A stretch of 64,000 nucleotides of DNA from contig BDDD01000355.1 in NCBI GenBank assembly GCA_001972305.1, positions 186,001 through 250,000 of the forward strand, in the 5' to 3' direction. The first letter of the stretch is position 1; each line of letters begins with the position of its first letter. Position numbers and translations under genes: made by a program. The DNA is from Cephalotus follicularis. Taxonomy: Eukaryota; Streptophyta; Magnoliopsida; Oxalidales; Cephalotaceae. This document shows, piece after piece, positions 1 through 64,000 of this stretch. Under the pieces are notes generated by a model. The model worked only from the letters and a program-made list of their open reading frames with translations, was not told where the DNA came from and made no database searches.

Positions 1-3
1 ACA

Positions 4-981
4 ATGAAGAATCATGAGAATGTGGAAGTCAAGAAGAAGAAGTCAATCGCTTTTAAAGCTTCAAAGGAAGATAGTGAAAGTGATGAAGATGGAGATGTGG
101 CACTTATCACTTCCCAATTTAAAAGGTTTCTCAAAAATCAAAAAGGGAAAAAGACTTTCAAAAAGAATTTCTCTCAAGATGAAGAGTCAAGCAAAAGGGA
201 AGAACCAACATGCTACGAATGCAAAATGCCCGACCACTTCAAAAACGAGTGTCCAAATCTTAAAAAGAAAGAGCAATTCAAGAAAAAGAATGAATACTCC
301 AAGAAGAAGAAAGCGATGGTAGCCACATGGTCGGATAGCGATCCCTCAAGTTCTGAAGAGGAAAGCGATGAAGAAGTTGCACACATTGCTTACATGGTAA
401 TTGAGGATGAGGAAGAAGTTGAGGTAAATTTTTCTTTTGACGAATTGTAAAATGCTTACAAAAAATTATATGATGAATATGAAAATGTTTGCTTGAAAAA
501 TAAGACTCTAAAGAAAAATGCTATTTCTATGACAAAAGAAATTGAAATTCTAAAGAATGAAAATAGCTATCATAAAAATGAAATTGATATATTAAATATT
601 TCCTTAAAATTATCAAATGATTTTGAGGAAGAGAATAAAAAGCTAAAACTTGAAATTGATGCTTTGAAGAAATCTTTTTCTACTTTCTCAAATAGTAGTG
701 CTAAATTGGATAATCTTTTAGGATTACAAAGGTGTGTGTTTGACAAATCCGGTCTTGGCTATGAAGAAATGAAAAATGTCAAACACTTTAACAATTTCTT
801 TGTTAAGAAATTTGAGCCTCAAATTATTTGTAATTATTGTGGTAGATTGGGACATATATCTACCTCTTGCTTTTTTAGGAATAATCCTTATTTTGGTAAA
901 ACTAGAAAGAGTTGGGTTCCAAAAGAAACTCTTGTGACTAACTTGCAAGGACCCAAGTTTAAATGGGTACCAAAAGGTTAA
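4..981 (+). pseudogene. Copia gag, C-terminal part (element A)
   Basis: The frame is open from the window edge to 981 except for one TAA at 448-450. A lysine- and acid-rich linker leads to a first zinc knuckle (CYECKMPDHFKNEC, CX2CX4HX4C). A coiled-coil-like stretch rich in K, E and N follows at about 493-720. A second CX2CX4HX4C knuckle begins near 829 (CNYCGRLGHISTSC). The same order of parts is seen in the gag at 43465-44448, including the shared GLQRCVF stretch and the closing WVPK motif. Gag packages the element RNA in cytoplasmic particles. The N-terminal domain lies outside the window. With an internal stop and no pol this is a relic. Confidence 0.85.
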
Positions 982-1567
982 ACCTTTTTTTTTTGTAGGT
1001 GTACTTGGAGTTAATTTCAAAATGCTCAAGTACATATGTTTGAGGAAGAAAGCTCTTGTTGAGGGGGAGGTAAATTTTTTTTAGACAATAAAATATTGCT
1101 TTCATTGATTTAATCTTTATCCAACAATTGGTTGATTTAATCTTTATCCAACAATTGGTATCTCTTAATTTTTTTTTTTAATGATATGATATTTTAACTT
1201 TCAATGGATTTTATTCTCAGTTGGTATCCCTTTAAAATGGTTTAATTGGTATCAAATTTTTTTGACATAATCTTTTTGATGCTAACAAAAAGGGGGAGAA
1301 TGCTTATGCTTAAGGAAAAATTGATAGCCTATGCTAAGGGGGAGCTAGATATGAAAATGTGCCATTAATGATGAATGTGCTAAGGGGGAGTTTATGGTAA
1401 AAGGGAAGCTAAGCTAGATAAGAGAAAAATGAAAATTAGATATCATATTAAGAGGGAGTATATCTATAGTTTTTAAGTTGGAATCTAAAAGAAAATCTTT
1501 TTTTTTGAAATGTCACATATTTTTTCATAATGAAGCAAATTTTTGTAATCATCAAAAAGGGAGAGAT
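982..1567 (+). other. 3' untranslated region with polypurine tract, element A
   Basis: There is no coding sequence here. The stretch contains several purine blocks of the AAGGGGGAG type (near 1061, 1291, 1339, 1385) and ends in AAAAAGGGAGAGATT directly before the LTR start TGTTGA. That is the expected position of the polypurine tract priming plus-strand synthesis. The 3' side of the Copia at 46640-46966 has the same architecture. Confidence 0.7.
1105..1158. repeat. 27-bp perfect tandem duplication
   Basis: Two adjacent identical 27-bp units (1105-1131 and 1132-1158), each starting TTGATTTAATC and ending CAACAATTGG. This is a simple local duplication inside the Copia 3' untranslated region. 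Identity of the units suggests it is young. Confidence 0.9.
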
Positions 1568-2748
1568 TGTTGACTTTTTAGTCTCAATCATAAGTTTTAA
1601 TGATTACAAATTTGCATTTAACATGTTTACTTAATGTGCAAGATATTAGAAAGCTTCACATAAGGCAAAATATCAGCTGCAAGCAAAAGACATCGACCTC
1701 TAGTGCAAAAGACATCGACGCCTTTGATCTAGAAAAGTTATAGGCCACTTTAAGTGAAAGACATCGATCCCTTTCAACAAAGACATTGACGTCTTTAGTG
1801 CCCAAAGTTACAGGTCAGATTTTAGTGAAGACATCGATCCATACAAGCAAAGACATCGACGTCCGTACCAAAGACATCGATCCCTTTCCTAAGACATCGG
1901 CGTCTTTCTAGACCAATCTGCCAAAGCCAGAAAAGACATCGACCCATGAAGAAGAAGTTGATGTGATGCTCATATATTCAAATGCCTGGACAGATTCCCA
2001 GCAAAGACATCGACGCCTATAAAAAGACATCGACGTCTTTTTAAATGGATTGACCCGAGAAACATGGAACGGCTAGTAAACGCACTTGCAACGGCTAGCA
2101 ACTATCAAAGACATCGACGCCTTTCTAAAGACATCAACGTCTTTATGTCAGCAGAGACAAAAACAAAGTTGCATCAACACATTTTTATATCCAAAATGCC
2201 CAAGACTTTTGCAACGGCTATAATCTCAAGAAAGCTATCTAAAGAGGCCAAGAAACAAGATTTGAGATGACTTGAATAACTTTTTGATCATCTAACATCC
2301 AAGCTCAAACTTGCACAACTACAAGAGAAAGACATCAAGCTTTTGTTTACACTTTCATATCCAACCTTCAAGAGGTTATTGAAAACACAAATCAATCCTT
2401 TTCTATCTTTCATTGTAAAAGAGGGGAGTGAACCCTTGTAAGGTGTTTTATTTATTTACACCCGGAACCCAAAATCAAGTGTAAGGTGGTTTGCTTTGAT
2501 TTGCACCCGTAAGCCGAAAATCAAAGGTTGCTAGTGGATTCTAGTGGAAACTCAAGGGGTTCTTGAGAAAGTGGACGTAGGCACGGATTTTACCGAACCA
2601 CTATAAATTCGTTTGCACACTCTCTATCCCTTATCTTTTACTTACAATTGTATTATTTGTTCTTGTGTGCTTGTTTAGCTTCATAGTTTAAATTTGTTTA
2701 TTCCGCAAACAATTTTCTTATTAAAGGTTGCCATACCATTCCCAACAA
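1568..2748 (+). repeat. LTR of Copia element A, 3' end truncated
   Basis: It starts with TGTTGAC directly after the polypurine tract. Its first 75 bp match the LTR start at 46967 apart from a few substitutions. It contains the palindromic word array at 1687-2146. It then continues with sequence like that downstream of the array in the 39241-39887 LTR remnant (AACGGCTA, GTAAAAGAGG, CCGAACCACT). The expected LTR end (CA followed by a TGGTATCAGAGC site) is absent. At about 2748 the sequence switches to the end of the Gypsy LTR described next. Confidence 0.75.
1687..2146. repeat. Array of about 13 dyad words, GACATCGACGTC type
   Basis: About 13 copies of AAAGACATCGAYGTCTTT-like words occur in 460 bp, often as pairs about 20 bp apart. 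Examples start near 1708, 1757, 1778, 1827, 1848, 1870, 1890, 2002, 2022, 2107 and 2127. The ideal form AAAGACATCGATGTCTTT is its own reverse complement. A longer unit (AAGTTAYAGG, spacer, GAAGACATCGATCC, spacer, word) repeats at about 1733 and 1806. Variants such as ATTGACGTC and ATCAACGTC look like CG to TG/CA changes. Confidence 0.9.
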
Positions 2749-2813
2749 TTTCCATTAACAAATCAAAACCCTCCACGTAGGGTACTATTGAAGGAAGGTT
2801 TTCTGCATCAACA

Positions 2814-2833
2814 TTTGGCGCCAACTGTGGGAA
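2814..2833 (+). other. Primer binding site of Gypsy element B
   Basis: TTTGGCGCCAACTGTGGGAA directly follows the LTR end ATCAACA. TGGCGCC-type primer sites next to the 5' LTR are typical of Tat/Athila Gypsy elements. I did not match it to a particular tRNA. Confidence 0.75.
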
Positions 2834-2858
2834 ACGCGGCAAAAAGTCATCAAGAATC

Positions 2859-4669
2859 ATGCCCCCAAGAAAGAAAAACAACAACCACTCCACAGCCGGT
2901 GGAAGCCAGGCTGCTACTGGGAACAACCTAGCCCAAACCAGCCAAGTCGCTGCCACTGCCGAGCAAGCTCCCATTACTGGGGAGCAATTTACTCAGTTGA
3001 TCCAAGGAGTGGAGGGCCTTACTGACTTGTTGGTTACTAGTTTAGCCAACCAAAACCAGGCCGGACCTGCTCTGCTAGTGCTCCGAGGAGGATCTGGTCC
3101 TAGCAGGCCAGCCCTGGAGACTCAACAAGCCACAGGGGTCAGGCGAAACCCACCAATGAGGGTAAGACACCCTTCAAGGTGGTCAGAGGTTCAAACACCT
3201 ATGGAGTGGAACTAAGGCGAAACCCGCCTAGGAGGGACATGCACCCCCCAAGGCGGTCAGGGGTTGATGCACCCTTGAGGAGGAGAGTTGAGATTAATAC
3301 ATCTCAGAGGGCGAAGTCCTCAACTGCCCGGGATCAGCCCAACGATCCCAAAATAGTACGTCCCGAGCATCAGGCAATGGAGGTGGATCCCCAAGGGGAA
3401 GCTATGGGTGCAAAGGAGGCACGAGTGCGGTCCAATGCTTCGCGCAGGGCAGGAATGGTGCGGGGGAGCAGAGTAGACCACCCGGCCACACTGGTTGGGG
3501 GATCATAAGTTTCTAGCAAGGCTAGGAACATCTAGGATGTGGAACGGGAGATGAACAGAAGGCTTGCTGAGGTGGAGATAAGGCTCCAAGGAGCCGAGCT
3601 GCCGAGGGGGTGTCTGTTCGAGGTGTGCAACATTAGTGCCCACCCCTTCACACCCAAGATCATGACAGAGCGAATCCCCAGCGGATTCTGGCTCCCAAGT
3701 CTCAACAAATATGATGGGTCCACGGATCCCATCCAACATGTTCGTACCTACCATCAAACCTTGTTGGTACACCAAGTCTCAGACGCCACACTTTGCCGAG
3801 GATTCCCGACAACATTGACTGGTGCAGCACAGTCATGGTATTTCACCTTGGCTTAGAGATCGGTGGAGAATTTTGACCAGTTTACAGAACTGTTCGTCAC
3901 CAAATTCCTCAACAGTACTACGCAGAGGAGGAACTCTATCCATTTGATCAATGTGGTCCAGGGAAGAGATGAGTTACTGAGAGATTACCTTACCAGATTA
4001 AACAGGGAGTCCCTCACAGTGAAAGACCTGGAGCCATCCTTTGCCCTGGCATCCCTGAATAGTGGGCTGAGGAGCGACTCCCCCTTCACTTTCTCTCTAT
4101 TGAAGAAGCCCACGGTGGATATGGTAGACCTGTTGAGAAGGGTAGAGAGGTATGTCAATGCCGAGGAAGGGATGACTGCTAGAAAACAAAAAACATCCTG
4201 GTTGGGCCATCATGTGGAGAAAGGGGAGCATTCACGAAATGCTCTTACGAAGGAAGAGAAGAGGAATGAGAGGTCCGAGCTCCACAGGGATGACCTCAGA
4301 CACAAGCTTTCCAAGAGGGAGGAATCACCGAGGCGAGGAGCTCCCATCCTGGCCTACAACAGCTTTGCCCCTCTTCTGGAGACACATATCAAGATACTAG
4401 CTATTGAGAAGGACAAGGTCCCCATCCAGTAGCCTGTGCCATTGAGGTCCTCTATAGAGAAGAGGGACGTGGACAAATTTTTCTGGTACCATCGTGACCA
4501 CGGTTACAATACAGAGGAGTGCATGCACTTAAAAAATCAGATTGAGGACCTGATTTGTAGAGGTCACCTCAGGAAGTATGTGAACAGAGACGCTCCACGG
4601 AAAAAAAAAGGGAGCATGGAGAAGAAGCGCCTCAACGAGCCAAAGACCAGCAACAGCCCAAAGGAGTAA
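2859..4669 (+). pseudogene. Gypsy (Tat-like) gag, frameshifted and with internal stops
   Basis: The likely start is the ATG at 2859, 26 nt after the PBS. The N-terminal part (2859-3215) is Q/A/T-rich. The frame then shifts: 3179-3508 and 3539 onward share frame 2, with stops at 3506-3508, 3854-3856 and 4430-4432. The Retrotrans_gag capsid core is recognisable at 3620-4160, with IPSGFWLPSLNKYDGSTDP, RGFPTTLTGAAQSWYF and LLRDYLTRLNRESLTV. A short motif with FFWYHRDHGYNTEEC at 4472-4520 is the usual Tat-type sequence after capsid. Gag forms the particle that carries the element RNA. No pol follows the last stop at 4669. Several stops and at least one frameshift make it inactive. Confidence 0.85.
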
Positions 4670-5760
4670 TCCACTGATAGTGGAGAAAGTCTTGAAAACC
4701 AGATACCATGATGCCATGGCCAGACTACAGGGCAGAAGAAAGTTATCTCCTGCCAAAGAACATTCAAAACTTGGAACTCTGGGGGGCAGGAGATCCTCTA
4801 ACTATAAGCTGAGAATACTTCCTCTGACTAAAAGCCAAGAACACATATGCTATCAACCATTGTTTGTAAGTAGTACAAATTCCAAAATTTCAATAAAGTA
4901 CAGTTTTTGAATTAAAGAACAGTGTTCAAAGTCTACGAGTTTCAAGTTAGTAAGGGACCGGAGGCCCAGTGTTCATGTTCTCAAACCTCTGAACAGCCGC
5001 CGATCAACTCCCTCAATTACAAAATCCTCTTTCCGAGGAGCACACAAAGAAGCCTCCTTCCGAGGAGCAAATAAAACACTCCTTCCGAGGAGCAAATAAA
5101 ACACTCCTTCCGAGGATCACCACAAAGACTCCTTCCGAGGAGCACTAAAAGACTCCCAATGGAGCAACGCAGCTCGACATCCAGGTGTCAGACCAAACAA
5201 ATATCGTGTCTTGAAAGGAGAATCCATAGGAACTCGCAACGGACAAGTTCGTTGGACTGAACACTTTGAAAAAATTGTCCCTACGTGGACTACAAGCTCA
5301 GACGACCTAGTCTAGAATATAATGGACCAGACGAGATCCTGCTCGGCAAACCTATGGGAACTTACCCGAGCAGACCTAAAACTTAATCTACGAACACATC
5401 TGAACTCATAAAGATTAAGTATCATTGTCTAAGCGCTTTTTATACAAAGTGTCCTACGGGCACTCAAGCTTAGGTGGCCAGGTCTGAAAATTTTAGGACC
5501 ATCATATGAGAAGTCTATGAAATAGTCTAAGTGAAAATTTCCTAAGGGAAATACCTAAGCTCCAGTGAAGCCACAATATTTTCAGAGGAAGCGCAAGTTT
5601 CGTTACTCACATTCAATTATCCTTAGGGAGTCGGAGGTAGCATAATGAAGTCCGATTACAAGATATAGAAAGTTAAAGAAGATCAGAGGTATCAAAATGT
5701 TTCATTTATAATCAAGCAAAGTTACAGATTGTGTAAAAGCAAAAAATTACAAGCCTAAAA
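4670..5760. other. Spacer of element B, no gene seen
   Basis: No coherent reading frame is visible on either strand. The first 250 bp are AT-rich and may continue decayed gag or pol. It then holds the tandem CCGAGGAG repeats at 5028-5150. The rest is plain sequence leading to the antisense region. Confidence 0.5.
5028..5150. repeat. Short tandem repeats with CTTCCGAGGAGC core
   Basis: Five consecutive units of about 24-28 bp contain CTCCTTCCGAGGAGCA, separated by short A-rich stretches (CAAAGA, AATAAAACA). Units lie near 5031, 5055, 5081, 5107 and 5130. CTCC...GGAG is itself an inverted repeat, so the array could form small hairpins. It lies between gag and the antisense gene. Confidence 0.85.
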
Positions 5761-8163
5761 CTAAGCCCCTTGGGGAGGAGCTTCTTGATCATCCTCGGGC
5801 AAGGCGGTTAAGGAGGAGCTCGGATCGTCCACAGGCAGGGGAGCGTTGAAAGGATCGATGGTTGGAGGCCGGGGAACCACAGGCCCTGAAGAGGAGTCCA
5901 AGGCAGGGTCCGAGGGTAAGATTACTAAGTCTGGTGTCACGACTCTCGTTTCCTTGTCCTTGTGAGCAGACAAAGCTCCTTTCTCCTAAGCAAGCCTAAA
6001 CTTCTCCTCATCCTCGTCGACCCCGTCAAGATAGAAGTCGAAAGCTTCAGTAGTCGGACCATACACCACCCCTTCCAGAGGAACCTCAGGGTGAATAGAG
6101 GAAACCCAGTTCCTGCAAGACTAGAAGCCACGACGAAAGTACTCGACGACTTCCTCAAACACTGCCTCCTCAAATTCAGCTGAAGCCTTGAACTCCTCCC
6201 CGGAGGATTTCATCAGTATTTGGAACTCGTCCGAGGACTTGAAAGCCGTTATAGCTTTGTCCGTTGTTATCTTCAACAGGGTTTCGTCCCTCTGCCTTTG
6301 TTGGTTGAGCTTCGCCTCCAACTCATTGCACCTCCCCCTGGTGCGAGCAAGCTCCTCGTCCACAACTTTCCTCTCTGCCCTCTCCTCCTGCAAGTCTTCA
6401 ACAGCTTGTTTCTTCTCCTCGGCCATAACCTTTTGATCCTTGAGGACATCGTCCAATTGAGCCTTGGCGGAACGGGCAGTCTTCTCCAACACTGCCATAT
6501 CTGCCCTCAGCTTTGCATCCCTGGCAAGAATGGCCGAGAAGTTCTCCACCAGCAGTTGAGTGTTATTCAGAGCCCGTCAGAGGAACATTAGTGTCAGAGG
6601 AATGACAATGTCAGAGGAACGTCAATCAAAAAGAGAAAGAGAATAGGTCACTTACCCTGAGGTTGCTCCGAAGACACTAAGTTACTAACTCTTTGTTGGT
6701 CCACTCTTTCCTCGCCATCATTTCCAAAGGAAAGAAGACCAGTTGGCTAACTGCTTGAGGGACCCCAGGAGCATTTAGAGTTAATTTGGAGCTGTCCAAA
6801 GCTTCCAGGTTGCTGAGCACACTATTAATCTCCCGAGGAGGTGGAAGCAAGATTGGGTCCTGAGGACTCGCGCCAAGAGTGACGATCTCTTCGGCACCCT
6901 TCCCTTTTCTGCTTCTCTTCCTCAGGGGCACCTCGACCTCACAGGGGGAGCTCCCTCCAATGGGCCTCTTGCTCCCATCTTTCCTCTTCTCAGTAGCAGA
7001 GGAGACAGTAGCACCCCTAGCGGTCTCATGAGCGTTGGTTTTTTACTTTGACCCTCCGATCTCAGCAGACTTTCCCACCTTTTTTGAGCCGTCTGTAGCA
7101 GTTTTCTTTTTATCAGTGGCCTTCAGGATTTCAAAAAAGACGCGCCGAGGAGCCATTGCTGAAAGAAGTCACAAGAAAATAAAATGGCCAGAGATGAAAT
7201 AAGAGTTGGAAGAAATAAATTTAAAGGAAGAGATGGAGGCTTAATACAACTTTCCCCCGGCTCATCAGACGAGCATCTATCCTGCACTTTCTCCCCCTAA
7301 AGGTCTGCCCCTTCAGAGGTGTCCTCGGAATCGCCCCAGTGGGGAACTTGGTAGGGAATCGTGCTCAACCCAACTCGAATCAGACGATCCTCAAGCACCG
7401 CTGAGTTCACCTCCTCGGCCTCTAAGGCCAAGAGCTTTCCGAGGTCCACCTATTCTCTCGAGGATAGACGAGACCTCTTATTCAGGAGCGGTGTATCTAG
7501 TGTGTCACACCAGCGGGGGGCAGTAAACTCAGGATGGCTCTTTATCAATACATACCTTCTCCTCCAGTTCTTGATGGATTTGGTAGGCTTTATTAGCAGT
7601 TTCTTGGCGCCAGGGCGGGATTTAAAAAAGTATCAACTCTTGCCTGGGGAGGCCGAAAGAGCGTGAAACTCTTTAAATAATCTCACAGTTGCAGTGACCT
7701 ATGATTTGAGACACTTGACCAAGAAACCCATTACAAAGCTCCAAGACTGTGGTTGGAGGAGCGTGGGGTGCAACCCAAAACTCCTCAGGATCAAAGTAGC
7801 AAAAGGGGGCATTGGTATTCTCAGGCCATGTGAGAGGGCATCCTCAAACACCACGAAGAGGCCAGGCCTGCTCTCTAAAGCCATCTAGGAATCTTGGGGG
7901 AGGTTAAATCTTATGCCCCCCAGGAAAATAGTATTTTTTGGAGAGCTCTAATACTTTCCCACGAGAAAGGGTACTTAGTTCAAGATAGTCATTAGAACTC
8001 TAAGGTCTAACTTTAGCGGCGGGAGCATCAGGGGCTCCCATGTTAGTACCCACACTTCCCTCAAAGCTACGAGAGCCCTCGGCGACAGATACCACCATCG
8101 CCAAGGGAGTGACATCCTCAGGGGCAAGAGATCGACGATTTCTCTCATTTCTAGCCATCTCAA
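5761..8163 (-). pseudogene. Antisense gene of Tat-like element (Transposase_28-like domain and coiled coil)
   Basis: Read on the minus strand, the first part (about 8163-7300) contains segments resembling the 'putative gypsy type transposon' family (PF04195): RPGLFVVFEDALSHGLRIP at 7866-7810, then FGLHPTLLQPQSWSFVMGF, with frameshifts between them. A frame from 7156 to 6677 follows (start MAPRRVFFEILKATDKKK, one stop near 7045, basic PLRKRSRKGKGAEE). A long charged coiled coil runs from 6549 to 6121. An acidic, proline-rich tail ends at 5761. The frame change near 6655 coincides with a GTAAGT donor-like site, so an intron of about 100 bp is possible. Its function is unknown. Such antisense frames are a known oddity of Tat-lineage Gypsy elements. 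Several frame breaks make it a relic. Confidence 0.6.
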
Positions 8164-8762
8164 CCAGAGAAGGGGTATGGGAAACTGAGAGAACCTAAGG
8201 CAAAGATCTAAGACAGGCAGAAGAAACAGACAACTAATAGAAACTCACCTAGAAGTTTGAAGATGGATGAAGGAAGCTAGATTGATTTGACATCCCAAGA
8301 AACCAGAGAAGTTTAGTGCAACGGGATGACCTTCAAAAGACGAAGAGAGTAAAAAGAAGCGTATTGAAGAAGAAAACATCTTTTTAAAGACTAAAGAAAA
8401 GATCCAAGCCACACAATCTCTAGAGATCAAATGGACCATTGGATCTGGCATGGGAAACGAAGAGACAAAGCAGGAGTTATGTAGTACCTGCCACGTGTAA
8501 ATTGTGTTCGAAACGCCTACTAAGAATGCTAGGTTCGGGCCCAAGGATGCTAAGGCAAGCCCAACCATATCCCAAAGTGACGAACCGAGCAAGAGTCCTC
8601 TACCTCTGCTTTTTAAACTTCATAAGGCTAGCCCAGTGTTGTCAAAGAATCCCACGAAGATCTTTTCCCCCTGCCAGTTTGAATCCAACTCTACCACGGA
8701 GTTATACCCGAGCAACAACTCTCAGCTTTGATCCTCCTCCTTTGCTAAGGGCAGAGAAGAAG
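8164..8762. other. Region between antisense gene and 3' LTR of element B
   Basis: No coding frame with family resemblance is seen on either strand. By position it would hold the promoter of the antisense gene, but no convincing TATA box is visible on the minus strand. The overlapping open frames here have no recognisable motifs. Confidence 0.4.
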
Positions 8763-8778
8763 GACCAGGGGGGCATAT
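8763..8778 (+). other. Polypurine tract of element B
   Basis: GGACCAGGGGGGCATA is a purine-rich run just before the inferred LTR start. It is the usual 3' polypurine tract position and supports plus orientation for element B. Confidence 0.6.
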
Positions 8779-9577
8779 AATACGGCAAAAAATCTATTTA
8801 TACCTAGAGCGACATGTGTCATATGCGGACTTTGCCACGTGCATAAGTGGGACAGAGCTTACACGGATGAAACATAGAGGAAAATCATTAAACTCTAGCT
8901 AAGGAGGTAGATGATGTCCTCGGTTTGCAGAGGACCAGCAGGAGAGATCCTCGGCTCCTCGTCAGAGGATCCCCTTGTCCACAATAGAATATGACGCTAG
9001 GACCAACCAACATTCCGGGGTCGAGCAAGATAAGGTCAGGATCCTCGGCCATCCTCCAGAGGACCCCAGCCGAGATCCTCGACAATACGTCGGAGGATAC
9101 CAGTCGAGATCCTTGGCAGTATTTTAGAGAATCACTTCCTCCTTCACCAGATAAGGCCCAAAAGTCAAGCCAACATTACAGGGATTTACCTCCGCAGTAT
9201 CAGCAAACAGTTACGTAAAATCAGGTGGAGATAAGGGAAATCTCGAGATCCTTGACATTTCCTTAGGGGACAACTATCACCTTCGTGATTCACGCTCAAA
9301 CAGTTATAAACTAACACTATAAATACCAGTTTCGCAGTCTGGACAAAGGTCAGCCATTTTAACTCTCAAAAGAACCTTATTTTCTCTGTGCAGCGCCTAA
9401 CTTGAGCGTTGGAGTGTCCCCCGGAGAACAACCTCCTGGACCTTCAACGAGTTTGTTTATCTTGTGCAGGGATTACCAAACAACCAATCATTTTCTTGGA
9501 CATATTCTAGCGTTTCCATTAACAAATCAAAACCCTCCACGTAGGGCACTGTTGAAGGAAGGTTTTCTGCATCAACA
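8779..9577 (+). repeat. 3' LTR of Gypsy element B
   Basis: Its end is fixed at ATCAACA (9571-9577) by the matching 65 bp at 2749-2813. Its start is inferred from the polypurine tract at 8763-8778; the expected TG appears mutated to TA, so it is good only to a few bases. The LTR contains its own motif cluster (GAGATCCTCGG and GAGGATCC-like words, 8940-9120). A TATA box, CTATAAATA, lies at 9317-9325. This array has a GATC core rather than TCGA. Confidence 0.75.
9317..9325 (+). promoter_or_regulatory. TATA box in LTR of element B
   Basis: CTATAAATA lies about 250 bp before the LTR end, a normal place for the U3/R boundary of a plant LTR promoter. It is downstream of the GATCCTCGG word cluster. 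Confidence 0.55.
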
Positions 9578-10007
9578 GTTATATAATAAAATTTTTATAA
9601 AACAACAAAAAAATAGCTGATTTAATTAAATATATATCGACAGTCAATTAACTTAAAAATTAACATAGATAACCTACGCAAAATGGAATATCAAGTATAA
9701 TGATTCTAACTTATAACATATAAATTTTATAGAATGTTAAGCATCTACAAAATTATACTAATTAAGGTTTGGTTAGATAATGTTACGTATTACGGTGTTA
9801 TAATGTGAAAAATTATTGTACTATGTATTACCGTGTTATGCTGTGCATTACTGTGACCGAAACTGTTTAGCAAACAAGTCATTGAAAATTATATCGGATA
9901 ACTGTTTGGTAAATATTTGTTTGAAAGGTTATACTGTTGTGATTGAAAATTGTATCGGATAACTATTTGGTAAATATTTGTTTGAAAGTGGTATAAGAGT
10001 GTATAAG
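9578..10007. other. AT-rich DNA with a 61-bp tandem duplication
   Basis: There is no gene. Units starting ATTGAAAATT and ending TTTGTTTGAAAG occur at 9881-9929 and 9942-9989, a 61-bp period with few differences. The surrounding text (GTTACGTATTACGGTG and variants) is repetitive and may be a decayed DNA transposon. It resumes at 12593 after the inserted solo LTR. Confidence 0.6.
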
Positions 10008-12592
10008 TGTCACACCCCGCCTTACCATTTCCAATTAGGCACAAGCATATATGGTGATATCAGGATTAAATGTAATATTCCAGCATTCCATTCAACAATT
10101 CATAACATAATATGCGGAAGCATTCAATAAGCCGGAATATAAAATACAAGTCATCCGCACGCAGCCCATACTACGTGCAGGTATAATCCAACAAATTATC
10201 CTTTAAGGAAAGTACAACAGTGACACGGGGTATGAACCGTTCATTACAATTACAGTACATCAACATAAAATAATAACCTTATGGTAGAAAGAAGCTCTCT
10301 CCAAAAGCTTCAGCAGCAATCTCCGAAATCTTCGCTTAATCTGAAATTGTAGGGGTTAGCCGTTGTCCTCACTTGGCTAAGTAGGAAGATAAAGCATGTA
10401 ATTGAATCTATAAATATAAATATGCATGACAGTTAAAATTAAATGATATACATATATATATATATATATGTATTGTTCCAATATATACGCAACCATGCCA
10501 AGTGGCCAAGACAATACAAATGCAAGAATACCGCACAAGGGTACAATCAATCAGTACAGTGGTTTGGATGTCACATGTCGCTAACTCCTAGCACCAACTG
10601 TGCACCACCTATCTATCACCCTACACTCCGAAGATGATAGATAAGGTAACATTTACTACCGGCGTTAGCGGACAGTTTAACAATCAAGCTCTGCATTACA
10701 GGCAGTTTTGGTGTGTACTCTAGCCAACTCCTGGCACATAGGACCACCTCCGTTAGCCAGTGACATCTGCCATCACTCGACTAATCGGCAATAACAAAGA
10801 CAATCAATTCAATCAATTCAGGTCAATAATCATATTACATATATATATAATATGCAATATAAAAGTTGTTTTCTTTAGAAATATTTAACAATTCATTGAT
10901 CGTACATCTCATTGGAGGGAAACGATATCAATACAATAGTGGTTCCCAGTTGGAGAACAAAACAGTAGCAGTGCCTCTAATGAGGGAAAATAGCAGTTTA
11001 TATGACATTAAGATTTTTCATAAGAAAACCGAAAAATCATTATTTATGTTTAAAACATTAGGTTGGGGAAATCCTCGAATATGTAATCATAACAGGAGAG
11101 ATTTCATCCAATAACAGTAATAATAGTTGCATTATATCAGATCAAGGGTAATTGCAACCACAAACAATTCAATCGATCAATTTGCAAATTTCTACACCTA
11201 CTGTTATAAAGCGTCGACAGTTACTATGTAAGCGTCGACGGTTAATGACTAGGCGTCGCCACTACAAAATTTAAGCGTCGACTTCTAGGCCTTAATATGC
11301 TATTAACGCACCAAAGCGTCGACAATGTCTGTGTAAGCGTCGGCGCTTCTGGCATTCATACGAATTCCAGGAGCAATTCCAAAACAAGGGATGCACAAAA
11401 TCAATCCAAACTCAGTCTAATTCAACATGCAATCAAATATTGACCATCACAACATATTATACATGTTATATGTTCAAAAACATGTCAAAATCCCCTACCT
11501 TTAAGCAGTCCCGAAATCAAATCAAATTGACTTCTCTCCTTAAGTCCAAAGTTCTTCACTTTCCTTCAATCTTCCCAAAATTGCAGAATTAATCTACATA
11601 ATTGCATGTTTACAGGTCTTAGATACGAATCCAGTACGTTAAGCTAGTTATATAACCATGACAACATCCAGGAATTGAATCAGAAGTTTGATATTTAACT
11701 CCTAAGTTCAACTTTCTAATTTCTTAGCTAATACAACATTCAATCTTCTCTTCCATGCTTTATCCTTCATAATCATGTTAACAGTGGCAGTGTGATGCTA
11801 ACATCAGGGTATTACATCACTAACGACCTTAACAACATAAAGAAATTTCGGATTACTTACCAATTCCAGGTGGTGCTCCAAGTCTTCCCCCTTTGAACTT
11901 CAAGCTCCTTCAACCTCTAGCAATCTTCCAACAAATATCCAGGTTGTCTCTCAATCTCTCAGTGTTTTCTAACTCTCTCATCCAACCTCTCACAACTGGT
12001 ATAAAAGGTCATCGGTGTGTCCTTCATTTCGCCAGATTCTCCATCCTTCAATCCACATTTCTCTCTCCCTCATGCATGCACTCTTCATTTTGTTTCTTTC
12101 ATGTTTTCTGGCAGGTTGTGCAGGTGGAAGGAGACATGCAAGGCCCTTAGTCTGGTATTAACAATAGCTGGCAACGCCTCTTTTGCATGGCTAACACGTC
12201 TATGGACACATGCCCGCACACCCACCATTTTACTCTGCCATATCACTCAAACTGACACCTATCTTTGCGCCAGAACACGACTAAAGCGTCGCCGGTTTAA
12301 TTGTGGGCGTCGACGCTTATACGCCTCTAAGTGTCGATGCTGGGCGTTTAAAGGTCGACGGTTGGCGCCTTATTTCAGTCTTCAACTGTGCGTATTGTGC
12401 ACGTGTTAGGGCTTAAAGCGTCGACGGTGTGACTTTAGGCGTCGACGTTTTGGCACCCGAAATCATTTCTTTAGTTTTCCATTTCAGAATTGTATTCCAA
12501 CTTCATTCATTTAAAAAAAAGTAACAACATAACACCTCAAAAGTATATTTTATTCATCGAATGTTACATGAATCGAAATTGCGGTTATTACA
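10008..12592 (-). mobile_element. Solo LTR C (Gypsy, Tekay-like), TSD ATAAG
   Basis: This 2585-bp block begins TGTCACACCCCGCC and ends GGTTATTACA. It is flanked by perfect 5-bp duplications ATAAG at 10003-10007 and 12593-12597. No gag or pol lies inside, so it is a solo LTR left by recombination between two LTRs. The stretch GGGGTTAGCCGTTGTCCTC resembles the LTR of element D (GGGGTTAGCC), which places it in the same broad family in minus orientation. It holds two clusters of GCGTCGACGC words. Confidence 0.9.
11211..12450. repeat. Two clusters of AGCGTCGACGCT-type dyad words in solo LTR C
   Basis: The first cluster (11211-11347) has about six copies: GCGTCGACAG, AGCGTCGACGG, AGGCGTCGCC, AAGCGTCGACTT, AAAGCGTCGAC and AAGCGTCGGCGCTT. 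The second (12282-12450) has about six more, including GGCGTCGACGCTTA at 12306. The consensus AAGCGTCGACGCTT is a perfect palindrome. Spacing is irregular at about 20-25 bp. Confidence 0.9.
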
Positions 12593-13096
12593 ATAAGTAT
12601 TGAAATGGGTATCATATTATAATTGTTTTTTCTAATAATTTTGAAAATATTCAGACATTCATCTATTAATTTGTAACTTCAATTAATAAAATTAATCAAT
12701 AATATATATTATTATGATAATATTTATATTTTTTATTAATTAAAATATTACAATCATCAATGATAAAACAATACATCGATAAAAGAGTGTTTAACCATAA
12801 AATAAATATATTAGAGAGTTTATTAGTAAAAAATTAAAAACACCAAAAAAAAAATGCATTATCAATCTTTTAAAAAATTATGACAATGAAGAAAGGCACA
12901 TATGATAAGGATATAAATTATCATTTAAAAATCAATATGGGGATAAAATCATTCAAACTAAAAATTTTATTAATCTCTGCTTAGTTATGTATGATTTTAT
13001 TTTTTATCCGACTATCTATTGTAACAAATTTTAATCAACAATTATTATGAATTACAAAATCTTATATTTTAATTAACAAATAAATATAATCTCCAC
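12593..13096. other. AT-rich DNA, no gene seen
   Basis: This is the continuation of the host DNA interrupted by solo LTR C. It is strongly AT-rich with no reading frame and no repeat that I can name. Confidence 0.5.
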
Positions 13097-13706
13097 TAGA
13101 ATTGCAAGCGGTCCGGGACGGTCGGAACCGTGGCTCGGGCCGTTCGGGACCGGCGAAATACAATCCGATTCATAAATTGGCCCCTTTTCTCACTGTCCGG
13201 GCTGATCCGGTTCATAGAGCTAAAAAGTGAGAACCGAACCGGTCCGTGAACCTTAACTGTAAGCGAGGCGGGTTGGTCCGGGCTGGTTCAGTTCATTATT
13301 CACGTTAACGCGTATGAATAGCTTTGACGCGAATGCCATTTGTGTTGACTCAATTTGCCTTATGCGTTAACGTCCAAGTCATTGTCTGGTTTTTGCATCT
13401 TTTGGCGTTGACGTCTTCATATTGGCGTTGACGCCAATTAGTGTAGTAGTTGACGAGGATCATCTTGAATCTTAGAATTGATATTCTAGCCCTGCACGTT
13501 GACGTTAATAGCCTAGGTGTTGACGCCAATAGCACGGTTCACGGTCCGATCCAACTGTTCCTAGCATTCTGAAGCGACATGGACCACTCTCAAATGTCAG
13601 TTTAACCACGGATCTGTCACATGGTGTAAGGTCTGGACCGATTGAAAGACCACACGGATCGGTTCGAGCCAGTTTCACGATTTGAACCGGCTCACTTATA
13701 ACTCTA
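13097..13706. mobile_element. Non-autonomous hAT-type element, 610 bp
   Basis: The ends are imperfect terminal inverted repeats: left TAGAATTGCAAGCGG, and right TAGAGTTATAAGTG when read from the other strand. The flanks are ATCTCCAC (13089-13096) and ATCTCCGC (13707-13714), an 8-bp duplication with one mismatch. An 8-bp duplication and subterminal copies of CGGTTCGG and GGACCGG-type words are hallmarks of hAT elements. There is no transposase frame, so an autonomous relative would be needed for movement. The centre carries a TTGACG word array. Confidence 0.75.
13322..13531. repeat. Cluster of GGCGTTGACGCC-type words inside the hAT element
   Basis: About eight copies lie in 210 bp: TTGACGCG (13324), GCGTTAACGTC (13364), GGCGTTGACGTC (13404), TTGGCGTTGACGCCAA (near 13423), GTTGACGAG, ACGTTGACGTTAAT and GTGTTGACGCCAAT (13517). 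The centre TTGA/TCAA is one transition from TCGA. The same words are found in the Copia LTR at 60241-61572. Confidence 0.85.
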
Positions 13707-13714
13707 ATCTCCGC

Positions 13715-15589
13715 TAATAAATGTTGAACATCATCTCGTCATGGTGTTAAACTCAACCCAATTATACTTTCTCTTATCATATACAATAGGAAGTAATATT
13801 GTATGTAGTTATCAGTCTGTGATGTTTGTTAGACTGTTATCTTCTCTCTAATAATAATCGCAGTGGGGTCTGGTTTTGAATCCTTCCAGCCTGTCCTTAT
13901 TGATCCCATAAACAAATGCCAATATGGGATGGGATGGGATGGGAAGAGAGAGATGTATATCGGCATTGCAGTTTATCAACATTAATAACTATGAGATTAT
14001 TTGGAGACTGACCTTTGCTGCTGCATTTTGTTTGTGTCTATTTACCAACCTTTTTGACTTGCTTTTCTCGCCCTTTGAATGCCTTTGGTTATTTATTTTT
14101 TATAATTTCTCTTTAACTTTTATGAAAAGGAAATATAAAATATGACTTCACTAAGAAAATGAGAAAAAGAAAATCAATGCTTAAGATAGGTTGTGTATTG
14201 TTCCATAAATTAAGATGTTCAATCATGAAAACTTAAATTACAACATCTTTTTTTTTCTATTTTCTTTAATTAAAATTTTATTATCTTATCAATTTTTATT
14301 GATACTATCTTATTTTATAATTCGATGTTTTATTGAATTCAGTTTAAAAATATTTAATAAGATTTTTCTTTTTATCAATACAATATTTTATTGATTGATT
14401 TCATTCAATGATAATTATAATAAAATCATTCAATAAATGCATTTCTAGTTGCACCACAACTTTTGTTCGGTGATTTTTGTGCATTTTTAATTTTTAAGTC
14501 AATTATTGTATGAATGTTGACTTTGAACTTAAACCTGCATCCTTAGTCAGAAATTTAAATATTGTTTTTCGTAAACTTTCACAAAATCTCGCTGAGGTCA
14601 CAATGAAGTCACTGAGCAAATATTTAAGTTTGCAAGAACATAGAATTTTGTATGCAATAACATAGAAATTTGTAGCTCAAGTTTAGATTTTGAACTATTC
14701 AAAAGGAAATTAACATTTAATTGTTAAATAGAACCTTACCTAATACAAACATGGTATCTATTTTGATTGAAATAGGATCAAAAGCTCAGAATTCACCATC
14801 CATGCAAGGTAAGAAGAAATATGGTTAGATTAGCTGACCACTCTCAGTACTTTGACTAGTATAGTTGCTTACTAATACAATATTTTTATTGAATTGGGAT
14901 GTACGTATGTATAGAATAAATCAATCTTTTCCCTTGTTTCTTTATTATCTTTTTGTCATAGCATAGTATAATCTTAATATGTAGTTATTATGCAGTGCAT
15001 GTGCCCTTTATTTATGTGGGCATTTGCTCAAAAGTAGGTGCATCTACTTTCATGTTGTAAAATAAATTAGCATAGTGCCATGAGCAAGCTCCTTATAATT
15101 CTTCAGTGCACAAGAGTAGTAGCATCTTCTACCGATTGGGAGTCAATGAAAAGGTTATACAACATTATTTGGAAGAAATGGTAATTACACTGACAATTCT
15201 TTTTTAAAAAGTAATTAAAATATCAAGATATATAATGTAAGAAATTATTTGTTTGATTAACACAGAATCTTAATCTTGATAATCAAAATCTTTTCTCTCT
15301 CAATCTACAAGATATGTGAAAATTCAGAAAAGTGATCAGAGGTAGACTTCGAGAATTCTTCAATGTAAGTTAACACAGGGAAGAATATGGATGATAATTA
15401 TATTAGTAAAATTGGGTATTCGACCCTACCCGCCCAGTATAAGGAGGGGATTACCCACAATGGATGAGAATAGGGATGGGTACGAGAATTTTTAGGTACC
15501 CGACAACGGAGACGGGGAAGATACGAATATAACTTACCACCTTACCCTCCCCAACCCTTTCTGTACCCGTTATTAAGTTTCTAAAATAT

Positions 15590-15635
<46 letters not shown>

Positions 15636-16017
15636 CGGTTGAGTGGTTATAACTATGATGTAATGATTACAAGAGTGGACGAATAGTTTCAATGGTGACG
15701 GAGGATAATGAAAGGTGTAGTTGAGAGTTGAGATCTTTGAAAGATCTTTTCTCTTCTACGTATGTCTTCTAAAATTGTTGGCGGGATGTCTTCTTGTTTT
15801 TCCTCGTAAGTGTCCTCATTTTATAATTTGAATGGTGCTATTTGAATTTTACTATTTTGAATGTTAATCTAAATTTTAGATACTAAACCTAATGAGATGT
15901 AGAATAAATTACTTATTGTCTAAAAGGGACTATCGTTGTTAATGGCTCATTCAATCTGGATACCCATTAAATGCCATGTTTCAGACATATCTTCTCCTTT
16001 TATACTTAGAAATTTAA
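13715..16017. other. AT-rich DNA without genes
   Basis: No reading frame with recognisable motifs is seen in 2.3 kb. It contains GATGGGATGGGATGGG runs near 13925 and long A/T runs. A stretch at 15410-15560 has alternating GGGTACC- and ACCCGC-type words that may be an old DNA transposon. A TA microsatellite is present. Confidence 0.55.
15592..15634. repeat. (TA)n microsatellite
   Basis: About 21 uninterrupted TA dinucleotides. No other content. Confidence 0.95.
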
Positions 16018-18633
16018 TGTAACACACTGCGCCCGCAGGGCGGACATGTGGTATTACTCTCAATCCAATACACAATACAATCGTCGGGACTAGCAATATA
16101 AAAATGCGGAAAACTTTAAAACTTTGCAATACATAACATTTGCGGAAGATACAATACAATGATCCATTCATACGATGCAATACAATACAAATCCTTTTAC
16201 AATACTAGTCTTTTACAATATCATTATCAATCTTTCAATACAACATTTCAATCCTTCACTACACTAACCCACAACCAGTTCTGCAATACCCAAGCAGTCG
16301 TGCAATCACAACGAGTCTTCAATCCTTCTGTCCACTGCCACCTGCTGCCCTACCTATGCCGCACACAAGGTACAACACAGCCCCACCCCGAAGGATGGGG
16401 TTAGCCACACTGGCTAAGTAGAAACCTCATGCAGCATGAATGCATGTACAGTGTGCAATATCGGTGACAATTTATGCAATAACAATGTGCGGTGTACAAT
16501 ATCAATGCATGACATGGTAAATACATATGTACAGTTGGAGATCAGACTACCTGTATGACAATTGCCCATAACAGAGCATACGGATAGGATCTATAACAAT
16601 CAATCAATGGCAGACACTCAGTGGTGGTGTATCAAACAGCCAATCAATCAATCGATATCCTATAGAGCATGTGACCTCGGGTCAATACAATGTCAATCAA
16701 TAGCAATGATCAATCCCACGGAAGGTAGTCCTTCAAAAAAGGTGGGAGATCTATCTACTGCTCTCAGACTGATCAGGTCTGGAACTCGTAGATCTTCCAG
16801 CCTACGGCTGGGTCAATACAATCTCGATGAGCTACAACCGAGGGAGCTACTGATACCGTTAGGGAGCTACGACCCTCAAGGGAGCATCAATCGACAATCA
16901 ATCAATAGGCTCAACCGTTAGGGAGCAACGATCAATACCGCTCGTCAGCAGGTCAATACAATACAATAAATGAAACGATCGACATAATAGGTGGACTGAG
17001 TCAACAACCTAACATGCCGACACGAATCATCAGGTCGCTCTATAGGATTCATACAATACAATCAATCATGTCAGTACAATATCATTACAATGTCAATAAA
17101 CAAAGTCAATGAGTGGTGGTGTCTAATGGAGAAATGGGAACATGCGTCCATTTTACCGACTTAGACTCGCAGGAACACTTATGACTCAAGCAATCGATCA
17201 CTGTATCAATACAATGTCGAAGCAAAGCCAATAAGTGGTGGTGTCTAATGGAGAAATGGGAACGTGCGTCCATTTTACCGACTTAGACTCACAACAACAC
17301 TTATGACTCAACAATCAATCAATCAATCAGTAACCGCTAGGCGGTGACAATCGAATCAACGAAATAGGAATGAACATCTATTTGGTCAATGAAAGTCACT
17401 GGGTCGTCACCTATGACTCAATTTGTCACTCTATCAATTTATCAATTCGATCTTTGAAAACCATTGAAAATTGTGTTTTAAACGCTTGAATACCTCAAGT
17501 GAGGCTCCGGTCAAGCGGCAATGTGAAAAGGGTTGAAAAACCAGCTTTAACAGTTAAAAACTCCACTCAGCCCGAAAGGCGTCAATGTCCTTGGCCAAAG
17601 ACATCGATGCGTATCAGGGCATGCCTTTAAAAATGGTAGAAGGACGTCGATGTCTTTGAAAGACATCGATGTCCTTCTCAATTTGGCCGAAGACGTCGAT
17701 GTCCTTGGACAAAGACATCGACGCATTTTAATAAAAATGGCCTGGGAATGCGTATCGATGTCTCGCGTCGATGCCTTCTTTGGGGAAAGGCATCTCAAGA
17801 AAAAGACGTCGATGTCTTTGAAAGACATCGATGTCTTTGCTGCAAAATCAAGGAGGCTGCATCCCAAAGCGAAAGACATCGATGTCCATGGGCAAGGGGA
17901 TCAATGTCTTTACTGGGAATGGCTGATTTTTCTGTAGAAAACCAGCAATTTTCAAGCCAAACTCCAATCAAAACCCATTCTTTAAAAAATCAAGGGTTAA
18001 AATCAATCTTTAAGGTTAGTAAAACTAGTTACAACCTTCAATTTAACATCTCAATCTTTCTATTTACAATTTGGTCAAGGATTTGCTAAAAACCCTAAAA
18101 ACCATCAATTCATTCAATACACTCAATTCAATCATTGAATACAATCAATTCAATTCAATCACTCAATAAAAGCAATAGGCAATTCGGTAAGAAGTCCTAC
18201 CTATCATTGAAGCTTCAAACGTTGAGCTTCCAATCAATCGATCGGCAGAAATCGCCCAATAACCCGCTACTTTCTTGTTCAATCGGCAACCCACAACTTG
18301 CAATTGGTATCCTTGTTGAAGGAGATGCAATCCAGCTGCTAGGGAGATGGAGGGAGGTTGCCAGCGAGAGAGAGAGAGGGAGCGAGATAGAGAGAGGGAG
18401 AAGAATGAAAGAATGAGAGGATGAGAGTAAGAAATTGACTTATATAGTCAATTCGACCAACTCTCCGAAACTCAGCCCAGAATCCAAACTATACATGCAT
18501 AAAACCAATATAATATCGATAGGTATAGGAATACCTCAATTCAATACAATACAATATGGTCCAATACAGTACAATACGGTACAATACGGTACAATGTATG
18601 CATGAACAGTACCAAAGGGAATTCGGGTCGTCA
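16018..18633 (-). repeat. 3' LTR of element D
   Basis: It starts TGTAACACACTGCGCCCGC and ends GGGTCGTCA. The copy at 23853 has the same start except for an A/C difference and ends GGGTCGTTACA. It is about 136 bp longer than the other LTR, mainly because a block of about 122 bp is present twice (near 17111-17190 and 17234-17310: GAGTGGTGGTGTCTAATGG and relatives). It carries the palindromic word array at 17577-17915 and a GA-rich tract near 18365-18425. Confidence 0.9.
17577..17915. repeat. Array of about 12 GACATCGATGTC words, LTR of element D
   Basis: There are twelve copies in 340 bp. Two are perfect or near-perfect 18-bp palindromes, AAAGACATCGATGTCTTT (17821) and AAAGACGTCGATGTCTTT (17802). 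Others include AAAGACATCGATGTCCTT (17659) and GAAGACGTCGATGTCCTT (17689). The word is the same as in the Copia LTRs at 1568 and 46967, although the two elements belong to different superfamilies. Confidence 0.92.
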
Positions 18634-18854
18634 TATTCTCCCCTCCTTAAAAGAATCTGGTCCCCAGATTCATCGGTCAATCGATCGATCAATCAAATTG
18701 GAAAGGATATGTCTCTCTCATATCGTCCTCACGCTCCAAGGTGCGCTCCATAGAACCATGATACTGCCATAGAACATCGACCAAAGGGATGGTCTTGTTC
18801 ATCAATACTCTGATCTGTCGGTCAACAATCTATGTAGGAGTCTCGATACAATGC
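18634..18854 (-). pseudogene. Integrase C-terminus and polypurine tract, element D
   Basis: Minus-strand reading from 18851 gives a tail with VDRQIRVLMNKTIPLVDVLW and MERTLEREDDMRETYPF, ending at a stop near 18690. One internal TAG lies near the start. This is the chromodomain-like end of a Tekay-type integrase, which helps target the element to chromatin. The purine run AAGGAGGGGAGAATA (minus strand, 18634-18648) lies against the 3' LTR as the polypurine tract. The solo LTR at 18855-20674 separates it from the rest of the integrase. Confidence 0.8.
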
Positions 18855-20674
18855 TGTAACACCCCCGAACGACGGGAGTCCTTACCGGTTTACAGTCCGA
18901 AAGCTAAACATAACATATCATATTACATAGCTCGATTTTATTTCTTTTTATCAAAATATTATCTTATCTTTTATTCAATATGCGTGATGGTCTAAACATA
19001 ACATTTTAAAATCTAAAACATAGTCTTAAACTTTATTCATAAACTGAAAACATAATCTAAACATAATCTGAAATCTTAAACATAATCCATAAATCAAATA
19101 CTAAACCATAAACCAAAAGGTACTTATTATCCATAAACTAGTCCTATCAGAAACATAGACGGATCACGCTCCTAGATGATCCCCAGATATAAGTGACATC
19201 TCTCTCATCACACGTTTCCCGGATGCTGTCCCAAAATACCTGCCGCATGGAAAACAAAACACGGCTGAGCAAACCTCAGTACAAATATGGAATCATAAAA
19301 CATAAAACGATACTTTAAATGATAGAAAATACTTGAACCTTTCAAAATCGTATATGTCATGTACTATAAAATAATTTGCATTATTATTTCCAAAAACAAA
19401 GGTAAGTGGTCATATACTCAATTCAAATCATAATTCATAACAGTATCCAAATTTCTTACACCATAATCTACGACACACCCACTGCCCTCACACAACACAC
19501 ACACAGCCACACACACTAGGCTGCCAATACACAGCACCCACACACAACATGCAAAACTCCTCACACTCATACCCGACTGCACACACAACACATGCACTGC
19601 CACCATGACACACATGCACTCTAACTGCCGTAACACACACACACATGCAGGAGGATGATGGAATCAAAACTTGCTCCTTCGGGGGGGTCCATAACAAAGA
19701 AAAGAACAAACCTGGAGGAGGCAGAACCGTGGGAGAAACGCAGACAACAAAGACACTGTGGTTCCAGGCGAGAGAGAAGGAGAGAAAGGGAGACAACAGG
19801 GGAGACAAAGAACGATTATACACATGCATATTTATTCAGTTTATATCACTGCATAACACAAACTTAATCCAAAACACAGTGAAGCAAACCTGGGCGACGG
19901 AGGAGCCGTGGGAAGGACGCGAAAAGCTCCAAGCTTTGCGTCAATGGCGTCGCTGGCGAGAGAGAGAGCAAGTCCAGGAGAGAGAGAGAGGGCCGAATGA
20001 AGAAGATGATGAAAGTGGCCAACGTGTTTTTGTTTTAAAATTGCTAAAAGGAGATAATGAAGAAAGAGAGACGTGGGAGAGAGGGACACCAATCAAAATG
20101 CAATCTGTGAGAGTTTGAGGGAGAGTAGTGCGGCAGGGAGAGAGACGTGAGAGAGAGAGACTTAAGTGAGAGATGGGAGAGAGAAGAAGAATGGGAGGGA
20201 GAGACCTATTGGGAGAGAATGAGTGAGAGAGATGGGAGAGAATAAGGGAGAGATGGGGGGAGAGAAATAGAAATAAAATAGGATTTTTAATAAAATGATT
20301 TACTTTCCAATTAAAATATTTTTGCCATATAAATAATAAAACTAATTTAATATACATACCAAGCATAATTCAATTTATTTTACTTATACATGTATATAGT
20401 CCAACCAATATTTAATAGCCCAAAATTAAGTTTTTAAGCCTAAAACATAAAGCCCAAATTAATATTCACCAATCATATTAATATTTTAAAAAAATTTGAT
20501 TTTAAAATACAAAACAATAAAATTTTTGCTTTTCCAACATTCATATTCTAATAAATACGAAAAGCCCTAAGTTAAAATCATATAGCCGAAAAATCACATT
20601 ATGCCAACATAATATAACAAAGCTAAATCAAATAAAAGTCCGAAATTATGCACGCGAATGAACGGGGTATTACA
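18855..20674 (-). mobile_element. Solo LTR inside element D, TSD AATGC
   Basis: This 1820-bp block begins TGTAACACCCCCGAACG and ends ACGGGGTATTACA. It is flanked by perfect AATGC copies at 18850-18854 and 20675-20679. It has no coding region. It contains the Tekay-LTR-like stretch CGGCTGAGCAAACCTCAGTAC (near 19262), a CA-rich tract (19490-19640) and a GA-rich tract (19760-20260). It lies in the integrase of element D. It has no TCGA word array, unlike most other LTRs in this window. Confidence 0.92.
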
Positions 20675-21203
20675 AATGCTGACATGTGCTTCATGTGCTT
20701 TAACTAACAATCTCTTTCAAGAACAATCTGGACAACTTTTCTCTAGAGTAAGTCATCCGAATCGGTAGAAAGTGGGCCTACTTCGTGAGTTGATCGACCA
20801 CAACCCATATACCATCATGTCTGTCACGAGTCAGAGGCAACTCAGACACGAAATCCATGGTAATATGTTCCCATTTCCACTCAGGAATGAGCAAAGTCTA
20901 AAGCAAGCCTGCCGGTCTCTGGTGCTCTGCCTTAACTTGCTGACAATTGAGGCATCTCGATACAAATTCCACGATTTCTGTCTTTATGCTAATCCACCAA
21001 TAGTCGAGTTTTTGGTCACAAAACATCTTCGTACCCCCAGGATGGATAGAGAGACGGGATTTATGACATCGAAAAAGAAGCTCTTCCTTCAACTCGCCAT
21101 CGGTTGGAACGCAAACTCTGTTCTTGTATGTCAATAACCCATCCGTAGATAGGGAGAAATCAGGTTTCAAATTTTTATCAATAGCAATAGCCACTCTCTG
21201 CAA
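20675..21203 (-). pseudogene. Integrase zinc finger and start of catalytic core, element D
   Basis: The minus-strand frame 21203-20898 holds the HHCC zinc-binding domain (CHKSRLSIHPGGTKM, later CLNCQQVKAEHQRPAG). Further reading to 20700 gives EWKWEHITMDFVSELPL, with the first catalytic Asp, and then HDGIWVVVDQLTK. Stops lie near 20900 and 20780. The core breaks off at the solo LTR, and the second Asp and the Glu of the D-D-E triad are not present on either side. Integrase would insert the cDNA into chromosomes; this one cannot. Confidence 0.85.
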
Positions 21204-21988
21204 TCACAATCCCACACAAGGGCAACGTTCTTCTGTGTCAATCTGGTCAATGGTGTAGCAAAACGGGAAAATCTCTCAACAAACTGACGATAATACCCTG
21301 CTAAACCCAAGAAGCTGCGAACTTCGGAAGCATTCATCGGTCGTTTCCAATCTTTTTCTGCCTCTACTTTCGATGGATCTACTGATAAACCATCACCAAA
21401 AATAATATGCCCAAGAAAAGCAACCTCTAATAACCAAAACTCGCACTTGTCGAATTTGGCATACAATCGATGATTCCTCAATGTTTGCAATACAATGTAG
21501 AGGTGCTGGGCATGCTCCTCATCGGTTTTAGAATAGACCAAGAGGTCGTCAATGAACACTACAATAAACTGATCCAAACACTGTCTGAACACTAGGTTCA
21601 TCAGGTCCATGAAAGCCGCGGGAGCACTAGTCACACCAAAAGGCATAACTAAGAACTCATAAAGGCCATATCTCGATATGAAAGCCGTCTTCTGAATATC
21701 CTCCAGTCTGAATTTAAACTGGTGGTAGCCTGATCTCAAGTCGAACTTAGAAAACACTGTCACTCCTCTAAGCTGGTCGAACAGCTCATCAATGTGCGGT
21801 AGAGGGTACTTATTCTTCACTATAACTTTGTTGAGCTGTCGGTAGTCAATACACATACGGAGCGATCCATCTTTCTTCTTGACAAAAAGAACTGGTGCTC
21901 CCCAGGGTGAAGCACTAGGTCTTATGAAACCTTTGTCCAGAAGATTCTGTAACTGTATCTTTAACTCTTTCAATTCTATCGGTGCCAT
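21167..21988 (-). pseudogene. Reverse transcriptase of element D, RNase H deleted
   Basis: This is a clear Ty3/gypsy RT on the minus strand, with [54 protein letters not shown] and the catalytic [12 protein letters not shown]. The connection [17 protein letters not shown] follows. After LVWDCDC the text jumps to an unrelated tail and, in another frame, directly to the integrase zinc finger. The RNase H domain (about 150 residues in related elements) is therefore deleted at about 21195. The frame is continuous with protease upstream apart from the stop at 22001-22003. Confidence 0.92.
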
Positions 21989-22000
21989 TCGGTACGATGC

Positions 22001-22681
22001 TCAAAAAATCGGTGCAGCTTCCGGTATCAAATCAATCAAGAACTCTATCTCTCTGTCTGGTGGCAACGAAGACAAATCCCGAGGAAAAACATCTCCGAAC
22101 TTGCAAACCACTGGAATATCTTCCAGTTCTGGCCGCCATCTGTCTGTATAGAGCATATGTGCCAGAAACCCCTGGCATCCCTGTCGTAACAATCTGTCCG
22201 CATGCAAAGCCGAAATCATTGGAACAAACAATGGCTCTAAGGTGCCAAGAAACCGAAAAGGTGGTCATCCCGGAGGACTGAAGACCACTACTTTCCGAGG
22301 ACAATCCACCTGAGCAAAGCTAACAGACAACCAATCCATGCCAAGAATCACATATGGGCTATCCATCGGTAAAACAATAAGATCGGCTAACAAGCAATGA
22401 TCATCAATCTCTACAATACAATCTCTACACACTCGATCGGTGGTCGCTGACTCACCGAGAGGTGTGGATACCTCCATCAAGAAAGGAAGGTACTCATGTC
22501 TCATACCAACATGGGAGACAAAATGAAATGCAATGAATGAATGGGATGAACCCGAATCAATAAGAACTCGTGCTGGACGCTGAAAGAGTCGAATGCTACC
22601 TCCAATCATAACATCGGACCCTGCTGCAGCACTCGGTTCCATAGAAAACACTCTAGCCTGAACTGTCAAAGCAGAACTCAA
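22001..22681 (-). pseudogene. Aspartic protease and protease-RT linker, element D
   Basis: Minus strand, frame shared with RT. The retropepsin active-site motif is ARVLIDSGSSHSFIA. YVILGMDWL follows near the end of the domain. Stops at 22265-22267 and 22001-22003 break the polyprotein frame. The linker has DIPVVCKFGDVFP and SLPPDREIEFLIDL, the conserved Gypsy pre-RT segment. The enzyme would cut Gag-Pol during particle maturation. Confidence 0.9.
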
Positions 22682-23710
22682 AGGCTGCTCCCCCTAGACT
22701 GCGAAGTCCCACTGGAAGAATACGGTACACTAGCTGTCGATCCCGGTAGAGGAGGTGCCCGCTGTGTCTGATCAAATCCTCTAGGATGAGGACTCCGAGG
22801 ACAATCTCTAGCAATGTGGTCGGAACCACCACAAACCAAGAAATGGCCCAAGAACCCTCTACAATTCTCAAAAGTATGGTTGGTCTTCTGACAATGCACA
22901 CAAGGAGCCGTAGCACTCTGATTACCGCTCTCAGAGAGTCTGGAGGGTGTGCCCTGACTAGGTGTTGAAGATCGGTTTCCTCGACGGGCGTTCCTCGATC
23001 TGCCTTTCCTCCGAAAATAGGACAGGTTCCCGCTATCTTGATTGCTAACATGAGAACCAGGTGAGGGGCTACTATCAGTCTTCTATGATTTAACACTGCC
23101 ACTGTCACTACCACTCTACCAAGAAGAAGGAGTAGACCTGGTGCGGGCTATATCTCTCATTAATTTAGCCTTAGCTGCAATATCCTCAAGCTACATAGCC
23201 CGGGAAGAAATATTTGATATGGAGGTCAAACCCAAGGGAGTCAGTTGCCTCCTCAAATCCAGTCTCAGTCCCCGAAGAAACTTCTTTGCTCTACGCTCTT
23301 TGCCTTCCACTAAGTATGGGGCAGATTGGCTAACTGCATGAATCTTGCCTCATGCTCAGCAACTGTCATGTTTCCTTTCACCAAGTTAGCAAATTCAATC
23401 TCTCTTCTGTCTGTGTCTACCTGTGGGTAGTACCTTGCATTGAATTCTCTTTTGAAGGCATCCCAAGGGCGGACTGTACCATTCCTTGTCCAATCTGTGT
23501 AAACCTTAGCCCACCAATGCTCAACTTCACTTGGAGCATATACACTGCCAATACCAATCTCTGTTCATCATCACATCCCATGACCTCAAAGATCTTCTCC
23601 AATTGAATTAGCCAAGACTCAGCAAGGGTAGGATCAGGGAGTCCTACAAACGCTGGAGGCTGCAACTTTCGAAAGAGGCTCAACAACAGGATGATCAGAT
23701 TCAATCACTT
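22682..23710 (-). pseudogene. Gag of element D
   Basis: The minus strand from about 23704 reads LQPPAFVGLPDP, AESWLIQLEKIFEVMGCDDE and onward, the capsid core of Tekay-type Gag. Frame changes follow near 23560. The C-terminal part at 22899-22678 holds a zinc-knuckle region with HCQKTNHTFENC and CGGSDHIARDC; one Cys of the second knuckle appears lost. It lies 130 bp after the PBS and directly before protease. Confidence 0.85.
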
Positions 23711-23838
23711 TCAATTCCAATATCAATCTCTTTTTCAATAACCAATGGCATGAATAAGCAAGAACATATAACATGCAAATCCATTCAATCAATCTCAATC
23801 AACGCATTAATATACTTAGCTAGCAAGCCGACCAATGT

Positions 23839-23849
23839 CTCTGATACCA
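23839..23849 (-). other. Primer binding site of element D (initiator Met tRNA type)
   Basis: On the minus strand TGGTATCAGAG lies three bases after the LTR end (GGTGTTACA). This is the common initiator-tRNA-Met complement of plant retrotransposons and fixes the minus orientation. Confidence 0.9.
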
Positions 23850-23852
23850 TTC

Positions 23853-26332
23853 TGTAACACCCTGCGCCCGCAGGGCGGACATGTGGCATTACTCTCAATC
23901 CAATACACAATACAATGGTCGGGACTAGCAATATAAAAATGCGAAAAACCTTAAAACTTTGCAATACATATCATTTACGGAAGATACAATACAATGATCT
24001 ATTCATACGATGCAATACAATACAAATCCTTTACAATACTAGTCTTTTACAATATCATTATCAATCTTTCAATACAGCATTTCAATCCTTCATTACAGTA
24101 ACCCACAACCAGCTCTGCAATACCCAAGCAGTCGTGCAATCACAACGAGTCTTCAATCCTTCTGTCCGCTGCCACCTACTGCCCTACCTATGCCACACAC
24201 AAGGTACAACACAGCCCCACCCCAAAGGATGGGGTTAGCCACACTGGCTAAGTAGAAACCTCATGCAGCATGTATGCATGTACAGTGTGCAATATCGGTA
24301 ACAATCTATGCAATAACAATGTGCGGTGTACAATATCAATGCATGACATGGTAAATACATATGTACAGTTAGAGATCAGACTACCTGTATGACAATGGCC
24401 TATAACAGAGCATACGGATAGGATCTATAACAATCAATCAATGGCAGACACTCAGTGGTGGTGTATCAAACACCCAATCAATAAATCGATATCCTATAGA
24501 GCATGCGACCTCGGGTCAATACAATGTCAATCAATAGCAATGATCAATCCCACGGAAGGTAGTCCTTCAAAAAAGGTGGGAGATCTATCTACTGCTCTCA
24601 GACTGATCAGGTCTGGAACTCGTAGATCTTCCAGCCTATGGCTGGGTCAATACAATCTCAATGAGCTACAACCGAGGGAGCTACTGATACCGTTAGGGAG
24701 CTACGACTCTCAAGGGAGCATCAATCGACAATCAATTAATAGGCTCAACCATTAGGGAGCAACAATCAATATCGCTCGTCAGCAGGTCAATACAATACAA
24801 TAAATGAAACGATCGACATAATAGGTGGATTGAGTCAACAACCTAACATGCAGACACGAATCATCAGGTCGCTCTATAGGATTCATACAATACAATCAAT
24901 CATGTGATCACTGTATCAATACAACATTGAAGCAAAGCCAATAAGTGGTGGTGTCTATTGGAGAAATGGGAACGTGCGTCCATTTTACCGACTTAGACTC
25001 ACAAAACGACTTATGACTCAATAATCAATCAATCAATCAGTCAATCAATCAATTAGTAACCGCTAAGCGGTGACAACCGAATCGACGGAATAGGAATGAA
25101 CATCTATTTGGTCAATGAAAGTCACTGAGTCGTCACCTATCGCTCAAGTTATCACTCTATCAATTTATCAATTCGATCTTCGAAAACCATTGAAAACTGT
25201 GTTTTAAACGCTTGAATACCTCAAGTAAGGCTCAGGTTAATTGGCAATGTGAAAAGGGTTGAAAAACCAGCTTTAACAGTTAAAAACTCCACTTAGCCCG
25301 AAAGGCGTCGATGTCCTTAGCCAAAGACATCGATACGTATCAGGGCATGCCTTTAAAAATGGTAGAAGGACATCGATGTCTTTAAAAGACATCGATGTCC
25401 TTCTCAATTTGGCCGAAGACGTTGATGTCCTTGGACAAAGACGTCGACGCATTTCAATAAAAATGGCCTGGGAATGCACATCGATGTCTCGCGTTGATGC
25501 CTTCTCTGGGGAAAGGCATCTCAAGAAAAAGACGTCGATGTCTTTGAAAGACATTGATGTCTTTGCTGTGAAATCAAGGAGGCTGCATCCCAAAGCGAAA
25601 GACATCGATGTCCATGGGCAAGGGGATCAATGTCTTTGCTGGGAATGACCGATTTTTCTGCAGAAAACCAGCAATTTTCAAGCCAAAATCCAACCAAAAC
25701 CATTCTTTAAGAAATCAAGGGTTAAAATCAATCTTTAAGGTTAGTAAAACTAGTTACAACCTTCAATTTAACATTTCAATCTTTCTATTTACAATTTGGT
25801 CAAGGATTTGCTAAAAACCCTAAAAACCCCCAATTCATTCAATACACTCAATTCAATCATTCAATACAATCAATTCAATTCAATCACTCAATAAAAGCAG
25901 TAGGCAATTCGGTAAGAAGTTCTACCTATCACTGAAGCTTCAAAAGTTGAGCTTCCAATCAATCGATCGGCAGAAATCGCCCAATAACCCACTACTTTCT
26001 TGTTCAATCGGCAGTCGACAACTTGCAATTGGTATCCTTGTTGAAGGAGATGCAATCCAGCTGCTAGGGAGATGGAGGGAGGCTGCCAGCAAGAGAGAGA
26101 GAGGGAGAAGAATGAAAGAATGAGAGGATGAGAGTGAGAAATTGACTTATATAGTCAATTCGACCAACTCTCTGAAACTCAGCCCGGAATCCCGAGTATA
26201 CGTGCATAAAACCAATACAATATCGATAGGTATAGGAATACCTCAATTCAATACAATACAATATAGTCCGATACAGTACAATACAGTACAATGTATGCAT
26301 GAACAGTTCCAAAGGGAATTCGGGTCGTTACA
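23853..26332 (-). repeat. 5' LTR of element D
   Basis: This is the 2480-bp partner of the LTR at 16018, from TGTAACACCCTGCGCCC to GGGTCGTTACA. It has a single copy of the 122-bp block that is doubled in the other LTR. Its array of GACATCGATGTC words lies at 25302-25640. Confidence 0.9.
25302..25640. repeat. GACATCGATGTC word array, second LTR of element D
   Basis: It has the same 12 positions as the array at 17577-17915, with single-base differences: GAAGACGTTGATGTCC against GACGTCGATGTCC, AAAGACATTGATGTCTTT against ACATCGATG, and GCGTTGATGCC against GCGTCGATGCC. Several changes between the two LTRs are CG to TG or CA inside the core. Confidence 0.92.
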
Positions 26333-26984
26333 TTTAAACTTTAATTTCAATTAATAACCAACGACATGGTATTAGTTCAGATTGTGTACTAATATTTGGT
26401 TAACTGCAAATGGGGATAGCCAAAATATTCATAAAAGCCCTTTGATATGACGCTTCGATTTCTTGAATGACACTTATTATTTTGTTATTAATTGAAAATA
26501 AAGTTTAAATTTCTAAGCGTTTGTGTAGGATGTCCTCTGAGTAGGAATAGTTCTTTCTTAGTAGTAGGTTGTTGGGGTGGTAAGGGCAGAAATAACATAA
26601 GTCTCGTTTAGACCATCGGTATTGTGAGGACCAGTCCCTCAGGAAGCCACCTCGGACGAATCGCCTGGCAGGAAGGAGGAATTTCCCATCTCCTCTAAGC
26701 CAAAACAATGCTACAACACATAGCAGGGAAGAAACAAAACAGGAAATGGCATAACTATAAATAACGCATACATAAAACCATTCAAAAACTCACCGTTTAA
26801 CTAAAGGAAACACGCACCACAACCACTGCCAAAACGCACCGTTCCACTAAAGGAACGTGCCAGGGGAGGGAGCCAGGGCAGAGAACACAACATTACGTCT
26901 TGCCACGGGTCCCGGGCAGGGGATGCCAACATCACACAACACAACATGACAAACACAAGCCAGGCCTGCACCTCCATCCTAAGA

Positions 26985-27130
26985 CATGCCTTCCCCGGAC
27001 GAGCCATCCTCGAGCATGTCCTCATTGGACGACTAACCTTGGACATGACCTCCCCGGGCATGTCCTCCCTGGACAACACGTTCTCCTCGGAAGTCTCCTC
27101 GGACAACATGTTCTCCTCGGACAGAGCCCG
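26985..27130. repeat. Cluster of CATGTCCTCNNNGGAC-type words
   Basis: About six related words occur in 145 bp: GAGCATGTCCTCATTGGACGA, GGACATGACCTCCCCGG, GCATGTCCTCCCTGGACAAC, GTTCTCCTCGGAAG, CTCCTCGGACAACATG and TTCTCCTCGGACAG. Each contains a short inverted repeat (GTCC...GGAC). The style resembles the TCGA arrays but the word is different. Confidence 0.7.
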
Positions 27131-27889
27131 ACGTCAAGTGCCAGACCACAACATAAATCAAGCTAGCCTTAATAACCCTGAGGTCAGGACACGAGCCCCA
27201 TAGGTTGACCCCCACCCCGAGGAGATCCCCCAACCTGCCCGACCTCGGGTAACCTTCTCGATAAACAAGCAGAAGATTGTAACATAACGTTTCAAATAAA
27301 AACACGAAATCTCATCATTAAACACAACAAATCATCTCAAGAATACATCATATTATCGTTTCAAAATAATATATATCATGTTCACAAAATATCATCCCCT
27401 GTCCAAAAGCCAGGGACCCATACAAAAGAATAACATATCCTCCTCAGGCCGAGGACCATACAACAAAAGAATAAAACCCATATGCCCCCATGAATGCATG
27501 CAAGGACAAGCCCGTGAAGCCGACAGCTCTGCTCATCCTCCGCAGACTACCTTATCAACCCAAAAGACTGCCCTGGCAGCCACAACAGCTTCCTCAGCAA
27601 AAACAACTGGGAGGGGATTAGTCCAAATGACTAGTGAGCAAGAACAAGCATTCTCCAGAGCATCCACAACCACTGGACGCACAAGGAAAAATATATAAAC
27701 AAGCCCCACTGGGCAAAACAGAACAAGTCAGAGGTAAACAGAAGGAACACAAACTCAGGAATATCACAAGGCTCCACTCCTCGGAGTTTTCCAAAGGAAA
27801 AGAGAGTCAACATCAATAAGCGGAGGATTCCAACAAAAGATAACAACACAAGTAAAACAACTGTGCCCAAGATAAACAAGAGAAGAGGA

Positions 27890-28175
27890 ACAACACCACA
27901 ATATCCCGTGGTCAGCCCCCATACCTGGCAAAACATACACATCTATCCAGGCCATAACTCGCTAACTTCTATTCGGACCTCGTCCGCTAGTATCTATCCG
28001 AGCCACAGCTCGCTATCCACCACAGTATCCGTGGTCTGCCGCCATACCAGGCCAAACACACACACCACCTATCCAGGCCTTGCCTGCTAGAATCTATCCG
28101 GACCTCATCCGCTAGTATCTATTCGGGCCACAGCTCGCTAGTATCTATCCGAGCCACAGCTCGCTAACCCCGGCC
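27890..28175. repeat. Tandem repeats with CTATCCGAGCCACAGCTCGCTA core
   Basis: Successive units of about 24-30 bp have the pattern TATCTATCCG, then AGCC, ACAGCTCGCTA or ACCTCGTCCGCTA. They lie near 27965, 27990, 28090, 28115 and 28143. A longer unit with ATCCCGTGGTCAGCCCCCATACC (27903) recurs near 28027. There is no coding meaning that I can see. Confidence 0.75.
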
Positions 28176-29170
28176 AAATGGAAAGGAACAGAGAACACCC
28201 TTGCACTCACACTCAGCATACCATCATAGACAATAGTACACCGCAGATCCAGGTCTGGAACCCGGGGGCAGTGCCCACATAGCCTCCCATCATAGACAAT
28301 GAGAAAACTAAGGGGAGTTGATTCTCGGATGTACCCTTTACCACCGACCGTAACCCATGCATCCCATCCGCATATCTCGGTGCATCCCACATATCAGAGG
28401 AACCAAGAATAAGAAGAAGATCGTCTGACACAAACAACAACCGTCAGAGGAACAACATACATTCAACCCAAGAACCATCTGAGCTCTCAAGCTCTGCCAA
28501 GAACAGGATAACAACATAAACAAGGGTAACAGGGATCCAATCCCACAGAAAACGATTAACCAGAGGTTAACAACAGGCACACGAAATATCAAGTAAAATA
28601 AAGAGGAGAATGTCCCACTCACAAATCACCTCGAGCTACCGTCGACCAACCCCAAGATGCTCTGTCACAGCAACAGGTTCCTCGTCTGCAAACTAACACA
28701 TATCAGATCGAGAAGAAGACATAACACATGCATGAACAGAAAACACAACTAGCCAAACCAGGCCATCATCCTCCTCCTCGGCCCCAGCGTAACGTGCCAC
28801 CACACAACACAAACCAGGGAAGAGGAGAGCTCACCTTCACAACTCAAAAGCAAAAGAAGGCAACCAAAACACTCACGGAAGAAGGGGAAAGAAGAAGAAG
28901 AAACCAGCTCTCTCTTACTTATCTCTCTCAAAGCTGAACTCCACTTTCCAAGAAGGCACTGCCAGCCCACTTACCAACTCCCATCTTATCATCATCACCT
29001 TGGAAAAAACACAAAGCTTCTCCAAGAAGCTAATCCATATATCATATAATAATCCAAACTAATCATGTCCACATGTTTAAATAACTTACCATAATTCCCA
29101 CTTAAGTCCTTTCCATGTGCCAAACAAGACTTTAATTTATAATCCTCTAAAACAGGTATGGGGTATTACA

Positions 29171-31290
29171 GGAATTATATCTACGCTAGCTAGGTGGTTT
29201 AGTATACTTGGATGTAGTGAGATAAAAACTTTAAAATCATTAATAATGAATAAATTGTGTAGGGTTATGTCTTCACGTACCCTTAATGGTTCATAAACTA
29301 GTAATAATTCAAATAGAGATAAGGAATTAGATGAAAGAATAAAACAATGGCAAAATTGGAAACCTCCAAAAATTTCAAACAAAGAAATTTATAAGTATAA
29401 TCTATTTAATTTTACTGAAAGAATTCAAACCATTGAACAAACTAAAAAAAAAATTAAGACTCCGCAAAATATTCAGTTATTAGATGATAAAACCATTAAA
29501 GAATTAGCTAAAAATTTTAAAAATATTCACTTTGCCTTAGTTCAAGTAACAATTAAACCATTAACAAGACAATGTTGAAACACTTTTGTCTTGGCATGCC
29601 TCTGTAATGCTAGACATTTAAATTTTGATGATTCATTAATTCGAGTAATTGAAACAAGTCTATGTAATGGACCTATCTTCTTTGATTGGTATCAAGATTT
29701 AACTATTTCTCTAATTGATAAAAATATTCTAGAAACCTTAAAGATCAATATTAAGCTCTATGGTTACAATATGTTCCCTGGATCTGAAATCATTGCAATA
29801 ATTCCTCATGTTCATTATAAAACTACTAATTCAATTTGTCCCAAATCATTAGTAAATTTAACAGAAAGAGAAAACACTATAATGAGATGTGTAACAAGTG
29901 ATTCAAACATTTTAATTCCTCAAAAAATCAAATGGAGTGATATTAATATTCATGAGGACTGGTCCTTATAATCCGGCATTATCGGTCATAGTCACGAAAA
30001 TATTGAAAACACTTCTTTACATTCAATAATCAAACTGAAGAAGGTTTAGTAAAAATTAGGTTTGATAAAACAATTAAAAACAATTCTCCTTCGACTTCAG
30101 AAAAATTAAAAGAAAATTTTAATTATTTAAACTTTTGTGATGAAAAATTAGATAAAAATTATCAATACCATCCATATAGATCGTCCACTTCTAGCATAAC
30201 ATCCGGATAATCAAATTATTTTGACACAAAAACTAAACTATCGAAAATTTTAAATCAGTCAAATATTTTAAAAGGAATTTATACTCAAGATGATTCTAAA
30301 AATTCAGACGAAGCTATTTCCCCTACATATTCTGAGATGAAACATCTGTCTCAGTTTATGATTATTAGAATATATAGACCATTTGAAATTAATAAGGATT
30401 TAATAAGAAAAGACTTTCTCCATTAAAAAAATAAACGGAAAAGATACAACTTCTTTGAAAAATACTCTAAAACTGAACAAAATAATATTAGAACGGCATG
30501 GTACGAGTACATGAATAAAATCAAAGCTCATGTTATGTTTTTCAATTATTTACCAATTTATATTAATCAACAAGAAAATAAGAAAAATTTAATGATAAAA
30601 AAACTACTACAACTTGGTTAACCGCTGACAATAAAACAATAGAAGCAATTCATCCACCGTCTGAAAAAATTCATATTAACATTCAAAATAGTAAAATTCA
30701 AGCAGCACCATTTGAATTACAAAATGAGGCTACTAATGTCCCAATAACTACAAGTGAGACTAATAAAATTATTGCACAAAATAATTATACAAACAAATAC
30801 CCTCAAACTATAGGATCACAATTATCTAGAATAGAAAACACCATCCAAAAGGTTAAAGAAATTAAATAAAAACTCATAAAACTAAACCATTATTTACACC
30901 ATATAGAATTCCCCCCCACTCAAATTCAACAATTAACACTGAATGAGGTAAATCAAAGATTAAAATAATTGCTGGTCGTCCTTGATACACCGACAACATC
31001 TACTCCTCGAGCTCCTCAAAAGGACAAAAACAAAATAATAAGTGTCATTCAAGAAATCAAAGCATCTTCGAATGATTCAGTCCAAAATATTAATAACCAA
31101 TTATCTGCAATAAAAATTAAACCATTAACTTCATATTACTATAGACCAACATATCCAGATTTACAAATTGAACAAAGGGAAAAATTTACCTAAGCATCAT
31201 ATCAAAGTGGAACAATTTATGAATGGAACATTGATATAATGAATGAGTATCATATCATTAATAAATTACAAGAAATGACTATGGTAAGTG
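29171..31290 (+). pseudogene. Endogenous pararetrovirus (Caulimoviridae) fragment, decayed
   Basis: An AT-rich plus-strand block with many stops and frameshifts. The part around 29440-29970 resembles the 30K-type movement protein of plant pararetroviruses; its longest open piece is 29591-29971. The part at 30180-31195 resembles the following coat-protein-side region of the same polyprotein. A run beginning RPTYPDLQ at about 31144 and an EWNID segment near 31220 are characteristic. No protease, RT or RNase H is in the block, so only the 5' half of a viral genome is represented. The assignment is from residual motif similarity; genus (for example florendovirus-like or petuvirus-like) is left open. 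Such copies are common fossils in plant genomes. It is not functional. Confidence 0.7.
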
Positions 31291-32712
31291 ATATGGGAAA
31301 ATTTCTAGACAAAGAAGGCACTGACACGTGTCCTTTGGCACACAAACACATGGGCAAAACGCCCAGGATTGTGGTAGTAATGGAGAGTTAACTCCTCCAA
31401 TCAAAGATGAGGAAACGCCTGACGTTTCCAAGGGACCAATAACTCCTTCATGATGATGAGCAATTTCTTAGCATAAAAATATGTTGTTTTTAAGGATTTA
31501 ATTATTATGTTTTTATGCTTGGAATAGATTACGGCGGTTGTATTGTATTGATTTTCAAGTATAAGGGCAAAATGATCAAAGTGCATCAATACTCGTTCAA
31601 TTGGCAAAAAATTAAGAGACTAAAACTTCAGTTTTGCAGAATTTGCATCAAAGCACTGACGGGTTCACACAAAGCGTCGACGCTTAGATATAAAACGCTG
31701 GCGATTTTAAAGAAAGCATCGACGCTTAAGAGTTGCTCTTCACCAAACTACATGCTCTTCAAGTTTGCTCCGTTTTATCAAGTCTACTTTAGTCTTACCA
31801 ACTTCTCGACTCTGCTAATGGAATTTCATAGTCTGCTCTGCCCCATTACCATCACCGCAAGTCTACACCTCAAAGTCTACCCCGCTATATTCAGACATGC
31901 TCTACAAAGTGGTGCTCGACGAGTCTACATTTCAAGTCTGCTTGGCATCTCTACTTAGTTGCTAGCTTGCTAGTCTGCAAGGTTGGTTCTCTGCTAAGTT
32001 GGTGCTCTGCTAGTCTACTAGTCTGCCAGTCTGCCACTTTGCTGCTTTGCCATTTTGCTAGTCTAATCTTCAATTGTTATGAGGTCTGCCTTTGCTTGTC
32101 TCAAGTATGCTCTGCCAGGTTGTGCTCTACATTGATATAGATAGTCTACTGGTCTGACACTTTGCTTTCAACTCTCACGAGGTCTCTACTGTCAAAGCTA
32201 AAACAAAATTGTGTTAAGCAGCGACGCTTAAAATGATACCGTCGACGCTTAACCATTCAAGTGCCATTTGTTATATGCGAATGCCAGCGATTTGGTTCAA
32301 TGTAGAGTCTGCCTTTCCTGTTTTGTTAATTCATTATTTGGATGCTTTAATTTATGTAAAGTCTTAATTCTGCCCGCATAAGCGTCGATGCCTTGTGATA
32401 TAGTGTCGACGCCTTCAACGTTTTCAGTGTTTTTGATTATTCTCATCGACGCTTAACGTCGACACTTTTAGCGTTTTTTCGTCATAAACGTTGATGCCTT
32501 CATTCATAGCGTCGACACTTACAACGCTTGTTCAACCAGTTAGTTATTTTTGCATGTTTAGGATTAGAAATCAATAATCAATTTCAAGATCGCATACTTC
32601 GTCAAGGTTGAATAAATTGAAATTAGTTTAACTTGTTTCCTAGTGTTTGACCCGTTACTGCACAATCGTGCACTTGCGGTATAAATTTAATCCTTTTCAA
32701 AATTCGTGAACA
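31290..32712 (+). repeat. 5' LTR of Athila-like element F (start approximate)
   Basis: The end is set by GTGAACA at 32706-32712, just before the PBS. The start is taken at the loss of pararetrovirus similarity near 31290, where a TG is present but no duplication is visible. The LTR contains many CTCTGC/GTCTGC-type short words (31730-32170). It has AAGCGTCGACGCTT-like words at 31674-31730 and 32218-32527. Confidence 0.55.
31674..32527. repeat. AAGCGTCGACGCTT-type dyad words in the Athila-like LTR
   Basis: About eleven copies. Examples are AAAGCGTCGACGCTTA (31672), AAAGCATCGACGCTTAA (31713), GCAGCGACGCTTAA (32218), ACCGTCGACGCTTAA (32239), TAAGCGTCGATGCC (32389), AGTGTCGACGCC (32402), CATCGACGCTTAACGTCGACAC (32444) and AGCGTCGACACTT (32508). 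The same consensus occurs in solo LTR C, a Tekay-like LTR, not an Athila relative. Confidence 0.88.
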
Positions 32713-32718
32713 AGTTTT

Positions 32719-32736
32719 TGGCACCGTTGCTTGGGA
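32719..32736 (+). other. Primer binding site of element F
   Basis: TGGCACCGTTGCTTGGGA follows the LTR end by six bases. It is close to the TGGCGCCGTTGCCGGGG-type site typical of Athila elements, with a few substitutions. Confidence 0.8.
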
Positions 32737-33129
32737 AACAACGTTTTAGATTAGTTTTAATTTATTCAACTGATTCGTAGTATTTCTAACAAACTCTAAC
32801 TCATTTAATTTCGTTCTTTGCATTCCATTAGTAATTCCCGTAGTACTGTCCGTTATGTAACATTAGGTTATCTGCATACGTTTGAATTAACTAGGTTCTT
32901 TGGCTTGCGTTAGTTAGTGGTATGCTTTGTGCTAGTTTATGACTGACTGGGTATGTGGCCTAAATAATCATTTAGAGAGAATTAACCAATAACCAGCAGC
33001 AATGCAGATGAACGACCCATCCAAACTCTACGCGATAAGTTCTATCCTACAAGGACATCGTAACCGTCCTGTATCCAGTTTCCTGCACCTTAGTGTAACA
33101 ATTTTGAGTTGAAATCCTAGTTCATTACC

Positions 33130-34756
33130 ATGCTCTCTCACTTTCATGGGTTACCCAATAAGGATGCATACCGCTTCATTCATGAGTTTGAGGAGGTTTG
33201 CGCCTTTATGAAACTCCAGTAACTCTCGGATGATGCGATCAAATTATGATTTATCAATTTTTCTCTCAAAGATGGAGCTAAGAAGTGGCTCTATAGCTTG
33301 CCCACTGATTCCATCTCTACATTGGATCAGTTCACAGTGTCGTTCTTGAAGAAATTCTTTGTTCTCCATAAAACCAATAAGCTTAGGAACGATATTCTCC
33401 AGTTTCGCCAGAGACCCAATGAATCATTCTCTAGGTGTATGGAACGATTCAAAGACCACATCTGAGAGTATTCTCATCATGGTTTAAACACTTGGAATTT
33501 ATGCCAAATCATCTATGAAGGCATCGACTACCAGACCAAGCAATTGGTCGAGTCAATGTGTTCTGATGGGTTCACCTCGTACAGCAATGAAAACGAGGCT
33601 TGAAATTTCCTGCTAGATTTGGGTGAGCGAACTAGGGACTGGGAGTCCACTCAAGTAACGGAGAAAGCTCTGCCGAGTAAGGGGTACGTTATAGGGGGAC
33701 AGTGGCCAAGGAGACACAGTTAGACAACCTCATCAAGCGGTTGGAATCGATAGTTAGGGGACCTCAGCAAGTGAGTCACATAAATCAGAGCACCCCCATG
33801 TGTTCTTGGTATGCATCACTAAGCCATGTTATGGAAGAATGCTCAAACTACTCTGAGAATCTTTATCCTCCAGAGAATGTGTCCGCTATGAATCAATACA
33901 ACCCGTATAGTAACACTTACAATCCGGGTTGGAGAAATCATCTAAACTTCTCTTGGAGTTAAGGGCATAACCCCAGAGGACCCTCGAACTTCTCTGGGAA
34001 AACTTCCAACTTCTCTGGCCAGTCTGCATCATAGTAGACCTCACAAAGATTTCCTCAGTTTTCCAATAACGTTAGACCTCCCTTCCCGAAAAACCAATTT
34101 CAATATCCACAATCCCCCAAAATGCTGAATCAACCACTAGATGCCTCTAGGATTTATTCTCTGGAAAAGAATATAGAGCTTCTCATGAGCACTGTTTTGA
34201 CTAGTTAACATAACATGGAGAAGCAAATCTCTCAGCTAGCATCTGCTCTGTATGAGCAGGAGAAGGGGAAGATGCCTAGCCAACTCGAACTAAATCCTAG
34301 GACTGCTCTGACTTCTAATCCGCACGGCTCCTCTACCTCCTCTGGGCCATCACAACAAATCAATTCTATCTATGCCATGAGGAGTGGAAGTGAGTACCAA
34401 TGTGGATAGAAAATTTGAGCGAGCAGTTGAGGGATTCCTCTTCTCATAGAGGCGATTTAAATGAGCATTTGGTTGACTCCTCTACGCAACTAGAAAATTT
34501 AAATCTACATGAGGAATCTAGGGAAGAACAAGAGGAAGAGAAAAAGGAAAAATTGGAAGAAATACCCGAATGCATATATGCTCCAAAAATTCCTTTCCCA
34601 AAGAGATTGCAAAATAAGAAAGCCCCAGCGAGGGACAAGATCATAGAAATGTTTAAACAAGTCCAGATATATCTTCCATTGTTGGATGCAATTGCTCAGG
34701 TTCCCTCTTATGCAAAAGTCCTAAAAGAATTATGCACTCAAAAGAGGATCCTTTAG
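33130..34756 (+). pseudogene. Gag of Athila-like element F
   Basis: From the ATG at 33130 the frame reads the capsid core, with HFHGLPNKDAYRFIHEFEEV, INFSLKDGAKKWLYSL, FLKKFFVLHKTNKLRNDI and RQRPNESFSRCMERFKDH. There are stops near 33220, 33247 and 33464, and a frameshift near 33690. The next frame (33702-33962) has a Cys/His motif, CSWYASLSHVMEEC, and NPYSNTYNPGWRNH, both typical of Athila Gag. The later part (34215-34756) includes a glutamate/lysine-rich stretch and EIPECIYAPKIPFPKRLQ leading to protease. Particle protein; inactive. Confidence 0.85.
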
Positions 34757-34850
34757 ACTCTGAAAAAGGCTTTCTTGGTAGCCAATATCAGTGCTATTCT
34801 TTCCCAACCATGGTAACAAAGTATAAAGATCCTGGCTGCCCGACAATCTC

Positions 34851-35675
34851 TTGTGTCATCGACATACCAAAATTGAACATGCTTTGCTCGACTTAGGAGC
34901 AAGTGTGAATTTGTTACCATTGTCAGTTTATGAGAAGCTTGGTTTAGGAGAGTTACACCCGACTAGTATGATTTTGCAACTAGCGGATAGGTCTGTGAAA
35001 GTTCCAAGAGGAAAAATTGAGGATGTTTTAATTAAGATCGGTGAGTTTTTCTTTCCTGTCGAGTTTGTCATTTTAGATACTCAGCAAGTGAATAATATCA
35101 ACGATCAAATCTCATTTATCCCTGGTAGACCATTTTTGGCGACTAGTAATGCTCTGATCAATTGTCAAAATGGTCTGATGAAGTTGAGTTTTGGAAATAC
35201 GTCAATGGACTTTAACATCTTCCATTTGGGAAAGCATTCAGCTGACTTTGATGAAGTGAACGTAATCCATTCAATTCCTAACCACATTGATACGGTCTTT
35301 GACATTGATTTTGATGGGAATTTCAGTGACTGTATGTGAGAATTAGAGGATGTAGAAGGAGGATATTTCTTTGATGTGCTTAGTATGTGACCATTAGAAC
35401 CAGTGGGCCCCTTGTCCACATCTCTACCCAAACCATCAATAGAAGAGCCTCCAAAACTTGAATTAAAGGAATTGCCTTCTACTATGAAATATTCATTCTT
35501 AGGTGAAAACCAAACTCTTCATGTTATTCTATCGTCATATCTTACTCCACTCCAAGAAGAGGAGGATATTCATCTACTCAAAGAAAATAAAGAGGCAATT
35601 GGTTGGACTATGGCTGACATCAACGGAATCAGCCCTTTTATTTACGAGCATCATATAAATCTCATAGATGGATCT
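34851..35675 (+). pseudogene. Protease region of Athila-like element F
   Basis: The frame 34851-35339 contains HALLDLGASVNLLPLSVY, the Athila retropepsin active site (DLGAS where many families have DSGAS), and later FIPGRPFLATSNALIN. The second frame, 35403 onward, has the pre-RT linker with LKYSFLGE-like text and AIGWTMADINGISPFI. It stops at the target site of element G (35671-35675). The reading resumes after that element at 53405. Confidence 0.88.
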
Positions 35676-36925
35676 TGTAACACCCCCGGACGACGAGAGT
35701 CGTCACGGGTCATAATACAGAACCTATCATAACATATCTAAACATAAACATAACATATCAGCCAAAAACGTGGCGGTCATAGCATAACTGAAAACTTAAA
35801 AACTTAACAATTTCTGAAAACTTATTCCAGTTCAAAACTAAAACATATGTATCTTATTGTTCATGACCACTTAAACAGAAAACATAACGGGATCACACTC
35901 CTAGGGATCCAAAATATAAGGTGGTCATCTCTCGTTCACACATCCCCCCGCTGCTCCGGATAACCTGCTGCATGGAAAACAAAAACGCGGCTGAGCAAAC
36001 CTCAGTACGGATAAGGAAAGAAAAAGCAGTAAACGCTAAGTTTAAAAGCAGTAAGATTTCAATAAAATTCATAACAGAAATCTTAAGCAATTAAAAACAA
36101 TTAAACATTCGTAAAGTCACATTTGTACTTTCATAAAATCTATATAACTTTTGAAACATTTCAAAACATCATATCACGATTCATAAGTCATACTGAGCTA
36201 CATACATATCACATAACATATATTTGGCAAGGGAGGCGCTAATTCCACATGCCCACTAGAATTGAAGTGTACGGCACTGCACAAGTCAATTCTCACGTAT
36301 CACATATCATATACTAGAATCGATTCATACTCCTCAATCACATAGCGGATCCATAAATCCACCTCATGGGATTTATTCATAACACTCAGAGACGTCGTAG
36401 ACTAATCACACTGCTACGGAAATGTCATGTCCCCGTGTCAGGCCTACGACATGCCTATGGTACGCCCCATAGGTGGGTACAATACTCAGTATTCAATCAT
36501 TTAGAAAACATCGATTTATCAAAATTAATTTAAAACACATAAATATGCTTCCACAAAACATATTTGAAAGTCGTTCACAACGATATCATAACGTACATTT
36601 CATAGTCAAAACATCAACTCATTTATTTTTCGTAATAAAGAGATGATCATTTCGTAACATATCATAACGTATCGTAGCATAAAAATAAAGTCAGGAATAT
36701 TTAAATTCATAAAATGTCAAAAACCAACTTTATTTCTAAAACATATCATAAAACATAACCAAGTCTATAAAACGAGAACATAGAATAAAACTGATTTTAG
36801 TTCGATAATCAGATAGCCAAGGAACGGTAGAAATTCGTACCTTTTTGCGTTCACAAAACTCTTACGAAAAGATTGTTCACTCAACTCCCTTTGAAGCACA
36901 GCAATCTAAAAGCCACCCAAAACCA

Positions 36926-36933
36926 TTCATATA
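36926..36933 (-). promoter_or_regulatory. TATA-like box in LTR of element G
   Basis: TATATGAA on the minus strand, 125 bp after the word array in the direction of transcription. Solo LTR H has the same octamer at the same distance from its array (54920-54927). Confidence 0.45.
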
Positions 36934-37057
36934 AGGGTCTAAGAAACATTAAAGACATTAAATAGACTTATTACAGTGTTTAGAAAAGACCCGAATTGAT
37001 TTGGAGAACAAATGGAGCAAAACAGTTCAAAACAGAAATTTTTCTGGGCAAAACAAC

Positions 37058-37260
37058 CGACTGTTACAGAGCACCAGCCTACTGGGAAAGCTTGGCAGTC
37101 GACTAGTCACAATGGCCAGTCGACTACTCAAACCAGAATGCAGGCAGTCGACTGTCACTTAGATCCAGTCGACTACACAACCCAAGACAGTTGACTGTGT
37201 TCATATGGCAGTCGACTGTTCATCCAATCCAGCCGACTGTCCACAAGAACAGCCGACTAT
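37058..37260. repeat. Array of about 10 CAGTCGACTG words, 3' LTR of element G
   Basis: Ten copies in 200 bp: CAGTCGACTAG (37096), CAGTCGACTAC (37117), GCAGTCGACTGT (37144), CCAGTCGACTAC (37166), CAGTTGACTGTG (37188), GCAGTCGACTGTT (37209), CAGCCGACTGTC (37230), and others at 37058, 37074 and 37249. CAGTCGACTG is a perfect palindrome. Spacing is 16-27 bp. Confidence 0.93.
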
Positions 37261-38372
37261 TCTGGACGACAGAACAACAAAAACTTGATAATTTCATACA
37301 GAAGCTGGTTCAAATGATTGCCACATTAAACCAGGAACACAAGGGCATAAACATATGACATTATATGACATTTAGATGATACATAAACACATAATTGACA
37401 GGGAAAAAGATGGACGGTGGCTTAACTTCCAAGGAAAACAATAACTCTCTAAGCATATGCCCATGTTCAAGTCTAATTTCTGTCCTTTATCACTTAACAT
37501 ATATTTAAAACCAGATTATGACATGTCTAGGTGTATAAAACATGCTGACATGCTTAGGAATACAATGACAAAACATATAGGCAGGAATCAAAACCAAAGG
37601 ACACTAAGAGCACAAAACCGAAATACAAGGTAAAAGAAACCATGACATTAAGGTTACCAACCTGCAGTGATCATCAAGAACACGGGAAACAGTAGAAGGA
37701 CACCACACTTCACTTGTCAAACGGCTGTACAAAAAGGAGGGCAAGAGAACAAAACAAAGAGTACATAACATGCTTAACAAACCAAAGGGATTCTTAAAGA
37801 CAAAGGAAGATTAAGATTACCTCTGTAACGATTTCACAAGGATCAACAAACTCCAATAATGCAGAAATTTGGCAGTGGCTTTGCAGAAAAGAGAGGCAAC
37901 ATATAAAATGACAATATCTCTCACCAAAAGGGAAAAGAGGAGACAAAATATTCTCACATATGGAAGAAGAGAGGATTTTCAGACAACTAGAAAGGAAAGA
38001 AAGATTGTTACCATGTGAATTGATTAGGGGAGGAGTGAGTTCGGGAGAAAGAGAGGGAAGAATAGGAAAGAAAGAAAGAAAAAGGAAAGAAAAGAAAAAG
38101 AAAAAGAAAAATAAATAAAATAAAATGAAATAAAAGGATTTTAAAATAAAAGGAATTGTTTTAATAAAATAAAATTTTGATTAAATAAAATAAAAACTCA
38201 AACCCAACATTGCATTATCACATCCAAAAATTTAGGCTGATATCAGACAACCCAAATCACATAGGCCCAAAACATAGGGCAACCAGACTTTAAGATTAAC
38301 AAAATTAAAAAGCCCGAAAATAAACACATAAAAAGTCTGTAAAACACATTTACAAACAGACAGGGTATTACA

Positions 38373-38400
38373 CCCCCCCCCTAAAAATAAGATTTCGTCC
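38373..38400 (-). other. Polypurine tract of element G
   Basis: On the minus strand a TTTTTAGGGGGGGGG run lies directly against the LTR end. This is the expected place and composition for the plus-strand primer. Confidence 0.75.
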
Positions 38401-38424
38401 CGAAATCACAAACATAAACATACC

Positions 38425-39240
38425 TCAAGCAAACAAGTGCAAATATCGCTCCCGAATATGCTCCTCAAGCTCCAAAGTGGCCTCACGTTCGGGATGATTC
38501 TTCCACAGCACTTTTACAAAACAAACGGTCTTGCTACGTGTCACCCGTTCCTGTCGATCCAGAATAGCCTCGGCTTCCTCGTCACAAGATAGGTCCTCCC
38601 GAATACTGTCCAACGGATAGTGAACCACATGCAGGGGATGATACTGATAACCCCTCAACAAAGACACGTGGAACACATTATGGACGTGTGCTAACTGCGG
38701 AGGCAAAGCTAACCGATAAGCAACCGCGCCTATCTTCTCCAGAACTTCGAAAGGCCCGATAAACCGCGGACTCAACTTTCCTTTTAGCCCAAAATGTTGG
38801 ACTCCTTTCCAAGGTGAAATTTTCAAGAACACATGTTCCCCTACCTTGAACTCCAAATCCCTACGATGTCTGTCCGCGTAACTCTTCTGTCGAGATTGAG
38901 CTGCCTTCAATCTCTCCCTTGCTATTGCCACTTTCTCCGTGGTGATCTGTACTAGCTCAGGTCTCTCGATAACTCGCTTTCCAACCTCATCCCAACATGT
39001 CGGAACTCGACACTTCCTCCCCTAAAGAGCTTCAAACGGAGCCATACCGATACTAGCATGCCAACTGTTATTGTAGGCAAACTCCACCAAGCTCAAATAC
39101 TCATCCCAGCTCCCAGTCCATTCCAACGCACACGACCTCAACATATCCTCTAAGGTTTGGATGGTTCTCTCAGTCTGCCCATCTGTCTGTGGATGGAAAG
39201 CTGTACTGTAACTGAGCCTAGTACCCCAAGCCTTCCGTTT
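38425..39240 (-). pseudogene. Integrase C-terminal half with chromodomain-like end, element G
   Basis: The minus strand from about 39238 reads [27 protein letters not shown] (containing the catalytic Glu region), [22 protein letters not shown], a stop at 39022-39024, then DEVGKR. From 38931 an open frame continues with RQKSYADRHRRDLEFKVGEHV and FIGPFEVLEKIGAVAYRLALP, and a tail with VCFVKVLWKNHPEREATLE. Length and order are normal for Tekay integrase up to the point where the Copia begins. The part between the zinc finger and KAWGTRL (about 150 residues) is missing. Confidence 0.9.
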
Positions 39241-39887
39241 TGAATGACATCGACGTCTTTATGTCAGCAGAGACAAAAATCAAAGATTGCAACTACACAA
39301 TTTAAATCAAAAGCTTCCATGATTTATGCAACGGCTACAAATCTTTTATGCCTATAAAAGGAAGACTGAAACCTCAGAAGAAAAACAAGAATTCAGAATT
39401 ATTCACATCAATCACACAACATCAAGAGATTTCATATTCAAAGCATTCTAGTGTGCAAAAAGCTAAAGTGCTCAATAGTGTTCTAACAAGCTTCTAAGCT
39501 TTATTCTTTGAGATTATGTGAGTGTTTCATATTGTGAGCTGTATTTTTCATATCAACCTATTTGAGAGGTTATCTTGTAAACACTTTCACATTTTACTTG
39601 TAAAAGAGGAGAATCCTCTAAGGTCTTGAGGTCAAGGTCTTGTGATTGAGGTCAATCACGAAGTTGTAAGGTGTAACGAATTGCTGCCTTAATCAATTCG
39701 AGATAGTGGAAACTCAAGGAGCTCTCTTGGGAAAAGTGGACGTATGCAAGAGTTAGCCGAACCACTCTAAATTCGGAGAAGTTTTTCTTTCCTTGACTCC
39801 TTATATTTAAAGTTTTTAAATTTCCGTTATTTACTTCAATATTCAATTCACCCCCCCTCTTGTATATTGCAAGAGTGTTTTATTTCA
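39241..39887 (+). repeat. 3' part of 5' LTR, Copia element B2
   Basis: It begins inside the LTR at one last GACATCGACGTC word (39246-39261), followed by TTATGTCAGCAGAGAC as in element A (near 2142). It runs to TTTATTTCA before the PBS. The first part of the LTR is lost at the junction with the element G integrase. Confidence 0.85.
39353..39360 (+). promoter_or_regulatory. TATA box in Copia B2 LTR
   Basis: TATAAAAG lies 92 bp downstream of the dyad word at 39246-39261, a normal spacing for an upstream binding site. It is followed after about 30 bp by plausible transcription-start sequence. Confidence 0.6.
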
Positions 39888-39889
39888 AT

Positions 39890-39901
39890 TGGTATCAGAG
39901 C
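39890..39901 (+). other. Primer binding site of Copia B2
   Basis: TGGTATCAGAGC, the initiator tRNA-Met complement, follows the LTR end (CA at 39886-39887) after two bases. It is intact. Confidence 0.92.
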
Positions 39902-39920
39902 GGTTAATCTTATTTCTTAA

Positions 39921-40584
39921 TTGTTAGAGATTACAAAGATCCTTATGGAATTGAATATGTCAAACAAGGAAAGCATGTCCATCTCAAAGCCTCCATTTTT
40001 CGATGGAAACAACTATAGTCATTGGAAAGCAAAGATGACTATATTTATTCAAGCTCTTGACTTCAACCTATGGGACATCATCATTGACGGCCCAGAACTT
40101 CCTCACATCATCTCGCAAGAAGGTATCAAAACCCTCAAACCGAGAAGCTCATACACGGATGATGATCGAAAGAAGGTACAATTGAATGCCAAAGCTAAAC
40201 ACGTTATTATATGTGCTTTAAATTCAAATGAATTCAATAGAGTATCATCTTGTGCTACCGCAAAAGAGATGTGGGATAGATTAGAGGTTACCTATGAAGG
40301 TACCAACCAAGTCAAGGATGCAAAAATAAATATGCTTGTAAGAGAATACGAAATGTTCTCTATGAAGGAAAATGAAAACATTTCCGGTATGTTTGTTAGA
40401 TTTACAAATATCATTAATTCCTTACAATCTTTGAATAAATGCTACACTAATAGTGAGATGGTAAGAAAGATACTTAGGTGTCTACCAAAAAGTTGGATGC
40501 CTAAAGTTACGGCTATAGAGGAAGCTAAAGACCTCAACACCTTGGCGCTTGAAGAACTTCTTGGATCACTCATGACACATGAAA
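39921..40584 (+). pseudogene. Copia B2 gag, N-terminal part
   Basis: The frame opens 20 nt after the PBS. It holds the DUF4219/UBN2-type Copia Gag domain, with SKPPFFDGNNYSHWKAKM, NEFNRVSSCATAKEMWDRLE, MLVREYEMFSMKENENISGM and CLPKSWMPKVTAIEEAKDL. It is open to the solo LTR, whose target duplication TGAAA covers 40580-40584. The same frame resumes at 43461 in the C-terminal part. This gag has no stop of its own, so the solo LTR insertion is what breaks it. Confidence 0.92.
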
Positions 40585-42894
40585 TGTAAGAGCCCTAAAT
40601 ATTATAAAATATATTTATTGGGCCTTGTAATTATTTTCCTACTTTTTGGGCTGGACCCGAATTTATGACGTATTTATTTGGACCTGAATGGGATATAAAT
40701 TGTGATCTCAGGCTTAAGGGTTATTTTTATTGGGCCAAGATTAATATTGTACAAGGTATTGGACTTAAACTTTAAGAAGAAAAGACCATTTGAAGAAGGC
40801 AGCCCAAAGCCCAAAGAATAGCCTGCATCCCTTTGAAATTCCTTGAAAATTCTAGAGTCTTCGGCTAGTAAGTATAAAAGGAGAAAAGTGGTCATAAAAT
40901 ATGCTTTGGCATTTTTCACATACACTGATTCTAGAAAAGTCGGGAGAAGTGAGAAAGTGGGAGTTGGGACCAGCTGTTGGCAGAAAGGGAGAAAGAAGAC
41001 AAGAGGAAGGTCCCTGCTGCAATCTTTAAATACCCACTTTATGGCAGTAAAGGAAATAGAGCAAGAGTAATGGAAGGAGACTACCTGAATGTGTGATAGT
41101 CCTTGGCAAGGAAGGAAGTCCAGAAATTGAGGAGCAAGTAGACCATCTCCGTTTCCAACCACCTCCAGGTAGGTTGCTCCATATTCGAGTGCCTACCAGC
41201 ATATGTGTGTATAGGTGCTTGTTTTGTGTGTTTGTGTATTTCTTCTCGGCTTGTGTAATTGTATGTTGTTATACTTGCTTGATTGTGTGTGACGTGCTGC
41301 TGGCTGTTGTTAGTATAGAATTGAATCTAAGGTCGCTGGGCTTTGTTTTACCATGAGCATAATTAAGTACGTTAATATATATAATACCTGTACATTGTTG
41401 CACGCCTTGGCAACTTCGTCCCTGTTCTTGGCGTTGCGACACATGAGCATAGTTCACAGAGGTTCCATAGTAGAACTCAAGCTCCTCTGTCCGTGCATCC
41501 TAGCACGGCTACTGTCGAGCTCCTAGCCGACAAAGCGCCAGACTCCTCCACCCCACCTGAACCCCACTGCCAACGCTAGAGACAACGTGCCGAGAAGCTA
41601 AGGGTGATCTTCAGAGGAGCCAGCACCAATGCCATGGTTTAATGCCTGAGCATCTAAGCCTGAGGTGCCCTGTATCAGAGGAGCCATCCATGGCCCCTTC
41701 CACTGTGAGCCTGGGCTCCAGAGGTACAAGATTCTGGGTGACCATGGCTTGAGGAGACAAGCGCCCGAGGAGTCACTGTGACTCTCCTCTGTCGTGTATG
41801 GGCAGTAGCCCCTCCTCCATCATGCGCGCCTGAGCTTCCCCTGTTAAATACAACGGTGACTGACCAGAGGTGCTAGAGAAGTAACGCCAGATGTGTTGGG
41901 CCGAGGAACCAAGCTCTACCATGCTCGAGCTCCACCATGGCCGAGCAGCCAGGCTAAGCTCCACTGACCATGCTCGCCAAGCATGCGTCCATAGCATGTC
42001 GTGCAGGACGTGAGCTCCTCTACCCCACCCGTGATGACATGCAGAGATGCCCATTTCTTCCCTGCCATGGCGCCAATGGGGGTAGTGCAGAGCTCACATG
42101 TTCGAGGTGTCATTGCTGCCATGCCCGAGATGTCCAATGCATAGCTTACATGTCTGAGATGCCATTGCTGCAGCGCCCGAGCTTACTGATTCAGGCGCCA
42201 TCCTCGGCCATGGCTCCTCATTGGATCTTGCATGCGTCCTGTGCATGCTAGAAGTGATGAGGAGTCGCGCTACAAGTGCTGGGGTGAGGCGCGATGTTGA
42301 GACGCCGAGGTGCCACGGTAGCGGTCATGGTGCAGTACTATTGTTTTAAGGCCATACATGTCTGGGCACGTTCCTCTGTTAAGCAAACTTACGCTAGGTA
42401 TGTATGAAGAAGAAGGCAAGTATACATTTTGGTAATATACACGTCCTCAGGAAGATGTTTAAAGGGCAAATGGTCACCCTGCATGCGTGCATGCATGCGT
42501 TTTAAGGAATGAAAGATGATATCATCCTTACGCCATGCACACGTAGGGCTTTGTGTAGGAAGCGCCAGGCACAGTGTATTCTAGTTGGACTTAAGGAATG
42601 GATTATTAAATGTTAAAGAAGAGGAATTGGATTTGTAAAGGAAGTTAAGGATGATCCCTGGCAGCGAGCCCAACTGGGGAGAATTCCGTCGAGCAGGTGA
42701 ACCCAATGGGTGAATACCGTGAGGCAGGTGATCCTCGGGCAAATCCACTAATGGTGAACCTAAAGGTGAATTCCGTCAGAACTGGTGATCCAAAGGGTGA
42801 ACCGTCAGGGCAGGTGAGCAAAGGGAGAATTCCGCTCGGCAGGTGAACCCAGAGGAGAATTCTGCGGGCAGGTGAGCCTAAAGGTGAACCACAT

Positions 42895-42926
<32 letters not shown>

Positions 42927-43460
42927 TGACCAGACCATAGGATGACCGGACTAGACTCCTCTGTGCTATGATTTTTATGTATGATTCGAGTAGAGTAGTC
43001 TGAGGATAAAAGCATGATGATGATTATGTCTGGATTGTGATTTGCATATTTATTATTTTCTTCTCTGCTTGTATTATTTGCTCATCTGGTATGTGCCCGT
43101 ATATGGGGTGACCTACACAACCCTCGGGTTGCTGACCCATTCTTTTGAATGGGCTAGGTACAGGTACAGGTAGTGGAGGCACGTCGCAGCAGCGCTAAAG
43201 GCAAGAATTATTGAGTAAGCTCCTCCTCGACAGTACATTTTCATAGACAAGTTGCAGAAAATAAATTATGTATTTATTCTGGTTCACAGTAGTATGTAAT
43301 TTGTATGATTCGAACTGGGTCTGTAATCCACACATTAAATAAGAGATTTTTATTTTGATTTAATTTATAAGTTTTAAATTTTATGTTTATTTATGATGAT
43401 GATTATACAGATTGCCACGTGTCGAGTCGTGGGGCCCATCCCACGGTTCGGGGCGTGACA
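40585..43460 (+). mobile_element. Solo LTR E inside the Copia B2 gag, TSD TGAAA
   Basis: This 2876-bp block starts TGTAAGAGCCCTAAAT and ends GGGGCGTGACA. It is flanked by perfect TGAAA copies at 40580-40584 and 43461-43465. It has no coding motifs. It belongs to a family different from the TGTAACACCC LTRs. It carries CATGCTCGAGCTCC and CCATGGCCGAGC-type words (41900-42180) and a tandem repeat at 42655-42895. Confidence 0.93.
42655..42895. repeat. Tandem repeats with GGTGAATTCCG...CAGGTGA units
   Basis: About six units of 30-45 bp: GAATTCCGTCGAGCAGGTGAA (42681), GAATACCGTGAGGCAGGTGA (42713), GTGAATTCCGTCAGAACTGG (42767), GAACCGTCAGGGCAGGTGAG (42799), GAGAATTCCGCTCGGCAGGTG (42827) and GAGAATTCTGCGGGCAGGTG (42858). 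They are diverged from one another. A CA/TA microsatellite follows at 42893-42926. Confidence 0.85.
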
Positions 43461-44448
43461 TGAAATGACCATAAAAAATCATGAGGATGATGAAGAACAA
43501 GATAAAAAGAAGAAGAAAGTCATTGCACTCAAGTCCTCTACACCGGACTCAAGTGAAGAAGATAGTGACGATGAAATGGCTTTAATCACAAGAAGATTCA
43601 AGAAGTATCTAGCAAAGAAAAAGTTTGGGAACAAACATTTCAAGAAGTCATTCCCACCAAAATCCGAAACAAAGAAGGAAGAAATAGTGTGCTTCGATTG
43701 TAATAAACTCGGACATTACAAGAGTGAATGCCCAAGATTGAAGAAAGCAAAAGACACTATCAAAAAGAAGAAAGCGATGCTCACTACTTGGTCGGATAGT
43801 GATGAATCAAGTTCCAAAGAAGAGGAAGACCAAGAAGTAGCACAAATAGCATTGATGGCAATCAACGATAGTGATCAAGATGAAGATGAAGATGAAGATG
43901 AGAATGAGGTAAGTGAACTCCTTGAACTTCTTGAGAAATTTAGCTTAGAAAACTCTTCTCTTAAAAAGACCATTAAATCTATTAATAGAGAAAATGTTAG
44001 TCTAAAACATGATTTAGAATGTTTATCTAGTAAGTCCTTAGATGATAAGATCACTTCCTTAGAAAAAGAAAATGAGACTTTAAAAGTTGAAATTGATGCT
44101 CTTAAGAAGACTTTTTCAAAATTTTCAAATAGTAGTGAAAAACTTGATAAACTCTTAGGTCTTCAAAGATGTGTCTTTAACAAGGCTGGCCTAGGTTATG
44201 ATGAGATGAACAATGTTAAACATTTTCAAAAATATCTTGAAAAGAAGGATAATCAAAAGATCTCATCTAGCATGACTTGTAATTATTGCAATAGACATGG
44301 CCACACTACACACACTTGCTATCGCAAGAAAAATGACATGCACAAAAGAAATTTGTTGTTGAAAAATAAAATGTTGAAATTAAGAACTATATGGGTTCCT
44401 AAAGGAACATTTGTTACTAACCCCCCCATGTTGAGATGTACTTCATAA
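43461..44448 (+). pseudogene. Copia B2 gag, C-terminal part
   Basis: It reads on from the N-terminal part after the solo LTR. A K/E/D-rich linker leads to zinc knuckle one (CFDCNKLGHYKSEC), a long acidic and coiled-coil stretch, GLQRCVFNKAGLGY, zinc knuckle two (CNYCNRHGHTTHTC) and the closing IWVPKGTFVTNPP. The stop is at 44446-44448. It parallels element A (4-981) part for part without that copy's internal stop. No protease motif (DSGCSRH type) follows. Confidence 0.92.
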
Positions 44449-44966
44449 AAGTTTTTATTGAGATGTTAAGAACAGTGTATTAACTGAATACGAGTTCTCT
44501 AACACAAACTCAGGAAAATGTACGTTATGTAATCTTTATCTTTACAGAAACAATGGATATCTCGGCCAAGGTTGTTAAACAGGAAAACATAACAGAGGTT
44601 TCCAATGCAAAGGAGGCAGAAATCCAAAGGTTCAATATTTATCCGCAAACAATGGGCAGTATACGAACCTTGTAGGTGATAGCTCCATGGTTGCTAAAGA
44701 GAAACCACTGTGGATGTTTTGTTCTTTTAAATACAACTTCGGAAACCATGGGTTCAACGAAACCCAGGNNNNNNNNNNNNNNNNNNNNNNNNNGATCTTA
44801 TGTTCATTTATCACTTCTACCCTATTCTGAGCAATTTCAAAATTTTTTCTCTCTGATTTTTTCTTTCAAAAATCATTCTACTATTTCGAAAAACATCTTC
44901 TAAACCCGTTTTCAACATCAAAAACTCTTTGCGTCTCCTCCAATCCGCCTGTTTTTATCACTCTTT
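44449..44966. other. Unassigned stretch with assembly gap
   Basis: After gag the text is unlike Copia pol on either strand. The short frame starting near 44552 (MDISAKVVKQENITEVSNAK) is not recognised and ends after about 40 codons. Ns fill 44769-44793 and their true length is unknown. From 44794 the sequence leads into the next frame. Pol could have been lost here or may lie in the gap. Confidence 0.5.
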
Positions 44967-45002
44967 GTGTCTGTCTCTTGTGCACACCAACTGTTTGTAA
45001 AA

Positions 45003-46317
45003 ATGGTTAGATCAAAGTTTGCTGCCAAAAAGAAGGGTTCTTCATCCTCTCAGCCACCGAAATCTGCTAAAAAGCAGAGGCTTGAGGTTAGAGAGCCTTC
45101 CCCCGACCCTGCTCTCCAATCGGATTCCGAATCCGAAGAGCAAGTGCCTTTGAGAAATGTTGCTTTTGTGGACAAAAGGGTTATGGGAGGCAGAAATATC
45201 GATTTGGATTTCTGTTCTTCCGAGTTTTCTTTTGTGTCTTGGTTAGATGATCTCCATCTCCTCACTCTTGTTCAAATTTCTGACCCTTTTTACATCAAAT
45301 TGGTCAAGGAATTTTATTCAAACCTTCGAATGGTTTCAAGCCCCAATGAGGAATTTGCACTGTCCTCATCTGTTAAAGGGGAGAGAATTTATCTAAATGC
45401 TAGGATTTTGGCCTCTATCTTACATATTCCACATACCGATTTATATGTTTTTGAACACAAAAAATGGCCGGAGGTTGAGTGTTTTCACCCTAACCAAATT
45501 TTGTCTCTTTTGTACCCAAATGATCCAAATGTTCATCCAAATATGGCACTGACCACCAATAGATTATCAGTGGACCATAGGCTTCTCCACCATCTTATTG
45601 TACATCAAATTCTACCCACCGGTGGAGGGTATGCAAAGTTGTCTGGGATGCAAGTTTTTCTCATGTGGTGCATCCTTTCCAAAATTCAGTTTTGTTTTCC
45701 TCTCCTCATGCTCAAGACTATGGTAAGAGCATTCTCACAAAAGAAATCAGTTCTACCTTTTGGCTCTATTCTTACCAAAGTTTTCCAACATTGTCATATT
45801 CGGCTAGAAGGAGTGATAGCAACGAAATTGAAGAAATAAGACACGTACAACAAGAGTACTTTGAATCGGATGGGGTGAAAAAAGCAAGAAGGAATATGGA
45901 CTTATTGCCCCAAAATTGATCAAGTGCAAAGAATTGCAAGGGAAGAGCAAGAAGACAATCCTCCTTGGGAAGCACATGAAGAATCTGCACCTGCTCAGCC
46001 TCAAGCTCAAGGAACCTCATCCTCTACTGATTATGACAGGGTGATGGAGTTCATGCGTTCTCAATTTGCTTCCATGCAAGCCTCGCTCGAAGATAAATTT
46101 GAGCAAGTCAACACGCGGCTCACTAGATTGGAGAACGATCATAAAATACTTCATTCCGACTTCGAAAATGTTGATGACACCATCTACTACGATCTAAAAG
46201 TCCTTAAGAGGCGTCTCAAAAGAATGGAATGAAAACTTGCCGATTCCAAGACTATTGATCGTTGCGAAGAGACTTCGGGCGATGAATCCGATTCCGATGC
46301 CCCTCCTCCTGCTGCCT
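45003..46317 (+). pseudogene. Env-like / 'putative plant transposon protein' frame of Copia B2
   Basis: One frame from the ATG at 45003 (MVRSKFAAKKKGSSSSQ) to 46317, with stops at 45837-45839, 45876-45878 and 46230-46232. The basic, serine-rich start is followed by a domain with FVSWLDDLHLL, KEFYSNLRMV, GERIYLNARILASILHIP, NRLSVDHRLLHHLIVHQIL and VLPFGSILTKVF. This resembles the plant-specific Transposase_32-like family (PF20167). A coiled-coil tail (FASMQASLEDKFEQVNTRL) and an acidic end follow. Its place between pol and the 3' LTR is where SIRE-type Copia elements carry their extra 'env-like' gene. Function unproven. Confidence 0.7.
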
Positions 46318-46966
46318 GATCTTGTTGTTGTTTCTGTTTTGTTTCTTGTTGCTGTTTTTGTTTTTAGTTGTGTTGTAATGAAACTAAGTGTATTTATTGT
46401 TTTGTAAGACAATGTTTTGTTAATGAATTTATGATATTAATGAAATGTTTATGTGTTTATGAAATTATGTTTATGAGATGATGTTTATACAGCTTTATAA
46501 ATTGTGTTGTATGAATATATATTTGATTTATGATATAATTGTGTTTAATGAATGTGTTTTCTCAACTATTGCCGATAATTATGTTCATTGCCGATATTTT
46601 GATATTTTTATGCATAATGCCTATATTCACTCTCTTTACCCTTGCTTTTATTAAGGGGGAGCTAATGATTTATGCCTTTTTTAGAACTTTTTGATGCTAT
46701 ACAAAAAAGGGGGAGAAATGCTAATGGCTCAAAAGAAATATGTTTGGGGAAAATAGGCTCAAAATGCTTGAGTTTATGGAGAAAAGGCTCAATATGGGAG
46801 ATTAAGACTAAAACTCATAACTCAATGCTTATTAGATATTGCATGAACATTACAATTGCTTACATTATAATTTGTCTCTATTGGTATTCACTTATATTTT
46901 TAAATTGGTATCACTTTAATTTATACCTTTCGAGCAAATTTTTGTCATCATCAAAAAGGGGGAGAT
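46318..46966 (+). other. 3' untranslated region and polypurine tract, Copia B2
   Basis: AT-rich with three purine blocks, TTAAGGGGGAGCTAATG (46651), AAAAAAGGGGGAGAAATG (46702) and CAAAAAGGGGGAGATT (46951-46966). The last directly precedes the LTR start. It corresponds to 982-1567 in element A. Confidence 0.8.
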
Positions 46967-47310
46967 TGTTGACGATTTAGTCTCAATCTTAGTTTTGATG
47001 ATAACACTATTTACATTTGACAAGTTTACTTGATGTGCAAGAAATTACAAGTTCAATACCAAAGCAAAAATACCATATGCAGAAGAAGACATCGACTTTC
47101 AAGGAATAACATCGACGTCCGTACAGAAAGACATCGACTCATTTAAAGAAGACATCGACGCCTTTCATGCCAGAAGTTACAGGACAATTTCGAGTGATGA
47201 CATCGATGCTTTTCAGTAAAGACATCGACGTCCGTACGAAATAAGTCGATCCCTATCTTAAAGACATCGACGACTTTATGTGCCAAAGTTACAGGACAAT
47301 TTCGAGTGAT
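46967..47310 (+). repeat. 5' part of 3' LTR, Copia B2, with word array
   Basis: It starts TGTTGACGATTTAGTC after the polypurine tract. Eight GACATCGACGTC-type words lie at 47086-47275, and the phrase GTTACAGGACAATTTCGAGTGAT occurs twice (47176 and 47289), giving a unit of about 113 bp. It ends inside the second copy, where element G's sequence (CTGACGGAACACAC) begins. The remaining LTR is lost. Confidence 0.88.
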
Positions 47311-48655
47311 CTGACGGAACACACAACCGATTACCCAGCCATATCACACCATGCTCATCCATACGAAACTCTGATTGCTTACCCTTTTCAACATTCTGGA
47401 CTAAGGCCCAAAGCTCACCATCATCACTCTGAGCTGTCTTAATCCGAGATATAAGCGTAGGCTCTACATTCATTGCAGTAACACAACCTTCAGAACCCCG
47501 AACATACATATGTAAATCCATCCACTCCATATCAGCTATCAACTGCGGCTGAGTAAGCAAAGCCGCTACACTCCCAGAACTCTTCCGACTAAGAGCATCA
47601 GCTACCACATTTGCTTTACCAGGATGGTACTGAATATTTAGATCATAATCTTTCAGAAGTTCCAACCACCTTCTCTGACGCATGTTCAACTCCTTCTGCG
47701 TAAAGATATACTTGAGACTCTTATGATCGGTAAAGATGTCACAAGTTTCTCCGTACAAGTAGTGCCTCTAGATCTTCAACGCAAACACTACCGTTGCCAA
47801 CTCGAGATCATGTGTAGGATAGTTTACCTCATAAGGCTTCAACTGTATCGAAGCTATCACATGACCGTGCTGCATCAAAACACACCCCAAACCCTTCTTA
47901 GAAGTATCGCTGTAAATCTGGTATCCACCCGACCCAGATGGTAAACGAAGGATCGGTGCTGATACAAGACCATTCTTTAGTTTCTCGAAACTTGCTTCAC
48001 GCTCTTCATTCCATTCAAACTTATCTCCTTTCCTCATAAGCTGAGTTAGTGGTAAGGCTATAGAGGAAAAACCTTCCACAAGCCTCCTATAGTATCCAGC
48101 TAAGCCCAAAAAGCTCCTAACTTCCGTCACTGTGGTAGGTCTCAGAAATTTAGTAATAGCCTTAACTTTAGCAGGATCCACACGGATACCTTCAACTGTA
48201 ACCACATGACCCAAGAATGCCACCTGTTCCAACCAGAACTCACACTTCGAGAACTTCGCGTATAGCTGATTGAAGATGTTCTTCATGTTCTTCCTTCGAC
48301 TTGGAATACACAAGAATGTCATCTATGAACACAATCACAAACTTGTACAAGTACTCATGAAAAACCCGATTCATCAGATCCATGAAAACTGCCGGTGCAT
48401 TAGTGAGTCCAAAAGGCATCACCAGAAACTCATAATGCCCATACCGAGTACGGAAAGCAGTTTTAGGCACATCTTCATCCTTTATCCGAAGCTGATGATA
48501 TCCAGATCTTAAATCGATCTTAGAGAAATACCGAGCACCTTGGAGTTGATCAAACAGGTCATCAATCCTAGGCAGAGGGTATTTATTCCGAACAGTAATC
48601 CGATTCAACTCTCTGTAGTCTATGCATATCCTCATAGACCCGTCTTTCTTCTTTT
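47276..48655 (-). pseudogene. RT, RNase H and integrase start of element G
   Basis: Minus strand. 48635-48240 is [43 protein letters not shown] and the catalytic [13 protein letters not shown] small deletion or frameshift near 48265 leads to 48322-47768: [30 protein letters not shown], then RNase H with [18 protein letters not shown] and [19 protein letters not shown] at 47768-47766 replaces the expected Trp. From 47758 follow [20 protein letters not shown] and [16 protein letters not shown], then the integrase start [14 protein letters not shown], where the Copia begins. Confidence 0.93.
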
Positions 48656-49566
48656 ACAAAAAGAACCGGAGCACCCCACGGCGAAACACTAGGCCGAATG
48701 AAACCCTGATCTAACAGCTCTTGCAACTGTTCTTTCAATTCTTGTAGTTCCAATCGTGCCATCCTGTAAGGTGCCTTAGATAAAGGTGCCACCCCAAGAA
48801 TGAGTTCGATGGTAAACTCCACTTCCCGTTGCGGTGGCAAACCCGTTAACTCCTCCGGAAACACATCAGAAAATTCTCTAACCACAGGATAGTCTTCAAG
48901 GCGAGGCTCAACCATTGAGACATCCTTCACAATAGCTAAGAAACCTTCAGCGCCCTTAGCCACAAATATCTGAGCCTTCAAAGCCGATATAACCTTCACT
49001 TCTTTCCTCGGCTGTGAACCCTGATAAATAAAATCAGGTTTATTCACATCCCCAAACAGAACCCTCCGAGCGTAGCAGTCAATTGTAGCCCGATGACAAT
49101 CCAACCAGTTCATACCCAGAATCATATCGAAGTCATACATATCAATAGGAAGTAGATCCGCATCTCGAATCCGATCATCGAAAACTAGAGGACAAGCATA
49201 AAAACACTCAGATATCACAACAGAAGAACCCGTAGGGGTCGAAAGAACCAAAGTTGGATCAAGCAATTGTGAAGACATCCCAAGATGCCGAACAAAAGAC
49301 CTCGCTACAACCGAGTGGGTTGATCCAGTATCATACAAAACATAAGCCCTACGGTTACCAACATAAATTAAGCTCGAAACAGTACCTGGTGCATTAGCAT
49401 CCTGCTGAGTCGTGATAGCAAAGACACGACCTCCCACATTGCGCTGTCCATGATCTGCATTGTTCCCCTTCCTTTCCTTTGCACGAGGGTCAGGACAATC
49501 GTTCACGAAATTCCCTTTCTGACCACATACAAAACAGGCCCCGATAGCCTTGTAGCACACTCCCAC
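48583..49566 (-). pseudogene. Zinc knuckle, protease and RT start of element G
   Basis: The minus-strand frame, in phase with gag, starts in a knuckle (CFVCGQKGNFVNDCP; the usual His is Asn). Protease follows with YVLYDTGSTHSVVA (DTGS active site) and DMILGMNWL. The linker has YPVVREFSDVFPEELTGLPP, and RT begins with [17 protein letters not shown], where a one-base frameshift near 48655 ends the frame. Apart from this it is well preserved. Confidence 0.92.
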
Positions 49567-49725
49567 TGGATGCTGTCTACCGCAAACATCACACTTGATA
49601 ATCTGGACATCCGCAGCTCCCTGTGTCTGCCTTTGATCATTACCAGGCTGTTGCTGTCCCCGATTATCATTCCTCCTTCCACGCTTGCCATTTATATTCT
49701 TATTATTCTGTCCAGAACCTTGCCC

Positions 49726-50538
49726 TTAAGAATACCCTCTGTTTCTCTTCCTGTCACTTTCCTGACGAGCTGCCTGGAAATCTAACCTTTCCAGTTCTAT
49801 GTTCTTTGCCGCATTTGCCACTTCAGAAACATCATTAAACCTGGTGTTGACCAGTTTACCCCATAGCTGATAATGTAACTTCCACTTGAACATTTCTGCC
49901 TGCTCCAATGCTATCCCTGCCGCGGACCCAGCAAAACCAGCAAGCTTAGGGAAACGGGTCAGAAACTCTGTGACCGATTCCCCATCCTTCTGTCTTGTAT
50001 TGATGAACTCCCTGGCATAATCCTCCTTATCAGCAACGGGAAAGTACTGCTGATAAAAGACTTCGAAAAACTCTGACCATGTCAAAGTCTCCGCATAGTT
50101 ACCACCCTTTGCCAAACTCAGAGCTTTCCACCATTTCTGAGCATCACCCTCAAGCTTGTAAATAGCTAACTTAACCTTCTGCTCGTCACTACAGCCAAGC
50201 ACATCAATCTTGTCCATATGCGCAATCCAGTGCTCAGCCTCCACAGGAGTCATGACTGAACTGAAAGACTGCGGTCTCTGCTTCTGGAACCGCTCAAACC
50301 AGATATAAGTAGGTGTGTCAGTCCTGTCCCCAGCTTCTTTTCCCAACTGAACATCAGCTGGAGCATCCACCTCAACAACTGGCTCCCTACGGCCTTGTTC
50401 CTGATTCTGCTGACTCATCACGCGTCGTACTTCCTGAGCGACTGCCTGACGTACTAACTCCTCCATAGACGGCTCATTTCTAACTTCCTGAGCCTGAACG
50501 GGTGCAGTCCTCCAAGCAGCGTTCCTTGTACGTACCAT
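49726..50538 (-). CDS. Gag of element G, nearly intact
   Basis: A 270-codon frame on the minus strand from MVRTRNAAWRTAPVQ to a stop at 49726-49728. The capsid core is clear: FQKQRPQSFSSVMTPVEAEHW, GCSDEQKVKLAIYKLEGDAQ, WSEFFEVFYQQYFPVADKE and RQKDGESVTEFLTRFPKLAG. The same frame continues after the stop into the knuckle and protease region, so the stop separates Gag from Pol or is a single nonsense change in a fused polyprotein. It lies about 155 bp after the PBS. It may still be translatable if the LTR is transcribed. Confidence 0.88.
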   Translation of the reverse strand: MVRTRNAAWRTAPVQAQEVRNEPSMEELVRQAVAQEVRRVMSQQNQEQGRREPVVEVDAPADVQLGKEAGDRTDTPTYIWFERFQKQRPQSFSSVMTPVEAEHWIAHMDKIDVLGCSDEQKVKLAIYKLEGDAQKWWKALSLAKGGNYAETLTWSEFFEVFYQQYFPVADKEDYAREFINTRQKDGESVTEFLTRFPKLAGFAGSAAGIALEQAEMFKWKLHYQLWGKLVNTRFNDVSEVANAAKNIELERLDFQAARQESDRKRNRGYS

Positions 50539-50691
50539 CTACGAAAAGGCACCCAGAACATAAAACATCACAAAAAATAAAAACCGAAACAGAAAACTTG
50601 TCATAAGACCATAACGGAAAAGCCTAACCCAGTGTCTACCCAATCTCACAGGTCAAACCTAGTTAGGTCTTCTAAGGAAACAAAACCTATT

Positions 50692-50702
50692 CTCTGATAC
50701 CA
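50692..50702 (-). other. Primer binding site of element G
   Basis: TGGTATCAGAG on the minus strand, five bases after the LTR end (GGTGTTACA). It is the initiator tRNA-Met type and confirms minus orientation. Confidence 0.9.
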
Positions 50703-50707
50703 CAATC

Positions 50708-53404
50708 TGTAACACCCCAGGACGGCGGGAGTCATCACAGGTCATAATACAGAACCTATCATAACATATCTAAACAAAAACATAACATATCAGCCAAAAA
50801 CGTGGCGGTCATAGCATAACTGAAAACTTAAAAACTTAACAATTTCTGAAAACTTAAACATATTCCAGTTCAAAACTAAAACATATGTATCTTATTGTTC
50901 ATGACCACTTAAAAAGAAAACATAACGGGATCACACTCCTAGGGATCCAAAATATAACATGGTCATCTCTCGTTCACACATTCCCCCGCTGCTCCTGATA
51001 ACCTGCCGCATGGAAAACAAAAACGCGGCTGAGCAAACCTCAGTACGGATAAGGAAAGAAAAAGCAGTAAACGTTAAGTTTCAAAGCAGTAAGATTTCAA
51101 TAAAATTCATAACAGAAATCTTAAGCAATTAAAAACAATTAAACATTCGTAAAGTCACATTTGTACTTTCATAAAATCTATATAACTTTTGAAACATTTC
51201 AAAACATCATATCACGATTCATAAGTCATACTGAGCCACATACATATCACATAACATATATTTGGCAAGGGAGGCGCTAATTCCACATGCCCACTAGAAT
51301 TGAAGTGTACGGCACAGCACAAGTCAATTCTCACATATCACATATCATATACTAGAATCGATTCATACTCCTCAATCACATAGCGGATCCATAAATCCAC
51401 CTCATGGGATTTATTCATAACACTCAAAGACGCCGTAGACTAATCACACTGCTACGGAAGTGTCATGTCCCCGTGTCAGGCCTACGACATGCCTATGGTA
51501 CGCCCCATAGGTGGGTACAATACTCAGTATTCAATCATTTAGAAAACATCGATTTATCAAAATTAATTTAAAACACATAAATATGCTTCCAGAAAACATA
51601 TTTGAAAGTCGTTCACAACGATATCATAACGTACATTTCATAGTCAAAACATCAACTCATTTATTTTTCGTAATAAAGAGATGATCATTTCGTAACATAT
51701 CATAACGTATCGTAGCATAAAAATAAAGTCAGGAATATTTAAATTCATAAAATGTCAAAAACCAACTTTATTTCTGAAACATATCATAAAACATAACCAA
51801 GTCTATAAAACGAGAACATAGAATAAAACTGATTTTAGTTCGATAATCAGATAGCCAAGGAACGGTAGAAATTCGTACCTTTTTGCGTTCACAAAACTCT
51901 TACGAAAAGATTGTTCACTCAACTCCCTTTGAAGCACAGCAATCTAAAAGCCACCCAAAACCATTCATATAAGGGTCTAAGAAACATTAAAGACATTAAA
52001 TAGACTTATTACAGTGTTTAGAAAAGACCCGAATTGATTCGAAGAACAAATGGAGCAAAACAGTTGAAAACAGAAATTTTTCTGGGCAAAACAGCCGACT
52101 GTTACAGAGCACCAGCCGACTGAGAAAGCTTGGCAGTCGACTAGTCACAATGGCCAGTCGACTACTCAAACCAGAATGCAGGCAGTCGACTGTTACTTAG
52201 ATCCAGTCGACTACACAACCCAAGAGAGTTGACTGTGTTCATATGGCAGTCGACTGTTCATGCAATCCAGCCAACTGTCCACAAGAACAGCCGACTATTC
52301 TGGACGACAGAACAACAAAAACTTGATAATTTCATACAGAAGCTGGTTCAAATGATTACCACATTAAACCAGGAACACAAGGGCATAAACATATGACATT
52401 ATATGACATTTAGATGATACATAAACACATAATTGACAGGGAAAAAGATGGACGGTGGCTTCCAAGGAAAACAGTAACTCTCTAAGCATATGCCCATGTT
52501 CAAGTCTAATTTCTGTCCTTTATCACTTAACATATATTTAAAACCAGATTATGACATGTGTAGGTGTATAAAACATGCTGACATGCTTAGGAATACAATG
52601 ACAAAACATATAGGCAGGAATCAAAACCAAAGGACACTAAGAGCACAAAACCGAAATACAAGGTAAAAGAAACCATGACAGTTTGGTTACCAACCTGCAG
52701 TGATCATCAAGAACACGGGAAACAGTAGAAGGACACCACACTTCACTTGTCAAACGGCTGTACAAAAAGGAGGGCAAGAGAACAAAACAAAGAGTACATA
52801 ACATGCTTAACAAACCAAAGGGATTCTTAAAGACAAAGGAAGATTAAGATTACCTCTGTAACGATTTCACAAGGATCAACAAACTCCAATAATGCAAAAA
52901 TTCGGCAGTGGCTTTGCAGAAAAGAGAGGCGACATATAAAATGAAAATATCTCTCACCAAAAGGTAAAAGAGGAGACAAAATCTGGTCACATATGGAAGA
53001 AGAGAGGATTTTCAGACAACTAGAAAGGAAAGAAAGATTGTTACCGTGTGAATTGATGAGGGGAGGAGTGAGTTCGGGAGAAAGAGAGGGAAGAATAAGA
53101 AAGAAAGAAAGAAAAAGGAAAGAAAATAAAAAGGAAAAGAAAAATAAATAAAATAAATAAAATAAAAGGATTTTAAAATAAAAGGAATTGTTTTAATAAA
53201 ATAAAATTTTGATTAAATAAAATAAAAACCCAAACCCAACATTGCATTATCACATCCAAAAATTTAGGCTGATATCAGACAGCCCAAATCACATAGGCCC
53301 AAAACATAGGGAAACCGGACTTTAAGATTAACAAAATTAAAAAGCCCGAAAACAAACACATAAAAAGTCCGTAAAACACATTTACAAACAGACAGGGTAT
53401 TACA
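50708..53404 (-). repeat. 5' LTR of element G
   Basis: This is the partner of 35676-38372, with equal length (2697 bp). Differences are mostly single bases and short gaps (AACACCCCAGGACGGCGGG against AACACCCCCGGACGACGAG at the start). The CAGTCGACTG array lies at 52091-52299. A/G-rich tract near 53090-53150. Confidence 0.92.
52091..52299. repeat. Array of CAGTCGACTG words, 5' LTR of element G
   Basis: The ten word positions match those of 37058-37260. Differences include AGCCGACTG for ACCGACTG (52093), AGCCGACTGAG for AGCCTACTGGG (52113) and CAGCCAACTGTC for CAGCCGACTGTC (52268). The last is a CG to CA change. Confidence 0.92.
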
Positions 53405-53855
53405 GATCCAAACCTTCTAGAGAACCTCAGAGAAGGGCAAACCTTGTGATGAAGGAAGCCATATGAAAAGAAATTTTGAAGTGGCAGGATAATGGGATCA
53501 TTTATCCCATCTCGGATAGTCAGTGGGTGAGTCCGATCCGCGTAGTCCCAAAGAAATCCAGAGTGATGGTAGTGCAGTCCTCGTCAAATGACTTAATTCC
53601 GACTAAGTTCCAAAATGGATGGAGGGTATGCATTGACTACCGTAAGTTTAATACAGCCACTTGGAAGGATCATTTCCCCTTCCTTTTATTGATCAAATGT
53701 TGGATAGGTTGGCTGGCCATAATTATTACTGTTTTCTCGATGGATACTCCGGATATAATCAAATTCCCATCGCCCCTGAAGATTAAGAGAAGACTACCTT
53801 CACATGCCCCTTTGGAACTTTTGCTTATCGACGCATGCCATTTGGTCTCTGCAAT
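53405..53855 (+). pseudogene. RT start of Athila-like element F
   Basis: It resumes after element G. From 53476: WQDNGIIYPISDSQWVSPIRV, VPKKSRVMVV, GWRVCIDYRKFNTATWKDHF. A frameshift near 53690 leads to text with GYSGYNQIPIAPED, TTFTCPFGTFAYRRMPFGLC up to the solo LTR target site GCAAT. This is the fingers and part of the palm of a Gypsy RT. IYPISDSQWVSP is distinctive of Athila. Confidence 0.9.
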
Positions 53856-56695
53856 TGTAATACCCCGTTCGTTCACGTGCATATTTCGGATTTTAAAATT
53901 TGATTTATTGGTTGTGTTGGCATATTTTAATTTGGCATAATGTGTTCTTTGGTTTATGTGATTATAAACTAGGGCTTCTCATATTTATTAGAATATGATT
54001 GTTGAAAAAGCAAAAATTTATTGTTTTGTTATTATCTTGGTCCATTTTAAAATTTTATTTGGACTTTTATGTTTTGGGCTTTATAATACCAATTATATTG
54101 CCTTTGGATAATTGATAAAATATAATTGTAGATAAGTGGTATATGTATACTATACCTCCTTGTTGTGCCTCCATTGTTTATCTATCTCCTGGTAGCCGAA
54201 CCTGTAAGTTTGGAGACTGTTTTGTGCTTTTTTGTTCATCATATCAGGTTTGTTTCTCTATTGTTATGGTTTAACTTGGGTGTTGGTTGCTTGTCTATGT
54301 TGGTTGCTAGTGTGGTTTGTTTGATTTCTTCAACCATGGCTACTGGACCTGTCAACATGCATTAGGTAGATGATACATACTGGTTTTGATTAAGGATAAT
54401 GATTAATGACAGAAAACTTGATCATATAAGCATGCATGCAATAAATTGAAATTGCTTCTCCTTAAAGAAAGACCACCCATTGCATGAACTTTTGATTATG
54501 GATGATTAAATGTAACTGTTAAGTCATATAAGACCTAGGTAAGTGTTTAAGGTTATCTGGAAAAGTAATAAAAACGATTTTGACAGAAAATTGGCATAGG
54601 TTTGTTAGATTTTGGCTGTTTTGTCGCCCAGAACAGTCGGCTGCCTTATGAAACAGTCGACTGTTTTGCCTTGCACAGTCGACTGGACCCCTGTCACAGT
54701 CGACTGGATTCAACCCAGTTTGAGTAGTTAGCTGCCGATGTTGTGTAGTCGACTGCCACCCTATGAGTAGTCGACTGGATCTTGATACAGTCGACTAGAA
54801 TTGTCCAGTGAATTTTCTGGTTTTAAGTTTTGTGATCCGTTTGTTTGTCTAATGATTTGGAGTCTGTTTTAAACACTACTAAATTACTGTTTGATATTTG
54901 GAAGTGATATTTGAATGCTTATATGAATGATATTGCATCTTCGAGGGACTTTTAAATTATTGATCAATTCGTCTATATTTGTTGTGATCGCTTAAGGTAC
55001 GGATGTTTTGTTCCTTGATACCCTCCTACTGTTTTTATTATGGTAAAAAGATAGTTTTACTCTATGAATAACGTATGGATTTTATGTTCTTTGGCTATCT
55101 GATTTTATTGAAACTGTCCCATTTCACTTTTTATGATTAAAGTACGGATTTTTTGTTCCTCGATATACTCTGATGATTTTATTAAAATAAATCAGTTATA
55201 TGTTTTTTTTATGAAAATGTACCAATTCTTCGTTCTTGGTTTCTTCCTTTGGTTTTACTGAAATGAATTCAAATGTGATTCCTATTGTTTTATGAACCTA
55301 GCTATGTTTATGATTCGATACGATTTTGAAAATAAAAGTCAGTTGACATTTTGTGAAATTGATGTTCATGACTTTATTCTTATGCTATGATATGTTAAGA
55401 AATATGATACGATCATCTCTTTATAGTTGAAAATAAATGAGTTGATGCTATGTAATGATTTTGCTATGTCCAGAAAATGTTTAGAAAACGTGTTTACATT
55501 TTTAAATCATTTTTAGATATAAAACAATGTTTTTGAAATAAGGATACACACAGAGATATTTCCTACCTATGGAGGTACCATAGGCACGTCGTGGGCCTGG
55601 CACGGGGACGTGACACTTCCGTAGCAGTGTGATTCAACTACGACGTCTCTCTTTGTTTTGAATAAGTCCCATGAGGTGGACTTATGGATCCGATTTTGTG
55701 ATAGAGGTGTATGGGTATACTCTAGTTTTTGATATGTTATGGATTCGGATTTTGGGGATTGATTGTGTAGTGCCGTACACGTCTTTCCGTTTGGCATGTG
55801 GGCCTTGCAAACCCCTTGCAACTTCGCATATGTGTATGCGCTTTGGATCTTGGAAATGAGATTTTGGAATCGGATAAGTCTCTGTGATATGTTTGGATCT
55901 CTATGATGAGATTATGGAATCAGATAAGTTTTTATTTTAAAATCTTTAACTTGGTTGACGTTAAAGTAATTCGAACGTTTGATTTGGATACTATTTTGAA
56001 CTTGGATTATGTTTTGAAATTGAATAACGCTTTGAAAATTAGATATTCGTTTTGAATTGATTGTATGACTACTTACTTTCGCTTTTGAAAATCATATTAA
56101 TTATTTTATGTACAAGGTATATGATATTTAAAGGTTCAGGTATTTTCTATCTTTTAAATTATCATTTTATGTTTTATGATTCTATATCCGTACTGAGGTT
56201 TGCTCAGCCGCGTTTTTGTTTTCATGCGGTAGGTATTCTGGGACAGCATCCGGGCAATGTGTGATGAGCGAGATGTCACCTATGATAAGGACCACCTAGG
56301 AGATGGAACCATTTATGCTTAGTTATTTTATGGTAATGTTATGACCCCTTAAAACTATGTTATGCCTTTCAATTTATGACTTAGAATTTTGTTTAAGCTT
56401 TTGGTTTATGTTTAACCTTCCAGATTATGTTTAAGTTTTATATTATGAATAAAGTTGCTAGACTATGTCTTAGATTATATTTGTTATGTTTAGACCATCA
56501 CGCAATTTGAATAAAAGATGAGTTAAAATTTTGATAGTAAAAACAAAGGCGAACCTTGATTTATGGTTAAATAGGAATACAAGCTAAGTAATAAATTGAT
56601 AAAAAGGAATAAAAATCGAGTTATATTTCATGATAGGTTATGTTTTGTCTCGGATTAGGAACCGTAACGACTCCCTCCGAATCGGGGGTGTTACA
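53856..56695 (+). mobile_element. Solo LTR H inside the RT of element F, TSD GCAAT
   Basis: This 2840-bp block starts TGTAATACCCCGTTCG and ends CGGGGGTGTTACA. It is flanked by perfect GCAAT copies at 53851-53855 and 56696-56700. Read on the other strand it starts TGTAACACCCCCG like the LTRs of element G, so it is a related family in the opposite orientation (GTACTGAGGTTTGCTCAGCC near 56189). It has nine CAGTCGACTG words at 54633-54797 and a TATATGAA box at 54920-54927. No coding region. Confidence 0.93.
54633..54797. repeat. Array of about 9 CAGTCGACTG words in solo LTR H
   Basis: ACAGTCGGCTGCC (54633), ACAGTCGACTGTTT (54653), ACAGTCGACTGG (54675 and 54697), GTAGTTAGCTGCC, GTAGTCGACTGCC (54746), GTAGTCGACTGG (54767) and ACAGTCGACTAG (54788). 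The array ends about 120 bp upstream of TATATGAA. Confidence 0.92.
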
Positions 56696-56700
56696 GCAAT

Positions 56701-58940
56701 GCTCCTGCGACTTTCTAGAGGTGCATGATGCGTATCTTCTCTAACATGGTGGGGGAATTTCTTGAGGTATTTATGGATGATTTTTCGGTGCATGGTTCCA
56801 CCTTCTCTAAGTGCCTGTATCATCTGAAATTGGTACTTCAAAGAAGTAGGGAGAAGGATTTGGTGCTTAATAGGGAAAAGTGCAATTTCATGGTGAATGA
56901 GGGGATTATTCTTGGATATGTAGTGTCCAATGAGGGAATTCAAGTGGATAAGGCTAAAGTAGAAGTCATCAAACATTTACCTCCACCTCGAAATGTGAAG
57001 GACATCCGAGCATTCCTTGGGCAAGCTGGTTTTTACTGAAGATTTATCAAAGATTTTAGTCTGGTGGTGCGACCCTTGACATCGCTTCTAGCGAAGGATC
57101 AAGAGTTCATTTTCTCTCAAGAGTGCCTGGATGCTTTTAACTTCTTAAAGAATGAGCTCACCTCTGCTCATATCATTCAAGAACCCATATGGTCTGAGCC
57201 TTTTGAACTCATGTGTGATACGTCTGATAGTGCAATAGGAGTTATTCTAGGGTAGAGGATTAATAAACTATCTTACGTAGTTTACTATGCAAGTAGGACT
57301 CCTTCAGGCATGCAATTGAATAACACAACGACTGAGAAGGAATTTTTAGCCGTGGTTTTTGCGCTTGAAAAATTTCAATCGTATCTATTAGGATCACACG
57401 TCATTGTTTACACTGATCATGCTGCGATTCAGTATCTAGTAGGCAAGAAGGATACAAAAGCACGTCTCATTTGTTAGGTTTTGCTACTTCAAGAGTTTGA
57501 TGTTGAAATGAGGTACAAGAAGGGAACCGAAAATTTGGTGGTAGACCAATTATCCTGACTCTCTAACACACCAGAAATCAAGGGTCCCATTAATGAAAAT
57601 TTCCCAGATGAGCAACTTATGTGTGTCGAGAGTGAACCTTGGTATGCGGACATAGTCAATTATCTTGTTACAGGGATTGTACCATTAGAGTGGTCTGCTC
57701 AAGATAAGCGTCGTTTCCTCTCTCAAGTCAAACATTTCTTTTGGGATGACCCTTATCTCTTTAAAGCATTTCCCGATCAAATTATGCGAATGTAGGTTCT
57801 TGATTTTGAGTGTCATTCAATCCCTTCTTTTTGTCATGATCAGGCTTGTGGTGGCCATTTTGTCCCAACTAAGACAACGGTCAAAGTTTTACAGTGTGGA
57901 TTTTATTGGCCGAGTCTTTTTAAAGATGCTTTTAAGTACTGTCGAGCTTGGGCTTCATGTCAATCTTTAGGCCGTGTGACCAAGCGAAATATGATGCCTT
58001 TGACTCCGATTTTGACTCTGGAGATTTTTTATGTTTGGGGCATCTATTTAATGGGTCCTTTCCCCAACTCGTTTGGGAATTTATATATTCTTCCGGTTGT
58101 TGACTACGTCTCAAAGTGGATTGAGGTGATACCTTGTCGAACCACTGACAACTATGTGGTTGTTAAGTTTCTCAAGGAACATATCTTTTCTCGGTTTGGT
58201 ACCCCATGAGGCATCATCAGTGATAGGGGTCCCCATTTCTGCAATCGTTCTTTTGAAGCCCTTATGAAAAGATTTGGGATCACCCACAAACTTTCCACAC
58301 CTTACCATCCTTAAACTAGCGGACAAGTTGAGGTATCCAATTGCCAAATTAAGCAAAACCTTGAAAAAATAGTCAATCCCAGCAGAAAGGATTGGTCTAC
58401 TCGACTTGTGGATGCTCTTTGGACTTATCGGATAACCTTCAAGACTAACCTTGGTCAATCTCCTTACCGGCTTATGTACGGTAAAGCGTGTCATCTTCCG
58501 GTTGAATTGGAACATCGGGCCGTTTGGGCTATTAAGTAATTTAATTTTAATCATTCCAATGCGGGTAGTCACCGTGCTCTCCAACTCTTTGAGTTGGAGG
58601 AGATCCAAAATGATGCATATGACAATGCTAAGATCTCCAAAGAAAAGACCAAAGCCTTTCATGATGTGCATATTTTGCAGATAACTTTGAAGTCGGTGAC
58701 AAGGTTCTTTTTTACAATTCACGATTACACATGTTTCCTGGAAAACTGAGATCCTGCTGGGATGGGCCTTATATTGTTAAAACTGTTTTCTCACATGATG
58801 TGTTTGAGATTGTTAAGCCAGGTACTGAAGATGCATTTAAGGTGAATGGGCAGTGGTTGAAAAAGTTTTTAGAGTTTCCAGCTGCAACAGTGGAAGAGGC
58901 CATGGATCTTCATGAGCCTCTTTATTTAGAGCCTCGATGA
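56701..58940 (+). pseudogene. RT, RNase H and integrase of Athila-like element F
   Basis: RT resumes with ATF and RCMMRIFSNMVGEFLEVFMDDFSVHG (catalytic MDD), then LNREKCNFMVNEGIILGYVV and IRAFLGQAGFY. RNase H follows (57064 on: ECLDAFNFLKNELTSAHII, FELMCDTSDSAIGVILG, later [11 protein letters not shown]) and then integrase (HDQACGGHFVPTKTTVKV, CGFYWPSLFKDAFKYC). In the catalytic core the first Asp is changed: GIYLMGPFP has TAT at 58045-58047 where GAT is expected. SDRGPHFCNR and GQVEVSN keep the other two. Stops include TGA at 58207-58209. The C-terminus at 58731-58940 ([31 protein letters not shown]) is typical Athila. Confidence 0.92.
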
Positions 58941-60240
58941 TCATATTCGATAAACCCTACCCCAATTGTTCTTTTATTTATTGCATTGTTTCACATATAA
59001 TTCCTTGATGATTCAATGTTATTTTTATAGTCGATTTTTAGTGCACTGTGGACAATACAAAGTTTAAGATAGGTTAGGGGTATCCCTGTATGCCACGATA
59101 TGGATTGTTGGTTGTACATATAAACTCTTAATTAATACAATTTTGAATTTCATTCATATTTTATGTGCATATTTTGTTATTGGCAAGGCTATGTGGCTCA
59201 TCCCAACCAACCAAAAGGAACAAAATAATTATACGTAATTAACTGTATGTCATGCCACATCAAAGGGTTGGATCTCATGCTGAGAGGGCTATGAGAATGA
59301 GATCCTTACTCCCTGTGACAAATGTTCCAAGTCATAGGTTCACTTTCTTTGGGCCATTGATGAAGCACGAAGACCTCTCACGTTAAGCTTGCTCCCGGGT
59401 TAGCAGTGGAGGATAGTTATCTCGTAGAGATTTGGGTTTATCCTTAAAGCTAAATGTGAGGTATATGCTGGAGAGCATGACACTGAACAGACCCACCAAT
59501 AGGAAACATATTTGGATAGTGAATACCCAATGTCAATTGGATTCCTATGGTGTCGGTAGTGTATAGTCTATGGTTACTAGTAGGTCTATAGCTTGCGTTG
59601 TCTCCTTTGACCTGAGCGGCTGGCATGCATTGTGTGGTGACTATTTGACTTTGATTTTTGCCTTCCCCAACACTAGCCAGGTGCTGGCAAAAGGGTTGTC
59701 TTTGTGCCTTGTGGGAGCTGCATTCAGATGTATGGGCGAGTGCGCAATAGGGGATCGTCACACCCGGGCTGAGGGTGACCGGCTTTATTTATCTATGTAC
59801 GTTGCAGACTCAAAAGTCCTGATCAGGCATAGGTGGACTGGGAAAGAGAGGTTCCCGTGGGAGGTCTACCGATAGTCTCAGTGCGATCATAGATTCATAG
59901 TTATCGCAGCAATACTAGGGGTGACATTCATCCAAACCCTAGGCTGTGATCGGAGCCAAGTATGACGAGGGAAACATGCCGATGAATGGATAGAGCAACT
60001 CGCTATTCAGTTCATGATTGATAAACATAGTAAAACACGGATCCGGGGGGCGACTGGCACTCATACTGGGTCTGTTTTGATAGTTGGTGACTATCAGAAT
60101 AATCGTACCAGATATCGAGGTGTACTGGGAATTTATCATCATACGGAAGATCAACAGGTTTTTGGGTCCTGCCTGACTTTGAACAGGTTGATATGTAGTG
60201 GGACACATATCATTTAGTGAAAGGACAACATCAAGGAAGA
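58941..60240. other. 3' region of element F, unassigned
   Basis: After the integrase an AT-rich stretch leads to ACAATACAAAGTTTAAGATAGG (59053), a phrase usual just after Athila pol. From about 59200 the text is more GC-balanced, but no frame on either strand has motifs that I recognise. A third gene or a 3' LTR would be expected here; neither is evident. It ends at the start of the Copia LTR at 60241. Confidence 0.5.
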
Positions 60241-60358
60241 TGTTGCTTTGCTAGTGAGTATTTCATTTGATGGATTTAGGTCCATGCAATGCCACGATGA
60301 AATATTCCATGCGAAGGGTTTTAAAAAAATAGAAGAGATTGTTTCATCTTTGTCTTGG

Positions 60359-60907
60359 GCGTCGACAGCATGGGTGTGCGTTGACACCATGTGTAGTTGA
60401 GTTGCTGGGCGTTAACGTCATGGAGAGCATACATTGATGCTGACAAAACCAGTAGCTTAAACGTCGACTCCATGGAGAACATGCGTCGACGCCGTAACTA
60501 GAAAAAGTCGCTGGGTGTTAACGCTATGGAGAGCATGCGTTGACGCTGATAAAACCAGTAGCTTTACGCGTTGACGCTATTGTGTTCATGGCATTGATGC
60601 AAAGACAAATTTGAATCAATGCTTGTTTCATCCTATCGTTGGCGTTGACGCCTATATAAGATGAGAAGCATGGCGTTGACGCCATGATAGGTTGATGCGC
60701 GGGTCTTGCCAAATTTGAGAGAAATTGGCTTGACTTTTTAGGATAAAGTGGAGAGAGAAAGTCAACACTATAAATAGCTTTAGAGAAGCTTGTTGAACAC
60801 ACTTGAGGCTTGACTCTTTCTCTCTCTTCCTCTCTCTTCCCTACCATGCATTCTCTTCTTGCTACAATCGTATGCGTCGACGCCTATCGCATACGCGTCG
60901 ACGCCAA
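60359..60907. repeat. Array of about 14 GGCGTTGACGCC / GCGTCGACGCC words
   Basis: GCGTCGACAGCATGG (60359), GCGTTGACACCATG (60378), GCGTTAACGTCATGG (60409), AACGTCGACTCCATGG (60459), GCGTCGACGCCGTA (60483), GTGTTAACGCTATGG (60515), GCGTTGACGCTG (60538), GCGTTGACGCTATTG (60568), GGCGTTGACGCCTAT (60640), GGCGTTGACGCCATG (60672), then GCGTCGACGCCTATCGC (60874) and GCGTCGACGCCAAT (60895). Many share a following CATGG. Most copies sit 85 bp or more upstream of the TATA box; two are downstream. Confidence 0.92.
60768..60777 (+). promoter_or_regulatory. TATA box in Copia J LTR
   Basis: CTATAAATAG, about 85 bp after the last upstream word (60672-60685). A CT-rich stretch follows (60810-60842), common at plant transcription starts. 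Confidence 0.6.
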
Positions 60908-61574
60908 TATCGCATGGTTCAATTTTACAGCCATTTTCACCCTCCTTTCACCACTTAAAGATCATTATAGGTGGAGATAACTTGCACACTGCATCTTATC
61001 TTTATCTAGAGTGATTTAGTGTAGGGTAAACACTTGGCGTCCATCCTTGGATCCTCTCTTCCTTGGCTTGTGGAGGAGCTTGGAGCTTTTGGAGATAAAG
61101 AGCAGACGGAGCTTGTCTTGAAGGAAGGAGTCTTCACCATTGGTAAGAATCTCTTCTTCTTCTCCCTTGTTGCAGCGGGTTGTAGCTTGGGTTAGAGAAC
61201 CCTTGCCGAACCCCCTTTGCCTTTTGATGGTTTGTTAGTGATCCCGTAGGGTTAGGAATGCATGAGTTTGGGTTGATTGGACTTTGGTTAGGATTTTGTG
61301 TGTTTTTTTGTGAGAGATTTCCTTTAGTCCATTTCTAGGGTTTACGACAACCCTAGAGTTTCGAACCATTTCTCCCAATGCTTGGTTTTGGCTTCGGTTT
61401 TATTGGTTGTTCAATTAGGGTTCCTTGGCAGTAATTGGGACAATCCAAACTTAGCTTAGGGCATCCCATTGCTTGGGGATTAATCAATTGGATCAAATTT
61501 AAAATTAATCAGCCCTAAACCCTAAAGTCTGGATTGCATGTTTTTTCCGCTGTGTTTGAGCCGTTCCGAACAAG

Positions 61575-61586
61575 TGGTATCAAAGC
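61575..61586 (+). other. Primer binding site of Copia J
   Basis: TGGTATCAAAGC, one base different from the canonical initiator tRNA-Met complement TGGTATCAGAGC, two bases after the LTR. Confidence 0.85.
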
Positions 61587-62940
61587 GACCTAATTGACTT
61601 CAACTAGACCTCAATTTGATGTTTAGTGTATTGGAGATTGCATATGTGTTTTGGACGATTTTTAGTAGCCCTACGTTTAGTGGGAGTTGCTTATTGGTCA
61701 CACTAATGAAATCGACGAACCATTGAATGCCAGATTGTTACGTACTTATTCAATTATATATCGGTTATATTTTTTAATTTCTTATGCATGCTGGTAGGCT
61801 TGGGACTCGGCCTAGCTTTGTGTTTTCCTTGTGTGGATGATTTAATTGCTTTGTTACATTCATGGAATTCAATCGGTCTGTAATAAGGCTGCCTGCGTGT
61901 GCCATATTATTTTCTTGTTCTTTTTCTTAGAGTAGAATTATCTTCTCCCTCAATTGTATTTCTTTTCATTTAAATGTATTATGGTTGTAATTTGAAGAAA
62001 GGAGACCGTTGGAGATTGAAGAGAAGATCAAGAAGATTGCAAGACCAGTTGAAGGCCATGTATGCGTGGTAGCAACTGTAATAGAGTTAAATTAAATTAG
62101 TACACCTAGGAGACCTAGTGGTCACGTTGGCTCATGTGATCACTTATAGCTTTAGTCCCAAGTCAGGCCATTTTTAGGCTGCATGAGATGGATGTTTTCT
62201 TTTAACAATCCAAACACGTCCAAGCATGTTAAGCCGTCCAAATGGATTAGAAGATTAAAATTAATCTAAAATGGCTTTGGTAATTTCTTAAAACTGATGA
62301 GACCAAATCCCTCCATCTTGCAAATAATAAGTCCATAAGCGGTGGGGCATATGGCTGCCCAGTCGTTGGCCTTCCACAATCATCGTTGAATGGTGCGGAC
62401 ATATTGGGGATGGCACTGTGACAGCAGAGGTCCCCCGTATGACCATTTCTGTTCAATTTCAGTGTGAGGTACACAGGAAGAAAAGAACTTTGTTTTGGCA
62501 TCAGGACATCGATACGTGTGGGTGCTTCAAAACAAGTTAATTTCTTTGAGGATTATGGGTTTGACTTGTACGAGGATCATATGGTTTGCATAGCGACATT
62601 TGGGACCATATGGGCCGGCAAGCCGAATCTTGAATCGGATCTTACATATGGGCGAGAGGTCCTAATGTAAATTGGTATATATACCTACCTATTCAGTTAT
62701 TATGGTTTGCACGGAAACAGTCGGGACTATAGTATCCTGGATAGATTTTGATCCCCACTAGAAAGCTAGAGGCTTCCCGAATTCCACATGGGGGTGTCAG
62801 ATACGATTAGAATAGTGAGAGGAACCATAATTAAAAAAGACCAAGTATTATGGTAATAATATAAATGGAATGATTTTGTAATTTATCTCTTTCTTGTTTC
62901 CTCTTTTATAGGTTGCTAGTTTTCATCATATTCTGCTACA
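61587..62940 (+). other. Long leader of Copia J
   Basis: 1.35 kb lies between PBS and gag. No frame with recognisable motifs is present; short frames at 62247-62501 (minus) and 62464-62670 (plus) are not recognised. It may hold RNA packaging or translation signals, but none can be read directly. Confidence 0.5.
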
Positions 62941-64000
62941 ATGTCAGTTGACACATCTCTTTCACGCATTCTTGAAATGAACAAGCCTACGGGTCCTAAC
63001 TTTTTGGATTGGCAGTGCAATCTGCGCTTAGCACTCACGAGCATGAAGCTTGCTCATGTCATGACTAAGAGTCCCCATAAACTGGGAGCCAACCCGTTAG
63101 ATGAGCTCAAGGCCAAGAGGGCCAAATGGTTAGATGAGGACGAGCAAGCTCGTTGCCTAGAGATTTCGGGTATGGTCCCAAAATTGCAAAGACAACACAA
63201 GAAGCTTGATACCCTAGGAGCTATACTTCTCCCTCTTTAGGAGTTGTATGGATCTTGGTCGTGGACCGAGCGGTTTAACTTGTCCCGTTAGCTCTTCTGC
63301 ACCAAGATGGCCGAGGGATCTTTAGTCCACGCACATGGATTGATGATGATTGATCTTGTTGGGCAGCAGGCTCAGTTAGATCTCACCATGGACTATGATT
63401 TCTACATTATCCTGGTGCTTTCATCTCTCCCTCGATCATACTCCCAGTTCATCACTAATTTCCACATGAACAAGGTGGATACTAATATGCCTGAACTTGT
63501 GGAAATGCTTCATACGGCCGAAGTAGACATGGGCCATGGGAGGTCCAAGTCTGATGTGATGTTTCTTCCATCTACTTCTTCCCAGACAGCCCATGGTAAG
63601 GGCGGATCGAGAGGATCCACGTCCAAGGGCTAGGCGCCCATGAAACCTAAAGGGAAGAAGAAGAAAGGGAGAAAAGCAGCTACGCCGGCGGGGCCAGCTG
63701 TTGGGGGATCCGTCCTTGATGCGATCTAGCAGCTACAGGATGACGACTGTTGCTTTTATTGTGGAAAGCACGGACATTGGAGATCACAGTGCAGTGAGTT
63801 CCAAAAGTCCAAATCAGGAGGTGCCTCATGGTCAGGTAATTTCATGATTGAGCTTTTTCTAGCTACTAATGTTAGTTCAACTTAGGTGTTGGATTCAGGT
63901 TGTGGAACTAATATTTGTAACTCTTTGCACGTGCTAAGAGGTGCTAGACAGCTGAGAGAGGCTGAAGCTTTGGACTTGCACTTAGGTGATGGATCGAGGA
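62941..64000 (+). pseudogene. Copia J gag and protease start
   Basis: One frame from ATG 62941 to the window end with five stops (63238-63240, 63289-63291, 63631-63633, near 63727, and near 63883). Gag begins LSRILEMNKPTGPNFLDWQC, with FHMNKVDTNMPELVEML later. The zinc knuckle is CFYCGKHGHWRSQC (about 63754-63795). Protease begins VLDSGCGTNICNSLHVL; the Trp usually before it is a TAG, a TGG to TAG change. Gag would form the particle and protease would cut the polyprotein. The frame has no shifts, only nonsense changes. Confidence 0.88.

Follow-up and report, generated by a model that had tools for sequence, protein, structure and literature searches.

The window, a stretch of 64,000 nucleotides from Cephalotus follicularis (contig BDDD01000355.1, positions 186,001 to 250,000), contains transposable elements of several types that carry clusters of short dyad words centred on TCGA (Table 1). 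The LTR of the Sirevirus-type element Copia A starts at about 1568 and ends, by eye, near 2749, with its words lying about 120 to 580 bp into the LTR; its family adjoins RVT_2 and PF20167 ORFs in locus L016. The C-family LTRs of locus L012 adjoin a Gypsy RVP_2/RVT_1 ORF, RVT_1 sits between the two Gypsy D LTRs, and a relative of Gypsy G in locus L018 has a chromodomain ORF nearby. Copia J is tied by neighbourhood to a copia gag at 63292-63630, and of the 12 window arrays only its own is followed by a strict TATA[AT]A no more than 100 bp away. The original prediction placed one array in a hAT element, which is backed by an 8-bp TSD (7 of 8 positions identical, one mismatch) and an imperfect TIR that starts with TAGARTTRYAAGYG. 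The Athila-like label is also taken from that prediction, the ORF evidence for it being only a protease ORF downstream.

By script criteria, the window arrays hold 5 to 14 words each. The predicted range of about 7 to 14 is thus right at its upper end and too high at its lower, since the C, hAT, and Athila-like clusters have 5 words each. Because A and B2, the two D LTRs, and G and H are related copies, the window holds about seven independent cases.

Table 1. Word arrays and associated features, in coordinates of the window
Feature	Position	Strand	Description
Copia A (Sirevirus-type) LTR array	1687..2146	+	14 GAC-class words (AAAGACATCGAYGYCTTT)
LTR C array 1	11211..11350	.	AAGC-class
LTR C array 2	12300..12450	.	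AAGC-class; 970 bp from array 1
Non-autonomous hAT element	13097..13706	.	610 bp; TSD and TIR
Array within hAT element	13322..13531	.	GGC-class (GGCGTTGACGCC)
Gypsy D LTR array, copy 1	17577..17915	.	12 GAC-class words
Gypsy D LTR array, copy 2	25302..25640	.	12 GAC-class words
Athila-like LTR	31670..32530	.	AAGC-class; array of 5 at 32386-32513
Gypsy G 3' LTR array	37058..37260	.	CAG-class; element on minus strand
ENV-like ORF (stop-to-stop frame)	44904..45836	+	PF20167 'Transposase_32'
Copia B2 (Sirevirus-type) LTR array	47086..47275	+	GAC-class; LTR starts at about 46967
Gypsy G 5' LTR array	52091..52299	.	CAG-class
LTR H array	54633..54797	.	CAG-class
Copia J LTR array	60359..60690	+	GGC-class; TATAAATA about 90 bp downstream
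Copia J, two more words	60871..60907	+	GGC-class; 3' of TATA box

Enrichment of TCGA-centred dyad words

When 12-mers that recur locally (on either strand, at most 2 mismatches, 400 bp) were sought without bias, 14 clusters with a count of at least 6 emerged in the window; 11 of them, including the first seven, were dyad words. Arrays of at least four TCGA-centred words numbered 12 in the window and 0 in 50 dinucleotide shuffles. In 314 kb, 22 palindromic 10-mers occurred at least 4 times. Apart from (AT)n, the most enriched were GCGTCGACGC (20 observed versus 0.01 expected), CAGTCGACTG (24 versus 0.12), ACGTCGACGT (7 versus 0.03), and ACATCGATGT (11 versus 0.25); GACACGTGTC (4 versus 0.09) ranked after these four. 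With arms summed, the palindrome centre TCGA was enriched 5.9-fold, and the next one, AT-repeat cores aside, was TGCA (1.27). Genome-wide, two of the words have about 18,000 copies each, compared with 39 and 15 for the reversed controls, and stretches taken by position contained 36 arrays in 250 kb. A chance origin of the words was rejected on the basis of the 12-mer scan, the 10-mer enrichment, and the shuffles; the predicted clusters of palindromes with a TCGA core are real, and their words occur far more often than chance would give. L001 was left out of all statistics. L002 to L005, which had been picked by pattern, were left out of the 10-mer enrichment, the comparison of array counts with shuffles, and one phasing test, and L003 to L005 were left out of the TCGA-centre counts made with the array count. 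A translated D array used as protein query gave no match. The only hit of a pattern scan of viral contigs was a set of three tandem copies in a contig that looks phage-like by eye; we took it as chance.

All four classes of words (GAC, AAGC, GGC, and CAG) have the core RTCGAY or a near variant, and the centre is often TTGA in Copia J and hAT. Copia A and B2 were predicted to use the same word as Gypsy D. They do have the GAC type in common, but the exact word GACATCGATGTC is found in Gypsy D only (6 sites), and the words of A and B2 are the less symmetric AAAGACATCGACGYCTTT.

Phasing, sharing, and conservation of the words

The clusters, originally described as irregular, instead follow the helical turn: the centres of the words keep a phase of about 10.2 bp, which is one turn of the helix, out to about 120 bp. 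The main phasing tests used one array per flank family, keeping 15 of 52 arrays; these 15 families are single-linkage clusters in which some distinct families are lumped. The all-pairs period is 10.20 (bootstrap 10.15-10.30), and the exact pitch is uncertain, because neighbour gaps alone give 10.5-10.6 and single classes give 10.2-10.7. Gaps of 19-22 bp account for 205 of 375, and odd helical multiples are common among the word spacings. Phasing by the helical turn points to a protein on duplex DNA rather than to RNA hairpins. Helical phasing of word arrays is new here: no description was found in the literature searched (titles and starts of abstracts, mostly without subscription papers), and a search with the words themselves gave a match in an HIV context only.

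Unrelated classes of elements carry the same words, as predicted. GAC-type words are common to Sirevirus-type Copia and Gypsy, AAGC-type words to Gypsy and Copia (the Copia assignment coming from similarity of the flanks and an RVT_2 ORF close by), and GGC-type words to Copia and hAT. Copying of array DNA between elements was rejected, since the arrays of A and B2 were unmatched with those of D in window self-comparisons. Related LTRs with different words were confirmed as well: homologous LTR segments differ in word class, while neighbouring arrays tend to agree, a combination that is new here. The claim that word identity is uncoupled from ancestry was nevertheless too strong, because close copies retain the word and the class changes only among more diverged relatives. 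A third new observation is that conservation of words over spacers is restricted to diverged copies: in 16 of 18 such pairs the words are kept better than the spacers, an excess that close copies lack.

Candidate readers of the arrays

The arrays have the look of a platform on which a DNA-binding protein docks and which unrelated elements exploit. We think it probable that they are cis-acting operator platforms, maintained for the benefit of the element and read by a family of trans-acting factors. Each word would serve as the dyad target of a protein that binds DNA as a dimer and in a sequence-specific manner, and phasing near 10.2 bp would put several words on one face of the helix, where bound dimers could cooperate. 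Such arrays would be kept since they help the element, by activation or by escape from silencing, and not through upkeep by the host. If a single family of trans-acting factors served every element that bears its word, this would explain the sharing among Copia, Gypsy, and hAT, and whole arrays may switch class together when the factor or its targets diverge. The words and their enrichment, phasing, sharing, class differences in place, and pattern of conservation are observed; that a protein binds them, that the element profits, and which factor is involved are inferred. The candidate factor is the PF20167 ORF of Sirevirus-type elements, which would make free riders of Gypsy and hAT; the main alternative is a family of host transcription factors (TFs).

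If the factor belongs to the host, unrelated elements would have converged on the sites of one TF family that drives them under some stress or in some tissue, with paralogous TFs for the different word classes. This is quite plausible, although we lean slightly against it. The location of arrays in LTRs, the position of the J array just 5' of a TATA box, and the dyad symmetry and helical phasing of the words are all consistent with it, as is the accessible part of the report on the RM boxes of Sireviruses, which places them 5' of TATA boxes and notes their resemblance to stress TF sites (PMC2829016). However, whole arrays and their neighbours tend to be of one class and related LTRs differ in class, which would not be expected from a fixed host TF. 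Such class changes resemble, by analogy, those described in the accessible text on the targets of VANDAL elements in Arabidopsis (PMC5735166), where an element-encoded binding protein, VANC, acts in sequence-specific anti-silencing (PMC5735166, PMC10398659). In a VANC-like system, the Sirevirus PF20167 protein would bind the arrays and strip silencing marks, with Gypsy and hAT riding free on the same word. This seems to us rather unlikely. For one PF20167 model the best structural match is VANC21, but that model is of low confidence, with a Z that chance matches also reach, and VANC21 is not among the 16 matches listed for a second model. PF20167 proteins show no sequence homology to VANC; their 8 weak sequence matches in the PDB all lie within the coiled-coil part, and DUF1985 was not found in four PF20167 ORFs at E values of 10 or less, in a search where the filters of HMMER discard most matches above 0.1. 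The basic N-terminus, present in part of the relatives, and the predicted C-terminal coiled coil fit a VANC-like protein, whereas the hydrophobic segment argues against it. Arrays occur 5' of the PF20167 frame at three of four loci, which also have them in their LTRs, the window frame having none before it; they end 112 bp (L016), 28 bp (L006), and 0.6 kb (L023) from the open frame. Yet the proteins of L006 and L023 share 60% identity across 245 residues, and the arrays upstream of them are of CAG and GAC-like class, respectively. The PF20167 ORF is a possible candidate for a VANC-like DNA-binding protein. We doubt the full scenario, in which this envelope-like ORF of Sireviruses would encode, instead of an envelope, an anti-silencing protein of VANC type that ends in a coiled coil at its C-terminus. 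The palindromic boxes, known since 2010, would be its helically phased targets, and Gypsy, other Copia, and hAT elements of the same genome would have evolved the same words to ride in trans, spreading a genome-wide word-class code over all transposon classes. If the PF20167 link is true, it would explain the extra gene of Sireviruses, add another lineage to VANC-like anti-silencing, and provide a case in which transposons parasitise one another's counter-defence.

Three further explanations are less probable. Folding of the palindromes in transcripts could supply small-RNA silencing, an idea put forward for maize Sireviruses, whose palindrome-rich LTR regions are linked with small RNAs in the accessible parts of two reports (PMC5311732, PMC10760457). 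We find this improbable, since duplex-turn phasing that includes odd multiples has no function in an RNA hairpin, and the words preserved across lineages would then be harmful to the element. A word-bearing unit of about 21 bp that multiplied by neutral tandem duplication and conversion would account for the frequent gaps of 19-22 bp, and tandem-repeat turnover has been proposed for VANC targets (PMC5735166, accessible text). This was already disfavoured and is very improbable: odd helical multiples led us to reject a neutral repeat of a 21-bp unit, spacers are less well kept than words between lineages, and the words are common to several superfamilies (homogenisation of spacers within arrays was judged by eye). 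Rotational positioning of nucleosomes, with the words as anchor signal or surface-exposed sites, would suit the all-pairs period, the 10.2 bp then reflecting wrapping on a nucleosome; the differing periods of neighbour gaps and single classes leave the pitch uncertain, and positioning requires neither specific dyads of 16-18 bp nor word classes. On its own it is highly improbable, and a combination with protein binding is possible.

Comparison with known systems

The operator platforms that we favour resemble known systems in part, as far as the accessible portions of the respective reports describe them. Like VANDAL targets, they are dense non-coding arrays of a short word in which related elements differ and units change together (PMC5735166). 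However, the VANC21 word, YAGTATTAY, is non-palindromic, has a single orientation, and is rare in other transposable elements (PMC5735166), while the words here are palindromic and common to several superfamilies. VANDALs are also DNA transposons, and VANC has a DUF1985 domain, which the PF20167 proteins did not show. In maize, the Copia palindrome CACCGGACNNNGTCCGGTG recurs in Helitrons and has been read as an RNA structure tied to small RNAs (PMC10760457). It is likewise one palindrome across superfamilies within one genome, but the accessible text mentions for it neither the phasing nor the class switching seen here. The LTRs of Del (Tekay-type) elements have plastic CpG islands, and, in a resemblance to our arrays, chromovirus LTRs are described as having in their 5' half a CpG-rich part that varies; the Del cluster with all eudicot elements examined has no CpG island, and the accessible text reports no dyad words for Del (PMC4029996).

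A close precedent is the RM boxes of Sireviruses, at least eight copies of a dyad word mostly in the upper half of the LTR, with additional copies 5' of the ENV-like gene (Bousios et al. 2010, PMC2829016). Copia A (14 words) and the L016 arrays (17-18 words) are similarly clustered in the upper LTR half, and extra words likewise precede the ENV-like PF20167 frame. The accessible text calls RM boxes Sirevirus-specific and gives a CGG-CCG core for all but Tnd-1, in contrast to the TCGA core here, although two RM boxes, Tnd-1 ACAATCGATTGT and Vitis CGGTCGACCG, have a TCGA centre (PMC2829016). In view of these boxes, the original statement that no described system matches is slightly off the mark. 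Unlike RM boxes as described there (PMC2829016), the words of Cephalotus are spaced by the helical turn, differ in class among related LTRs, and are also found in Gypsy elements (with RVT_1 or chromodomain), Copia J, and hAT, turning an oddity of a single retrotransposon genus into a genome-wide cis code across unrelated types of transposons.

Enrichment and classes of TCGA words

The words named in the original prediction are present in the window, but not as exact copies at every place where they had been reported. An unbiased scan for locally recurrent 12-mers on both strands, without prior knowledge of the words, ranked them top: they account for 11 of 14 clusters in the window that reach a count of at least 6. 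Across twenty 10-kb stretches of this genome, chosen by position, 27 of 36 recurrent-12-mer clusters were of this word type by hand count, and 9 were of another. Among the 22 palindromic 10-mers with at least 4 sites in 314 kb, the most enriched, AT repeats aside, were GCGTCGACGC, CAGTCGACTG, ACGTCGACGT, and ACATCGATGT, with GACACGTGTC (4 sites) close behind. With all arms summed, the TCGA core was observed 85 times in these 314 kb (14.5 expected); the runner-up, leaving out AT-repeat cores, was TGCA (1.27-fold). Arrays of at least 4 words numbered 12 in the window and none in 50 dinucleotide shuffles, and 36 in 250 kb of by-position stretches (16 of 30 stretches) and none in 15 shuffles. The 1.58-Gb plant assembly that contains the window holds 18,133 sites of GACATCGATGTC (reversed control, 39), 18,108 of AAGCGTCGACGCTT (reversed control, 15), and 3,208 forward plus 3,168 reverse sites of GGCGTTGACGCC (reversed controls, 13 and 10).

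Profiles built from non-redundant sites revealed four classes of word, GAC, AGC, GGC, and CAG (see the table). The class label is that of the nearest consensus; intermediate words exist, as do hybrids that pair an AGC arm with a GAC arm (e.g., at position 1697 of stretch L023). The center was CCGA instead of TCGA in 31 of 79 words of CAG-class arrays, which breaks the perfect dyad (L006, L023, L025, and window 37058-37260). In GGC-class arrays, 29 of 63 words had TTGA, while TCAA was rarer (11).

Carriers of the arrays

Arrays were assigned to coding regions by neighborhood, which makes the carriers putative, most of all Copia J and the single loci. GAC arrays are carried by the Sirevirus-type Copia elements A and B2, whose LTR family adjoins RVT_2 and PF20167 ORFs in L016, and by Gypsy D, with RVT_1 between its two LTRs. 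Two more (a40 and a41, in L021) are flanked by a chromodomain ORF and an RVP_2/RVT_1 ORF. The AGC class is found in Gypsy C, the same LTRs of which adjoin RVP_2/RVT_1 in L012, in the Athila-like LTR, and in array a23 of L013, where flank stretches of 80 to 114 bp show 82 to 89% identity to Sirevirus-type LTR flanks. GGC arrays occur in Copia J and the hAT element, and CAG arrays in Gypsy G, LTR H, L018 (chromodomain), and L006, upstream of a PF20167 ORF.

The four PF20167 ORFs form two groups about 20% identical to each other (window and L016; L023 and L006), and TCGA arrays adjoin three of them. The array ahead of the frame in L016 has arms AAAAACGTCGACTTCTTT and is GAC-like by nearest class only. 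The best 120 of 450 protein matches to the window ORF were all from Cephalotus follicularis (Oxalidales), with identities up to 95%, which makes it very probably the source species. The Pfam transposase name is probably misleading for this retrotransposon-borne gene.

Word classes, array pairs, ORFs, and related segments (bare coordinates are window positions)
Feature	Sequence or position	Description
GAC class	AAAGACGTCGACGTCTTT	information to ~9 bp each side
AGC class	AAAGCGTCGACGCTT	information to ~7 bp each side
GGC class	GGCGTCGACGCC	information to 5-8 bp each side
CAG class	CAGTCGACTG	information to 5 bp each side
Array pair a0/a28		core 0.93, arms 0.84, spacer 0.74, flank 0.61
Array pair a7/a50		core 0.81, arms 0.81, spacer 0.43, flank 0.56
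Array pair a4/a33		core 0.92, arms 0.86, spacer 0.74, flank 0.64
PF20167 (Transposase_32) ORFs	44904-45836; L016:5710-6681; L023:2410-3708; L006:9183-9998	
N run	44769-44793	25 N, within B2
Apparent fragment of older LTR	39243-39340	single GAC-class word in ~98 bp; 82% identity to 2127-2223 of LTR A
Second hAT copy	L014:9614-9950	diverged (71-75% identity), reverse orientation; GGC-class words too
Probable further LTR fragment	18849-19427	adjoins Gypsy D; 76-79% identity to 56051-56701 near LTR H, inverted; also resembles G LTR end
Direct duplication	17080-17332	~130 bp, 87%, within D LTR of copy 1

Class can differ between related segments. L013 (AGC) and L023 (GAC plus hybrids) have arrays at a matching place, with 748 bp of flank 83% identical, and L017 (GGC/AGC) and L020 (GAC) are members of the same segment set. 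Arrays at a matching place also differ in class between C (AGC) and L025 (CAG), with 227 bp of flank at 79% identity, and between L002 (GAC) and L022 (GGC/AGC), with 642 bp at 79%. Of 14 pairs of arrays lying 150 to 2,000 bp apart in one locus, 10 had matching classes, and label shuffles gave 3.3 (P = 0.0004); these pairs are partly dependent, as C and L012 are one family. The four discordant pairs were C with hAT (2), L006 (1), and L018 (1), the arrays within each of the last two pairs being taken to belong to different elements.

Conservation and helical phasing

We compared 23 same-class array pairs, 18 diverged (flank identity below 0.8) and 5 close (above 0.9), which share members and are partly dependent. 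Core and arms were both more conserved than spacers in 16 of the 18 diverged pairs, the exceptions being a28/a30 (all three about 0.97) and a7/a35 (spacers above words), and both exceeded the flanks in 16 of 18 (exceptions, a0/a8 and a8/a28). The close pairs (a4/a5, a4/a51, a7/a9, a25/a26, and a37/a39) lacked a consistent word excess, with core below flank in four of five. A need for the words in active lineages, combined with free decay of inserted copies, would produce this pattern. Transposable elements retain and rebuild these easily lost sites, from which we infer that the words more probably work to the element's advantage than serve as a host tag.

Gaps between neighboring words measured 19 to 22 bp in 205 of 375 cases (52 arrays), and in 62 of 111 when each of the 15 flank families was represented by a single array. 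All-pairs distances in these families peaked near 20.5, 31, 41.5, 51, 62, 71, 82, 91.5, 102 to 105, 112, and 122 bp, giving a best period of 10.20 bp (R = 0.47; family bootstrap, 10.15 to 10.30), and the maximum R in 500 random placements of equal spans was 0.17. Neighbor gaps alone gave 10.5 to 10.6; with gaps under 25 bp dropped, R(10.5) was 0.44 (null maximum of 0.42 in 5,000). Odd and even multiples were about equally frequent: out of 260, 69 lay within 1.5 bp of an odd multiple and 75 equally near an even one, with 116 outside. The period was clear in GAC, GGC, and CAG (R = 0.55 to 0.62; GGC from 20 pairs only) and weak in AGC (R = 0.27 at 10.7 bp). In a consensus-free control, distances among all TCGA tetramers had a period of 10.20 bp (R = 0.253). 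Nine other palindromic tetramers were compared, and R(10.2) reached 0.11 to 0.12 for ACGT, CTAG, and GTAC but stayed below 0.10 for the remaining six. Given this phased spacing, including the control, the words tend to favor one face of duplex DNA across about 10 turns. The helical repeat is 10.2 bp on the nucleosome and 10.5 bp for free DNA, and the measured period hints at the former.

Possible function and known systems

The arrays are probably phased operators, which a dimeric factor would bind and through which it would act in trans, with the element benefiting. This factor may be a host protein or, somewhat less probably, the element-encoded PF20167 product. A hairpin/siRNA model of the palindromes is improbable, since it leaves the phasing by DNA turn unexplained. 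Neutral repeat growth, which would account for neither the odd multiples, nor the kept words with lost spacers, nor the words common to several superfamilies, is improbable too.

The closest described systems are the Sirevirus RM boxes, a maize palindrome, and VANC/VANDAL. The maize case is one palindrome common to Copia and Helitrons (PMC10760457). RM boxes are described as having a CGG-CCG core, in all but one (Tnd-1), and as restricted to Sireviruses, whereas the arrays tested here lack that core and are not so restricted (PMC2829016). The DUF1985 protein of VANC was looked for in the four PF20167 ORFs and not found. By analogy, the arrays may function like RM boxes and VANC/VANDAL, yet they belong to neither.
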